Shown: positions 1-64,000 of the stretch, piece by piece
How the letters are laid out: each line of letters opens with the position of its first letter
Position numbering within the stretch: the stretch's first letter is position 1
Assembly: GCA_017506865.1 (NCBI GenBank)
Contig: JAFCMP010000099.1
Location: 124,001-188,000, forward strand
DNA length: 64,000 nt
Source of the DNA: Tribonema minus
Taxonomy: Eukaryota > Sar > Xanthophyceae > Tribonematales > Tribonemataceae
Reading direction: 5' to 3'
Program-made: the position numbers and the translations under genes
The notes under the pieces: model-generated
Told to the model about the DNA's origin: nothing
The model's database searches: none
Seen by the model: only the letters and a program-made list of their open reading frames with translations

Positions 1-815
1 CAGCTCAAACTGAGCAATGCAATATTTTGTGCGCCCCTGCAGCCGCCGCGTCGCGCCCGGCGAGGATGCGCCGCACGTGGGCGGCGTCGCGTGCGCCTAC
101 CTCCATTACTGCGCGGAGCACACGCCGGCCGGCGTCTACCGCATCAGCACGGGGCACCTGGTCAACATCTGGGCCCTGCAGCGCATACGCACCGACCTGG
201 ATAACGTGAGGCCTCGCGCAGTGTTCATTTCGCTATGTAGGCCTGTTCCGTAGCGACACGGTCGGTTCACGGTCGGTTATGCTCGGTACAACAAACGCCT
301 CACTTGAACATGAAGTTAGCATCAGCACGGGGCACCTCGTCAACATCTGGGCGATGCAGCGCATCCGCAGCGACCTCGACAACGTAAGTTCCGTGCGCAG
401 TATTCATTTCGCCCCATGTGGCGTACTTGATGTTAATGCGTTGCAGCGCATTGGCACCGACCTCGACAATGTGAGGCCTCGCGCGGTATCCATTTTGCTA
501 TGTGGCCTGTTCCATAGGGTCACAGTCGGTCCACGGTCGGTTACGCTCAGTTCAAGAAACGCCTCACTTCAACATGCAGTTGGCATTGGCATGTCGCACT
601 TAAAGTCCACGCACTGCAGCGCGTTCGTACCGACATCGACAATGTGAGGCCTCAGGTGGCATTCATTTCATGAGCCTGGCCTGCTCCGTAGTGGCTCGGG
701 TCTGTTTGCTTGGTTGGACACAACGCCTTACTTCAACATGAGGTTAGCATCGGCAGCAAGGGGCACCTGGTTGACGTGCGCGCGCTACAGCGCATGCGCA
801 CCAACCTTGACAATG
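1..815 (+). repeat. Tandem copies of an exon 3' end with its donor site
   Basis: The end of the first exon (…CTGCAGCGCATACGCACC… up to AAC|GTGAGG at 205) recurs downstream inside the intron. Further junctions lie at 383 (AAC|GTAAGT), 470, 643 and 814 (AAT|GTGAG). The copies also share flanking intronic sequence, with spacing near 175 bp for most steps and one half-step. The first copy is contiguous with the complete exon, so it is taken as the functional one. Confidence 0.8.
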
Positions 816-3800
816 TGAGACCTCGTACGCAGTGTTCATTTCGCTAGCGGAGACAGTGGCGCGGCGGCGTGTGGGTGCGCGCAGAGTTTGCTGTTCTGTG
901 CACTGGACCCTAGCAGCACGCTGCCTGGTCCTTCCCGCGTTCGCCGTCGCGTGCGCCGCGCGCGCGGGCAACTTCCCTCGTGTGTGCTCTCCCCCTTTGC
1001 CCCCCCCCCACCGTGCACAGTGACCTCACGTTCATTGCCGCGCGCAGCCCTGCTGAGTTGCAGAAAGCTTGCTGATTTGAAGTCCAATGCGTAGCAGACT
1101 CGAATGCCGCAGGAGGCCTCCTGGAGCCAGCTGCTTCGCACAATACTTCATGTTGCCACAAGCGTCAACCATCGCCTTCACAGACGCCAAGCGAAGCAAG
1201 CAATTGCTCCTTGAAGTTGAAGTGTCTGGGTTCCGCTCACGCGCGCTGGCGGCGCAGCAGGCACTTGTGAACACATGGTCGTTGACACTGTGTGCATGAC
1301 CACGCCTGAGCCTCGGGGGCGTACTCGCCGAGATGCGACGTGTCCGCTCCAACACTCAGCAGGCACATCGCCGAATGCGCCTTCACCGCTGCTGTTGTGA
1401 CAGCGCAGAGTCTTGGCCGTTGCTGCCCGCACCGCAGCTTGCGAAGGCGTGCGCGCGCACTCGCGCGGAGCCTCCTTGCGTTTTAGCAGTCCCTCGTCGC
1501 AACAGCAGGGCCCAGCTCGCATTCGTCTCTGCGCGCTGCGTGCGCGCACTGCTCCCCTTACTTAGGGTTACGTTAGAGTTAGAGTGAAGGTGAGCCTTTA
1601 TGCTCGCCCCTCGCCCCCTACACATAGCGGGCTCGCACTGATTGCGACGTGTCCCTCGCTCCCTCGACGCAGGCGCGCCTAGTGTGAGGTTAGGGTTAGC
1701 GTGAGGTTAGGATGAGGGTCAGGTTTCATGCTCGCCCCTCGCTCCACACTCATAGTGGCCTCACATTCGTTGCTGCGCACTCGTGCACACAAATTCGCCT
1801 CCCGCTCCCCCGGTGCAGGCGCGGCTGCTGGCGGACTCTTCGAAGCGGCGCGAGCGCAGGAAGGGGCAGCGCGCGGAGGCCGTGGAGCGTCACTACAACG
1901 CGTGCCTCGACCACTTATTTGTGAGTGTGCATTGTGTATATGCATAGCATATGCTGACCATTATTTATGAGTGGACGGTGTGCGTATGCGTGTGCATCGC
2001 GCATTTGCGGTACTTTTGAGTAATCTGGATAAACATACCAACTTGAAGTTTACCTTGAAGTTTGAAGAGGCCGTGGAGCGTCACTTCAATGCCTGCCTCG
2101 GCCACTTATGTACTTGAGTGCGCGCTGTGCATATGCCGGCCGCTTATTCGTGAGTGCGCCATGTGCGTACGCATGCGTGTGCACGGGGGGGGGGGGGGGG
2201 GGGGGGACGAGGACGTGTGAGTAGTCTGGAGCTTGGAAGCATCACAGCGTTCACAACGCTGTATGCGCCTTTGCGGCCTCCAATGCACTTTGCATGTCTG
2301 CTGCGGCTACCATCCATCGTGCAACTTCATCGCCAACACGAGCAGCCTGCCGATCGCGCGCCTTGCGAGATGCGCGCTGGAGCAAAGTCGGTGCGTCGCC
2401 GCTTGCGCTTGCCGCCGAGCTCATAACTCCAAGACCTCAGGCTCTCCTGAGAATGTGGTCACAGGGCCGAAAGCCTGCAAGAGATGTCGACACAAGCTGT
2501 CTCGTGATTCGCTGCGACTGCAGGAGCGCACGCGCGCGCGCATCGCGGCCATGCGCGCCATCCAATCACCCGAGGAGGATGCGCAGCAGGCGGACGGTTC
2601 CGCGGATCATTCAGCGGACGCCTCTGCAGCGCGCACACCAGGCGATGTTGCAGTGGACCTCTCCGCTGCCGCCGCTGCTGCTGCCGCTGCCGCCGCCGCC
2701 GCCGCTGCCGCGCCCAGCGGAGCCACCGCCTCGTCCGACACGCCAGATGCCTCCGTGCGTGATGTTGTGGACAAAGGGGCGGATGAAGGCGCCGCTGCGG
2801 CGGTGCCGCATGACGCGGTGTCAGCTGCGCAGCGCGGCGCCCCTGCAGCTGCCGCAGCTGCAGCGTCCAACACTGACGCGGCCGTGCCGGCCGCAGCTGC
2901 GGCGGAGGCGCCTGCGGCTGCAGCAGAGTCCACGTCTCCAGTGCCGACAGCAGCAGCAGCGGCGGATTCGGCGGAGCCAATGGACGTGTCAGCACCAGTG
3001 GCGGAACCATCAGCAGCGGCAGAGGAGCCGGCGCCCGCGGCAGTGGCGGAGACCGCAGCGGCGGCAGCGGCAGAGGCAGCAGCGACCGCGGTCGCAGCGG
3101 CTGCAGACGCGCTGGGAGCGCCTGGTGTGGTGGCCGCCTTTCCTGCGGCTGCGGCGGCAGCAGCGGCGAGATCTGCAGCAGCGGGAGACACTGCAGAGGC
3201 AGCTGCGCAAGTGATGCTCAGTGCTGCTGCCGATGCTGGCGCGATGGAGACTGCGTCAGATGCTGCGGTCCCCGCTGCAGCAGCGGCGGCGGCGGCGGCG
3301 CAGGCTGTCGCAGCCGTGCTGCCGGCAGCAGATGAGCGGACGGCCGCGCGCGCTGCAGCAGCAGGTGTGGCTGCAGCGGCGGCAGCGCAGCAGCAGCGCG
3401 CAGCAGCTGCGCCAGCAGCGCCTGCGGCGGCAGCTGAAATGCCGACGGAGGCAATGGCGGCTGCACTGGCGGAGGAAGCAGCAACGCTGGTGGGCGCAGC
3501 GGCAGCGCCAGAGAAGGCGGCGGCATCGCCAGCGGAGGCGGAAGCGGCGGCGGCAGCGACGATGGAAGCTGCTGCTGCGCCGGCGCAGGCAGGGGTTGCG
3601 GCGGCCGATGAGGCGGCAGCGCCTACGGAAGCAGCGCCGCCTGCAGCAGACCCGGCGGCGGCGGCAGTGGCGTCGACTGGCAAGCCTGCGGCAGCGCGCT
3701 CGTCATTTGAGGCGGACATAGCGTCGCTTCTGGCGGGCAGGATGTCGGCGGGCGGCGCGCCTGAGACGAAGCCGGCACCGGCTGCTGCAGCTGCTGTTAA

Positions 3801-6800
3801 TGCCGCGCTGGTTCCCGCGGCAACTTTCGCTCAGCCTGCCAGTAAAGTAGGGACGCCTGCAGCCGCAGCACCAGTAACACCAGCGGCGGAGGCGACAGCA
3901 GATTTCGGTAGTGCGGATATGGCAAATGGCAGCAGCGATGCGGACAAGGCAAACGGCGGCAGCGAAGGTGAGAACGCTGGCTCTCGCGCTGCGCCGTCCG
4001 CCGCCTTTGGCAGCAACGCGTCGGAGGCAGCGGCGGCGGAGACGGCGGCAGCGGCGGAAGCGGCGCAGCATGCCTCGGCGGATGGCGCTGATGCCGTGCT
4101 GAAAGGCGCAGGCGCAGCTGAAGAACCCGCTATCGCCATTGCTGGCGCGGGCAGCGGAGAGTGCAACGGCGGCAGCGGTGCTGCGGCAGCAGCGAGGGCA
4201 GCAGCACCCGAAGGTTTGGCACCAGCTGCTGCTGCGATGCTGTCTCCACAGCCGCCGCCACCACCACCTCACGTACAAGCTGCATCCGCGGCGGCGGCGG
4301 CGGGTGACGGCGACGCTGCCGCTGCGCAGGCGCCGCCGCACGCGCCCGCTGCTGCGGAACCTCCTGCTGACGGCAGCAGCAGCGCGCTGACGCCGCCACC
4401 ACTGCTGCCGCCTGCAGTTGTGGCCGTCACGGAGGCAGGCGACAGCGAAGGCAGCGCTGCGCCGCATGACGACAGCGCTCCGTCACTCGACGCCGCTGCT
4501 CCGCTGCCTGACGTCAGCGCGGCGCTGCGCAATGCCGCCGGAGGTGCACCTCCTGCGCAGGCGAGCGCCGAGCCCTCGGGCGCCGCCGCGGCCAATGATG
4601 CCGCAGCGCCGCCCGCGGCAGCGCAGGAGGGCGGCAGCGGCTCCTCCTCCGCCGCCGCTGCCGCTGGCCCGACGGCGCAGGCCGCGGCGGACGGCGACGG
4701 CGGCGGCAACGCTCAGCAGCCCCCTGCTGCAGGGGGGCGGGAAGGGGGCGCGGGGGACGACCCCCCTGCGGGCGAGGGGGCAGCAGAAGCCGAAGAGCAC
4801 GCGCCCCCGCAGCACAGTGGAGCGCTGCCGTCCGCCTCCGACTATGCGCGCGGGCTGGTGCCGCGGCTGGCGTCGGACGTGGCGCCCGCTGCTGCTGCCG
4901 CACCGGAACACGGCGGCGCCGGTGCTGCCGCGACCGGCGACGGCGGCAATGACGCCGCGGCGGAAGGCGCTGGCGGCGGCGTTGCCGCTGCGGCAGACGC
5001 TGCCGGCCAGGGCGCCGCTGCAGAAGCGGCGGGCGCGGATGGCGGTGCCGGCGGCGGCGGCAGCGCTGCTGCGGAGGAGCCAGCAGACGGCGGCGCTCCG
5101 GACCTTGACGAATGGTGCGTGTGCGGCGCTGACGTGCGTCAAGAAGCTCGCCGCCAGCAGCAGTGCAGTGCATCGTGTTGCTTGCGCGCATGTTGGAGAG
5201 TTGTGCGTTGCGCGAAACGCCGGCGCGAGGGCGTGCGGTCGGCGGCGCGTCGTGCGGCGGCACGAGCGACACTTGAAGTATCTGCGCACACTGCATACGC
5301 CGGTATGAGCGCCACGGAACAACTGCGTGCACGTACAACGTGATGCGTTGTTGAGGTTTCTGTGCTGCATTCTGCACCAGCTCGCGGCGTCTGTTGGCGC
5401 AAGCACGTGCGAACCACACGTGTACATGCAGCATGCAGATTGAGGAGCGGAGCCGCCGTGCGATGCAGTCTTGCCTTCGCTGAGCCTCGCTGATGCAGCT
5501 TCATCTTAGCTCAGCGATGCCTTTGCTGCGGACGTGTATAGCTATGCAAGCCTACCGGCTAGAACTCTGCTAGAGCTGTGTGCCTACTTGGTCTCGCTGG
5601 TCGGCGCCAAGCGAGGAGTGACGCACATGCTGCCGCCTCTCCCAGACTCTCCGCAGAGACTCCGCATTCGTGAAAGGCCTGTTCCCCGTATAAGCTGAGC
5701 AATGTTGACACGGCCATTGGAGCGCGCTCTCCCCTCCGCAGGCGTGTTGTCTGTTCACGCAGGGGGCACGTCGTGCAGCCCCGACGCCTGCCGCAGCAGG
5801 GTCTTAAGTGCACGGACCGACTCGTTGCGACAATGCACCGGGGTGCGCAATCACGGTGCACAACATTACGCCAAAACGTACAGTTGAGCAATGTTGACAC
5901 AGCCGTTCGTGTGCACTCTCCTCTTCGCAGGATCGGGCGCAAGCTCGATCTGGTCAAGTTAGCGCTGGTGCCTACTCGGTACAGTACAGTCCGATTTGCA
6001 GGCCCTGAGTCGCTGCTGATACTCATGTAGTTCGCGCCGGCGCTCTTGCCCCTTCGCAGGATCGGACGCGAGTTCGATCTGGCGAAGCCCCTGGAGCATC
6101 GCGAGCCCCCCATGTACAACCCGCACGCCGCCCCCAAGGCGGACGGCAAGAAAGCCAAAAAGGCCAAGAAAGTGGTGAGCGGGGCCTGCACATTTCTGGT
6201 GTGTTGCGCTGCGTCATGTATGAGACGTAGGAGTATGCACGTAGACTGCCAGGTGATACCTCAGAGCGGTGTGTGTTTGCTCGGGCACAAATGCGGTGCG
6301 GACGGGGACGGCGCGAGGGTCAGAGTTAGGGTTTAGGTTCCTAACCCTAATCCAAACCCTAAGCAGCAGTCGCCATCGACGTGTTGCGTTCACCGCACCC
6401 TTAGGGTTAGGGTTAGGGTTTGGGCCTAGCCCTAGCAGTGTGCGTCCCGCGACTCCTCTCTCGCCACGGTCACCGTAAAGGCCCCCCCCGCACGATGCTG
6501 TACCTGAGCGCTGACCCATCGCCACGACGCGCGCCGCGCACCCATTTCACCTCCCGCGCGTTGCGTTGCGGGTCGCTAGTATGGGTGCGGCTGTGAAGCT
6601 AGGAAGGCCAACCCTACGTCATTCTTTGAGCTCCAGCGAAGCGCACATTGCGCAGCGCCTTAGGGTTGGGGATAGGGTTATCGTCTGCACCACTCCACGC
6701 GTCCCATAACAGTACTCATGCCGGACGTATCCATATTATCTCCCCGGCAGGCGCAGCTCAAGCTGTACCGTAAGCGCCGCGACGACCGGAAGCCCCAACG

Positions 6801-9800
6801 ACAACGGCGCTGCGTCTGAGTGATGGCGTAGCGTCGCTGACGTGCAGCACCGCTCAATGCGCAGCGCACCCATTTCACCCCGCACGCACTCTGTATCAAT
6901 ATTATGCGTCGAACGCTAAAAAGCTTGCACACAGAAAGCTTTTGACTGCTGTGGATATGATGGCACTGTTTGACTCGTGGCCAATGTCTGCAGCAGCAGC
7001 GACCACGGTTATCGGTAGAAGGCACTTGCCGCTAACCACTGCTTGTCACCTGGCGCTCGACGATCTTTTGATTCGTTTCCATTTAACTCCGGCAGGCGCA
7101 GCTCGAGCTGTACCGAAAGCGCCGCGAGGAGAGGGCCGCGGCGGAAGCTGGCGGCAGCGGCAGCGACGCTGAAGCAGCGGCAGCAGCGGCGGCGGCGCAA
7201 GGACCGCGGAAGCGCAAGCTATCGGGCGCGGCGGCAGCGTCGCTGGACGCAAAGAGGGCGCGGATTGACGAGATCGGCGGCGGCGGCGGCGCGGCGGCGG
7301 CGGAGGTGGTGCCGCTGGTGGCGCGCCGCCTGGCGCCGCGCGCCGCGCAGCGCGTCATGGAGCAAAAGGCCGCGCTGCTGCCCGGTGAGGGGGCTGCTGC
7401 TGCTGCTGCCGTGTTGCGTCGGCGGGTCTTCTTGAAGTTCTGTTTGAAATTGGTGGGTTTCATGCTGTGGTGAGAGCTGCCATGTTGCGCTGTGATCAGC
7501 CGTGCTACAAATTGCCACTTGAGCAATTGCATCATTTGGCTTCATCGAGGTGCAGGGGCAGAAGCTTGCGGTGCAATGTTTGACATATGCAGTGGCAGCA
7601 GCAGCTGCGCACCTCTACCGCACACTCACGCTGCACAACCCTCCCTCTTGCGCACCCACGCAGGCTGCTGGGCAGGCGTGCCGCCCTTCGCCTTCGCCGC
7701 CGCCGCCGCCCCCGAGGACTTTGGCGCGACGCTGCGGCGCCTAATACCCGCGGCCGCGCGCACCGCCGCTGCCGAGCAACCGCCTGAAGAAGCTCGGGGA
7801 GCGGGGGGGAGGGGGGGGGGCGCGCAGCGACGCCGCCGTGCGGACCCCCCGCCCCCCATCGCCATACCGAAGGCCGGCGGCGCGAGGGGGAGCGGGGGCA
7901 GGTCGCCGCGCCTCACCCCCGGCTCCGCGCCGCTGACCACGCGGCAGCGCTCAGGGACGCCCGCAGCGGCGGCGTCGCCGCGCGCCGCCGCCGCGGACGC
8001 TGCAGCGGCGGCAGCGGGCGGCGGCGGCGGCAGCAGCAGGGGCCGCGGCCGGCCGCGCAAGTACGGGACCTCGGAGCCGCCTGCTGCCGCCGCAGGCGGC
8101 GCTGAGGAGCGCACAGACGAGGGCACGGCCGCAGCGGCGGCGGCGGCGACAGGGAAGGGACGGCCGCGGAAGGACGTGAGAGGGAAGCCGACGCAAGAGG
8201 AGGGGGAAGGAGGGGGTGTGGACGAGGCGGCGGCGGCGGAGGCGCCGGCGCGCGGGCCGCAGCGGCGCGGCGCCGCCAAGGGCGGAGCGACAACTGCGCC
8301 GGCGGCGGCGGCGGCAGCAGCGCAGATGTCGCCCGCTGAGTCCGTCAAGGCGGGCTGCGGGCGCCCGACGAAGAAACAGCAGGAGGAGGCAGCAGCAGCG
8401 GCGGCGGCACAGTCCCCGCGGGCCGGGCGCGGCGCGCCGGCGCGGCAGAAGCACGCGGCGGCGCCAGATGCTGCTGCCGCAGAGCCGCGCGGCCGCCTCA
8501 CGAAAAAGCAGGAGGCGGCGGCGGCAGAGGCCGCAGAGGCCGCGGGCGACGGCGCGAAGAAGCGCGGGCCTGGCCGCCCGCCCAAGAAGAAGGCGTCGGA
8601 CGAGAGCGCTGCCACTGCTGCCGCTGATGGCGCTGCCGCTGCTGCCGGATGGGAGGGGGTTAACACCGCCAACGGGGCGGCGAAATCCCCGCGTGCGTCG
8701 CCCGGGCGCAAGGCCGCGCGCTCGCCGAAGGGCGCGGCGACGCCGCCGCCGCCGCCACGGGCGCACTCCGTGGCTCAGGAGGAGGAAGATGAAAGCGACG
8801 AGAAGAAAAAATCGCCCTCGCATAAGGCGGAACGCGCGCAGAAGAAGCCGCCCGTCGCGAAGAAGGGCAGCAAGAAGGGCAGCGGCCGCGGTCCCGGCCG
8901 GCCGTCGAACGCGGAGCTGGCGGCGGCGGCGGCGGAAGCGGCGGCGGCGGCGGAAGCGGCAGCAGCGGCGGAAGCGGCGGCGGCAGCGACGGCGTCGCCG
9001 CGCGCAAAAAAGCGCGGCCGCCCCCCCAAGGCGTCGCCTAAGTCCGCTGCCGCCTCTGCAGCCGCCGGTGCCGCTGCCGCCGTCGATGATACCTCGAAAC
9101 CTTTAGGGGAGAGCCCCGCAGGCGACGCCGGTAGCCCACGCGCTGCGAAGCGTGCGCGCGATTCGCGGAAGGCAGCGACGCCCGCCCCACCTGCACTAGG
9201 GGAGGAAGGGGGCAGCGGCGACTCTCCTGCTGCAAGTGGCAGTGCCGCCGGTGACGACGCGGCGGTGGCGTCGCCGCGCGGCAGCACGGACGGGGAGCCG
9301 GCGCAGAAGCGGAAGCGCGGCAGGCCTCCTAAAGCAAGAGGTGAGGATCACGCGGCGTAGTGTAGAGTTTTGTGGCCGGAGCGTTTGCGTATGCCACCGG
9401 CAGTCGGTGCTGTGAGGCGCTTGGGAGTACAGGGGGGGGGTCAGATGATGCAACAGCGCTCGATGCAGGAGCGGTCACAGAACGAGAGCGGTCTGTCGCG
9501 GCTGGAAACGGATCTCGTCGACATCAGAGCTGCTTGGTGCTGCTCCGTGTCGACCGCTCCTAGGGTTAGGGTTAGGGTTAGAGTTACATGTGTCCGCCGC
9601 GAGCAAGTGCGCGGGCGCACGTCCTGTCCAACGTGGGTGCGCACGTGCTTTCTGTGTGCAGCATTCTCGGAGCGCAAAACGGTTACGTTGACGACATGTT
9701 TCGTTGTGAAGAGAGATGAGTAATGCATTAATTGGAAGCACCGCCTGCTGAGATGTGCTTTCATAGGAAACATCACCCCCTTCCCTGACCCCCCCCCCCC

Positions 9801-12800
9801 CCACCCACCCACCCACCCACCCCTTGCTTCCACTCGTGCAGCCTCCCCGAAGCCCGCCGATGGCACCGCAGCAGCAGCGCAGCCGCCGCCACCTGCATCA
9901 CCACGTGCAGGCGCTCCAGCAGCGGACGTGGCGGCAGCAGCGGCGGCGGCGGCGGCGGCGGCGGCAGAGGAGGAGCAGGATGGGCGCGACGAGCGCTTGC
10001 CATCGCAGCCGCGGCTCATGCGCAAGCGGAGCCGTGATACGATGACTCCGACTCGCGCCTCGACTCCCTTGCCTGACGCCGCCGCTGACGCCGCTGCTGC
10101 CGAAGGCAGAGGTCAAGAGGCCGCTGCTGCTGCCGCTGTGGACGCTCAAATGGGCAGCAGCGGCGGCAACGGCGGCGGCAGGAGCGCTGCTGCGGATGAC
10201 GCCGAGCAGCCGCCAGCAGCAGCAGCGGCGGTGGAAGCGGCGGCAGCAGCGGCGGAAGCAGATGGCACGCCTGCGGCAAAGCGCGCGCGCAAGCAGTCGC
10301 GCACGGCGACGCGCGAGGCGGTGGAGGCCATGGTGGCGGCGATCGTGGCGGGGGAGGACGGCGGGGGGCGCGGCGGCAGGCGCGCCGCTGCTCAGGTATG
10401 TATGTACTGAACACGTGAGAGCTTTCCCTAGTGAACACCCACGCCTCAAATGCTAGAAAGCTTGCACACAGAAGTCGTTTGGCTCCTGTGGACATGGTGG
10501 CGCTGTTTGGTGCGTGGCCAGTTGCTGCAGCGGCGGCGACCACGGTTATTGGTGGGAGCACGTTTATTGGTGGAAGGCATTGACGGCTGACACCTTGTTA
10601 ACCAGCGCTCTACGAACTTTTGATTCGTTTCTATGTATTTCTCTCATGGTGGTGGACGCAGCGTGTAGGCCGCGCAGACAACATTGGCTCTGCACGGCCA
10701 AGGACTTGAGGATGCGTGATGAGCATTGGGGGGTGCACCTTGACGTTATGGCGGCCGTGGCGGCGGCACTCATGGTAAAGGAGGCAAGGCTCATCACACT
10801 TGAACTCTAATGTGAAGTTCAATCTGACGCTGGTTTTGCGCTTCGACACACTTGAACTTGACACATTTGAACTTCAGGTTCAAATTTCAATCTGACGCGC
10901 TGGTTGCGACAACTGCAGGCGGCGACGCAGCGGCTCAGCACTTCCGACAGGGGCTCGCGCGGGTCCGATGGCCCGCACTCCCCGGACTCGACACTCGGAA
11001 CGGCGGCGGCGGCAGCGGCAGCAGCAGTGGAAGCGGGCGCTGGCAGCGGCGGCGGCGGCAGCGGAGGCCGCTCACGTAGTGGGAAGCGGAAGGTGGGTAC
11101 ATTGGTAGTCTGTGTGGAGGGTTAGCGCGCGTGATTTATGTGGCAGTGCTCTGGAATGGGGGCGAGGGGGAGGCAGCTGAGGGGCTGAGGGTGCCGATCG
11201 CTCCGCAGCGGCGCGCGCTGCCTATGATGTTTGTCTGCAGGAGATGCCGCCAGGGCACGCAGACGTGGCTGTGCTGTCGACGTGATGGCGCATTGCAGCG
11301 CATGTGCAGTGCTGCTTGCGGAGCGCACTTCACCGTACGCCTAACCTCAATACCCTCCTGTTGACGCTCTACCGGACTCCCATTGGCTCGCTGCGGCGCC
11401 CAAGGTGTAGCTCACACTGCCGGCACTGCTCGCTGATCTATTGCAAGGTACATCATTGCACCGCTGCCCGATGCGGTAGGTACAGCGTGTCTGTTAACCA
11501 CGGGGCCCTGGGTGTTCCTGGCGCATCATGTGCATGTTTCACGGCCGGTGGAATGCTGCGCATATGGCTCGTGTCCTGATCGGCGGAGCGGTGCGCTGTC
11601 AGCACAGGGCGTCTTCGTTGCTGCCGGCACGCTCAGTACCCTGTAAACCGCCCCAAATGCCGGTGCGCAGAAGCACAGCTCATCTCATTTGTCATGGTGG
11701 TTGACGTGGCGTTTTCCGTTGCACGCGCCCTGCTATCACGTGCTCGCAGCAGAAGCCCGAGGCTGCGGCCCTGAACGGCAAGCCCGCCGAAACTGCCGCT
11801 TCCGCAACTGCCGGCACGGAAGCGGCGGTGGCGACCGACCCCGCCAGGGTCGCGCTCGACGCGCAGCTTCAAGACATCCTGCAGGTAAGAAACCAGCGCT
11901 GCGCAGTTGTTTAGGATACATGTAATCGCTTCGGATACATGTGAACGTAGTGTGGCGCTCGCATCTTATGCGGTCTTCTCCTGCTGGTACACAATCGACG
12001 CCCCCCCCCTTTTCGCGTGGTGCACATGTCAATCCATGAAGGGCCTGTTGGCCTAGCGCAGCGCGGGCGATGCGACGTGCGGCAAGACGCTTGAGTCGCT
12101 GCTGCGCCGCGCGCCTCCTGTGGTGCGCAAGTACACGTGCGACTGTGCGCGCAGACAGCCGCGCCCCTCGCGTGCAAGGCGCTCACGTGGAGCGCTGCGT
12201 CAAGCCTGAGCGCTGCCACAACGAGCGCAGGTCGCCAGCGAAGCATCGCAAGGGAGGTTCTCAGCGGCCGTCGAACCAAAATGACCACTCCAATCAGCTG
12301 AGCATTGAGAGCACTGCACCATCGACACTAGGTACACGAGTGGCCTCTGGGGTACCTTTTTCAACAACCGCCCACGCACACGTGCGCTGCCCTCAGTGCT
12401 GGCCGCCGCAGAAGATTCTCCGCGACCACGCAGGGCGTGCGCGCTGCGTCTTGGCCATCAACCACGGAAATAGTCCCTTGGGACTGCATCCTCAATCATG
12501 GAACTTCAAGCAGCGTCTTATTTCTGCTTGCCTCACCTCAGTTTGGGGCGATGTGGAACGCTGCCCCGCGTTGCACACAAATGCTTCAGAGTACGTGTCG
12601 CTTACGCTCTGCCCGCCCCTTCCCCCCCAACCCCCACTCCCCCAACAGGGAATGCTTCGCGAACACATCCCTGAGCGCTGCCTCGCGGGCCTCGCCGCAG
12701 CGGCGCGCAGGGTGCAGGCGGGCGCGCACGCGACGCGTGACAACTTCGCAGCCGAGCTCCGTACGCTGTTCGCAGTTCCGGACGAGGACGGTTCTGGCGC

Positions 12801-14811
12801 CGAGGCGAGCGGCGACGGAGCGCTGTTGCAGCGATTGGAGGCGTTGCTAGCGCAGCCCGGCGCGGATGGCAGCGGCGCCGGTGGCAGCGGCAACAGCGGC
12901 GACGGTGCCGCAGCGGCGAAGCCGCCGATGGTGCGTTGCAGCTCTTGTTGCTGGCCTGGTCGTATTGTTGACCAACAACAGCGTAGATTGGGGGTTGGCT
13001 TCCATGGCTCCGTGCTCCGCGTACCCTGTGCCATGCGGCGGGGCGTGGCGGAAGGGTCGAATGCATGCTCTGGTAGACTATGTAGCACAAGATTAGGGTT
13101 AGGGTTTAGGGCTACATGATAAAATTTCCACACATGCAAGTTCAGCACCGCTGGTGGACAGGCCATGTGTCCCATGCCGCCAAGGCAGGTGCAGTGTGCC
13201 AGTGTGCACCAGCATGAGCACCAAAAGTCGCTGCCATAGCTCATTGGCCCGCATTATTAAAAACCAGCGCACCTGGCTCTCGCTCGTGCTGCAGGGCGTA
13301 TTTGCGGGCTTCGCCGATGATGGCTCCGCGCGCTTTCCGTCGCGCGTGCGCAACCCGCCGGACGCATACGGCAGTGCTCAGCAGCAGCAGCAGCGGGGCC
13401 CCACAGGTGACACCCCATGTTGCAGTTAGGCATTTTGCAAACGCGAGGTTGCCTTGCCGTCCGCGAATCTTGCCTTGTCAGAGTGAGTCTGCCGTGCAGT
13501 GGTGCTCTCGGCAACCTGCATGGCGCGCTGCTGAAATGCCGCTGTGCCTGTGTGGCCCGCCGCAACCCGCATGCTCGTGCGTGGTAACCGCATGGCATAG
13601 CGCACTGTCTGCTGTTGGCAGCCAGTGCTGCTGCGCGCTGCGCCCTGCGTTGCTACCTCAGCCACAGCACCGTCTCTCCCAGGCCGCAATTGTGCATGTC
13701 ACATGCAACAATGACCTGTGCCAGGCAGAAGCCCACTGGTACACTATATGCCCCAACAGTAGGCATCTCGCGTAGCCTGGCCCTGCATCGCCTCTTTGCG
13801 CACCCACCCCTTCCCCTCACCCTTGTGGTGCTTCGCAGGCCCGACGTGCGTAACGTGCGGAGGCGCAATCGCCGCGGCAAACGCGGCCCGCGGCTCGCCC
13901 CGCGCCGCATCCGCCGCCGTCGCAGCAGCAGCAGCGGCAGAAGCGCCGCAGCCGCCGCCGCCGCGCCGCCACATCTGCCCCGCGTGCCTCTCGCGCAACG
14001 GCGCGGCGTTCGTCGGCCGCGCCGTCAGGCTGCAGCTGCCTCCGGACAGCCACGTCGCTGCGCTGCGCGCGCTGTTCCGCAGCGGCGAGGCGAGCGGCAA
14101 GGGGCCGGGCGGCGATTCTGGCACCGCGGCGGCGGAGACTGCGACCGTGCAAGCGTACGATGAGCGGTCGGGGCGGCACCGGCTGGTCATGGCTGGTGAT
14201 GCGTTGTGGGGATTTGTGGCGCTGGCGGCGGTGGCGGACGCGATTGTGGACTGGCCGGAGGCTGGTGGCGGCAGCGGCGGCGGCGGCGGCGACGGCGGCG
14301 ATGGCGGCGGCGCCAGGTGAGCACTTGCCATGCCATCTCCTGGCTGATGGGCATGTGAAATCATCCGTTGGCCCATGGTGTGCATAGGCTTGTGCAGGGG
14401 GCGTACAACTCTCCTGCGGCAGTGGCGGCGCATTGCTCACCTGCGCCCAGTTCTGTAGCATGTCGTCTTGCTGCCAGCAGCAGCCCCGCAGGGCCGCAAC
14501 ACGGGGTATGTAGCCGCAGTTGACAATGCCTTTCATGACGCACCAACACCTCAGAACACGGTAACTAATGGCAAAAGTGCGCGCGTTCCACGTGCTCGCA
14601 TCTGTCGCGCCACAGGAGCATGGCCAACGTTCACCGCAAGCACAAGGCGGAGGCAGACGGCGGGCCAGCGCCGGCGAAACGGCAGCGCGCGGCCGCGGCA
14701 CCCGCCGCTGCCGCCGCCCCCGCTGCGTCGAAGCCCGCTGGTCAGGCGAGCGCCGCTGCTGCTGCCGACGCCCCGAAGAAGCGCGCCAGCGGCAAGCGCA
14801 AGCGGCGATGA
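43..14811 (+). CDS. Large nuclear/chromatin-type protein: Ala-rich, AT-hooks, CxxC zinc finger, Tudor-like C-terminus (5' partial)
   Basis: Fourteen exons join with matching phases: 43-205, 1819-1920, 2524-5114, 6060-6174, 7096-7384, 7664-9340, 9842-10395, 10919-11092, 11750-11884, 12057-12122, 12649-12930, 13295-13406, 13839-14316 and 14616-14811 (TGA). They encode about 2,310 residues, and the gene begins left of the window. The first two exons form a charged helical stretch (ALQRIRTDLDN joined to ARLLADSSKRRERRK) that faintly resembles the segment after the PHD fingers of BRPF/JADE proteins; this is only a suggestion. Then come an Ala-rich exon, a Lys-rich exon (KADGKKAKKAKK), the AT-hook block, acidic/Gly-rich spacers, a C-x2-C pair and a Tudor-like strand set. 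The end is Lys/Arg-rich (KKRASGKRKRR) and looks like a nuclear localisation signal. DNA binding and chromatin association are inferred from the AT-hooks. The 12057-12122 exon is the least certain; alternative small exons at 11241-11281 and 11379-11447 (Cys-rich) cannot be excluded. Confidence 0.72.
2185..2206. repeat. Poly-G tract (22 nt)
   Basis: An uninterrupted run of 22 G lies in the intron before the Ala-rich exon. Similar G or C tracts occur in the window at 20674-20691, 21645-21664, 38673-38692, 47358-47373 and 63504-63519, mostly next to splice sites. Confidence 0.95.
2524..5114 (+). other. Exon encoding an ~860-residue alanine-rich low-complexity region
   Basis: This single exon of the first gene starts after CTGCAG and ends at TG|GTGCGT. 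Phase 2 completes a Trp codon with the next exon, giving DLDEW-IGREFDLAK. It opens with a charged helix (ERTRARIAAMRAIQSPEED) and then runs as Ala-rich sequence with Pro, Glu, Gly and Asp interspersed, including a run of about 17 Ala near 2665-2711. All four GCN codons are used, so the Ala run is not a simple trinucleotide expansion. No domain is recognisable. It is probably a disordered or helical linker in a nuclear protein. Confidence 0.75.
5690..7100 (+). repeat. Acceptor-side duplicate copies in two introns of the first gene
   Basis: The start of exon 6060-6174 (GGATCGGACGCGAGTTCG after TTCGCAG) has an upstream copy at about 5925-5960, and a more decayed one near 5700-5745. All three follow a shared sequence containing GAGCAATGTTGACAC or its remnant. 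In the next intron the start of exon 7096-7384 (GCGCAGCTCGAGCTGTACC) is copied at about 6751-6782. The last copy before the open exon is the functional one. Confidence 0.7.
6316..6440. repeat. Interstitial telomere-like repeats in both orientations
   Basis: Within an intron, TTAGGG/TTTAGG units at 6326-6339 face CCTAACCCTAA units at 6340-6362, forming an inverted pair with no spacer. A second forward block lies at 6400-6424. Other clear interstitial blocks are listed as separate entries. Confidence 0.8.
7664..10395 (+). other. AT-hook block (two exons) of the first gene
   Basis: Exon 7664-9340 and exon 9842-10395 join through a shared phase-1 codon. The first holds about eight AT-hook-like cores centred on GRP within basic residues: RGRPRK near 8047, KGRPRK near 8155, GRPTKK near 8359, GRLTKK near 8491, PGRPPKKK near 8569, PGRPSN near 8893, RGRPPK near 9016 and RGRPPK near 9316. 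Spacers are Ala/Gly/Ser-rich. AT-hooks bind the minor groove of AT-rich DNA, so a chromatin-associated role is likely. The second exon is an Ala/Gly-rich spacer with a basic patch (KRARKQSRTATRE). Confidence 0.8.
9559..9585 (+). repeat. Interstitial TTAGGG repeat
   Basis: About four TTAGGG-type units lie in the intron between the two AT-hook block exons. Further short blocks occur at 1559-1587, 1687-1710, 13092-13112, 27984-28002, 32843-32885, 34833-34855, 39710-39765, 42855-42892 and 57535-57550. Confidence 0.85.
13839..14811 (+). other. C-terminal zinc finger and Tudor-like segment of the first gene
   Basis: Exon 13839-14316 has two Cys pairs, TCVTCGG and ICPACLSRNG, about 45 residues apart, which suits one zinc site. 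They are followed by VGRAVRLQLPPD and, after a loop, VQAYDERSGRHRLVM and GFVAL. This order (strand, basic strand, Y-D-x-x-S/T-x-x-H, hydrophobic strand) is that of Tudor/chromo-barrel folds that bind methylated histone tails; the aromatic cage cannot be confirmed. Exon 14616-14811 adds a Lys/Arg-rich tail and the TGA stop. The two join with phase 2 (AG+G). Confidence 0.6.
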
Positions 14812-15455
14812 CGCTTCAACGTGGAGCGCGGCGGGCAGAGGGCCCCGCCGCCTGTGCGCTGCGTGTATGTCTGTGCATTTTCGTTTGTAGCGCGCGAGCC
14901 TTTTGCGCGGTTGGCGTCCGACAGTCCGCTGGCCGGCCGCGTATACCTCTCGTGCTGTGCGGGTGAGGTTGTCGGCCAATGTGAAGTGGGCAGGAGCGAC
15001 TGCCGGCGTTCTTGTGCAGCTCGATGTGTGCTGCACACGACTTCAATAACCATGGCACCAGCACGGGTGCTTACCCTTTTGGTTCCGCGATTTGCGCTTG
15101 CGCTGCATGGTGCCTTTTCATGCCTGTCTGGTACTGTGTGAAGCTGTGCCTTTGTCTGCCTGGACAGTGCGCTGTGTGGACGCCTGTGGTGCTGTCACAT
15201 AACAGCACCATAACCTGCTGGGTGTCAGGTTATGTGCCTGTTCGACCATAGCCTTTGTGAAAGCTGGTGACATCATCACCGCGCTGTCAGTGTGGTGTAA
15301 GCTGCTGCTGCAGCAGCAGCTTTTGCTCCTGGATATGAACTGATTTGCTAACTGCTTCGGAGACCCCATCGGGTCCACCGTTGCGACGAGACGAGTCAAC
15401 GAGTACTCAACTTCTTCCAAGCTTTTTTGCGTTCACAGCGAGCCCCGCAAAGGCA
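14812..15455. other. Intergenic region between the first and second genes, with clustered inverted repeats
   Basis: No coding exon is recognised. It holds two abutting hairpins: a 9-bp stem TGGTGCTGT at 15187-15210 and a 9-bp stem CATAACCTG at 15209-15234. A perfect 24-bp palindrome, AAGCTGCTGCTG plus its complement, lies at 15299-15322. A TGTAA at 15296-15300 is a candidate 3'-end signal. The last ~100 bases should contain the second gene's promoter/5' UTR; no TATA box is evident. Confidence 0.6.
15296..15300 (+). terminator. Candidate TGTAA polyadenylation signal for the first gene
   Basis: This is the first TGTAA after the stop codon at 14811, 485 nt downstream. TGTAA is the polyadenylation signal of chlorophycean algae. 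The assignment assumes that kind of host. Confidence 0.35.
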
Positions 15456-18400
15456 ATGCCGCCTGCAGTGAGAGAGATCGTAGACGCCGATGGGGTGACG
15501 CTCAACTTCTGCCTCAAACACGGCCGCGTTGTCTGCAAGGTGGGTTTGACTTGCAGGAGCTGAGCTGGGTCATAGGGTCATCGCCGATTTCTGGCACTGT
15601 GCAGCAGGCAGTATTCTGCACGCCGCGCACGACTGCCTTTCAGTCATGCGACGTTCATGCAGCGGCACTGTGCTCTTGCATGTTGCTGGATTGCACACAC
15701 ACCTTTAAAAGGTGTGCATGCTCATTTGGAGATTCATGCTGCGAACTGGACTCTCGACCTCCTCTCCTCCATGGGCCATGGCTTACGCGGTACCCATCGG
15801 AGGGCGCCGTTCATCCTTTTCAATTCTCCTTGCACCTGCTACCATCGAACGTGCCGCACCATGCGACTTCACTATGACATAGCTTTTTGTTCCTGAAGCT
15901 TTAGTGCGTATGCCGCCTCTCCACACCACACCCACAGGACTGCCGGCAGGACTTGAGAGCCAGGAACACGGATGCCAAGAATGCGGCGCGCATGCGGCGC
16001 TGCATGCAGCCCCCCGGCATCCTCCTGGGCCCAGGCCTTCTCACGTCAGGTGTGCCCGTGCGCATGGGCAGCGGCGGCGGCGGCGGCCTCGAAGGCGCCG
16101 TCGTGGGGATCATGACCTGCGATGACGAGAGCAGCGACGCCTGCGGGCAGCTTTGCTACATTGTGAGGTGGGTAGCACAAAGCGTCACCACGCAGACGAG
16201 GGCGGCAGGTAACCCTAATCATCATCCCAACCCTACTTTTGCTGTGTCCATGCTGGCAGCGGCATCCGCAGCGCGCGCCGCAGCTTTGTCGCAAGGGTGA
16301 CTGAGTGAGTTTGTGCGTCAGCGCTGTTACAGCCGCTTCATCCACACCAAACCGCACACGTACGTACAGGATAGCGCTGGATTCATGTGCCAGGCATCTC
16401 AAAAGCTGCACCGAGGCGCTGCCGTGCACTCCCGTCGCAGCATGGCTGCATCGCGGCGCGCAGCGAGCGAAGAAGGCACACTCGCAACGATCTGCGCCAC
16501 CGTCACCCTCCGCGCCTTTGCCTGCACCATCAAATCAGTGTTCGCAATCATTCATGTGTGTTCGGTACGGTGCTACGGTTTCACCTGCTGGAATCGGCCG
16601 CCCCCTGCATCCCCCGCTCTGCGCGCGCTTCAGATTCGCTACGGATGATATGCGCCTGTTCCCCATAGAAGACGTGCACAGAGACTGGCGCGTCGTCAAT
16701 CCCCATGGCGGGCTCATGACTGCCAAGGCCGCCATGAAGTGGCTCGCAAAAGTGGCTGCCGATGAGGCTGAGAAGACGCCCGACACCGTCAATGGCCACA
16801 GCAGCGGCGGCGGCGGCGGCGGTGGCGGCGCGGGTGTTGATGGCAGTAGAGGCAGTAGCATTCCAACGCAGCAGCCAGCGCGTGCAGAATTTGCGGCTGG
16901 CGGCGGCGGCAGCAGCGGCGGCGGCAGCAGCGGCAGCGGCGGCGGCGGCGGGGAAGCCCGAGCGCGGCCTGCGCCACCCGCTGATGCTGCTGCTACCAGC
17001 GCAGGTGCTGCCGCCGCCGCGGACGCCAGCGCCGCCGCCGATGCGCTGCCGCCGCTGCTGAGCGATACCGACATCGTTTCCTTTGCGGGCGGCAGCAGCG
17101 ACGGCGGCGACGAGAGCGACGCGCTGCCGCCGATGACGGCAGAGTCGGACGCTGAGAGCGGCTCGGAAGCGGGGAGCGGGGATGAGGAAATGCCGTCGCT
17201 TGTGTCGGGTTCTTCAGGAGAGGATGGCGGCGGCAGCGATGATGGTGGCGACAGCGACGGCTCCCATGCGCGGGGGGGCAGCGCGGGCGGCGGCAGCGCG
17301 CGCAGCGGGGAGTCGGGGGAGGAGGGGGCGAGCGATGACGATGAGGTGAGGATGATGGTTTAGTGTTGAAGTTGGAAAGGCGCAGGCGATGATGATATAG
17401 TTGTTGAAGTTGAGAGGAGCAGGCGTTGATGTTAATTTTGTGTTGAAGTTGAGAGGAGCAGGCGATTGGCTGGTGAGCGCTTTGCATTCTGCAGCAGGCA
17501 GTGGCGGTGATTGCCGCGCACGCTCTGATGATATGGCGGGAGGCTTTCAGGGCCATTTGCACCATAGTACTGGTTGCGATTTGAAAGACAGCTGATTCTG
17601 CAGGGCGCGGCAGAGGACATGTGCCGCGCAACGCGGCAACAACAGGTTCGAGGAATCGCCATCAGGTGATTGTGGACGCAGTGAAGCCGGTCACGTTGAT
17701 GTGAGTGGTGAAACTTTTGATGATATGGTAGGTGAAGTTTGCTGACGCGAGCCGCTTGCCAGCTGCCAGCAGCAGCAGTGCACCAGTGGTGGCCGCTTCT
17801 GAATATATATGACTGCTGATAGCAGCGCACATGCTGAAGCTGCGGGGGAATTGCAGAGAGGTAGACGGGCGCCATGCGCCTGACCTGCTGCTTGTCGTTG
17901 TGAGATGGACGAATCATGGAGTATCTTGCCCTTCCTCACAGTATGGGCAAGTCACTCCCTACTTCAACTATCTCATGTGCGGGTTGATGGGTGGTTGGTG
18001 GGCCGCAGCCACAGTTTTAGACTACCGCTACCTGCTGGCGCAGACTGCACTCTGCGAGGCACGCGTCGGACGCAGCGGCAGCTGCTTTCAACGCTCCATG
18101 TGCAACATTCAGGTTCCCTTATCTTAGATAGGGTTGCCAAAACGGTATTATTGAAAAAATACGGTCAACGGTATTTGTAGCGTAAACCATGCTGATCTTG
18201 ACCACAGCTTCGGGTGCCCTGAGGTTTATCTTCGGGCTTACTGTGCCAGACGCAAAAATGGTATCGAAGTTCTCGAAAACCTCAATAGGCAGGAGTTTAC
18301 GGTCAAATTACGGTACGATTTACGGACTATATTTGTAAAAAAGGTACGGTTTTGGCAACCCTACTTAAGTTATCTACACCTCACATCCAGCCTTCTCGTG

Positions 18401-21400
18401 ACATGTGCAGAACGTGCTGGGCAGCCTGCAAGCACACTGCACCACCCCGCTGTTGGTGCTTTCATCAACTGCACACAGCAATCATGCGCTTCTTGCAGCG
18501 TGTGCTCCTGTGCTCCTTGCGCAGCGCCGCTCTGAAAGAAGTGCCAGCGGTGCCAGCGCCTCCTGTGAAGTCGTACACCCTTCTCAAACCCTCTACGCAT
18601 GGCGCCGCCATCATCCCCTGCGCACTCTTCGCCCTAACACACGCCTTCCGTTCTGCGCGGCTGCCACCGCAGGATGCGCCGCCGTCTCTCGTCAGCGAAT
18701 CGGACACATACGACGACGACGGCGATGCCAGCGACGCCAGCTCCGCAAATGGCGCGCAGCAACTGACATGCTCACGCGGCGGTGCTGCTGCCGCCGCCGC
18801 TGCCCCAGCCACCCCCCCGCTGCGCACCCCTCAGCGCGCTGCGGCCTCGCTCACACGCGCCGCACGCGGCAGCGGCGGCGGCGGCGGCGCTGCTGGCGCT
18901 GCCGCCAGCGCAGTATCTGGCTTCAAGAAGGGGTTTCTGGCTGGCGGTGGTGGGCGGCGCACTTCTGCTGCGCCCGCTGACACTGCTGTCAGCGGCGGCA
19001 CGACGAACGGCGCGGCAGCAGCGGCGTCGCCGCCGCGACAGCTCGCGCCGGCGACGGCAGCGCCGTCAACGCAGAGCAAGAACCCACCTGCTGCGTCACC
19101 AGCAGCGGCGCGGCGGCAGCAGCCGCAGCAGCGTGCGCCTGCCGCACCAGTGGCGCCAGAACCGATGCCCGCCAAGCCTAGCAACGCCGGCGGCAGCAGC
19201 AGCGGCAGAGTTGGCAGGACGCAGCGGCCCAGCAACGGCGGCGGTCTCAGCATTACTGCTGCTGGTGGCATCGGCAGCAGGCGTGCAGGCGGCAAGTCAC
19301 GGCAGGAGGATGAAGAGCTGCCTCCGCTGCTCGTCTCGAGCTCGGAAAAGGATTCAGACTCGGACTCCGACGCGAAGGCGCGTGCGCGGAAGCTGCGGCG
19401 GCAGCAGCCGCAGCGCCAGCAGCAGGGCTTGGCGCCGGAGACGCCGCCGCGCGCCGCCGCGGCAGGCGCGGCGGACGCAGCGTCGGTGCCGTCTGCGCCC
19501 GAGCGCGTCCGCCGGCAGCAGCAGCAGCAGCAGCGCATCCGGACGGCGTCGCCCGCGCGCGCCGCCATCGGCGACGCGCAGCGCCTGCTGAACCTGACGC
19601 GCGACGCGCAGCGCCTCGCCGCGCAGGACGCTGCGCAGGATCTGCGCGATGCGCACCCGCGCAGCCGCAGCGTCGGCGCCACGCCGGCGGCGGCGCCGGC
19701 ATCAGCAGCGGTGGCGCCGCGGCGCAAGCCGTCAAAGTCGGCATCGCCGGTGCCGCCTGCGCCAGCGGCAGCGGCGGCGCCAGTGCGGCCGACACCAGCA
19801 CCCGCAGCAGCGCGGCGCTCCCCGTCAATGTCAACATCGCCGGTGCCGGCCGCGCCGGCAGCGGCGGCGGCAGCAGCAGCGGCGGAGATGCCGCCTTCGC
19901 CTGCGGCGGTGGCGCGCCGAAGGGAGCGGGGGGGGGGCGCGCGGGCACGGACCGGAGACAGCGACGGTGGCAGTGACAGCGATGAATCGCACTCCCCTAT
20001 CCGCAAGGCGCGCGCAGCACCAGCGTCGCCTGCTGCTGCGGAGCCGGCGGCAGCGGCGGCGCCGCGCCCCAGCGGCCGCGGCGACGGGCCCGATCTCAGC
20101 GAGTGGGGTGTTGCTGTTGCGGTTGGCGGCGGCGGTTCGCGCAAGCGGCGGCAGAAGCGCGGGGGGAAGGGGGCGCGGCGCGGAGGGGGGGGCAGGGGCG
20201 GCGGCGGCGGCGGCGGCGGCGGCAGGAATGCGGATCGCCACGCGGGCTGGTATGGGAGCGACGAGGAAGCGGGGCCGGACACTTCGGGGGCGACGATCCT
20301 GATGTGCGATCACGTCGTGGAGACGCGGATCTGCGTGGACGCGGCAAATGACTTCGCAGACAGGGACCACGAGCACTGCCCCGTGAGTCGGTCGGCCGCG
20401 CCAAAAAACTCCATAGCGCATGCAGACTTGAGAATCCTGAACCTGTTCTGTAAGCTGCGGTACATCTGCAAGATCAATTGCGGAGTTGAAACGAGTCCCG
20501 CTTGCTTATGCTCATCCCCCCCCCCCTCCCCCCCCCCTCGCTTGCGCGTCTTCCAGAGGCGGGCCCTTAGCTCCCCTTTGCCCAAAACCCCCCGCCTCTC
20601 CCCCCTGGTATCCCCTCACCCGGCAAGATGGACTGGTCTGACGGGGGGTCTTGCTCCCCTTCGCTCAACCCCACCCCCCCCCCCCCCCCCCTCATAATCT
20701 CCCCAGATCTGCAAGACGGACTGGGCGGAGCTCGTGGGGCGCCTCGCCGTCGTCCTGCAGTGCCGCCACGCCGCGTGCCTGGAGTGCCTGACGTGCCAGT
20801 GGCGCGCATCGCGCGAGGCGCTCGACTCGGGCGAGGAGGACGACGGCACGCGCATGCGCTTCCGCTGCGCGCAGTGCCGCGCGCCGCTGTCGCGCCAGCT
20901 GCCAGGCAACCTGGCGAAGGAGCTGCTGCGCACGGGGGGGCTCACGGGGGGGCTCACGATGCTGGCGAGCAGGTGAGAGAGGAGGAGGGGGGGGGGAAAG
21001 AGTGGTCTCTTTGTGCAGTAGTAGCATAAGAAGATGAGGTTGACGCGCGCGTGGCGCCACGTGTGCTTGAGCCGGTATTGCATCGGGAAAGCTGCTGCGC
21101 ACGGGGGGGCTCACGGGGGGGCTCACGATGCTGGCGAGCAGGTGAGAGGGGGGGGGGGGAAGGGGGGGGGGGGCGCCTTCGTTCATAGCCATGTGAGAAG
21201 ATGAATTGGTGGTAAGCACGCGTGCGCTTTTCCTGCGCGTGGCACCAGGGGTGCCTCAGCCGGCAATGCGTCGGGAGCGCTGCTGCACGGGGGGGGGGCT
21301 CACGGGGGGTGTTTGCGATGCTGGCGAGCACGTGAGGGGGGGGAGGGGGGGAGCAGCAGTCGACGCCTCGCGCGTACATGGTGGAAAAGAGAAGGAGGGC

Positions 21401-23286
21401 GGCGCCATGCGGTGTGCGATGCTGCTGCATGCAGCGCTGCGAGCGCTGCTCGGCCGCCTGATGGGACAAGGGGGCTGCTGCAATCGGGGGGGTATTGATG
21501 CGTAAGTCGCCCCCTTGCGCACAGTATTGCAGACGGCAGCATTTCCTTGTGTGCTGCGCCGCCTGCGGTGCCGTGCGCACACGTTCTAGCTCCTCTTTGC
21601 GCGACGATGGAGCTGCTGCATGTTGGACAGGGTGTACGTGTATAGGGGGGGGGGGGGGGGGGGGCTCACAAGAGTGGCGAGGCAAGGTGGCGAGAGAGAG
21701 TCGCCTGCTGCATGTGAGCAGTACTTGCCGCGCGGCGGTGACCGAGTACAGGCACACTTGTGCTCCGATTCCGCAGACTGCATGCGCTTCCGGCGTCTGC
21801 TGTACATCGTTGGTGTTCTGGAGCACAGGACCGGTTGCTCTGCCACTTGCGCTTGCTTGAAGTTATAATCACGGGGGTACGGGCGCGCCTCTAAACTCTG
21901 CAGCACCTGACCATTATTGTGGGATGCCCCTCTCCGAGTGATGCGCAGGCTTCAAGTGCGGCACAGGGGGGAGGGGGACGACGGCGAGCGCAACCCCCAG
22001 TGCCTGCTGCTGGTGGAGCGTCTGCTCGTCACGCACAACTTCAACATTGCCAAGGTGCAGGACGTGCTGTTTGAGATGGTGGGCCTTGTGTCCTACGATC
22101 CGCGCGCGCGTGATCTCGGGACCGACGACAAGCAGGTGAGAGCCTTTTTCCTCCCACAAAAGCGGTGGGTGCCCAGTGCCCCGCGTTCCCTGAGAGAATT
22201 ACTGTACTTGGTTCAGTCGGCGGTTTCAGATTTCCGAGCAGGCAATCTGAGGATTGATCCTCACAGGCAATGTGACATGCAGCAGCACGTTTACCTCCTG
22301 TCAGTTCAGCAATCATGTGTTGCAGCCCGTGATCACCCGCATCAGCACTCGGCAAGCCTTGCGTGCGCCGTTGCCTCGGCCCTGTGCAAGGCAGAGGCGC
22401 AGCCATTGGCGCCACGCTGGACGCTACCTTCGCCTGTGCATATGCAGCCCTGCACTTTCAGACTTTGGCTGGATGTATTGCGGCTGCTATGTCACATCGC
22501 TAAGGCACGACGTCACTTGCGCCCAACTCCTTCGTGAACTGTTGCTTACTGCAAGTGCATGTCCACACCACAGTGACCATCACCAACACTGCCGCAGGCC
22601 ATGTATGCGCACGAGCGCCACTCCATCTGGGCGCTACAGCGTGACCTGCGCAAGTCAAAGGCGCAGCCACCAGCGCCACAATTGACACTTTGAGTTTATT
22701 GATGTAAATGTGTAGCTTCCGCATCAAGATTTGATGGCTACTGAGCGCTGCTGCTGCTGCCTCCGCCCCTCTGTTGCAGGCCATCTACGAGCGCGCGCGC
22801 CGCCCCGTGCGCGCGCTGCAGGCGGACCTGCGCAAGGCGGACGCGCAGGCGGCGGCGGCGACCACCGATGCGCAGCGCGCGGCGGCGGCGCGGCGCCGCG
22901 CCGCCGTGAGCGCGCGGCTGGAGGAAGCGCGCGCCAACGCCGCCGCCGACATCTACTCGAGCATGAACGAGGCGGGGCGCATGGGGGTGACGGCGGGGGC
23001 GGGGCGCGGCGGCGCGAGCGACGTCGCGTACGTCGACCTGCACGGCCTGACGCCGGACGAAGCGCGCCGCTACATTAGAGACTTTGTCGCGCCGGTAGCG
23101 GGTGTGCTGATCGGCGGCGGCGGCGGCGTCGTGCTCGTGACGGGGCGCGGCGCGCACTCCGCGGTGCCCGGGCACAGCGAGCTGCGCGAGAGCGTCAAGG
23201 AGTACCTCGCGGAGGTGGGCCTCAAGTGGGAGCTCGTGCCCGGCAACCCCGGCGCGCTGCAGCTGCGGCAGCCGCGCACAGTCTGA
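15456..23286 (+). CDS. RING-DUF1771-Smr protein, candidate E3 ubiquitin ligase with an RNA/DNA-binding Smr end
   Basis: Seven exons join in phase: 15456-15539, 15938-16167, 16634-17345, 18673-20382, 20707-20972, 21949-22135 and 22780-23286 (TGA), giving 1,231 residues. The ATG at 15456 has a favourable context (GGCAATGCC). Residues ~17-32 hold a small Cys/His cluster (FCLKHGRVVCKDCRQD). A long Gly/Ser/Ala-rich acidic centre repeats the theme LPPLxSxSD (LPPLLSDTD, LPPMTAESD, PSLVSGSS, PSLVSESD, LPPLLVSSS). A C3HC4 RING follows with Cys911, Cys914, Cys931, His933, Cys936, Cys939, Cys966 and Cys969. Next are a helical ~60-residue segment (possibly CUE-like), then DUF1771-like helices and an Smr domain (DLHGL 1149-1153, VTGRGAHS 1184-1191). 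RING proteins recruit E2 enzymes; Smr domains bind or cut nucleic acid. A role coupling ubiquitination to RNA or translation quality control is an inference. Confidence 0.87.
17364..17470 (+). repeat. Short tandem repeat just inside a donor site
   Basis: Three units of GTTGAAGTTGAGAGGAGCAGGCG (shown here only by its first and last parts, GTTGAAGTTG and GAGCAGGCG) begin at about 17366, 17402 and 17442. They start 20 bases after the donor of exon 16634-17345. The core TTGAAGTTGA is one of many dispersed ACTTCAA/TTGAAGT motifs in this window. Confidence 0.7.
18131..18361. mobile_element. MITE-like element with TA target-site duplication
   Basis: This 231-bp AT-richer block sits in an intron of the RING-Smr gene. 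Its ends are GGGTTGCCAAAAC on the left (18131-18143) and the perfect complement on the right (18349-18361). TA dinucleotides flank both sides (18129-18130 and 18362-18363). The interior has repeated TTACGGT/ACGGTA motifs and no ORF. The structure fits a non-autonomous Tc1/mariner-like or similar TA-inserting DNA transposon. No transposase is present in the window. Confidence 0.8.
20290..20972 (+). other. C3HC4 RING finger, split by an intron inside its first Cys pair
   Basis: The final codons of exon 18673-20382 (HEHCP) and the first of exon 20707-20972 (ICKTDW) make the CPIC pair. The rest is QCRHAACLEC and CAQC, giving regular C-x2-C, C-x-H-x2-C-x2-C and C-x2-C spacing with a 26-residue loop before the last pair. 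The intron at 20383-20706 ends in long C tracts. The exon then ends with a Gly/Thr/Leu repeat encoded by GGGGGGCTCAC units. Confidence 0.88.
20920..21340 (+). repeat. Tandem copies of the RING exon's 3' end and donor
   Basis: The exon end GCTGCTGCGCAC…GCTGGCGAGCAG|GTGAG at 20972 is repeated with junctions at 21141 (AGCAG|GTGAG) and 21331 (AGCAC|GTGAG). All carry G-rich GGGGGGCTCAC units. A further degenerate G tract plus GGCTCAC lies at 21645-21670. Spacing is 169 and 190 bp. Confidence 0.85.
22350..22700 (+). repeat. Degenerate copy of the Smr exon start
   Basis: CCGCAG followed by GCCATGTATGCGCACGAGCG at 22595-22620 mirrors the real acceptor CTGTTGCAG and GCCATCTACGAGCGCGCGCG at 22771-22799. 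The likeness continues through the CAG-GACCTGCGCAAG part. The copy then drifts into GCGCAGCCACCAGCGCC, which is itself similar to 22385-22415. It lies one unit (about 180 bp) upstream of the true exon. Confidence 0.75.
22780..23286 (+). other. DUF1771-Smr C-terminal exon
   Basis: This 169-codon exon holds an Ala/Arg-rich coiled region with the DUF1771-like pattern ARANAAADIYSSMNEAG. It is followed by the Smr signature DLHGLTPDEAR…VLVTGRGAHS…GHSELRESVKEYL. The Smr His of DLHGL and the Gly-rich TGRG loop are both present. DUF1771 directly before Smr is the usual eukaryotic arrangement. The exon ends with a TGA at 23284-23286. Confidence 0.9.
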
Positions 23287-24707
23287 GCGCTGACGCGTGG
23301 CGCTCGCCGCCGCCGCTGCTGCCGCTGCCGCCGGCGCCGCTGCCGCTGCGGCGGCGCGGTACGCTTTGCTGCGGGTGTTGCAGAGGGACGCAGGATGAGT
23401 CGAGGGGCGGTTGTGTGCATTAGACATGTACACGCCACGTGCAGCGCCTTGCAGCGATCTCTCAGCAGCAGCCGAAGAGTCGGCGTGGTGACTGGCGGCG
23501 GCGGCAGCGGCGGTGGCGCTAGCCGCGCCGTGCTCGGGACACGTGGCAGCGTGCACTGCGTGGTGTTGTAGGCAAATGCGCTGCACTAGATGTGGCGGTG
23601 GAGCCGCCTGATGTGCGAGCCTGTGCTGAACGTTGTTGACCGCTGCAGCAGCTGCCGTGCTGACTGGCGTGCAGCTGGACTGAGCCCTGCTGCGTGCGCT
23701 GTGCAGTCGTGTGTAAGCTCTTGCAGGAGGCGCATACGCTGCGCCATCTTGCATGCGCTTGCAGGAGGCGCAATCTTACTGGGGTTTCAGTGTACAACGC
23801 CGACAAGGGGAAGGGGGGGGGGGTGGCAGACATTGCTCTGAAGTGCTGGCTGTTCTGTTGTGAAGCGGCACCGGCGGTCAACGCAGCATTGGATGATTCG
23901 GGGGCTACTGTTAGGGTGGGGGGTCTGTTGTGCATGTGCAGGGCGGGGGAGGGGTTTGCAATGAACGGAAGTGAGATCAACACGTGGGCATATGCAGGGT
24001 GGTTGCAGGTGGCCGTGCACAGGAAAACGGCTGCAGGGGAGGGGGCAGGTCGTTGAGTGTAGTGCTGTATTGACTATCATGCTGATGTTTGGTTGAGTAC
24101 GTGCTGCGAAGTCTGGTGGTATGAAGCTCCTGCGAGGCTGGGATGTTGGCGAACAGTGAGCGTGGCATGTATCAGGCATTGCCGCGTCAGCGCACTGCAA
24201 GGGTCACGATGGAGTTTGGGCATGTGCTGTGATCGTGACGAATGCTACGTTTATGCCCTCTTAGATGTGCGCTCCTTTCTTTTTTGTGAGCGTGTGCACT
24301 GTGATGCCGGCATCAGCATCAAATTGTAGATGTCAAAAGCAGCTCTGCAAATGGTACCGTGCCATGTAACCGCAGTACGTTGGCAGGTTGCCCGCGCACA
24401 AGTTTTCTGGGCAAATTTGTACACTATGTTGAAAAGGACAGCGTTCCTACTGTAGGTTATGCGATCATCACACGAGAGGTATTCGCCGACACTGGTGGCA
24501 CCACCGAGGTCACCAGGTGACACCAGCGCACTGCAAAAGTCCGGACTTGAGTCTGCCAAGTAGGAATTGGGTAGTCGTATTTGATTTTTAGCAGCTGTGC
24601 TTGCGTACACTTTTAGCTCATTTGCACACTCCCAAGGTATCATCTTCAACTTCAACCCAAAAGGTTCTCAACTTCAACGTGAAACTGTCAATCTGCGTTG
24701 AACTTGA
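23287..24707. other. Intergenic region between the second and third genes
   Basis: No coding exon, RNA gene or promoter motif could be supported. The proximal part is rich in GCC/GCT repeats after the stop. A TGTAA at 23712-23716 is 426 nt past the stop codon and is a candidate 3'-end signal. A short direct repeat CTTGCAGGAGGCGCA occurs at about 23720 and 23758. CTTCAACTTCAAC motifs lie at 24650-24682, just before the next gene's first ATG. Confidence 0.5.
23712..23716 (+). terminator. Candidate TGTAA polyadenylation signal for the RING-Smr gene
   Basis: First TGTAA after the stop at 23286, 426 nt downstream; same reasoning as for the preceding gene. Confidence 0.35.
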
Positions 24708-27700
24708 ATGAATCGTAGCGCCAACGCGCTGCCCTTTCTGAGTATCTGCAGCAGCACCGGCTGTACCAGCACCAGCGTCTGCATGGCACTGGTGTTCGGC
24801 GGTGTCCTGTCGGCACCCTGCGACACTGCTACTGATGCAGATGCAGCTCCAGCGTGCACAGAGCCCGCATGGAGCAAGCACGTCACCAAGAAGAGGTGTA
24901 TAGAACCTGCTGAGGAAGATGTGAAGCAGTTGCTGCAGCTGTTGACGAGTGATGCTGCGGCAGAGAGCTCCCTGACGCGCAAAGAGAGGGCTCTGGTGGC
25001 GCAGTTGCAAAGCACATGGCGGCGAGTGCGAGCCAGCGGAGTGGCCTCCCGAAGCAGCAGGCGCAGAGACCGCGCATCTCCAAACCAGACACAAGAGCTG
25101 CAGCAGCAGCAGCAGCAGCAGCAGCCGCGGAGAGGTCAAAATGCCACGATTGGCACAGTGTTGCCAGGAGCAGCTGCATCGGAAGGCAAGCCGGGGCGCA
25201 CTTGTGTTCTGGGCATAGACACGCTGCCTGTGCTAGCCAGCACCGGCGATGGTGCTTTCGACGTGGGGCTGGCAAGCAGTGGTGTTGGGGGCGCGCCACG
25301 TCAGCGCGTGTTGCCAGTATTTAGGCTGCCTCAGGTGCAGTCGCCGCCTCGGCGGCACTACCTCAACAGACTGCCACGGCCTGACAGGTACGCGCGCACG
25401 TGGGGCACCTTTGTTCATTTGTGATGCATAGAGGTCTGCAAATGGATTTATTGTACATATAGATGTGGTGGTTGCAAGCGCATCAGTCTCTGAGTGTTAT
25501 TGGCGCATTACGCATCATGTCACCAGCCCTGGCTACAGCCTCCTGCAACACGGCTTCTGGTTACAAATAGGGAAATACTTCAATGCCATCAAACCAGCCA
25601 CCTTGACCAGCGCTAATCCCCCCAATCCCTGCTTGTTTGCGTGACCGCTGCTTTCTCCAACGGCAGGCCGGAGGAGCAGGTGGCACGGCAGTTGGAGGCT
25701 GCACTGCTAGGTAAGCTCGCGGGGGAGGCACACATGGCGGTTTAATGGTACAGTAACATTACACCCACACACAGGCCATGGGCCCCAAAAGCACATTTTA
25801 TAGGGCGAGGCAGGCGGCAGGAGCAGGCAGCCAATGTCGCGCGACAAGGGCCCAGGGCAGCAGCAAGGCAGTGGAGGATGCTGCGCTTTCTTGACGTGGT
25901 GACACTGCTTGGCCTAATTGGACATGCTTCATCAATCGACATTCAAATGCCCCCCAACCCCCCCCCGTTGCCACCAGCGCTGGGTTTCTCGAGTGGTGCC
26001 ACTGCTTGACCTTATTGGACATGCTTCGTCAACAGGCATTCAGATACCCCCCAATCCCCCCCCCTGTTGCCGCCCGTGCGCGGCGTCACAGACAGGATGA
26101 AGGCGCACCTGGGCGTCACCAGCGAGGAGCTGGCGAAGATAGAGGAGGAGCTTGGCGTGACAGCGCTCAGCGCCGCCGCCGCCTCGCGGTGAGCGTTCGT
26201 CCTTCGCAAAGCGCGTTGTTAGCGCAGGGGGAGGGCTGACTGGGTGCGTCACCACTTGCAGCTTTTAAGCGTATTTACAGTGCAGCTGCCCCTTTTGGAA
26301 TGCACTTGTGAACGCAACTTGGCCCGGTGCTCGAGCTGGTGGAGATGGAGGAGGAGCTCAGCGTGACAGCGCTCAGCGCTGCCGCCTCCCGGTGAGCGTT
26401 TGTCCCTCGAACGTAAAGCGTGTTGTTAATGCATAGGGGGGCTGAGTGCGTCCGCTTTGGAATGTCTTTGCAGTGCAGCTGCCCCTCTTGGACTGCGCTT
26501 GTGTGCGGGGTAGCTTTGCGTAACATGGCCCGGCGTTCGAGCTGGCGGAGATAGAGGAGGAGCTGGCATGACAGCGCTCAGCACCGCCTCGCGGTGAGTG
26601 TCCGTCTCTCGTAGGCGCGTTGTTAACGCAGGGGGGAGGTGGGTGCGTCACCCCTTGCATCCTTGGAGGACTTCACTTGTGCTAGGGTCGCTCCGGGCAG
26701 CGTTGTCATTCGCAAAGCGTGTTCATAGCGCAGGAGGGAGCTGGGTACGTCACCACTTGCAGCATTGGAGTGGACTTCACTTGCGCACAGGGTCGCTCCA
26801 CGCAACAGGGCACGGTGTGTAATGGTTCCCTTTGTGAACATGCAAGCACTGTACCTAGCTGCCAAGTGACCACACCGGTGTGAGTTCCTGCTTTGAATTC
26901 GAAATTGAGGTCTTGTGCTCCAGTCAGTAGTATCCGCTGGTCACACTCTTAATTTGGCACCCCTGGTGTGTAGCCAAGGCCTGCATTAGCAGGGGCACAG
27001 TCAGTCTGCTGTTACAGTTACGATGCGGGACCCTCAGCTTATTCAGCTGCACGGCGAGCTTCAGTGCGGCGCCACACTTGCGAGTACAATCACACTACTC
27101 TTGTGGTCACAATCAAGGCTGAAATGGGGAGCTTTCAGTCACTTCAACTTCTGTTAAAGCTTGACGTGTGACGCCACCGCATGTGACCACGCACAAGCTA
27201 CTACCGGCCTGACCCCGCGCCGCCGTGCGCCGCCCGCCGACGCAGCGCCACGTGCAGCGCAAACTGCGAGAGCGACACCCCCGAGACAGCGCTTGACCCC
27301 CCTGAGACAGCAGCGCTCAGCGCCGAGCGCAACACGCTCCTCCGCGTAGAAGAACACGCGCGCCACGACTCGCCCATTAAGGCGCAAAGGCAGCAGCGGC
27401 GGCGGCGGCGGCAGCGGCCGGCGGACCCCCACTCCGACCCGCTGCAGCGCGCCGTCGGCCTGCTGCAGCAGCAGCAGCAGCAGCGCTCAGGCGGCACGGC
27501 GGCGGCGCTGCAGCACGGCGCAGCAGGCCCGCGGCAGCAGCAACGGCAGCGCAGCTCGACGGCGCTGGGAACTTGTGACGGCGGCGGCAGCGGATGGGCT
27601 GCGCTGCCTCGGCGGCAGGAGCTGCGCGCTGCGGCGACGGCGCCCGCGCGCGCGCTGCCGCGGGGGCGGACGGCACTGGCCGGCGGCGCCCCCGTGCAGG

Positions 27701-28830
27701 TCGGTCGTGCTTTACAGTTCTGCCAGATGGGGGGCGGGATGACAGCAGGGGCAGCGATGACGCGCTGCGGCTTGGTGATTGACGGTTGCGGTGCCGGTCT
27801 GCGTAGCATACAGTCGCAAGGCAGCGCGCGATGTTGAGCGGTGGCAGTTTGGGTGGAAGAGGGTGCGTGGGACTGTGCAGCCACCAAAGTATTGGCAAAG
27901 TACATGGGACGTACCTCAAAAGCGTGGTTGCGGAACCCCGCTTGCCGGTACGCTTCCATTAGGGACTTGCCTGCAGTTTGCCTTAGGGTTAGGTTTAGGG
28001 CTAGTCACGCTGGTCACCAGCGACGCGGTTGAAACGCTTCGTTCCAGACTGCAACGGCTGGTTTCTTTCTCGCTCACGCGTCCCATCAGAGGTCGCAAGC
28101 CGACAACTGTATTGGAGGGAAGGTACCGTTCGAGTACATGCATTTCCTTTTTTTTGCCTTGGCTCCTCCAAGTGGATGCACATTCATTTTCCCACATGAC
28201 CTCTCCTGAGACTTAGACATCTCTCACTCAACTGGTGCTTTGCCTCTCTCACTGTCAATCGCGTCGCGACCTCTGGCGCCGCGCTTGCAGCTCACTGACG
28301 CAGCGGCGGCAGATGCGCACGCACCGTTGCGTTGCGCCCCTTCAGTCATGCGAACTCGCATTACCTCCCATGACTCATGCGTCTTATGCGAACAGAGCTT
28401 TGATTGCTCGGTGTTCATCGCATCACGAATTTTGGCAGTGCGCTTGCCACATCACCAACTTTGCCTCTCTTTGTGAATAATCTCTCACTCCACTGAGGCT
28501 TTGGTTCTCTCAATGTCAAGCGCTTTACAACTCTTGGCATTGCGCTTGCAGCTTGCTGACGCAGCGGAGGCGGGCATGGAGTCCATCGTTGCGCTACGCC
28601 GAGCGCTGGGCGCGAGCGTGGGACAGGTGGACGCGTTGGCGGGTGCTGTGAGGTGATTCTCCTTTTCTAGTGTACTTGAAATTACGAGGCTTGGTCGGTG
28701 TGCAGAGCCTTCATGCTGACGTGGGCCTAGGATGGTGTACGTTGCGGCACTTGAGTCCTGTTGTTGAAGGCGTGTTAAGTGTGTGTGTGTGTGTGCGTGT
28801 GTGCGTGTCGTGTGCGTGCGCGTGTGTGCG

Positions 28831-28874
<44 letters not shown>

Positions 28875-31800
28875 TGTGCGTGTGTACGCGCATTCGATCC
28901 TCCCTGTCTTGTGACAGATACTGCAGCATCAGTCGCCCCGGTGATTCTCCGAGGACCGTGCCTGCATGCAGCTGCCGTCAAGCACACTAGCACGTGCTTA
29001 CAACGCACTACACCATGATGATTTATCATCGCGTGTTGCTTGCAGCGATACGCTTTAACGGCATTGCCTTAACTTCAACTTTGATCCCTGGGATCCCTTT
29101 AATCCCACACCTCACCCTTCCCATTCTTCGCGCCACTCGTGGCCATCGATGGTTGCTGTGTACGCGCGTGCAGAGGGGACGTGCTTGGGGTCGTCAGCCT
29201 GTGCAGCGTGGCTCAGCCAAGGGCCCGGGCGTTTATGAAGGTACGATTCAGTCGACGTCTACATCAAATCTGGGTTCTGATTGATCAATTTTATGACGTT
29301 TGACAAACACGCATACAGCTGGGCTTCTTCCGAATCGCTCCCCAGCGCACAAACAAAGGCGTGATTGCGTTGGCGCAGCCGCAAACTTCAACTCTCACAC
29401 CAGACTGCCTACTTCTTTTGCAACGGCCCTTCTTCACCGTGAGCTCGCAACGCTGGGCGTACGAGCGCCCGTTCGACATGGTCGAGCATAGTGTTGATTT
29501 AGCAATGAGACTTCAACTTCACCTTCAACTTCAACAGTAGGCTGCCTCATCTCTCTCTCTCACAACAGCGCGTCTTCATAGCGTACTCACAGCGCTGGTC
29601 TGCAGCTGCACTAGTATTGTTGGCTTGAGCCACTCATCGGTCTCTCCACGAACACTTCTCGTCCCATTTCATTCGCCTGTTGCCCTTGCAGCGCTGGGCG
29701 TGCGAGCGCCTGTTCGACATCGTCAGGCATAGTGTTGATTTGGCGATGAGACATTGACTTCACCTTCAACTGCAACAGTAGGCTGCCTGCACATATCTCT
29801 CTCACAACGATGTCTTTTTTCACGCGCGCTCGCAGCGCTGGGCGTGCGAGCGCCTGTTTGAGCATAGAGTGGTCTCCGACAAGGCTTTGATACCTCCAGG
29901 ACCTGTAATAAGCGTGATAGCAATCATCTGGGTCTTGTCGTGCAAACAAAAAAGACGTGCGTGCGCAGGTGCCCCACCTCTAACTTCAGTTTCACCTGTA
30001 TGCCGCCGCACAATCCCCCTCACGACAATTCTTCTTCAATGCGCACGCTTGCAGCGCTGGGCGTGTGAGCGCCTGTTTGACGTGGCGCGTCAGCTCGCGT
30101 GGGGGCTCCAGGGGGCGGCGTGGCACAAGACTTCATCTCCACACTTCAACTTGTTGAACTTCAACAGTAAGCTGCCCGCACATCTCCCTTTCACAATGAC
30201 TTTTCTTGCATGCGCGTTCGCAGCGCTGGGCGTGCGAGCGCCTGTTTGACGTGGCGCGCCAGCTCGCGTGGGGGCTGCAGGGGGCGGCGTGGCAGCGCTG
30301 GCGCCTCGCGTGCCAGCGCCAGCGCCGCGCCAAGAAGATCCTCGCGTACCTACGGTATGGCAAATCCCTTTTTGGCTCAAAGTATCTACTTACATAGTGC
30401 CAACGCCAGCGCCGCGCCAAGAAGATACTTGCGTACCTCCGGTATGGCAAATCTTCAAGGCCCCCATGTACTGAATTTACTTCCGCTTGAGGGGCGCTGA
30501 GGGTCGGAAACCCCATTTCTCGCCAGGTTGCATACAACACGTATGTTCCTATCGAGCTCTTGTCCCCATGTACTTACATGATGCTACAGTAGCGGCAGCG
30601 CCGCGCCAAGAAAATCCTCGCGTACCTACGGTATGGCAAATGTTAATGGTTGCTGTGTACTGTATTTCCTTCCGTTTGAGGGGCGGGAACTCTATTCCGC
30701 GCCATGACGTACGTATACAACACGTATGCGCCTATTGAGCTCGTGCCCCCATGTAGGTACTCGCATAGTGCCAGCGCCAGCGCTGCACCAAGAAGGCCCT
30801 CGCGTACCTGCGGTATGGCAAATCTCTTCAGGCTTCACGTAGCACCCTGACCCCCTGCAAATCTCCAACGCTTGCCGCACATGCTCATGCTGCATACACG
30901 TGTCTTCAGCCGCCATCACCGTATAGAAGTAAAAAAAGCTCGTGGTGCAACACCAGGTACCAAGGCACGACCAAGATGGTGTATACAAGTGTCTTCGAAG
31001 CTGCTGTCATAGTGATACAATGCTGTTGGTGCGTGGTGCGACACCAGGTACCAGGGCGCGAGCAAGATGCTGTTCTGCTGGGACAACATGCTGGTGGCGC
31101 GCGAGGCTCGGGCGTGGGGCGCGTGGTGCGGCGGCGTGCAAGCAGTGCTCAGCAGGGAGTTGCTAACAAGCCAGGAAGAGAAGGCACTTGTCCTGCAGGT
31201 AAATACTGGCTAGCAAACTGCAAAGTTGAGGTAGTGAAGACAAGTAGAAGCATTGAAGTGGAGGTAGTGAGGATGAGTCGAAGCACCGCATGGCAAGAGC
31301 CCATCGAGCAAAACTGCTTATAAGGCAGGAAGAGAAGGCACTTGTTCTGCAGGTACACGCCGGCTAACAAACTGCAATGCACAGGTAGCGATGAAAGCAT
31401 GGAGTGGCCAGCGCTCATCAAGCAAAATGTTAGCGGTGCGTGTCTGGGCATTCGCGGTTGTAGCCCGAATGCAAGCAGTGCTCAGCAGGGATGACAAGGC
31501 AGGAAGCGAAGGCACTTGTCCTGCAGGTACGCACTGGCCATAGCTATAGTAGTGAAGAAAAGCATAAGCATTGAATGGCCAGGGGCCGTCAAGCAAAATT
31601 GCCAACAAGGCAGGAAGAGAAGGCACTTGTCCTGCGGGTACACACTGGCTAGTAATCTGCAAAGTAGAAGTAGTGAAGACAATAAGAAGCATGGAGCGGC
31701 CAGAGCCGATCAAGCAAAAAAAAAAGTTGCTATTAAGGCAGAGAGAGAATATAATAGTGTAGGTAGTCTAGCGCTTTTGTTCAGCTGCGTTCACAAGTGC

Positions 31801-34800
31801 GTGTGAGCACACGCTTGACACGAGCATACGAGCTGCATAACGTGCATCTGTCATAGGGTGTCTGCCCCTCAAGCAGAAGTCAATAAAGTACACATTGGCT
31901 AGCAATGTGCAAAGCAGAAGTAGTGAAGACGAGTAGAGGCGTTGAATTACCAGAGCCCATCGCGCAAAATTGCGAACAAGGCAGGAGAAGAAGGCACTTA
32001 TCCTGTTGTAGGTACACACTGACTAGCAAACTGCAAAGTACAGGTAGTGAACTCAAGTAGGTAGAAGCTTGCATGGGCAGAGCCCATCAAACAGCACACC
32101 AGCTCTGCTTGTCTGGGCATTTATGGATGCAGCCTGAGTGGCAGCGTGCGCGCACTGCTCAGCAGCGAGCTGCTAAAAAGGCAGCAAGAGCCGGCAGTTT
32201 TTGTACAAGTACACTGGCCGTTTGAAGTGCTGCTTGACGAGCCAGTAATTGCGTGGCCGTAGAGCGTCAAAAAACGTCATCAGGACCTGCCAGTTTCGAC
32301 TGAGGGCTGTCTGACATTATCCATGCGTAGGGTTTTGATGTTTGACCGCTCGTCAGGCCGCGCCCTCTGCGCTTGTGCCCGCCGCCGTAGTGGCCGGTGC
32401 TTAGGGTTAGGGTTTTGTGTAGGGTTAGGGTTAGTATTAGGGTTAGGGTTAGGGTTAGGGTTGCTTAGGGTCAGGGTTATGTGTTGAGTTAGGGTTTGTG
32501 TGACACTTGCAGTGTCCCTTGAATGCACCCCGTATATGCCACAATGTGTACTTCTATCTTTTCCCAACTGGATCTAAGTGCCACGCCATGTGTTGCTCGT
32601 GGTGCCGCAGTGCGCGTGGCGCGCGTGCGCCGCCCGGAAACGCGTCGCGCGCGCCCGCTTCACGGCGCGCTACTCCCACCTCAACGCCGCGGCGACAATC
32701 GTCACCAAGGTGCGCACAGCGCTGCTTCGTGCTCAAGTAGGGCTAAATTACGGCTTTGTGCTGCCATGCGGATGCTCAGCGCCGCTTCCCGCGCTGGGGT
32801 TAGGGGTGGAGCTTCATGCTGCGGTGCGCATGTCGAGCGCTGCGGGGTTAGGGTTAGAGTTTGGGTCAGTTTGGGTTAGGTGTGGGGTTGGGTTGGGCCG
32901 TTGACGCACACATGGCGCTCACGCGATTCTGCGCGATCCGCAGCTCAACTTCAACTTGCTGTAGTTAGTTGAGCATCGCCGTACTGCAGTTCTTGCGAGC
33001 GTACATCTGCGCTACTTCCACCCCACCCCATGCATAACGTGCTTTCTCTACCTGAATGCGGCAGCCGCGAGTGACCAATGCGTCTGTACGCAGATGTCGT
33101 GCGCTGCGCCAGAGGCTGCTTGGGTAGCAGGGGCAGTCCACCAGTTGTACTCGCGACGCAAGATTCCGCAATGACACAGCTGAGGCGCTGCAGTCCGGTG
33201 TACGTACTTTACTGGCGGAACTGTTTTCAGTTCCGTGCAGGTCACTGCGCTTCACACCTTAAATCATACATACCTCTGAGGTACTTTAAAGTGTTTGTGG
33301 CCAGGCACGTGTCATTCAGGGGGTGCATTGCAAGGACCGGCTACGGTGTGCGCGCTGCGCCGCTGCTGCACAGAAGCCCTTGTGCGACCATGTCTCGACG
33401 CGTCACAGCAGTGCTCAACAGCAGCGCTGCGGCACAAACCGAATGGTGCCTGCAGTCAAATTCAGTGTAGGGTCTTGCGTTGGGCAGATGCCACAGACCT
33501 AACCCTAACCCTAACCCTAAGGGCACACTACATTTCTGGCTCTGCACACAGGCTCCGTTGTCAGCCCACCTTCTCTGGTGCATGTGAACCCCCCTGTCGG
33601 CGCTTTGCGCCCCGAGCCGACCCTGTGTGCAATGGATTCTGACATTCACTGCTGCTTCTGGCCCCACACGCTGAACAGGTGGCGCGTGGCAAGGTGACGC
33701 GCCTACGGCTGCAGGCAGTGCTCAGGGAGAGAGTGAGGGCGCACGCGGCCGCGTTGTTAGGTACTTGTGAATCTGTAACGTTGACATGCATGCATCCTTC
33801 TACTTTGCGACTCTCAAACTCTTCGAGTCGTCCACCCCCCAAAAAAGGAGCCGTGTTCTTGTAGCCTGACTCTTGTAACACATGTCTGTCGTGCTCTGCG
33901 GGCCTGCAGCATGTTTGTTGCCCCCGGTGACTGCGTGACGAGAGGCGCCCTTGCTACACACACTCGAATCAAAAACAAATACTTCAGAAGTACTTCGAAG
34001 TACTTCAAAGTAGAAACAGAAAACAATTTCAAAACATCAATAAAAATGGGATGCTGACCAAATGGAGACCCTTATTCTCCTCCTGCGCGTTAGAGCCGCG
34101 CATATATGTACCTATGTATGTATGGGCCATGCATGATAAATATACTACTGCTGTAAGGAAATAAGTGCACTTTGGCTTTCTTGCAGTTGTAGGTCGGCCG
34201 TGCCTAACATTTTGCCACTGCCGACAGCACCACACACACTCAGATCCATTACCTGCGAGCAGCGCCCGTACAACGTCCCCGAGACGCACTGAGTCGCATT
34301 GAGCGCACCTAGACGACGACAGCGCCGACGTTATGCGTCACACCCCGCGCAGCCGCACGCTCGCGCAAACTGCTCGCCGCCTGAGCGCTGCTGCCCTGAC
34401 ACTGCACCTCACGCAACCGACGCGACGACAGGGCGCATCGGCAGGGGCACGCTCGGCAGGCGGGACGCATTGACCGCACCCCCCGACCACAGCGCCAACA
34501 CATGCGCGTCCTCGTATGGACAACCGTTGCGACCGCGCAGCAGCACGCTCGCGCAAGCTTCTCGCCGCCTGAGCGCTGCTGCCCTGACACGCACCTCGCG
34601 TAACTGTCATTCGCAGGGCGCGTCGGCAGGGGCATGCTCGGCAGGCACCAGGCGCGTGACCTGCGGCGCGCGCGCGCGCGCCGCCGCGTCGCGCGCGGGC
34701 TCCAGCGCCTGCACCGCGGCAACAAGGGGCGCGCCAGGGCAGCAGTGCTCAGGCAATCGCGTTGCAGGGCCGCTGCCGCGGTGTCCATCCAGGCGGCTTT

Positions 34801-37800
34801 CAGGTGAGGGGTGGTGATTCGAGTCGTGTTCGTAACCCTAAGCCTAACCCTCAGCTAAGGGTGTGTGGAGTGCCGGCGCGCCTTCAGTCGTTGGGCTCAT
34901 GTACCGAGTAGCTGCCCTAGCTGAATTCAGGCTGTCATTTGCGCACTTGACATGTGCTCGCACGCAGTGTCGGTCGATAACACCAACCCTTACCCTAATC
35001 CTGATCCTGAGCATGATCAGCCTGCTGAAAAATGCGCAATCCTGCCGCAGTTCCGTGGCCGCGGGTTCAGGGCTAGGGTTAGGGTTAGGGCTAGGTTCAG
35101 GGTGCAGGCGGCAGTTGGCGCTCACACGGGCGACGCACGGTTTCACTGGCCCGCGCAGTGACCCATGACACACCCATCTCACGCGTGTTCGACTCTGTCG
35201 CATGGCGATAAGGCGAATGACCAGAGGCCTTCAGAGCGCAATGCCCTCCACCTATCCTCAACGTCTCAATGGGCAAGAGACCCGGGGCCGCGTGGTGTGC
35301 ACGATCGCCCCTCAAGTTCAAGTGCAAGCGGCACTTGTGCAGGTGACTCACCAGTATCACTGATCCCCACGATACTCGATGAGGCACCTGTTCCACGCCC
35401 GTTGCACACACTGACACGCGATCACTGGCGCGGTTGCTCGAATTCTCATGACATTAGATATCTGTCTCGCACCCAATTCATACCGACGCCTAATCATTGG
35501 CACAGTTGCTCAAACTCATCCGCTGCGCCGCGCGTGCGCAACAGGGGCTGGAGGGGGCGGCGGCGCCTGCGGCAGCGCCGCCGCGAGGCGCAGCGCAAGC
35601 GCGCAGCAGTGCTCTGTCAGGCTGGTGCTAGGTGAGCACGAGAAGACTACATCAGAGCGCAGCATGCACCCGTTGCTGGCGCCATGTCAGTGGCCGAGGA
35701 GAATATACATGGTGAACTACAGGCAGCAGTGCTCTGTCAAACTGGCGCCAGGGCGGACGCAACCGCAGCCCTTCACTGCAAATGGAGGTTGCACGACACC
35801 GTCTGCCTTGCAGCTCTGCATTGGTGGAAGCAGGTTCGAGGAGGACATCTCCGGCGAGCCATAGTCAACACAGAGCATGCGCGTACGGCACGAGCCGTTT
35901 TTTTTAATTTTTTAATGTTTTGCCGGCATTCCGCATCCGCTGCTCACATCTTGCCCGCACTCCGCCCCTTTCCTGAACCCTTGCGCATCTGGTCTGCGGT
36001 CAGGATGCTGCTGGCGCGGCGGCGGTGCCGGCGCCTCCGAGAGGAGCACACGCACGAGCTGCTGCGCAAGGCCGCAGCAGCGCTCACCATACAGCGGGTA
36101 CGTTCCTGCTTCAAGAACCAACCCAACCCAACAAGTTTCATCTGTAGGTAGTTTTGTGAGCGTTTGTGCAAGCTCATGGTATCCCAGCGGGGAAAGCGTG
36201 CACAAGCTCAATAGCAGCATACGCGCTGTACAAACACAATATGGTGCAGAATGGCCCGAGGGTTTCCGCCCCTGTCCCTCAAGCGGAACTCAATAAAATG
36301 TGAACAAGCATTCGGAAACAGAAACTTCACCAAGTGCGTGAAACCTTCCATGAATTAGAAGTACACGTGTAGGGACTCTACTCCAACAACTTCCTTGGGA
36401 GCGGCCAGCTGCTTGCGCACGCAACTGTGCTGCTTTGTTGAAGTTGCTTCGTCAAGTTGCCATATGGTGCACCTGGCGAACCCTGTTGAAAGTTGGCGGG
36501 CGTTACGCCCGCCGCGTACAACCTGCCACGTCTGGCACTTGCGACCGCTCATGCTTCAAAGCTTCTCAGAGCACAGCAAGGTGACAGCCTCATTTCTCAT
36601 TGGATATCGCTTGGGTGGTACGGCAGTCATCAAGCAAAGTACGCAACTGCCGGTGGTACATGAGCTGAAGCACCAGGCTCTGCCGCAGTAGCCACTGCGT
36701 GCGCACTGCAGAAGACAAGCGCTGTGGCATGCCGACCAACTTCAATGGCCAACTTCAGCTTCAACACAGCCCGCCACAGTCCTGCCGCCATTACGCGCGC
36801 TTTGCTTCCAACTCTGGAACAGTTGTCGCTATGCGAGATCCGAGGTCACAGGCCACCAGAGAGGGGATGACAGGCTTGCCGGTGCCCCCTGGGTGCTCCC
36901 TCGCCGTGAAATGTGACGACACCTCATGTATGCTTTTGCACAGTGCTCTGATATTTATGGGTGGGGGGGTGTATGTGTACTCCTGCAGGTCTACCGCGGG
37001 GGCACGCGAGTCAATTCGACAACACCCCGTGATTGCTTTCGAGAAGTGCATTGTTCATGGTGCTGGATATGAATGTACACTCCAGCAGGTGCACCGCGGG
37101 CACGCGAGCCGATTTGACAGCACCTCGTGTATGCTTTCTAGAAGTGCGCTATTGATGATTGTGGGGGTATGCATGTACACTCGTGCAGGTGTACCGCGGT
37201 CACGCGAGCCGATGCGACAGCGCCTCGCGTACGCTTTCCAGAAGTGCGCTGTTAATGATTGTGAGGGTATGCATGTACACTCCTGCAGGTGTACCGCGGG
37301 CACGCGAGCCGTCTCGTTACGGGCGTCAAGCTGCGCGTCAAGCGCGCCAACCAGCGCAAGCGCCACGCCGCTGCCCGCGCCATTCAGGTGGGCATTGCGC
37401 GCGTACGGCGGGGGTACTGATTTTGGCGTAGTGTATGGGCAGGTATCATGTGAGCGAGACACGCAATATCACGAGCATCGATGAAATGGGCGTGGTCCAG
37501 AATGGCTCGCCCATGTCTGTGAGGACAGAAGGCTCAAACCCTAACCCGAGGTTGAGCACAGGAGGCACGCCGCGGCTCACGCCATTCATGTGGACGTTGT
37601 GCGCCTGCAAAAAACACGCCGACAACAGCGTCAGGTAGGGGCAGGTATTGCGGCAGACACGTGTGACATCACGGGTCATTTGACCTCACAGTTGATATCA
37701 CCGGTTGATGCAGAAAGCCGTCTGCGCTACGGCCAGCACTTTAATCACTATCGGCGCGCGCACCGCCAGCTGCTGTCAACACGCGGTATGGTCGAGCTGC

Positions 37801-40800
37801 TGCTATTGTCTCTGACCCTCAAACAATTGTGCTCAGAGGATGCAAGTCGACCAAGTCAGCCGGTGCTCTTTCAGATGCTACACGGTCAAACCATTCAGCG
37901 GACATCGCATCAACGTCGTCACGTACTTGTTGTTGTATGTGTGTGTCGACGCTCAACATGGTGGTGTAATTCAGTCGATCAGGTGGCCGCATGGCAGCCA
38001 CTCTGTCATCACATTCAAACCGAACTGCAATTAGCGCCCTAGTTGAGAGACTGTCGCCAGCGGTGAGACAAGGGTTGAAGTTAGCTGGTGCGTGCTAGGA
38101 GGGGTTGGAGCACTGCCCTGCATTCTCCTTGCTCCGCTGCAGAGTTGAGCGTAGTGTGCTGCGTGCAGGCGGGCGTCCGTGACATGGCCAGCGGACGTTG
38201 TGTCAATGACGTCTATTTGTCGATACTGCTGTGCGTTGACGCTCGAAATGGCGGTGTACTGCTCGCAGGCGGGCATACGCGGCATGGCAGGGCGTAAGGC
38301 GGCGAAACAGGCGCTCGTGGCAAGGTAAGACCCGTCACCTGCGCGACTTACACTTTGTGGGGCACCGTGTTCAGACGCAAATGTGCAGGAGTAATAGAGT
38401 GACAACTGTTGCAGTACTACTAGTATCTTGCATGTTTTGTAGGGTTACCGCCGCTCAAGCACAAGTAATTAAAGTTCAGTTGTGGAGCACTTAGGACAGG
38501 CATCGAGATCAGGGCTAGGGGCGGGGTATCCCATTCTTTTGACGTGTCTTTCGGTAGAGAGCTACTTCTAAATATAGCACTGCTTGCCAGCACTGAGTTC
38601 TCAAGTGCGCGTGCACACCTGACCACAACCCTACTTTGACCATAACTCTGACACCACTAGCTGTAGCCCCCTCCCCCCCCCCCCCCCCCCCCTGCCTGCA
38701 CAACGATGCTCTGTAGCACTAAACAGAGACGGGCAAGCACGGCACTGCAGGCCACCACGCTCAGTATTGCGCGCAGTTCACACTTGTCAGTACCTGGTGC
38801 ACTCCCGGTTGAGGCGCAAAAACCCTGCAAAAAGTGCAAGACATGCAGCTCTGATGCCCGTGCAACGCGTGTGCTCACAGCGCACGTGCATGCTGGCTGC
38901 TGAGAGCAATGATTGCGTATGCGCTCAGCCAGGCCACTCCCATTTGCAAGCACAGTCCCCTCGCTTCAGACGCTGTACCGTAGCGGGGAGCGTTATTGCC
39001 TCACTCAGCATGCAGCATCAGCGCAGATCACCCGAGAGATACCACGCCAGCCCAGAGTTTTCCCGGGGCAGCAGCTGTAACGTAAGGGCCTTGCGCACTT
39101 CACCGCAGCCACTCACGGCGCCGGCGCATGCCGCTGCAAGCAAGCATTATCTACGCAGTACAGATTTTCAGGTACCGACACCCCGTTGTTATAGTTTGGT
39201 GAGGAGGGTTGCTGCATGGCTTGGCGTGCAGCATCGAAGCTGCACAGAGGTCCCGCCGACCACACTACAGGTATCCTATGTTTCCAAGCACTTTGATTTT
39301 TGCCCTCCTATCACTTGAGTCTTCATATGCCCTGCCTCTGCGGCTCAACTGTGCAGGCACCGCCAGCGCGTCATGGATGCGCGCGCGTGGAAGGAGCAGT
39401 GGAGCGATGACGCGCAGGTACGTATGTATTACGCAATCCTTCTACGTATACCTAACCTGCTGCCTTAGTAGTCGACGCGGATAAGGACACGGTGATGCGA
39501 TGACGCAGGTATGTACATAATACGTATACCTACATACCCCCCCCTCCCCCCACGCCCTAGTACTCGACGCGGATGAGGGCGCAGGGAAAGCACCGAGGTT
39601 TATTAAGGGAGCCCGTGGGGCATTGTGTGAAATTTGTCGTGAATGCGCATGCACGTGGCAGCAACAGCAACGGTACCCCCTCAGGGTGCTGCCTGTGGCG
39701 CGGCCCTCTCCTAACCCTAGTTCTGACTCTAACTCAACTCATACCCTTCACCCTAACCGTGGCCCTAGCTCTTCTTGTGTTATGTGTGCCTGACCGGGAA
39801 AGCGCCTTGACAACTCCCGCTGCGCGTGCGATCGCTTGGTGCAGTAAAAAAAAACAAAAAAAGTAAAATGATAAAATAAAAAAAAACGCAGCGCGTGCCA
39901 TCGCTTCAGTTGCGACAAAGGCATCATAAACCGCACTGCAGAGTTGTGCTGCCCGTTCCTTCAACAGTGCGCGTGCGCGCTTTGTCACGGTGATATTTTC
40001 CTGCACCGAAAAGCTTCGGGTGCCCGCTGGCTGGCTGGCCCCCCTGCTCACTGCCAAGTTGTACAACGCGACTTGCCTGCCGTACAAACACCGCTCTAGC
40101 GCCAACGCCAGTCCATACATTCACATGGGAAGGCGATGGTGCAGCAAACACTGATTGTATTTGCACATCCTCTGCTGCTGTCCGTGTTCAGGCATGGTTC
40201 TACCACAACGATGCCACTGGGGAGTCCTTGTGGGGTGAGTGGTAATGCGCTGCTCTGCCTCCCGTTGCAAGCCGTGCGTCTGGCGCTAGCATGTGTGGTA
40301 GCACTGCATAGCACGGAGTGAAGGCAGACAAAGTGGCACCACGGCGCGCGTCAATAAGCAGCATTCCTCCAGCGCCACTGCGCGCAGGGTATGTATGCTT
40401 GCGCGATAGCTTTACCTCAAAGCATCACGAACGACATGGCTGTACTTCAGTGTACAGAATGATATCAAAGCGCGTGAAGTCTCGTTACCTACACATGTGT
40501 GCATCACATGCAGGACTACCAACCTTGATGTGATTATGCCTTGCAGCTTCAGAATGACATGGCCATACTCTGGTGTGGAGAAACTGGCATTGAAGCGCTT
40601 GAAAGTTTCATTCCATATACTTCTACGCATGTGTATTGCCTACAGTAATCCTCAGCCTACGTGGCACTTTTCCTGCACTGCTGTTGCCACAGCACCGCCA
40701 CGCACCGGCTACACCAAGAAGGATGGCCGCCTGGTGATTGTGACGGGCCAAGTCATCGATGACCCCTTTGGCGCTGGTGAGACGGAAGCGCTGCTGCAAA

Positions 40801-43800
40801 GTATTATATTGAGTACTTCCTGTATACATACCCTGAGTCTGCTTGATTTGCAGCATCATTGGCCAAGCTTGATTTCGAAAAATCGCCGGACAGCAAGCAG
40901 ACAATGCTGCTGCAATTGCGGCAACAACTTGAAGTTGAGTACATGTGCTACCATCAGCCTGTGCATTTCATGTCTTGCATCAGCGCAATCCACGCCAAGA
41001 CCATTTGTCTCCCCCTCCTCTGTGCCCGCTTGCCGGTCGCTGGTTATGATGCTAGATTCTGCTGCAGCTGCCGACCGTCATGACGAGCTGCTTCAAGCAT
41101 GCACTGATTGCACATTGTGATCATCATGCCTCAACAGCTGCACCTTAAAACCATAAACGCATGATATGTAGAGGCACATGGAACACTTGCCAATGCAGTA
41201 CTGTGTGCTGACTTCAAATCACCACGGTGTACAAGGCAAATGTTGCAGCTTGCTCGGTCAGGACGGTGCCACCTGCAGTGATGCAGCAGAGTGAAATTAT
41301 GTAAGTCGCGCATCTTGGCAGCAGGTTCACAACTGCAGTTTTGTTCACATCCATGGCGCTCCTGTGATGCCATGCTCTTGTGTCACGACTGCCGCAGATG
41401 GTGACCAGGAGCAGATACAGTGCGCAGAGTGCAGCAAGCGTCGGGCCAGCAGGTGCCTGCCATCTCATTTGTCCTGGCATAGCTGCAGTGCAGTGGGACA
41501 ATGCTTTTGTAGGAAACGTCCTGCGCCGCTGACCTTCATGTTTGCATTTTTCAGGGTCAGGACGTGACTTGCTAGCGGGTTACTGCAATCTCATTCATCC
41601 CTGACACGCAGCTGAACTGCCGTAGCACAATTCACGCCGCTTGCGGCGAGTTGAATGGCTGAAGTGCGTGGTGGCGCTCCTGAGTGTTGAGACTCGACTT
41701 GCATTTATTGGCTTTCGGTATGCTGGGCTGACGGGAGTCGAGGTGATGCAAACAACCTGGGCAGCAAGCACTGATGATTGGCTGCAAAAATAAGCGCACC
41801 GCCTGCACAGCACATCAGTGTTGCCAGCTGTGGCACCGCTCAATGCTCAATTTTCTAGCGTCTATGATAGCCAAAATAACAACAACCCTACGCACACATA
41901 GCATATAGCCGGACAACCTCAGGATGTGGGAGAAACATTCCATGCGCGTTGTGCCTCCGCCGCATGGGTAACCTACAAGTACCGCTGCTCAAGACTTGTT
42001 GGTGCTGACTAGTGCGTCTACACATTTGATGATGCGGTGTTAACAGTGTTTGATGCCCGTGAAGCCGCACACTGCTGCACACTGCGCGCACGGCCTCGCG
42101 GCCTCATATGATGCATCAGTGCTCAGCAACAGCTTGCATGTTCCCCCGCGCGCCGTGCAGGAACTGCGACCAGTGCCAGGAGCCGTTCTGCACCGCCTGC
42201 TTCAGGTGGGCACCTAACCCTAACGCTAACCCTACCTCTAATCTAACCCTGAACCCTAAGGCACCTAACCCTAATGCTAACCCTAACTTTAATCTAACGC
42301 CAAACCCTAAGCCAGGAGCCGTTCTGCACCGCCTGCTGACCCTAACCCCAACCTCAACTCCAATCCTAACCCTGACCCTAACCCTAACCCTAATCTTAAG
42401 CGACTATCCACAGGTGTGACGGGCTATCCATACGCGGCAGCAAGATTTCTCTTGTGTGATGCGGGCTCAATTCAATCTGTTGGCATGCATGTGTATTTCT
42501 GGTTCAGCCGACCGGCGCCTCATTGCACTGCAACCGACATGGCGCATACACAACTGCGGCGCTTATGGCACTCTGCTCCCAAGCACAGCAGCCAGCAGTC
42601 CAGACAGCTGCTGATCACTGCCACAGTACTGCCATACAGCGATGCTGTCACATGCAGTTAAGGCCTGCAAGTGCACTACGTGCACAGCCAGAAGCAGCCA
42701 TGTTGGAGCCATGGGCAGGGTAAAGTTCGGGGTTCGGATCAGCGAAACTGAATGTGCTGTGGCATGCGTCGTTGTGGTTTCGTGGACCAGGGGGATCAGC
42801 TGCTCACTGGAGACAATTCTTTGTAAAATTGAGGAGACGTGGCAGGGTTGGCAAGACTTAGGGCTAGGGTCAGGGTCAGGATTAGGGTTAGGCAGGGACT
42901 GACAGTAATCCATGCTGAGTGTTGGTCTGTGATAACTCCTCTCATTCGGCGGCCACTGCCCTCATAGCGCCTGTCACTAAGCTGCCACTGGTGTCAACAT
43001 AGAGCTTGGTGATTATGAGCAGCCTCAGCGCGTGGTTGTGGGCTTTGAGGAAGTGGTCTCAGTGCTCTGCATTACCGCAATTCCTGTCCATGCAGTCCCC
43101 GCTGCTGCCGCTGTCAATGCTCGAAATCATACATGTAGCTTACTCCACTTGCTTGCCCCCCCCGCCTAATGAGCTGGCCTTGACTGTGACCGCATTCCTG
43201 ACCCCCCTATGCTGTGCAGCCGCAATTTGCACTTCATTCCACTTACTCCCTACACACCGTGTGCCCATTCTGCAGGACTACTCATGAGCACGGCAAGCGC
43301 GCCAAGCACACGTGGAAGCAGCTCGGGTCCGTGGAGTGCGCAGAGTGCGAGGTGAGATTTGTCTTCATCGCCTGCAAAACTTACTGTGCTGCCGCCCCTT
43401 GCTAAATCGTAACCATAGCCCGCAATGAAGGGGTTGCGCTGCAAGTGGCCGAGCGCGAGATTTGTCTTGGTCGCCTGCGAGGCGCTGCTGCTTGCTAATC
43501 TGCCATCTCTTGTCCAGTGCCAACTTGTGACCTTCGCCCATGTTGGGAGGGAACTGCGCCTCGCTGCGGATAGAGGGATACTGCTTGCGAGGCGAGATTC
43601 GCCTTGATCGCCTGCAAGGCGCTGCCGCTGCTGTCGCGCCATCTCTTCCTAAGCCGTGACCGCAGCCCATGTCGGAAGCGAACTGCCCTCCGCTGCGCAC
43701 AGGTAGCATGGATGGTGTTTGTGCCATTCCTTCCGTGGAGCGCAGCTGGGAGAGTGCACAAAGTCTGAAATCGGCTCTAGTCTAGGGTTGGAACCTTGAC

Positions 43801-46800
43801 CCAGACTCAAAAGCAACCTGCATCACCGCTTCCCCATGTTACGGCAACTTCAATCACTAGGTCCAACCATCCAAGCGCGCATGCTGCGCATCATTCCGTT
43901 GGTGATGCACTGCACCTCTCTCGCGTGCACGCAAGCATGCTTATTGAAAGTGAGGGATTGGGCTTCAGGAACAGTTTAGGGTTTGAACCCTGAGCCAGAC
44001 TCAAGAGCAGCCTGCAGCACAAGTCCCCATGCTACAGCAACTTCATTCAAAAGCTTCAAACCTTCAAGCATGCGTGCTACGTGGTAATTCCGATCGCGCT
44101 CGCGCATGTGCGCGGGCACAACACTCATTCCCATGCTGCTGCGGATCACTTGAAGCGCAAGTCCAAACTTCAGGTGCATTCCCGCACTATGCCTCGATCG
44201 CACCAGGCGTGCACGGCTCAGCGTTGGTGCGTCGCGTGCGACGACCCGTTCTGCATGCACGTCAGCGATCTACATGCCACGAACTTCGCCACAACCGTTC
44301 TCAACAATCTCAACAAAACTCCTTCTTCACCGCAAAGGCACGGTAGTGGGCGATGCCCGAACCTTCACCATTCTCAGACCTCAAATATTTCAAGTGCAAA
44401 AGGTAGTACACATTCTTATCTGTTGGTGCCGCGCGCCTCAATTGCACGCAACACCTGTTCCCATGCTGCTACGAATGACTTCAAGCGCGATGTCTAAACT
44501 TTGCGCACGCATGCACAGACGTGCGCGGCTCAGCGCTGGTGCGTTGCGTGCGACGACCCGTTCTGCATGGAGTGCTGGGGCCGTGCGCACGCGCGCGGGC
44601 GGCGCGCCGCACACCCCTTCTGTGCCATCGCCCCCGACGGAACGGTCTGCGCGCGCGCCATCGTCGCCGCACCCAGCGGCGACGGTCCAGGTGCGTTGGC
44701 TTTTTTTGCCTGAAGTGGTGAGTCACCACAACGCACTGTGTGACCGCCTTGAGAGCGCTTCTGAGAGTGACTCACGAGTCCTGGATGTTAGTGTTTCAGG
44801 TGCGTCGGAGTGCGAGGTGGAGGTACACGACTTGTCTGTGAGGACCCGCGAGCGCTTTCAACGTTGCCTCGCGAGTCTTGGACTTTGCAGCAGTGGATGT
44901 GCTTTACAGTAGGGTTTTTACTGGCAACGCGCTGCGCTGCCGCTCTGCACCACATTAATCTGCGCCATCGCCCCCGACGGAACCGTCTGCGCGCGCGCCA
45001 TCGTTGCCGCGCCCGGCGGCGACAGCCCAGGTGCGTCGCTTCTCTGCTTGAAGTGGTGACTCAGTACTTGAAGTTATATGACCCAACTCAGCAGTGCGCA
45101 TGGAAGTCCCATATGCGGAAGCTTATATGATAGGAGGTTCGAGCAAGGGATGGCCATGGCTGCTTGTGAGCGGCTTGAGAGTGCCGAGAGTGCCTCCTGG
45201 ATCGATAGCACTAGTAGATGTGGTTGTCAGGTGTTCAAGTGGCGACATGCCGCGCTACCACTCTGTACCCTACTACTTCCAGGCTCAATGCAATGGTCTG
45301 CTAGCAAGGCAGGCTGGCTTGACCATGTATTGTGGCAGTTCAGATAGGTATTTTCTGGATGGCTCTTGACAATCAGGCATACCATTAAAACTCATGAGGC
45401 ACTGCTGCTGTCCACCCAGCACATGCCAATCAAGGCATTGGCGATGCAATGAGTGACAACGCGCCACTTCAAACCATCGCAGCAACTGGCAGCCCGAAAG
45501 TGAAGTTTGACCCATCAGCGCAGCTGGCGTCAAACACCCCCCCCAACCAATGCCCTTACGTCACACTCAGCCCCCCCACGCCCCGCACCCACCACCCTCG
45601 CGTACCCTCCGCAGCGCCCCCGTCGCCACTACAGCTGGCGCAGCTACAGCAGCAGCAGGCTGCCGCAGCTGGTGGCAGCGCGGCTGCTGCTGCCGCGGCG
45701 CCGTCGTCGCTGGCGGTTGTCGCGCAGCAGCAGTATGGCTGGTCACAGCACGCGGACGACGGCGGCGTGCCGTACTGGTACAACGCCGCCACGGGCGTCA
45801 GCACGTACGAGGTACGCGTTGCTGAGCAATGCTGCTAGCGATGTTAATTGCCCTATTATTGCTGCTTTTCCCGCTCCGCTGCTCCGTGCTTGAAGTTCTA
45901 TTGGGGTGCGCGCGGCGCTGAGCAGTGCTGCCAGCGACGTTGGCTGCCCTATGGTTGCTGCGCTGCGTCGTCGTCGCCTCGGCGTGCGGCGGCGTGAGGC
46001 GCTTAAAGTTGTATTGAGGCGCGCGTGGCGCTGAGCAATGCTGCCAGCGATATTGGTCGTCCTATTGCTGCTGCTTTTCCCGCTCTGCGCTGCATCATGG
46101 CGTTGAAGTGCGTCGTGAGGTGCTTGAAGTTCTGTTCAGCTAGCGGAGTGCCTGCTGCAGCGAAGAAGGTGCGGCGGGCACGCAATGTAGCCATCCCACA
46201 GAGCATGCACACGCTGAGCATCTGCTGCTGACGATGCACTCGCGCACACCTGCGCGCACGTACAGCGAAAACTCGGGAGTACCGTGCGTAAAGTATGTTG
46301 CTTGTCACGGCAAGCAGCCCGCGATCACCCAGCACCTTTACTGAGCGCCAACTTGTGCACATGCATGAAAACGGTAGACTCGCGTGCTCGGGTGCGGTGG
46401 CGATCACGAATGCGATGAATGCCTCATGTTTGTGTATGCGTTGCTGCGCGTGCCAGGACGCTGCGGGCGCCGAGGCAGCGCTCAGCCAGCCCCTCCACAA
46501 AAAGGGCACTTGAACTAAGAGTGATACTTCAAAATACGCTTTTTTGCAGCCCTAGTTGTGCATTATGTTTTTGTATGTGCTGCTGCGCGCGCCAGGACCC
46601 TGCGGGCGCCGGGGCAGCGTTCAGCCAGCCCCTCCACAAAAAGGGCACTTGAACTAAGAGTTAAACTTCAAAACGCTTTTTGCAACCCTAGTTACGCATT
46701 ATGTTTGTGTATGTGCTGCTGCACGCGCCAGGACCCTGCGGGCGCTGAGGCAGCGCTCAGCCAGCCCCTCCAGCCCCTGTGGACGGTGTTCCAGGACAAC

Positions 46801-47677
46801 GACGGCAACCCGTACTGGTGAGATGAAATGGGGCCAGCCGAGCTACTTTCTGTTGGTGTTCAGGTCATTTTTGTACGATGACCACACAAGTGGTTGTACT
46901 GGTGGACGAAACGATTGGTGTTCAGGTCATTTCGTATGATCAAGCAAGCACACAAGCGGTGGTACCAGTGAGCCTAAAGGTTGGCCCCGGCTGCCAAGCC
47001 TGACGTTGATGTCTGGACAGACGCATCCTGGTGATGTGAGCACACAGGATTGCATCAGATTATGGCTGCAAGCTGAGGAGCAGCGAGAGCACTGGCCCCC
47101 GCGAAATAGTGCACGTGAATGGTTGCATGGCACTGTTGCCGTCTGCAGCACTGAGCCCACAGGCCGATGTGATACCGTCAACGCATGTCTCTGAACACAG
47201 ATACAATGCTAGGCACCTTGTAAAGCATGTTCTTCAAGTCTGCGCAAAGCAGCCCGCTGAACTGCAAGTTGGGACAGCGCGTGTCAAAACCATCAATTGG
47301 TTCTGCGGCAAGGTTGTGTGCTGCCACTCCAACTTGCACGCATACGAACGTATACAAGGGGGGGGGGGGGGGGAACCACAAATGAGAAGTAGGGGGGCAC
47401 AACCACAAATAAGAAGTAGGTATATTGAGACGGCAAGCGACTGAGGCACACGGTGCAGAATCTGCAAGGATCAGTTTGCTTGCGGCAATTTGTGTGCGTC
47501 TCATCGCATCTTACGCTGCTGCTGTTTCACCTACTGCCTTGCGACAGGTACAACTCCAGCACAGGGGAGTGCACCTACGTCAACCCACTGGCGTGGTCAG
47601 AGTACCAAGACAGTGGTGGCATTGCCTACTACTACAATGCCGCCACGGGCGAGTCCACGTATGACAAGCCATACTGA
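24708..47677 (+). CDS. IQ-motif / WW-domain / B-box protein (~27 exons)
   Basis: Exons that join in phase: 24708-25387, 25667-25710, 26092-26188, 27246-27699, 28552-28652, 29174-29240, 30224-30354, 31048-31198, 32611-32709, 33679-33760, 34617-34803, 35545-35631, 36004-36097, 37289-37387, 38269-38324, 39357-39417, 40192-40234, 40693-40776, 40854-~40939, 41398-41452, 42161-42205, 43276-43351, 44519-44690, 45615-45811, 46732-46817 and 47548-47677 (TGA), about 1,150 residues. The first ATG directly follows an in-frame TGA. One join (40939 to 41398) fails in phase unless a tiny exon such as 41285-41298 lies between. Order: Gln/Arg-rich N-terminus, long basic helices with IQ motifs, WW 1, two B-box-like zinc fingers, WW 2-4. 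IQ motifs bind calmodulin-like proteins and WW domains bind Pro-rich ligands. A cytoskeletal or scaffold role is inferred; no enzyme domain is seen. Exon 27246-27699 has no Met but is open throughout. Confidence 0.85.
25860..26600 (+). repeat. Tandem repeats flanking exon 26092-26188
   Basis: The exon end (GAGGAGGAGCT…GCCTCGCG|GTGAGC at 26188) has copies with junctions at 26391 (CCCG|GTGAGC) and 26593 (CGCG|GTGAGT), periods of 203 and 202 bp. On the acceptor side an intronic unit (GACACTGCTTG…GGACATGCTTC…CCCCCCAA) is duplicated at about 25895-25970 and 25995-26060. Confidence 0.85.
28278..28600 (+). repeat. Acceptor-side copy of exon 28552-28652
   Basis: GCGCTTGCAG followed by CTCACTGACGCAGCGG at 28285-28310 parallels the true GCGCTTGCAG followed by CTTGCTGACGCAGCGG at 28542-28567. 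The upstream intronic CTCTCACT…TTGCCTCTCTC…GTCAATCGC stretch is copied too. Confidence 0.75.
28779..28886. repeat. (GT)n microsatellite
   Basis: An imperfect GT/GC/GTGC dinucleotide run of about 108 bp lies in an intron of the third gene. Confidence 0.95.
29440..30354 (+). repeat. Five serial copies of an exon 5' end
   Basis: CGCTGGGCGTGCGAGCGCCTGT recurs at 29451, 29692, 29836, 30055 and 30224. The first has lost the AG (CGCAA); the others keep CAG. Match length grows toward the true exon: the 30055 copy still matches for about 75 nt (to GCGGCGTGG) before diverging. Shared intronic AACTTCAACAGTA(A/G)GCTGCC and TCTC…CAC segments precede most copies. Confidence 0.88.
30320..30835 (+). repeat. 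Four copies of an exon 3' end and donor
   Basis: The exon end CGCGCCAAGAAGATCCTCGC…CTACG|GTATGG at 30354 recurs near 30447, 30630 and 30813. Each is preceded by a CCAACGCCAGCG-like or GCGGCAGCG-like stretch and followed by GTATGGCAAAT. The GT is kept in all. Confidence 0.85.
30467..30514 (-). repeat. Dispersed hairpin element, copy 1 of 5
   Basis: Five related ~45-bp segments share a core close to TTCCGCCCCTCAAGCGGAA, which can fold as a TTCCGC/GCGGAA stem. In plus-strand copies the core is followed by an AT-rich (T)CAATAAA-like stretch. The copies are: this one (minus), 30655-30695 (minus), 31854-31895 (plus), 36258-36300 (plus) and 38440-38478 (plus, most diverged). All lie in introns of the third gene. 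Confidence 0.65.
30940..32215 (+). repeat. Copies of both edges of exon 31048-31198
   Basis: Upstream, CACCAGGTACCAAGGCACGACCAAGATG at 30950-30976 copies the true acceptor at 31041-31068. Downstream, the exon end (GGCAGGAAGAGAAGGCAC…CTGCAG|GTA) recurs with junctions near 31352, 31526, 31637 and 32011. A longer copy starting from GTGCTCAGCAG(GG)GA occurs at 31471 and, decayed, at 32150-32215. Confidence 0.82.
32401..32499 (+). repeat. Longest interstitial TTAGGG array
   Basis: About 99 bp of TTAGGG and variants (TTTTGTGTAGGG, TTAGTATTAGGG, TTAGGGTCAGGG) lie in the intron before exon 32611-32709. Confidence 0.9.
33499..33520 (-). repeat. Interstitial telomere repeat, CCCTAA orientation
   Basis: Just over three perfect CCCTAA units lie within an intron, opposite in orientation to the array at 32401. 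Confidence 0.9.
35066..35100 (+). repeat. Interstitial TTAGGG repeat
   Basis: A short run of GGCTAGGG and TTAGGG units lies in an intron, about 90 bp after a CCCTAA-type run at 34983-35005 of opposite orientation. Confidence 0.8.
36960..37300 (+). repeat. Exact 100-bp tandem array ending at an acceptor
   Basis: The acceptor and exon start (TGCAG|GTGTACCGCGGGCACGCGAG) repeats with AG ending at 36988, 37088, 37188 and 37288, exactly 100 bp apart each time. The intervening TTCTAGAAGTGCGCT…GTATGCATGTACACTC sequence is shared. The last copy is the true exon 37289-37387. Confidence 0.93.
37565..38275 (+). repeat. Boundary copies around the last IQ intron
   Basis: CACGCCGCGGCTCACGCCATTCATGTGG near 37567-37595 is a copy of the end of exon 37289-37387. 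TGCAGGCGGGCGTCCGTGACATGGCC near 38164-38189 copies the start of exon 38269-38324. Confidence 0.7.
39357..40776 (+). other. WW domain 1 (three exons)
   Basis: Exons 39357-39417, 40192-40234 and 40693-40776 join to WKEQWSDDAQAWFYHNDATG, then ESLW and APPRTGY. This has the first Trp, the aromatic pair (FY), the HNxxTGES turn and the second Trp followed two residues later by Pro. The following stretch (KKDGRLVIVTGQVIDDP) is not recognised. Confidence 0.82.
39395..39600 (+). repeat. Donor-side copies after exon 39357-39417
   Basis: GCGATGACGCAGGTA(T)GTA recurs at about 39405 and 39498, and TA(C/G)TCGACGCGGAT(A/G)AGG recurs at 39467 and 39561. These are degenerate repeats of the exon end and its donor. 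Confidence 0.65.
42206..42405 (-). repeat. CCCTAA-rich tandem block with an embedded exon copy
   Basis: After the donor at 42206, a ~51-bp CCCTAA-rich unit (GCACCTAACCCTAA…ACCCTAAG) occurs twice (42209-42260 and 42261-42312). A copy of the preceding exon (CCAGGAGCCGTTCTGCACCG) follows at 42313-42340, then more CCCTAA repeats to 42400. Confidence 0.85.
43325..43720 (+). repeat. Donor-side copies after exon 43276-43351
   Basis: The unit (A)GCGCGAG(A/G)TTTGTCTT…CGCCTGC…GCGCTGC recurs at about 43345, 43452 and 43582, with the motif GCGAGATT(T/C)GTCTTGATCG drifting in the later copies. Spacing is about 110-130 bp. Confidence 0.7.
44200..45040 (+). repeat. Copies of both edges of the second B-box exon
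   Basis: Upstream, GGCTCAGCGTTGGTGCGTCG…TTCTGCATG at 44215-44263 copies the exon start (true AG at 44518, copy at about 44206). Downstream, GCCATCGCCCCCGACGGAAC…CCCAG|GTGCGTCG at 44967-45040 copies its end (true donor 44691, copy 45031). The encoded residues of both copies remain almost identical to the exon. Confidence 0.9.
45615..47677 (+). other. WW domains 2-4 at the C-terminus
   Basis: Exon 45615-45811 ends with GWSQHADDGGVPYWYNAATG followed by VSTYE, completed by DP of the next exon. Exons 46732-46817 and 47548-47677 give LWTVFQDNDGNPYWYNSSTG, CTYVNP, and then AWSEYQDSGGIAYYYNAATG, ESTYDKPY and TGA. In these WW domains the second Trp is replaced by Tyr in T-Y-x-x-P, a common variant. 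Confidence 0.86.
45825..46760 (+). repeat. Tandem arrays in the intron between WW 2 and WW 3
   Basis: Two arrays occur. Near the donor, GCTGAGCA(A/G)TGCTGCCAGCGA units start at about 45821, 45919 and 46030. Near the acceptor, GCCAGGAC(C/G)CTGCGGGCGC units end their AG at 46455, 46595 and 46731, periods of 140 and 136 bp; only the last is contiguous with the complete exon. Confidence 0.85.
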
Positions 47678-48110
47678 TGCTATCAGTTTTAATGCACTTT
47701 TGACAGGGCTTCAGAACGCCTCTACCAATGCACGCTCAGTGTCGCTGGCTGTGGTGCTGTGAATGATGCACTTGTGCACCCAAAGAGCATCCTCGATCGT
47801 TGAACGGCGGTGCTCCAAAGCACCCTATGGGCTTCGGGAGTCAAAGTTGAAGCTTAGGACCCAACACAGCTTCAGTGACCATGCAATGACGACGACAGGC
47901 CATCGATTATTTCAGTCAATTTGCCTAAACTTTTGAATGTTATGCAGAGCGGTGCTGCAGCGATGACCGTTCTAACTTTTCGACTAACCCCAGACAATAG
48001 GACGTAGTGAGGTCGATGCCTGAATTATCATTGGCAGGTGTGACATACATGCAAGTTTGAATTGCTGGAGCATTTGCTGACAGCTTGTCGTTCGCACAAG
48101 CTGGCCTCAG

Positions 48111-48152
48111 CACCACCTCAGCCAATGCGCTGAGGCATTGGCTGAGGTGGTG
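48111..48152. repeat. Perfect 18-bp inverted repeat (hairpin)
   Basis: CACCACCTCAGCCAATGC (48111-48128) and its exact complement (48135-48152) are separated by the 6-nt loop GCTGAG. Function is unknown. It is too short for a MITE with a body; it could be a foldback, a small-RNA hairpin or a chance product of local duplication. Confidence 0.9.
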
Positions 48153-49505
48153 GTCAATCACAACACACACATTACTGAGCACTGTTCCACACATCCCTGA
48201 GCCTGCAAAGCCCGGGCCCGGGAGCACTGCAGATGTGCCAAGTCTGTGGACGAGCCTCGGCGGAGAAATGAGTTGACGCAGCAATTCGAAGTACATGTGT
48301 AAGCTTTGAGATGGAGTCTGCGTGGAGCTGGGTGGCCCTAAGACGGGTCTGTCTGTGGGGGGAGAGTCTTGTAGCTTTGTTTGGTATCCCTGCTAGTATG
48401 TGGGGGACAGTCGCTTGCGGGTGCTTTGTTGGGGGTGATGTGGGGGGCGGGGTGTGGCGTGCAAGCTTTGCATGCTACATCCAAGAGTGAGAACAAGGCG
48501 ACACACCTACAACATGGCATTTCCACAGCCACAAGTGGAATATATTAAAAGTACATGTGTACTTTTGGTCACTGACCAACACGTAAGCACTAGCGCAAGG
48601 CCAGCAGGTCAGCTGTCGCGCCAGCTGGATGCTGCAAACGCTCACGCTGCGGGCAATTAGAAGCTGTGTTGTTCCGGGAGCTTTCTTCCTCGTCGGGCGC
48701 ATCTTCAAGTTTGTTGGCTTCCGCTACAGCAGCAGAGCAAGTGTCATCTCGCCTGGTGGTCTTCTTGTCGGCTCACTTCTGGCACTTTCAACGAGGTGAG
48801 ATATCTTTTCGATACATGACACGTGATGCTACTGCGGCTACCTCCTCACAGCAGCGCGCGCAGTCGCTCGATCATCCAGGTTGTGCCAGCCCAGGAGTAA
48901 TCCGCCGCAAAGCAACCCCTGCAATCAGATCAAAGTCAGGAGTTGAGAGTCTTGCGCATGCGATATCAACGAGAGCTGTCGGCTGCTGCTTGCGGCTGCG
49001 TGATTCGAGATGTGCGCTCGCTATCTTCAGCTTTTCCCAGTGCCAGTGACTGCAATGTGCTCAATGACATGCAATCTTCCCAGCTACGAAGGTGCAGGCC
49101 CCGGCAGGCTTACATGTTCATCGTGATATGCAGTGTGGCCGCGACCAAGTGCAGCAATTAGGTGTCCATGTATCAACAATTGGTGATCACCTTCACTCAG
49201 GTCTGTTTTGATCTACCTACAGCCCTTACATGCGCATGCCCCGCCCCCGCGCCCTAGATCCACTGGAGGAGCCTGAACCTCAGAGTATAGCTAGAGGGCA
49301 CGTACAGTCAGTGCTAGCCTTCAGCTTGTTGGTAGAAACCTTCATGTGTCCGAAGTGTATGTGAATGTGAACGGTGCCTGGACGCACTGCCAGTCACCAA
49401 ATCTGGCTGCAGATTATATTCGATGGTGAACTGTTCCCATCACCTGGGTTGTCCCCAGCGCTTCTTTCCAAACTTCATCAATGAATTTATGTTAAATTTC
49501 ATGCT

Positions 49506-49518
49506 TATAAATATATAT
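49506..49518 (+). promoter_or_regulatory. TATA-like box
   Basis: TATAAATATATAT lies 166 bp before the inhibitor ATG, in an otherwise GC-rich window. It sits in the first copy of a duplicated promoter-proximal segment; the second copy lacks it. Confidence 0.45.
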
Positions 49519-49683
49519 GCCCACCTTGCACGTCGTATCTGCTCGATTCCCCGCCCGCATTCATCAATGAATTCATGCTGAGCTTTGTGAGCGCATGCTC
49601 CCATTGCACGTGGTCTCTGCTCGCCCCCTCCCCCCCGCATCGCTGCCGTCCTTGCTGGTCCCTCCGCTCTCACCCCATCGGCA

Positions 49684-49947
49684 ATGGCAATCAGCTGCTG
49701 TTTGAAAATGACTGGGAAGCGCGACTGGCCCGAGCTTATCGGTCAGAGCGCCGACGCCGCAAAAGAGACCATCCTGAGGGAGCTGAAGGCGGAGGGCTGC
49801 GCTGACGCGACCGTTGTGATAAGGGATGCAATGTCTGATGACCCAGACGCCCCCGTTCCCACGCCGCGCATGTACAACCCCCAGCTAATCTGGGCGTTCT
49901 GCAACCCGGACACCAGCAAGTTTGTGAAGGCCGTGAGGTTTGGCTGA
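49684..49947 (+). CDS. Potato inhibitor I family serine protease inhibitor
   Basis: This is a single-exon ORF of 87 residues; a second Met at position 9 (49708) would give 79. It matches the potato inhibitor I fold from end to end: the signature DWPELIGQSADAAKETIL, a central strand (DATVVIRD), the binding loop (DAPVPTPRMYNPQLIWAF), and the closing CNPDTSKFVKAVRFG, which parallels the eglin C ending. Aligning the conserved Phe and the C-terminal Gly places Arg of PTPR at P1 and Met at P1', so trypsin-like targets are predicted. The Arg pair that braces the loop in barley CI-2 and eglin is missing (positions taken by Leu and Trp), so inhibition strength is uncertain. There is no clear signal peptide, so cytosolic action is likely. 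The family usually has 60-90 residues. Confidence 0.83.
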   Translation: MAISCCLKMTGKRDWPELIGQSADAAKETILRELKAEGCADATVVIRDAMSDDPDAPVPTPRMYNPQLIWAFCNPDTSKFVKAVRFG

Positions 49948-51782
49948 GGTCGAGCAGTCCGACTCAGAGTTTGAGTCGTGATGATGCTGCCGCCCCGAGC
50001 ATTTGCCACTGGCATAATGTATTGGCCTGTATCGGTAATAGCAGGGGAGCCGCGAGGTTTTGCTCGGTGTGACAGGTTGAGCTGTAGATTGGCGGGCGGG
50101 CACAAGAGTTCCTGCGGAAGGTGCTTAATTGGGCAAGTATTTTCCATGTTTACACTTCTGCTGACGCTTTACAGCGGCCGTGCGGTTCGCTTATCCACAC
50201 TTGGCAAAGGAAGACGGTTCATCCATACAATTGCTGTGGCGTTCGTGTTTGCGCTTTTTGTCTTGTCCTAACCCCGGGAATGGCCTCTGTCTTGCCCATG
50301 ACGCCTGGAATGACTCAGGGATTTGCTGATTCACGCATGTCATGGCAACATGCTGCAGCTGTGTAAAAGGTTCTGGTGCCTTTGCTGGCGCTGTACGGAC
50401 GCCGAGCAATTACTGCGATAATGGTGTCATGCGTGTAGTTTGAATTGTATGTTGACCGTTGTAAATTCAATCTCCCAACACGGACGATCCCTGGTCGGCT
50501 TGGGCACATACACACAAAGTCACGTATTGCAAAAGTCATGTCAAGTGCCCATCCCAATCAGTCTACACCTAGTGCACGCACAGCATGTCGAATATGGCTA
50601 GACAAGCATAGCAACATTCAAGTTGGTCATGTGTTGACAGTTTGTGAAAGCACGCACGTGAACTGCCACATCAGAAAATGCACGATAGACTTCAAGCTGT
50701 GTTGTTTCTTGACTCTTGACGCACCTGCTAATTAGTGCACAGGCCTATGTAGAGCGCATAGCTTCCAAGACTAGCGTCATTTTTCTGACAGGGGAATCCT
50801 GACAGTAGACTATGTGAACAGAGACAAGCAGCCCTGAGGCCAGGAGCTGCCAAGACCGTCAAAACAGTATCAGCGTCAAGCTTGTACAGGTCGCATGAAA
50901 TCTTGCCTCAAGCCACAAGCGGCAGTTTGCAACTGTGTATTCCAATGCCAGCCATTTCTTTCGAACGAGTGTGCCTCATTCCTGCCTGCGGATAAAAAGT
51001 GTGTGATCATAACCAAAACGTGTGATGTGCAGCTGCACGCACCATCGCAATTACAGTGTACTGCGGTGGCCGCGCTACCAGTGGTACACAGACAAAGGTG
51101 CGTCACCAGCGCACGCCCAGGATGGGCTACTTCTACTTGAAGTACGTGGGGGTGTGTGGGGGATGGGGCAGAGTAGGAGGGGTAAAGTTGGGCACGAACA
51201 CTGCATGCGCCGCAACATAAAATGTGGGTGTACACCGGCATCGCCCAGGACCGTAGTGTCACGAAGACGTAGTAACCCTGAGCGTGCTCACGCGTACGGC
51301 ATACCGAGTGTGGTACATGACTGTCAGTACAGCTCCCATTACTGCTGCTAGTACCTCCGCGACTGTGACTGCATCGCGCATCAACATGGTGTCTGTGGCC
51401 ATGCAATCAGCCATGTGCTCTCTCGCCCACCCTGTTTGGTGCAGCAGCACAGCCGCAGCCGCTAGCCCTGCCCTGCCACTGAGCTACACTTTCTGCTGAG
51501 CAATTGCTGCTGCAGCAGCCCGTTGCCGCGCCGCCTCAGAGCCCATGAGCTCATGTTTCGTCGCTTATCACTGCTTCGTGCGGCACCTTAGGCAGCACCG
51601 CACCGGTGCAAAGTGACGCAAGCCAGCTAGCCCGCTCGAAGCGGTGCAGGTTCCTGCAGGAGCTCAGCTCGCCTCGCACGTGGGCTCCAACGCACGCTGC
51701 AGGCGTCAACCTGCCGCCTGCTGAGCAGTGCCACGAACGCGAGCGGTGCCGCCGCACGATCATACCGCCATGAAACGCTCCA
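49948..51782. other. Intergenic region between convergent genes
   Basis: No supported coding exon. The plus-strand inhibitor gene and the minus-strand oxidoreductase-methyltransferase gene both end into it. TGTAA at 50362-50366 is 415 nt past the inhibitor stop, and TTACA at 51051-51055 (TGTAA on minus) is 728 nt past the minus gene's stop. Confidence 0.5.
50362..50366 (+). terminator. Candidate TGTAA polyadenylation signal for the inhibitor gene
   Basis: First TGTAA after the stop at 49947, 415 nt downstream. Confidence 0.35.
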
Positions 51783-54700
51783 TCACGCGGCGAGCGCCGC
51801 CGCCGCGGCGCCGGGCTTGCGCGCCGTGATCAGCGCGCAGCGCAGCGCCCCGCGGCGCGCGAGCCACGCCAGCGCCGCGCCGAGCAGCCTGTACGGCAGC
51901 CAGCGCAGGCGCAGCGCCCACGAGCGGCGCGCAGCGCCGCCGGCGCAGCAGCGGCGGCGGGCACCGCCGCCGCCGTTGCTGGCGCTGTCGCCACCACCGT
52001 CAGGGCTGCATTTGCTGCTGCTGCTGCTGCTGGGGCTGCGGCACTGGCAGCCGCTGCAGCGCGCGGCCGTGAACGCTGCAAAGCCAAACAAAGTGTCGGC
52101 TGTGATGTCGGTGGCGGAGGCGCCGCTGAAGCCGGCACGCGCGAGCTGTCCCAGCACCTGCGTGAAGGCAGCAGGCGCAGAGCGGATTACGTGAGCGGCT
52201 CTGAATGTCAAACAGGTTGGCGCACAAACCAGTCCGTGTCTTAAGGGGGATATGCTTCCGTGGCGGCACTACGGGCTTCCTCGCAAAGCCCCCTTCGATA
52301 GAGTCGTGACATGAAGCAGACCTCAGTCTGGTCAACTCAACTCCTACGCGTGCATTGGCGGCGCAGCAAATGCTACTGCGTGTGAACGGACCGCAGCATC
52401 TCACCTGGTCAACCCCCGCGCGTGCGTTGGCGGCTGGGATGCGACACGCGTAGCGCAACGCTGACTGTGCGGCGCTCAAAAGAAAACCGTGTCCGCGGCA
52501 CCACAGCCCCATCCCCCGTTTGCTGGGCGCGAGCGAGGGAAGCAGGAGGTCGATAATGGCCAGCCGACCCCCCGGCTGCAGAGGCGGAAGTTGAGCATGT
52601 GGATGAAAACTGTCAACTCAGCACATCATGTGAGGGGAACTGTTGAATTGACATCTACAGAGGATGGCACGCTTCGGATATCTGGACATGATCACTCAAG
52701 AGCCATGCCCCCCGGATCGCTGGGGGCAAGCAAGGGGAGCAGGGGGTCGATGATGGCCGGCCGACCCCCGGGCTGCGGAAGCAGAAGTTGAGCAAAAACG
52801 TGAATGGAACTGTCAATTGAGCAAATGATGTGTGTGAAAATGTTGTAAAATCAGCAGAGCATGACGCACTGCGGAGCACTCAACAAAATTACTCAACAGC
52901 CTTGCCCGGCTTTGCTGGGGACAATTGAGGGGGAACAGGAGGTCGATGATGGCCGGCCGACCCCCAGGCTTCAGGGGCGGAAGTTGAGCAACAGACGCAA
53001 ATGAGACTGTCAATTTGAGCGAGTGATGTGAGTGCAAGGGCTGATTAACAGAGGATGACGCACTGCGGAGCACTAGATGAAATAACTCAACGGCCTTGCC
53101 CCCGGTTTGCTGGGGGCAAGCGAGGGGGGGAGGAGGTCAACGGCGGCCGGCCAATCGCCGGGGCCAAACGAGCAGACAATGTGAGTTGTACTGTCAATGC
53201 ACACAAGAATGGCACACTAATGTTTGAATCCTTGTGACAACACTGCCCGGAATACTAAAGGCATGTGGGGAGATAGCCCTGAGGGTTTCGTTGACAACAA
53301 CCAATGGACCCCAGGGCTACAGAGGAAGCACGTGAGCAAAAGCCGTCAGTGGCGATGACTAGACGCAAAGAATGCGGCCGTTCACTTTCAAGTACGTCAA
53401 ATGCTGTGACTGCAGTGGTGTTTAACCAAGTTCAATCGAATTGGGCTAGCTCCGTGTGTAGAGTAATGTCTGCTTGTAATGCAACCAGCGCCCTTGGCAT
53501 ACCTCTGCTGACAGTGACAGTGCAGGATGTGAACCGCAAAGCGCAGCATCAACTGCATGCCGTGGGTGAACGCTCCTCAAACCAGCAGCCACAGCAAATT
53601 TGTAATAAACGCAAGGCAGTGCACCCCACCACTTCCCCAAAGAGGCCACTGATTCGAGGGCTTCAGTATGGTAACAGCTCCATGTGACATGCCATGGAGT
53701 AGTGTTCCTCAGCGCAGGGTCTCACTGTTCAACAAAAAGTTCTCGTCAACGGCTGATGCCAGAAGTACGTCACATGTGTGTAGTCATCTCGACTGCTGTT
53801 GCAGTGGCAGCCGCAGCCGCAGCAGAACAGTGGCAGCCGCAGCCGCAGCAGAAGCACTAGCAGCGGCAGCAGCAGCCACAGCCGCGGCAGCAGCAGCAGC
53901 CGCAGCAGCAGCAGCCGCAGCAGCACTAGCAGCAGCAGCATCTGCTGCAGCAGCACTAGCAGCACCTAGCAGCAGCAGCAACAGCAGCAGCGCTCACCTT
54001 GAGCACGCGGTTCGCCTCCGCAAAGAACGCGCCGCGCGATGCAAAGTGATACACAGCGTCCACCGACACTACTGCCGTGAAGGCGCCGTCCGCGTGCGGC
54101 AGCGCCGTGCTGCAGCCCTGCCGCACGTCTGCGGCAGCGGCGACGGCGTCGGCGTCGTCGTCTGCCGCTGCGGCGAGGCGCGCGCGGGCCAGCTCCGCCT
54201 GCGTGGCGTTGCGATACTGCCATGTCAGCCCTTAAAACCTGAAGAGGGTCTGTATGCATATTATGTACGCAAACTGACACAAACCGACTGAATTCAGCCA
54301 TGCTCAGCGCTAACAACGCGACCATGCTCAACAATGACACACAATAAAACAGCATAAGGCAAAGCCGACTTCCTGACAGGGCAGTTGCAGTCAGCGACAC
54401 TGCACATCTCGGGATCGGTGACGACGCTTGCTTGGCGACAGATGCGGTGACCATGGTAGCAGCGGTGGCGTCGGCGTCGCTGTCAACTGCTGCTGCTGCC
54501 GTTGCTGCCGCGCGAAACGCAAGCGCGTTAGCTCCAGCCGTGCAGCCCGGCAGAGCGCACAACTGCTCATTTGATGTGACGGGTCAGCGACCACTACCAG
54601 GGAAAAACAACAGCGTCACGGCGCCTAAACTCCAACAAAAGAATGGCTTCAAAAATTGGACCTGTACGCCACATGCAAAACCATTTGTGTTCACCTGTGA

Positions 54701-57700
54701 AGGCACCGCCTCAATCGCTAAACATGTCACTGTTGCAGAAGCGCTGGTATTAAATCACCATCACGCGATCATCTTCGATACTTTTCTTGAACAGAATCGT
54801 TTCATGCAGTGTGCTTGTCATCACCACTCTCAAAGGAACCGTGCGAGCATTCATGCATGTGTGATCTTCATCACCACTCTCAAAGGATCTGTGCGTTCAT
54901 TGATGCGTGGTGGTCTTCATCACCACTCAACCTCTTGAGTCACCTGCGAAGGCACCGCCTCGATCATCACGCCGCCGCGCACGGCGAAGCGCTGGCGCCA
55001 CGTCAGCAGCGAGTCTGTTGCGCACGCAAAAGCGCTGGCATCACGTCACCAGCACGCGATCCTCTTCTTCATTTCTTTCTGAATAGAGATAATTCATGCG
55101 TGTGTGGTCTTCAGCACCACTCTATCACCTGCGAAGGCACCGCCTCAATCGCCGCGACGCTGCGCACGCCGAAGCGCTGGCGCCACGTCAGCAGCGAGTC
55201 GCCCGCGCCGCAGCCGACGTCGAGGATGCGGTCGGCGGGCGACAGCGCGACGGCGTCGCCCGCGAGAGATGCCAGCTGCTCGCACGCCTGCGATGCGGGG
55301 AGCACTTCCGAGGTGAGGGGGCGGTACAGCACCGAAGTGCGCATACATGGGCAGGGTTGATGAAAATGGACAGTGCATTAACAGGGGGGGGGAGGGGGGG
55401 GGCGGCGTCCTGACAGACGTGCCTCGAACTGAACAGAAACGGATCGACAGTCACATGCACCGCAGCCAACGTCGACGACGCGATCGGCAGAGGACAGCGC
55501 AATGGCGTCGCCAGCGAGCGACGCCAGCTGCTCGCACGCCTGCGATGCCGCATGACGCAGATTCAATTCGAAGTGAGGGGGCAGTACAGCTCCGGACTGC
55601 GCATACATGGGCAGATTTTGATGAACATGGACAGTGCCATGGAAATGGGGGGTGGGGGGGGGGGAGCGGGGGGGGAGCAGCGCAACGGCGTCGCCTGCGA
55701 GCAAGCCCAGCAGCTCGCAGGCCTGAAGCGCAGTGGCGACGTTGCATGGCACAGGCGGTCAGCTACTAGAGCCTTGTGGGATTTGACAACAGGTGCCGTG
55801 CTCTCTCGCGAGTCTTCCACCGCTCCAGTCTCAAAGGCACATGGTACTGGTGATGTGGCTTTGCAATCGGCGCCTGCTACCACTGACAAAACTGATTGAG
55901 TCTATGGCTGTGGGGGGAGTCAAGAGCTGTGCCCAGGCATGTTTGTAGCACACTTTTGTGCCCCCTGCATCACCAGCTGTAAGACGGCGTCACAGTCATT
56001 TCCGGATGTGCCGCAAGCCTGATAGGTCCAAATATGTCATGGCAAGGGGCCCAATTCATTATCGTCGTGCTGGACAATGGCGCAACCGAGCGCGTGCATA
56101 ACAATCCTGGCACGGTAATCTCACAATGACTTTCACCTCCCTCAAGTGTGTAGAGAACAAATGTGTGTAGAGAACAAATCCGAAACGGTCACTGGAGTTT
56201 TTTTCGTGCCCCTCAAATGTAGGGCACTGTGAAACGCAGCATGAACGCTTCCTCAAAAGACTCTGGGCGCTTGCTGGAGTGGTCGCCCCGGTACCCTGTG
56301 CGCACCAAAGCCCCCACATCGCCCTTTGTGACACCGCAGTCACCCCTACCTGGGGGTGGGTAGGCACGTACCTGGGGATAGGTAGGCATGGCGCCGCTGC
56401 GCAGCGGCCGCCACAGGCCCCAGTTCATCCACAGCGTGCGGCCGGCGGCATCTGCAACGTGGCCCGCGCACTCAGCGCTGCCGCCGCCGCCGCAGCGCGG
56501 CGCCTCCCCCTTCCCCCCTGCATATTTGCGGGGGGCGGCGGCGCTGCCGTCGCGGCCTGCGCAGAGCGCAAAAGACGCGCAGCGCTCAGCAGCAATGCGG
56601 TGGTATGTATGCTTGGAGCATTGGCGGAGTGCGCAGTGTGCCGCTCGTAGGGTCGGCGCGTTCAGTAATGTGAAACTCGTTGCGGGCAAGAGGTGCATTG
56701 CCCGCCCAGCGCCGCACGTTTGCTGCCCTGTTTGCGGCAGCAGGCGCGGTATTATGGGGCCGCGCGCCGCACGAGCACAAGGAGCAAGTGCTTTGGCGCC
56801 TAGACCCCATTCTTCAAGGTGCACGCCCTTCCAGAAGTGGCCTCGCCGCCACATCTGCTGATGCTGCTTTGCGATAGTGTGATGCTCTTCCTGATCGACG
56901 CGACAAGCCGTGCTACAGGTGTGCGTCTCACACAGGCTGTTGATGGATCGCATCGTACTCGCCGCGAGTTGCTAACATGTAATGCGCACGCTCAGCCGGC
57001 GTCACGCAGTCGCCGCACCAGACCGCAGGCGCGTTGCCGCCGCAGCAGCAGCGCTCCTGCCCACTGCCGACGCCAGCAGCAGACCAACATTCGTCCTGAA
57101 CAAGCTCACCTTCGCTGCGCAACGCTGTGTCGCGCCCCACCGGCTCTGCGCACTGCGGCCGCACACCGCAAGCGCAGCCGCCCCGCGACGCATGGCCGTT
57201 GAGCAGTGCACGTGCCGACATGCCGCTGCTGCCACTGCTGCTGCCGCCGCTGCCGCAATTGTACAGAGGAGTCATGCCGCGGGCGGCGGTGGCGGCGGCG
57301 GCGCGCGCCGCCGCGGCGGTGAAGTGGGCTGCCCACGGCGCGCGGACGCCCAGCGCATCCGCCACCTGCGCCGAGCACAGCAGCGGCGAATGAGGAGCAG
57401 GAATGATGCTTCAGATCAAAGTAGTGCACATCACCGGTTGGCAGATACTGGGTCGTGCGACGGCTGGAACACTGTGGCTCACAGCGACCGCATGTGGTTC
57501 AGGCGCTCGCGCCGGGCAGCCTGGGGGTTAGACGTAGGGTTAGGGTTAGGCGGTGAAGTGGACACCCAGCGCGTCCGGCACCTGCGCCGCGCGCAGCAGC
57601 ATAGCAGCGGCGAGTGAGCAGCAGGAATTATGCTTTGAACGAAAGAAGGCAATTGCAAGTAGGCAAATGAGCAGCGGGAACTATGCTTCGGTTGATGGGA

Positions 57701-60700
57701 GTGCAAATCGCCCGGCTGTAATGCCCTTCTAAGTGTTGACGGTCATATGCAGACAATGGGTCATGCGACGACTGGAACGCTGCGGCGAGGAGCGCCGCTC
57801 ACAACGCCAACACGGCGTTCAGGCGCCTGCGTCGCGCAGCCAACATGTCTGCTCTTGACAGCTCTGGATTGGCACGAGGACGCCAAGGAGAAGGTATGAG
57901 CCGGGTGCTCCTCCTCTGTACACCCCAGATGGTGCAAATAATACTGTCCATCACTCAGAAATGTGAGGCCGAACCTTACAGCAGTGAGTCGATCGTATCA
58001 CTCCGCAGCACCCTGACAACATGCAGCACACAAAGCGAGCTCCTTTCGTTTTGTTTGAGGCCGGACCTAACAAGTGGCGAGTCAGTTATACCTCTTCGCA
58101 GCACTTCAACATGAAGCCAAGGCACAAGCGCCTACTTTTCTCACCGCCACGACGCTGCGCACGCCCTGCTCCTGCAGCCTGAGGTGGTGCGTCAGTGTGC
58201 ACCGAGGACCAATTTCAACATGCGCCGCGCCCTCACTCAGACATTTGCACCACCTTAAAATGTTGACTGGAGTGGATCCAAGGAGAAGGTATGAGCCGGG
58301 CATATCACCACTTCGCAACACTTCAACATGAAGTACACCAAATATCACGTAACTCTCACCGCCACAGCGGCGAGTCAACTGCCTGACTGCGCAGCGCCTC
58401 AACACCACGTACACCAAAGAAGTTGCTGTCAATTCTCACCGCGACCACGCTGCGCACGCCCTGCTCCTGCAGCAACGCCTTGAACAGTGGCTGGAGTGAA
58501 ACCAGAGGAAAGGTACGAGCCGGGTGCTCGTCATCTGCGCACCAAACCATGTCCCTTCTCTCGTCTCACCGCCACCGCGCTGCGCACGCCCTGCTCCTGC
58601 AGCGGCACCTGGTCCAGCGCGTACGCGCCCACGAACCACACGGCGCCGGTTCTCCTCCTCTGTGCGCCTCTAGACAGTGCAAATAACACTGTCTAGCAAT
58701 CGGAAATCTGAGACCACTTGACAGGGCCGAGTCGAGAGCCTCACTTCGCAACACCTCAATACCAAGTACATCAAAGCGAGCGCCTGCGCTTCTCACCTCG
58801 GACCTAACAGCGGCCGCGAACCAAACAGCGGTCGCAAACCTAACAGCGGCGAGTCAACTGCCTCACTGCGCAACGCCTCAACACTACGTACACCAAAGAG
58901 GTTGCTGTCGATGCTCACCGCGACGGCGCTGCGCACGCCCTGCTCCTGCAGCGGCACCTGGTCCAGCGCGTACGCGCCCACGAACCACACGCCGCCGCGC
59001 CCCTGGCACGCGTGGAGCGCTGCCACGGCGGCGCGCGTGCGCAGCGTGACGACGGAGCGGCTGTAGCGGATGCGCCGTATCGTCTCCGCGGGTTGCGCGT
59101 CTGCATGGCAGGAGTGTGGAAGAGCGGAACAGTGGCACAGTGAGCTTGAGATCCATGCTTCGCAGTGATGGCAGTGATTCGGAGCGGCGTTGATACTGCC
59201 GGCGGGCATGAAGAGGCTGTAGCGGATGCGCCATATCATCTCCGTGAGCTGCGCGTCTGCACATGCGGAGCGTCGGAACAGTGGCTGAGTGAGTTTAAAA
59301 CTCCATGCTTCGGAGTAATGGCGGTGGGACGGAGCTACTTGGGAATCGCCGCACGCAGCGTCGCACGCAGAGCGCGCATGCGCATGTCCAGCATGACGAC
59401 GGAGCTGGGCTGTGACAAGCGCGTCGTATCGTGTGCGCAAGCTGTGCGTCAGCACGGCGAGCACGCCGCCGCGGTCACGCTGAGAGGCAGAGCTAGCAAG
59501 CGGCTCAGCCTGGGGCGGCGAGGTGCAGTGCACACACCACATGGAGCCGATGCCGTTTTCTGCGCACTTGTGCCGATACCTGATGATTTCTGGTCCAACC
59601 TCGTGCACACCAAACAGGGTACAAGCTCTTGAGGACCGACTCAGGCTGGCCCGCTGCGCGGGGCTCAAGCGCAGGCGCGCGTCAACCATCCTGCCGCTGT
59701 TGGGCACGCCCCCACAACAATACAAAGCACAAGCGAGCATTCTCACGCCACTGAGGTGAACTCTCCCAGAAATGTCACCTCCACAACAGCAGCGCAGACC
59801 GTGCTGAAGAGACGTCAACGCTTTGCGGGCAGCTCAGGGAATCCTGCTCGCACGCTCCTCCGCCTCCGGCACGCTCTCAGCAGCCCGCGCTTGACCAACG
59901 CTCCGAAGCGCACATTATCTGTCCGCATCAGCGGTGCGCTCTTAGAAGCGCGCTTGACCAATGCTCCGAAGCACACGCCATCCGAGCAAAAGCGCGCTTG
60001 ACCAGTGCTCCGAAGCGCACATCATCTGTGTCCGCGCCAGCGACACGCTCTCAAAAACGCGCTTGACCAGCGCTCCGCAGCACACACCCTCCGAGCAAAA
60101 GCGCGCTAGACCAACGCTCCCAAAGCGCACAGCATCTGTCCGTGCCAGCGGTGCGCTCTCGCCAGCGCGCTTGACCAGCCTCAGCACACACCCTCTGAGC
60201 TCCTGCGCTTCCGGTGCGCTCTCAAGAACCGCGTGCGGCCAGCGCTCTGCGCAGCGACCACCCTCTGAGCACTGACGCGCACCTGGCGGCGGGTTCCAGG
60301 TCACATCCATACAGAAACGCAAACCAAGTTCTTAAAAGAGATGTGAAATCAACGCTTTGTGGGCAGCTCGGAGGATCCTGCTGACGCGTCCCTGCGCTGC
60401 CAGAGCGCCCTAAATAAGCGTGCTTCACCCAGCGCTCCAACCCAAGCACACACCCTCTGAGCGCTGACACAAATGGCGCACCTGGCGGCGGGTTCCAGGA
60501 CTGGTACACGACGGCGCCGGGCCTGGAGGGGTCCGGCAGCAGAAGCGTCGCCGTGCAGCGGCGCGCGCCGGCGTGCGTGACGAAGTTGATGCTGTTGACG
60601 TCGCGCGCGTCGCGCGGCAGCAGCGCGCCGCCGCCGCCGCCGCCGCGCGCGTCGCGGTGCACGACGACCTCGCTCTCCTCGTACGCGAACGCGGACAGCG

Positions 60701-63496
60701 CCGCCGCCTGCCGCGCGGGTGACACATTTGGCGGCATTTGGCGGCAATGGGTGGCACATCAGGCTGCGAAAGGAGGGCCAGTGTCGCTGCGGTGAGGGCT
60801 GTCGCACGCGCGGGGCGCGGGCGGGGGCGGCGGTGGCGCGCATGCGGCGGGGCGCGGTGGTGGTGTCGCGATGAGGAGCGCTGCGCAGCGCGGCGCGCAC
60901 ACGAGCATGTGCGGAGGTGGGGCGATGCATTTGAGCCGAGCACTTCGCACACACTTCAACAGGCAATGACCCTCGCAAAAGTGCCACACCTCCACACTTC
61001 AACATGCAATGGCCCTCCAAGAATGCTTGCATTCTCACCTCCTCGAGGCTCGCGCCGCGCAGGGCGCCTTTGAGCCAAGCGCCTTAAACACTTCGACAGA
61101 CAATAGCCCTCGAAAGACGCAGCGCGCTTCAGACTTCAACGAGCAACGATGGCCTTCAAATAAAGGCCCGTCTCACCTCCTCGGAGCTCGCGCGAGGCAG
61201 GGCGCCAAGCGCGGAGTGCGCCGGCGTCGCCATCACCACGTGGTCAAACTCCTCCTCTTCCTCTGCCTCGTCTTCGTTTCCCCCCTCGTACTTCCCATCC
61301 CCCGCCCCCGCCCACCCATCAGCCCCGCTGCCGCTGCCGCTGTCGCCGCCTCCCTCTGTGACACGCAGCCGCCGCCGCCAGAGCACGCGCGGGCTCGCGC
61401 CGCCGCCGCCAATGCCGGCGCCGCCGTGGAGCACTGCTGTTACAGTCGCGCCGAGCTCTACGCGACGCGCCGCCTGTTTCCCGATGCACATAGGTGTTTA
61501 CAACAAATAGAAAGTGATTGCTTATTGCGGCGGCGCGACGCTGCACGCGCCGCAACGGTGGCTGGATTCAGGCGGGGTCGTACGGACGACGCGGGAAAAA
61601 ACATGAAGATCTGTGGATGACCGCAAGCTGATGCACCAATCCTGCCGCCTCAGTCAGGAACATGCCTGTGTAGCTCTGACGACCAGCTCACATGAGCCAA
61701 TGAAGCCTGCCATCAAAGCGCCAGCCATGATCGGCAGCACTCGCGGCCTCGCTCCAGCTGACGCTCGGACCCGGTGTGGGGGTGGGGTCAGGGACAGGGT
61801 TAGCTCGGCCTGAAGCTACCAATGGGGGGTGGGGTCAGGGACAGGGGTTAGCTCAGCCTTAGCCTACCAGTGGGGGGTAGGTCAAGCCCACCGGTGGGGG
61901 GTAGGTCAGGGACAGGGGTTAGCTGAGCATTAGCCTCAGCCTACCAGCGAGAGCTCTGCTGCGGTTGCGTGCCTCGCGTTGTTGGCCTGTGCCAGTTGAA
62001 AACTTCAAGTGATGGCTCTCTACTGCTGCTTCTTGAGCCTCTACGCAAAAACTTCACATTCTATTCCATACGCGCGTTCCCCTTAGCTCCACCTTACTGC
62101 AACGAGGCAGCCGGACTGTGACCGCCGCCATGACCGCTCTGCGTTGCGGGGCGTGACTGCGCTATGCGACCTCGAAACTGATGAAGAGATTAGCAGAGGC
62201 GATTGCGACATCTCAGTCGACATGCGGCGGTGATGCGCCGGCAGGAACATCGCCCGTTATGTGCAGTGTGCATATGGCTCTGATGCCTGCGGCCGCGATG
62301 GCTGCGCATGCACTGGCGTGTTGCTGATTAAAAAAAATTCTCAAAGGCGATGCGGCATCGCAGTCAAATTGCGGCGGCGATGCTCCGGCATGAACATTGC
62401 CCACTATACGCAGTGCATACGGCTTCAATGCCTGCGGCTGCGATGGTCGCATTACACTGGCGTCTTGCCGATGTGATGATAAACAGACTCTTGAAAATGG
62501 ATCGTATGACTGACAACATCAAATGGCTCAGCGGTTCAAAGGAACTGTGTGTATTGTGACTATGAGCCGCAGTCGGAAGAGAGGGCTCGAATCCCTCCTG
62601 CGCTCGATCTGCTGTTGCTGGTGAGACTCATATCACCACACCACGCATCCGACATGCACCAGTCCCGCCCCTTGCCTTGGCCAACATGCCCCAGCTTCGT
62701 GCATTACAACTTCATGCACGTTGATACATGAGGTGGGTCTGCATCCACAATAACACTGATATGCATTCACCTGGCCAGGCGTACACATGTGAAAAGCCTA
62801 AAAACTTTAAACTACGAAATTCTGCCTGAACATGAGATTCTGCCACTTTAGACACTATGAGGTTCTGCCACTTGACTTGGCCACCCGCTTCGACGCGGTC
62901 CAGTTAACGGCGTGGTACTGGTCATGAGATTCTGCCACTTTAGACATTATGATATGCCAGGTTCTGCCACTTGACTTGGCCACCCGCTTCGACGCAGTCC
63001 AGTTAACGGCGTGGTACTGGTCATTTAAGCCTGCCTAGATGACCACATGAGAGATTCTGCCGCTTCATACTTCTTGATTTGTGAAATTCTGCCACTTGCC
63101 TTGGCCAACCGTTGCAATGCGTCCCACCCGCCGGCGGCGGCATGTTACTGGTCGTCACATGAGCCTGCCTAGATGTACATACGGGGCAAGCCTACATTTC
63201 TGATAATGCGTAAAAATCTTCCACTTGCCGTGGCCAACCGCTTCGACGTGTCCCAACTACCGCTGACGGCGTGGTACTGGTCATATGAGCCTCTCTACAT
63301 GTACACATGAGATTCTGCCACTGTATACTTCTTGATTTGCAAAATTCTGCCACTTGCCTTGGCCAACCGCCTTGATGCATCCCAGCTACCGCCGGCGGCG
63401 TGGTACTGGTTGTCGCTGGCGGCGCGCAGCGAGTACGCCATGACAATGTCCATCGGGTACTCAAGCACTGCTGCAAAGCTGCACGTCAGGATCATG
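51783..63496 (-). CDS. FAD-dependent amine-oxidase-like / SAM methyltransferase fusion (N-terminus incomplete)
   Basis: Ten minus-strand exons join in phase, in 5' to 3' order: 63496-63358, 61473-61177, 60707-60482, 59100-58919, 57365-57110, 56556-56372, 55287-55141, 54216-53998, 52575-52405 and 52157-51783 (TGA). They give about 731 residues. The first ~280 are the C-terminal two-thirds of a flavin amine-oxidase-like protein of the type found beside or fused to cyclopropane-fatty-acid synthases: GGSWDASRRLAK, FDHVVMATPAHSAL, EVVVHRD, QSWNPPP, and the FAD-contacting GVWFVGAY…EQGVRSAVAVA. After an Ala-rich linker comes a class I methyltransferase. The first visible intron has a GC donor (AAG|GCAAGT). 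The N-terminal GxGxxG dinucleotide fold is not seen; it should lie to the right. Modification of a lipid acyl chain is the most likely role, by analogy only. Confidence 0.86.
52490..53170 (-). repeat. Four ~195-bp tandem copies of an acceptor and exon start (minus strand)
   Basis: On the minus strand, the exon start CCGGGGGGTCGGCTGGCC after CTGCAG (boundary 52575) has upstream copies with boundaries near 52772, 52968 and 53160, periods 197, 196 and 192 bp. Each copy keeps the GACCTCCTG(C)TTCCC-like continuation and the plus-strand TTTGCTGGGGGCAAGCGAGG stretch. Only the 52575 copy continues as open frame in the right phase. A donor-side copy of the same exon lies at 52318-52345. Confidence 0.92.
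53801..53997. repeat. Imperfect CAG/CTG trinucleotide repeat at a donor site
   Basis: About 195 bp of CAGCAGCAG/GCCGCAGCA on plus (CTG-rich on the sense strand) begin directly at the donor of exon 54216-53998. It is intronic, although it would encode Ala or Gln runs in other frames. Confidence 0.9.
54690..55770 (-). repeat. Copies of both edges of the methyltransferase motif I exon
   Basis: The exon's donor end (plus CACCTGCGAAGGCACCGCCT, true at 55126-55145) recurs at about 54692 and 54943. Its acceptor start (plus GCCAGCTGCTCGCACGCCTG, true at 55271-55290) recurs at 55528-55547, with another decayed copy at about 55704-55730. A ~54-bp CATCACCACTCTCAAAGGA unit also repeats within 54817-54935. 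Confidence 0.85.
57330..57860 (-). repeat. Acceptor-side copies of exon 57365-57110
   Basis: Plus-strand GGCGGTGAAGTGG…CCCAGCGC(A/G)TCC…CACCTGCGCCG…GCAGCAGC…GGCGA occurs at about 57315-57390 (true) and 57550-57617. TACTGGGTCGTGCGACGGCTGGAAC at 57447 and CAATGGGTCATGCGACGACTGGAAC at 57754 are further repeats. Confidence 0.75.
58130..59110 (-). repeat. Four donor-side copies of the FAD GAY exon
   Basis: Plus-strand CTCACCGC(C/G)AC(G/C)(G/A)CGCTGCGCACGCCCTGCTCC begins at about 58139, 58436, 58565 and 58914. The last is the true donor and exon end; the 58565 copy matches for about 85 nt. All keep CTCAC (GTGAG on the sense strand). Acceptor-side copies of the same exon (plus GTAGCGGATGCGCC…CTCCG…TGCGCGTCTGCA) lie at 59063-59105 (true) and 59218-59262. 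Confidence 0.9.
59875..60300 (-). repeat. Intronic ~60-bp tandem array and exon-edge copy
   Basis: Plus-strand GCGCGCTTGACCA(A/G)(C/T)GCTCCGAAGC units repeat about six times between 59885 and 60190. At 60282-60298, CGCACCTGGCGGCGGGTTCC copies the donor and end of exon 60707-60482 (true at 60476-60498). Confidence 0.85.
61773..61950. repeat. Minisatellite
   Basis: About four units of ~50 bp share GGGGGGTAGGTCAGGGACAGGGGTTAGCT-like sequence (core GTCAGGGACAGG) in the intron between exons 61473 and 63358. Confidence 0.85.
62205..62490. repeat. ~140-bp tandem duplication
   Basis: GCGGCGGTGATGC…GGCAGGAACATCGCCC…TGATGCCTGCGGCCGCGATGG…ACTGGCGTGTTGC is repeated with divergence from about 62370 (GCGGCGGCGATGC…CTGCGGCTGCGATGG…ACTGGCGTCTTGC). 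No coding potential is recognised. Confidence 0.8.
62860..63410 (-). repeat. Five copies of the first visible fusion-gene exon edge
   Basis: On plus, CTGCCACTTG(C/A)CTTGGCCA(A/C)CCG…GGCGTGGTACTGGT recurs with CTTGG at about 62876, 62975, 63100, 63229 (as CGTGG) and 63358 (true). Later spacing is 125-129 bp. On the sense strand these are copies of the exon end and its GC-type donor. Confidence 0.88.
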
Positions 63497-64000
63497 CTGC
63501 GGCGGGGGGGGGGGGGGGGAGCGCGACGCGGGGCCTTGAGAGCAGCACTGGCCGACAATGTGGCTCACACAGGCACTGAGATGTGGTTTTGATGGTATGC
63601 TTTTGTTCACATAATTTGGAAGTATAGCCAACGTTACTAATATTTTTATCTGGTTGACGTCAAAAAAAAAAACAGTGCTTGAATGCAGGCTCCCAAGGTG
63701 CCACCCTGAAACCACAATCGGCTCACAATGTTCGCCCAGAGGTTGGGAGTGTCACTCATCACCCCTACGCAACACAGGAAGTGTAGTTCTGAAGGGCCTT
63801 GAGCCCTTTGACAAGCACCTCGCGAAGCGGTTTGTGCATTGCATCCGCCCTGCTTACATCAGCTGATGATCCGCTATACACAAGCAGGCGCGCTACAGAT
63901 GTTTTGCGTGGCAGCAGCCACAACGTCCGCCAAGAAACGACTAGGCAACCACGCAGTAGCGCTAGGCACCCGCCGACGCGTGTGGGCACGGCGTTCACAT
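63497..64000. other. Right edge of the window, upstream of the first visible fusion-gene exon
   Basis: A G tract at 63504-63519 forms the polypyrimidine tract (on minus) of the acceptor at 63497. Further right I cannot place an exon that joins with phase 2. Minus-strand open stretches near 63770-63998 have no recognisable FAD dinucleotide-binding motif. Confidence 0.4.

Follow-up and report, generated by a model that had tools for sequence, protein, structure and literature searches.

The closest known system to the one described here is the amphioxus 'mirage' minisatellite, which, in the sections of the published reports drawn on here, is known at few genes, namely Adh3, the globins BflGb6 and BflGb9, TnC and PGBD5 (PMC3087553, PMC3902484). 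As with mirages in that partial account, the arrays in the present DNA consist of tandem, minisatellite-like units spanning the exon-intron boundary, donor and acceptor boundaries are both duplicated (14/45 and 16/45, respectively, where exons are fixed by homology), and many, albeit not all, units keep their AG or GT (GT in 60/74 copies, AG in 33/36). However, the mirages in those sections concern a handful of chordate genes, whereas here 23/45 homology-defined introns carry such copies in a GC-rich, alga-like genome. In addition, the decoupled ageing of the exon-derived part and of the spacer was measured here. Mirages are further characterized by units that leave mRNA splicing undisturbed, by lengths that are unstable between haplotypes or somatically, and by concerted evolution inside a cluster. 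A second group of related systems is intron gain by tandem duplication, for which the relevant portion of PMC4974935 covers the AGGT model of Rogers, ATP2A1, potato RdRp and the 24-bp repeats of fission yeast. There, too, a tandem duplication crosses the exon or its boundary and splice signals are carried in the copy, but such events create a new intron, while here existing introns appear to have been lengthened. Finally, human genes in segmental duplications exhibit variable internal tandem repeats at exon-intron boundaries, which can alter splicing; the 27 intron modifications that the passages in question report concern genes of recent duplication and are not a pattern seen across conserved genes (PMC2812944). 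In the open-licence literature, no boundary arrays in an alga are reported in the titles and opening lines of abstracts among the matches listed, nor are such arrays reported in the consulted passages of PMC8226300, PMC10400597, PMC6823432 and PMC11228838. Haematococcus, a candidate source in view of its repeat content and AACCCT repeats (PMC7617258), gained no support from a ketolase protein query, which yielded no match in a search where an empty result carries little weight, and a PDB comparison of one chaperonin exon was of no use for placing the lineage. An earlier note on this DNA, made from its letters alone, knew of intron gain by AGGT-spanning tandem duplication but of no genome with serial copies at nearly every boundary; the type of structure is familiar from amphioxus, at the few genes covered by the sections cited above (PMC3087553).

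Splice-edge copies are real and extend beyond the window, that is, the whole 64,000-nt stretch analysed. In 264 kb from nine places, divided by a codon model into 161 coding segments, exon 3' edges had a copy downstream in 56/143 cases and upstream in 8/138, and exon 5' edges had one upstream in 43/140 and downstream in 9/143, so that copies in the wrong direction do occur (14 and 14 in a second count), while exon middles were seldom copied (9/93 and 7/95). Outside the chaperonin and kinesin genes, the exons underlying these counts are codon-model calls and not transcripts, low-complexity queries were left out, as were segments with weak splice scores (a donor score above 3 being absent in 84/179 and an acceptor score above 3 in 123/179), and one array or more entered the counts twice, because the codon model called the copy at 58570-58629 an exon. 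In the chaperonin and kinesin genes, where exons were fixed by homology, joins were skipped if HMM gaps were too large or no good join existed, and several chaperonin boundaries were adjusted or added by hand in line with what is known of the family; the joined exons read through the chaperonin and kinesin domains, as they do through the methyltransferase domain of a gene discussed below. Here the distribution is uneven: by exon query, one chaperonin gene, which we take to be CCT1, has copies in 0/7 introns (two weak hits, one of them to intron sequence only, once the query included intron sequence), and another, presumably CCT8, in 6/6, while 3/14 kinesin joins were poor and 8/11 kinesin introns carried copies once these were dropped. 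The earlier note had thus placed the copies on the correct sides, after the true exon at donors and before it at acceptors, in the 161 segments as well as in the homology-defined introns, but its 'nearly every boundary' was an overstatement.

The copies are also anchored at the edge. Forty-nucleotide windows had a downstream copy in 2/69 cases at -120, 17/82 at -60, 38/87 at -20, 34/89 at 0 and 19/82 at +20, with approximately none in reversed targets; since these counts peak at -20 and 0, similarity is highest at the boundary and decays outward, just as had been claimed. What is more, chaperonin introns with copies are longer (median 876 nt, as compared with 466 nt for those without; p=0.006, 31 introns). 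Repeat pairs in chaperonin introns fall at donors in 21 cases, at acceptors in 19 and in the interior in 17, the last being 17/57 pairs, against 9.3, 8.8 and 38.5 when the same pairs are placed at random, with the proviso that pairs belonging to a single array are interdependent; repeats are therefore not equally frequent away from boundaries, and the first outcome that the note had named as refuting its view did not arise. Among pairs of at least 88% identity, 35/53 touch an exon edge against 28% expected, the poly-alanine stretch of the window being omitted. That said, some of this excess would arise in any case, given that copies of a constrained exon remain recognizable for longer. In the first 17 chaperonin introns, queries that included intron sequence gave p<1e-4 at 5 donors, 2 acceptors and 3/14 mid-intron windows. 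Stop codons offer a comparison of a different kind. Namely, a duplication should be equally silent there, yet a copy was found at 1/17 automatically called stops versus 31/81 donors (p=0.0096), and at 0/9 curated stops, several of which have less than 300 nt beyond the stop and which may overlap the automatic set. The shortage suggests that the copying process is linked to introns or to splice edges, and, as far as stop codons are concerned, it disfavours a generic anchoring to coding edges. Start codons, with a copy at 1/10 versus 14/53 acceptors (p=0.43), make too small a sample. A paired intron-end motif was considered and dropped: TTGAAGT occurs in 24/126 cases on the donor side versus 7/87 on the acceptor side, and its complement in 10/126 versus 10/87, with no clear acceptor enrichment.

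Within the window, 19/31 edges on both strands have copies above a shuffle-based threshold and 12/31 have none, all 31 having been chosen manually, in some cases on account of a copy already noticed, and three of them (near 208, 22136 and 22781) having been placed 1-3 nt off; the donor at 61177 yielded no copy above this threshold. On the reverse strand, the exon at 58919..59100, in a putative flavin-oxidase-like gene with no Pfam hit, is copied at both edges. Its donor edge at 58919 recurs at 58570..58629 (58/60 positions), 58440..58473 (32/34) and 58145..58178 (32/34), each with GT kept, and its acceptor edge at 59100 recurs twice in 59212..59449, at 59212-59256 (39/45, AG) and 59389-59449 (47/57, AG lost). 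On the same strand, the 60482 donor edge is repeated at 60283..60300 (18/18, GT kept), and that at 63358, a GC donor, three times in 62975..63281 (63231-63281, 63100-63156 and 62975-63021). Also on this strand lies a SAM-methyltransferase gene, whose joined exons match Methyltransf_11 and, as a protein query, returned nothing at E<=1e-10. Its exon b (55129..55287) is copied twice on the acceptor side, from the 55287 edge, in 55480..55722 (55480-55539, 51/60, AG; 55667-55722, 45/55, AG) and three times on the donor side, from the 55129 edge, in 54695..55046 (54944-55003, 53/60, GT; 54695-54718, 23/24, GT; 55019-55046, 24/28), while for exon d (52405..52575) the 52575 edge recurs three times on the acceptor side in 52719..53138 (52719-52772, 46/54, AG; 52911-52968, 48/56, AG; 53105-53138, 29/34).

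On the forward strand, the exon at 20707..20972, whose RING-like matches are weak and miss the Pfam cut-off, is followed by two copies of its donor edge at 20972 in 21090..21330 (21090-21141, 52/52, GT; 21274-21330, 49/52), and the acceptor edge of an Smr exon near 22780 is preceded by a copy at 22599..22654 (43/55). Further donor-side copies are those of the edges at 26188 (two in 26335..26588: 26335-26389, 48/55, and 26541-26588, 45/48), 30354 (three in 30397..30812, GT in all), 31198 (five in 31315..32199), 42205 (42311..42337, 27/27) and 44690 (44971..45030, 54/60, GT). Acceptor-side copies precede the edges at 30224 (four in 29451..30114, AG kept in three), 37289 (two in 37089..37211, both 22/23 with AG), 44519 (44208..44257, 47/50) and, in a WW gene, 46732 (two in 46457..46636, 39/41 and 38/41, both AG).

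Could such copies be constitutive exons of repeat proteins, dispersed intron elements or plain assembly errors? Some host genes may indeed encode repeated motifs, and the gene at 29-38 kb looks IQ-like by eye, one tested exon of it giving no Pfam hit. However, the same pattern occurs in chaperonin and kinesin genes, and the copies are mostly out of frame or contain stops. Introner elements, in turn, form dispersed families, which in some protists and algae alter what introns contain on a large scale. When two of the arrays were searched against the whole genome, each matched only its own locus, with no introner-like dispersal in a DNA search that was not exhaustive. Errors of assembly fit poorly with copies that differ from the real edge by approximately 12% in the exon part and 40% in the spacer. 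We regard this whole group of explanations as extremely improbable.

The copies are spaced at a median of 169 bp (IQR 140-202), with units mostly of about 110-200 bp. For exons of at least 140 nt, the exon overhang has a median of 51.5 nt at donors (62 copies) and 47 nt at acceptors (24 copies) and reaches 100-135 nt in a few copies, so that no duplication of a whole exon with both its splice sites was seen in this set. Ungapped homology extends into the intron by a median of only 10 nt at donors and 7 nt at acceptors. Given the copies' own mismatch rate, one would expect GT in 61.8 of the 74 and AG in 31.0 of the 36 copies mentioned above, counts which omit copies whose alignment ends short of the edge by over 3 nt (14/88 donor, 2/38 acceptor). 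In other words, GT and AG are usually kept, as had been noted, and are lost at the neutral rate, as if without selection. Use of a copy would extend the exon in frame and without a stop for 0/60 GT-bearing copies at donors and 6/33 AG-bearing ones at acceptors; the claim that only the outermost copy keeps the frame therefore stands for 87/93 copies and fails for those six, and the picture of arrays of apparently unused GT and AG sites is supported. Distances from the copies to the real edge exhibit no clear frame preference, 30/37 indels in copies are not multiples of three, and mismatches by codon position amount to 6.5/5.8/13.4%. Judged from these features of the sequence, the copies look untranslated and evolve as non-coding DNA. 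Mismatches between copies retain an excess at third positions (15.8/13.6/21.4%), which one would not expect under pure non-coding decay, unless the copying events were spread over time or mutation is biased towards GC-rich third positions. An alternative in which the copies are functional, that is, decoy or alternative splice edges whose exon part is kept by selection, would account for the better preservation of the exon part and the splice consensus relative to the spacer. Nevertheless, the lack of any excess in GT or AG retention, the mismatches and indels that are not coding-like, the near-absence of usable frames and the distances without frame preference make it very unlikely.

As regards mechanism, the exon part was compared with the spacer. 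Exon-part identity is 87.5% between real edge and copy and 83.2% between copies, while the corresponding spacer values are 60.4% and 59.0%, against 48.3% for unrelated sequence, and the exon part exceeds the spacer in 28/28 arrays with at least two copies. Serial tandem duplication alone, with neutral decay thereafter, would explain part of this, since a constrained real exon halves the divergence of the exon part relative to the intron part. In addition, neutrality is consistent with the codon-position pattern and with how often GT and AG are kept, spacer homology lies above the null in 58/110 copies, and alignments span several whole units in one chaperonin gene, which we take to be CCT3. 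However, under this scheme copies should resemble one another equally in both parts, in place of the roughly 83% versus 59% found. What is more, exon and spacer scores are uncorrelated over the 110 copies (rho -0.02), while simulated ageing gives a rho of approximately 0.7, with spacers scoring about 20 where 9.5 was observed, and a rho of 0.54 even if spacers evolve five times faster; ageing alone failed to reproduce the data. Finally, the nearest copy is the closer one to the real edge in the exon part only (23 arrays, with the reverse in 4), the spacer being without gradient. A search based on spacers returned 43 copies at 204 sites, of which the 26 with an exon part showed values of 0.898 in the spacer and approximately 0.846 in the exon part. 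The choice of query therefore biases the contrast, although, going by the simulation, not enough to account for it. Duplication and decay were disfavoured already, and we consider them unlikely as a full account.

Separate insertions of exon-edge fragments, templated at breaks or derived from splicing intermediates, would leave spacers unrelated from the start. This agrees with the 33/110 copies that have no spacer homology and whose exon similarity equals that of the rest (29.7 versus 29.6), and with the short reach of ungapped homology into the intron, but it sits poorly with the majority of copies that do have spacer homology, with their fairly regular spacing and with alignments that cross several units, and we give it a small chance, smaller than that of duplication and decay. 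Exon parts stay alike, with the nearest copy most alike, which may reflect concerted evolution within the clusters, although no conversion tract was directly seen.

The best reading, which we hold to be probable on balance, is that these are mirage-type arrays in which the functional edge, by conversion or unequal exchange, keeps renewing the exon part of its copies. The process would start with a tandem duplication straddling a splice junction, which would be silent while the splice site on the complete exon stays in use, and for this reason both donor and acceptor edges could gather copies and the intron could grow, with splicing presumably ignoring the copies. Short-tract gene conversion or unequal exchange may then repeatedly re-homogenize the exon-derived stretch of about 50 nt and the splice consensus, the real edge, fixed by selection, serving as the template, while spacers would drift apart. 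The earlier proposal of tandem duplication as a mode of intron growth accordingly retains its boundary-anchored tandem copies and longer introns, but duplication with outward decay is an incomplete account, because the exon part of a copy does not age in step with its spacer. More tentatively, and with somewhat less than even confidence, selected splice edges may act as master templates genome-wide. Under this reading, edge-anchored arrays would be maintained by short-tract conversion or unequal exchange between the functional edge and its intronic copies, purifying selection on the edge would itself be the driver of concerted evolution and of growth in the intron next to it, and unanchored repeats would decay and die out.

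If, in about half of a genome's introns, part of the sequence was copied from the intron's own splice edges, such a genome would be a natural experiment on intron growth, as well as on the choice of the spliceosome among near-identical sites, where the true site and its decoys share local exon context. If this is true, minisatellites at exon-intron boundaries, familiar from a few lancelet genes, can expand introns on a wide scale in a distant lineage. Whether repeats in introns are sustained through conversion by a constrained exon then becomes directly testable.

The window, which belongs to an assembly of 158.2 Mb in 554 contigs, was analysed together with a further 200 kb spread over nine contigs of that genome, 40 kb of which flank the window. 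Its GC content, interstitial repeats of AACCCT type and numerous kinesin matches would be compatible with a flagellate green alga; one test for Haematococcus came out negative. A codon model called 161 coding segments in nine places (264 kb), and the first and last 50 nt of these segments, and likewise their middles, were compared with the 1.2 kb on either side. Significant copies of the last 50 nt lay downstream in 56/143 cases and upstream in 8/138; for the first 50 nt the counts were 43/140 on the upstream side and 9/143 on the downstream side. This bears out the earlier note in placing donor copies after the true exon and acceptor copies before it. Exon middles in the same places were copied upstream in 9/93 cases and downstream in 7/95, and the edge contrasts gave Fisher p values from 1.8e-4 to 5e-12. 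Homology is indeed highest at the boundary, as had been claimed: the copy profile over putative donors peaks there and drops both ways. With a query built from nothing but the exon bases that lie 11-38 nt inside the edge, 43/95 donors had 85 copies and 19/69 acceptors had 34, with 14 in the wrong direction in each case.

Would the effect hold at exons defined independently of the codon model? For eight chaperonin loci, taken from those listed by a PF00118 profile search, exons were joined on HMM position, frame and splice consensus (some joins being mended by hand), and copies were accepted at a score of at least 40, the best shuffle reaching 37. Among their 31 introns, copies lie at 9 donors and 8 acceptors, in 14 introns altogether; among 14 kinesin introns (3 with poor joins), from five of the loci matched by the PF00225 profile, they lie at 5 donors and 8 acceptors, in 9 introns. 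In other words, the copies are present, but in 23 of 45 homology-fixed introns and not at nearly every boundary, as had been proposed. Related chaperonin genes differ sharply: judging by translations that we take to be CCT1 and CCT8, the former has exon-edge copies in 0/7 introns and the latter in 6/6. Five acceptor-side copies lie inside one 1283-nt intron of this presumed CCT8, and eight donor-side matches (two near threshold) inside one 949-nt intron of a presumed CCT3. Where chaperonin introns carry copies, they are the longer ones, with a median of 876 nt vs 466 nt for those without (p=0.006). The HMM tables, in a reading by eye that looked for the expected order, also contain partial second matches in that order, for example at C51:21979-22639, C5:352998-353558 and C511:561699-562092. 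At another locus (L004, near 1324, plus strand), one acceptor of an upstream gene, whose translation looks PHD-finger-like by eye, is copied seven times within 1.05 kb.

One could argue that such repeats are as frequent away from boundaries. In chaperonin introns this is not so: repeat pairs, which are not independent of each other, number 21 at donors, 19 at acceptors and 17 in the interior, against 9.3, 8.8 and 38.5 when those pairs are placed at random. Moreover, at the nine places, with the window's low-complexity poly-alanine stretch left out, 35/53 pairs of at least 88% identity involve an edge vs 28% expected, although some edge excess is expected anyway, since constraint on an exon keeps its copies identifiable for longer. 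Stop-codon ends of coding sequence were copied in 1/17 cases vs 31/81 donors (automatic set, p=0.0096); curated stop-codon ends gave copies in 0/9, several having little sequence beyond the stop. Two arrays used as whole-genome queries, in a search that was not exhaustive, matched at their own locus only. Donor-side intron sequence (250 nt) from the nine places and the chaperonin loci contains TTGAAGT more often (24/126) than acceptor-side sequence does (7/87), and the complement of this motif shows no clear enrichment at acceptors.

Within the window, 19/31 edges, picked by hand, have copies. On the plus strand, the donor at 20972 has one copy identical at 52/52 positions, the acceptor at 30224 has four copies and the donor at 31198 has five. 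On the minus strand, the donor at 58919 has three copies, all with GT, the acceptor at 52575 has three, and methyltransferase exon b (55129-55287) is copied at both edges. Once joined, the methyltransferase exons give a Methyltransf_11 match that runs through the splice joins, which supports their outermost copies as the true edges. A GC donor at 63358 (minus strand; AAG, then GCAAGT past the boundary) has three copies: one GC, one TC and one short of the edge. A second GC donor lies in one of the chaperonin loci (L030). Telomere-like interstitial (TTAGGG)n/(CCCTAA)n tracts lie between coding segments at 32401-32496 and 42209-42393, and long, very alanine-rich open frames with AT-hook-like motifs were seen by eye at 2221-10400 (plus strand). 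Elsewhere, at locus L007 (about 7650-9810, minus strand), long open frames by eye resemble copia-type reverse transcriptase and integrase.

Successive edges are spaced by a median of 169 nt (IQR 140-202, n=110). For exons of at least 140 nt, the median exon overhang is 51.5 nt at donors and 47 nt at acceptors, seldom exceeding about 80 nt; a copy with more exon context may compete to the cell's detriment, or the positions of breakpoints may be skewed.

Under tandem duplication followed by simple ageing, two copies would be expected to diverge as much in the exon part as in the spacer. Instead, copy-copy identity is 83.2% for the exon part and 59.0% for the spacer, and real-copy identity 87.5% and 60.4%, unrelated flanks giving 48.3% by the same alignment procedure. 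Boundary-spanning tandem duplication, as the earlier note had it, is thus not supported as the full account when followed by ageing only. The exon part is ahead in 28/28 arrays with two or more copies (with at least one array entered twice, the copy at 58570-58629 having been taken for an exon by the codon model), and exon and spacer similarity are uncorrelated (rho -0.02, 110 copies). When ageing was simulated with the detection rule used for the real data, the spacer score came to about 20 of 36 with rho at about 0.7, against an observed 9.5 and about 0; spacers ageing three times faster give about 8-9 and about 0.7, and five times faster 3.4 and 0.54. What is more, exon parts are freshest close to the real edge: the nearest copy is ahead of farther ones in 23 arrays and behind them in 4, the spacer being without gradient. 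That said, a search by spacer similarity found 43 copies at 204 sites, and the 26 with an exon part show similarities of 0.898 for the spacer and about 0.846 for the exon; the detection query therefore matters. Spacer homology is absent from 33/110 copies, a result also compatible with copies that lacked it from the start.

Mismatches, indels, GT/AG and frame counts give no sign of use or a coding role of the copies. Namely, 126 copies differ from the real exon by 6.5, 5.8 and 13.4% at codon positions 1, 2 and 3, as expected if the copy alone drifts and change in the real exon is silent, and 30/37 indels are not multiples of three. GT or AG is usually kept (60/74 and 33/36 copies), and the copies' own mismatch rate predicts about as much (61.8 and 31.0). 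No frame is clearly preferred in the distances from copies to the real edge (21/20/33 for remainders 0, 2 and 1; 15/10/11 for 0, 1 and 2). The claim that only the outermost copy keeps frame holds at donors, where 0/60 GT-bearing copies would give an in-frame, stop-free extension, and at most acceptors, where 6/33 AG-bearing copies would do so.

We favour mirage-type arrays whose exon part is refreshed from the functional edge. The spacing, and the end-to-end alignment of units within arrays, suggest a start by tandem duplication over the splice junction; copies would stay silent if, as frames and protein domains suggest, splicing keeps to the site on the complete exon; and the decoupled ageing and distance gradient point to short-tract conversion or unequal exchange as the probable means of refreshing. 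This kind of structure is already known. According to two reports (PMC3087553, PMC3902484), amphioxus mirages duplicate both the 5' and the 3' boundary between exon and intron in tandem. Their units measure about 150-160 bp in globin genes, many contain AG/GT, RT-PCR revealed no disturbance, and they evolve in concert. Titles and abstract openings among the matches listed in the open-licence literature report no boundary arrays in an alga. What is new here is the frequency of the arrays, apparently their lineage, and the measured decoupling of exon part and spacer.
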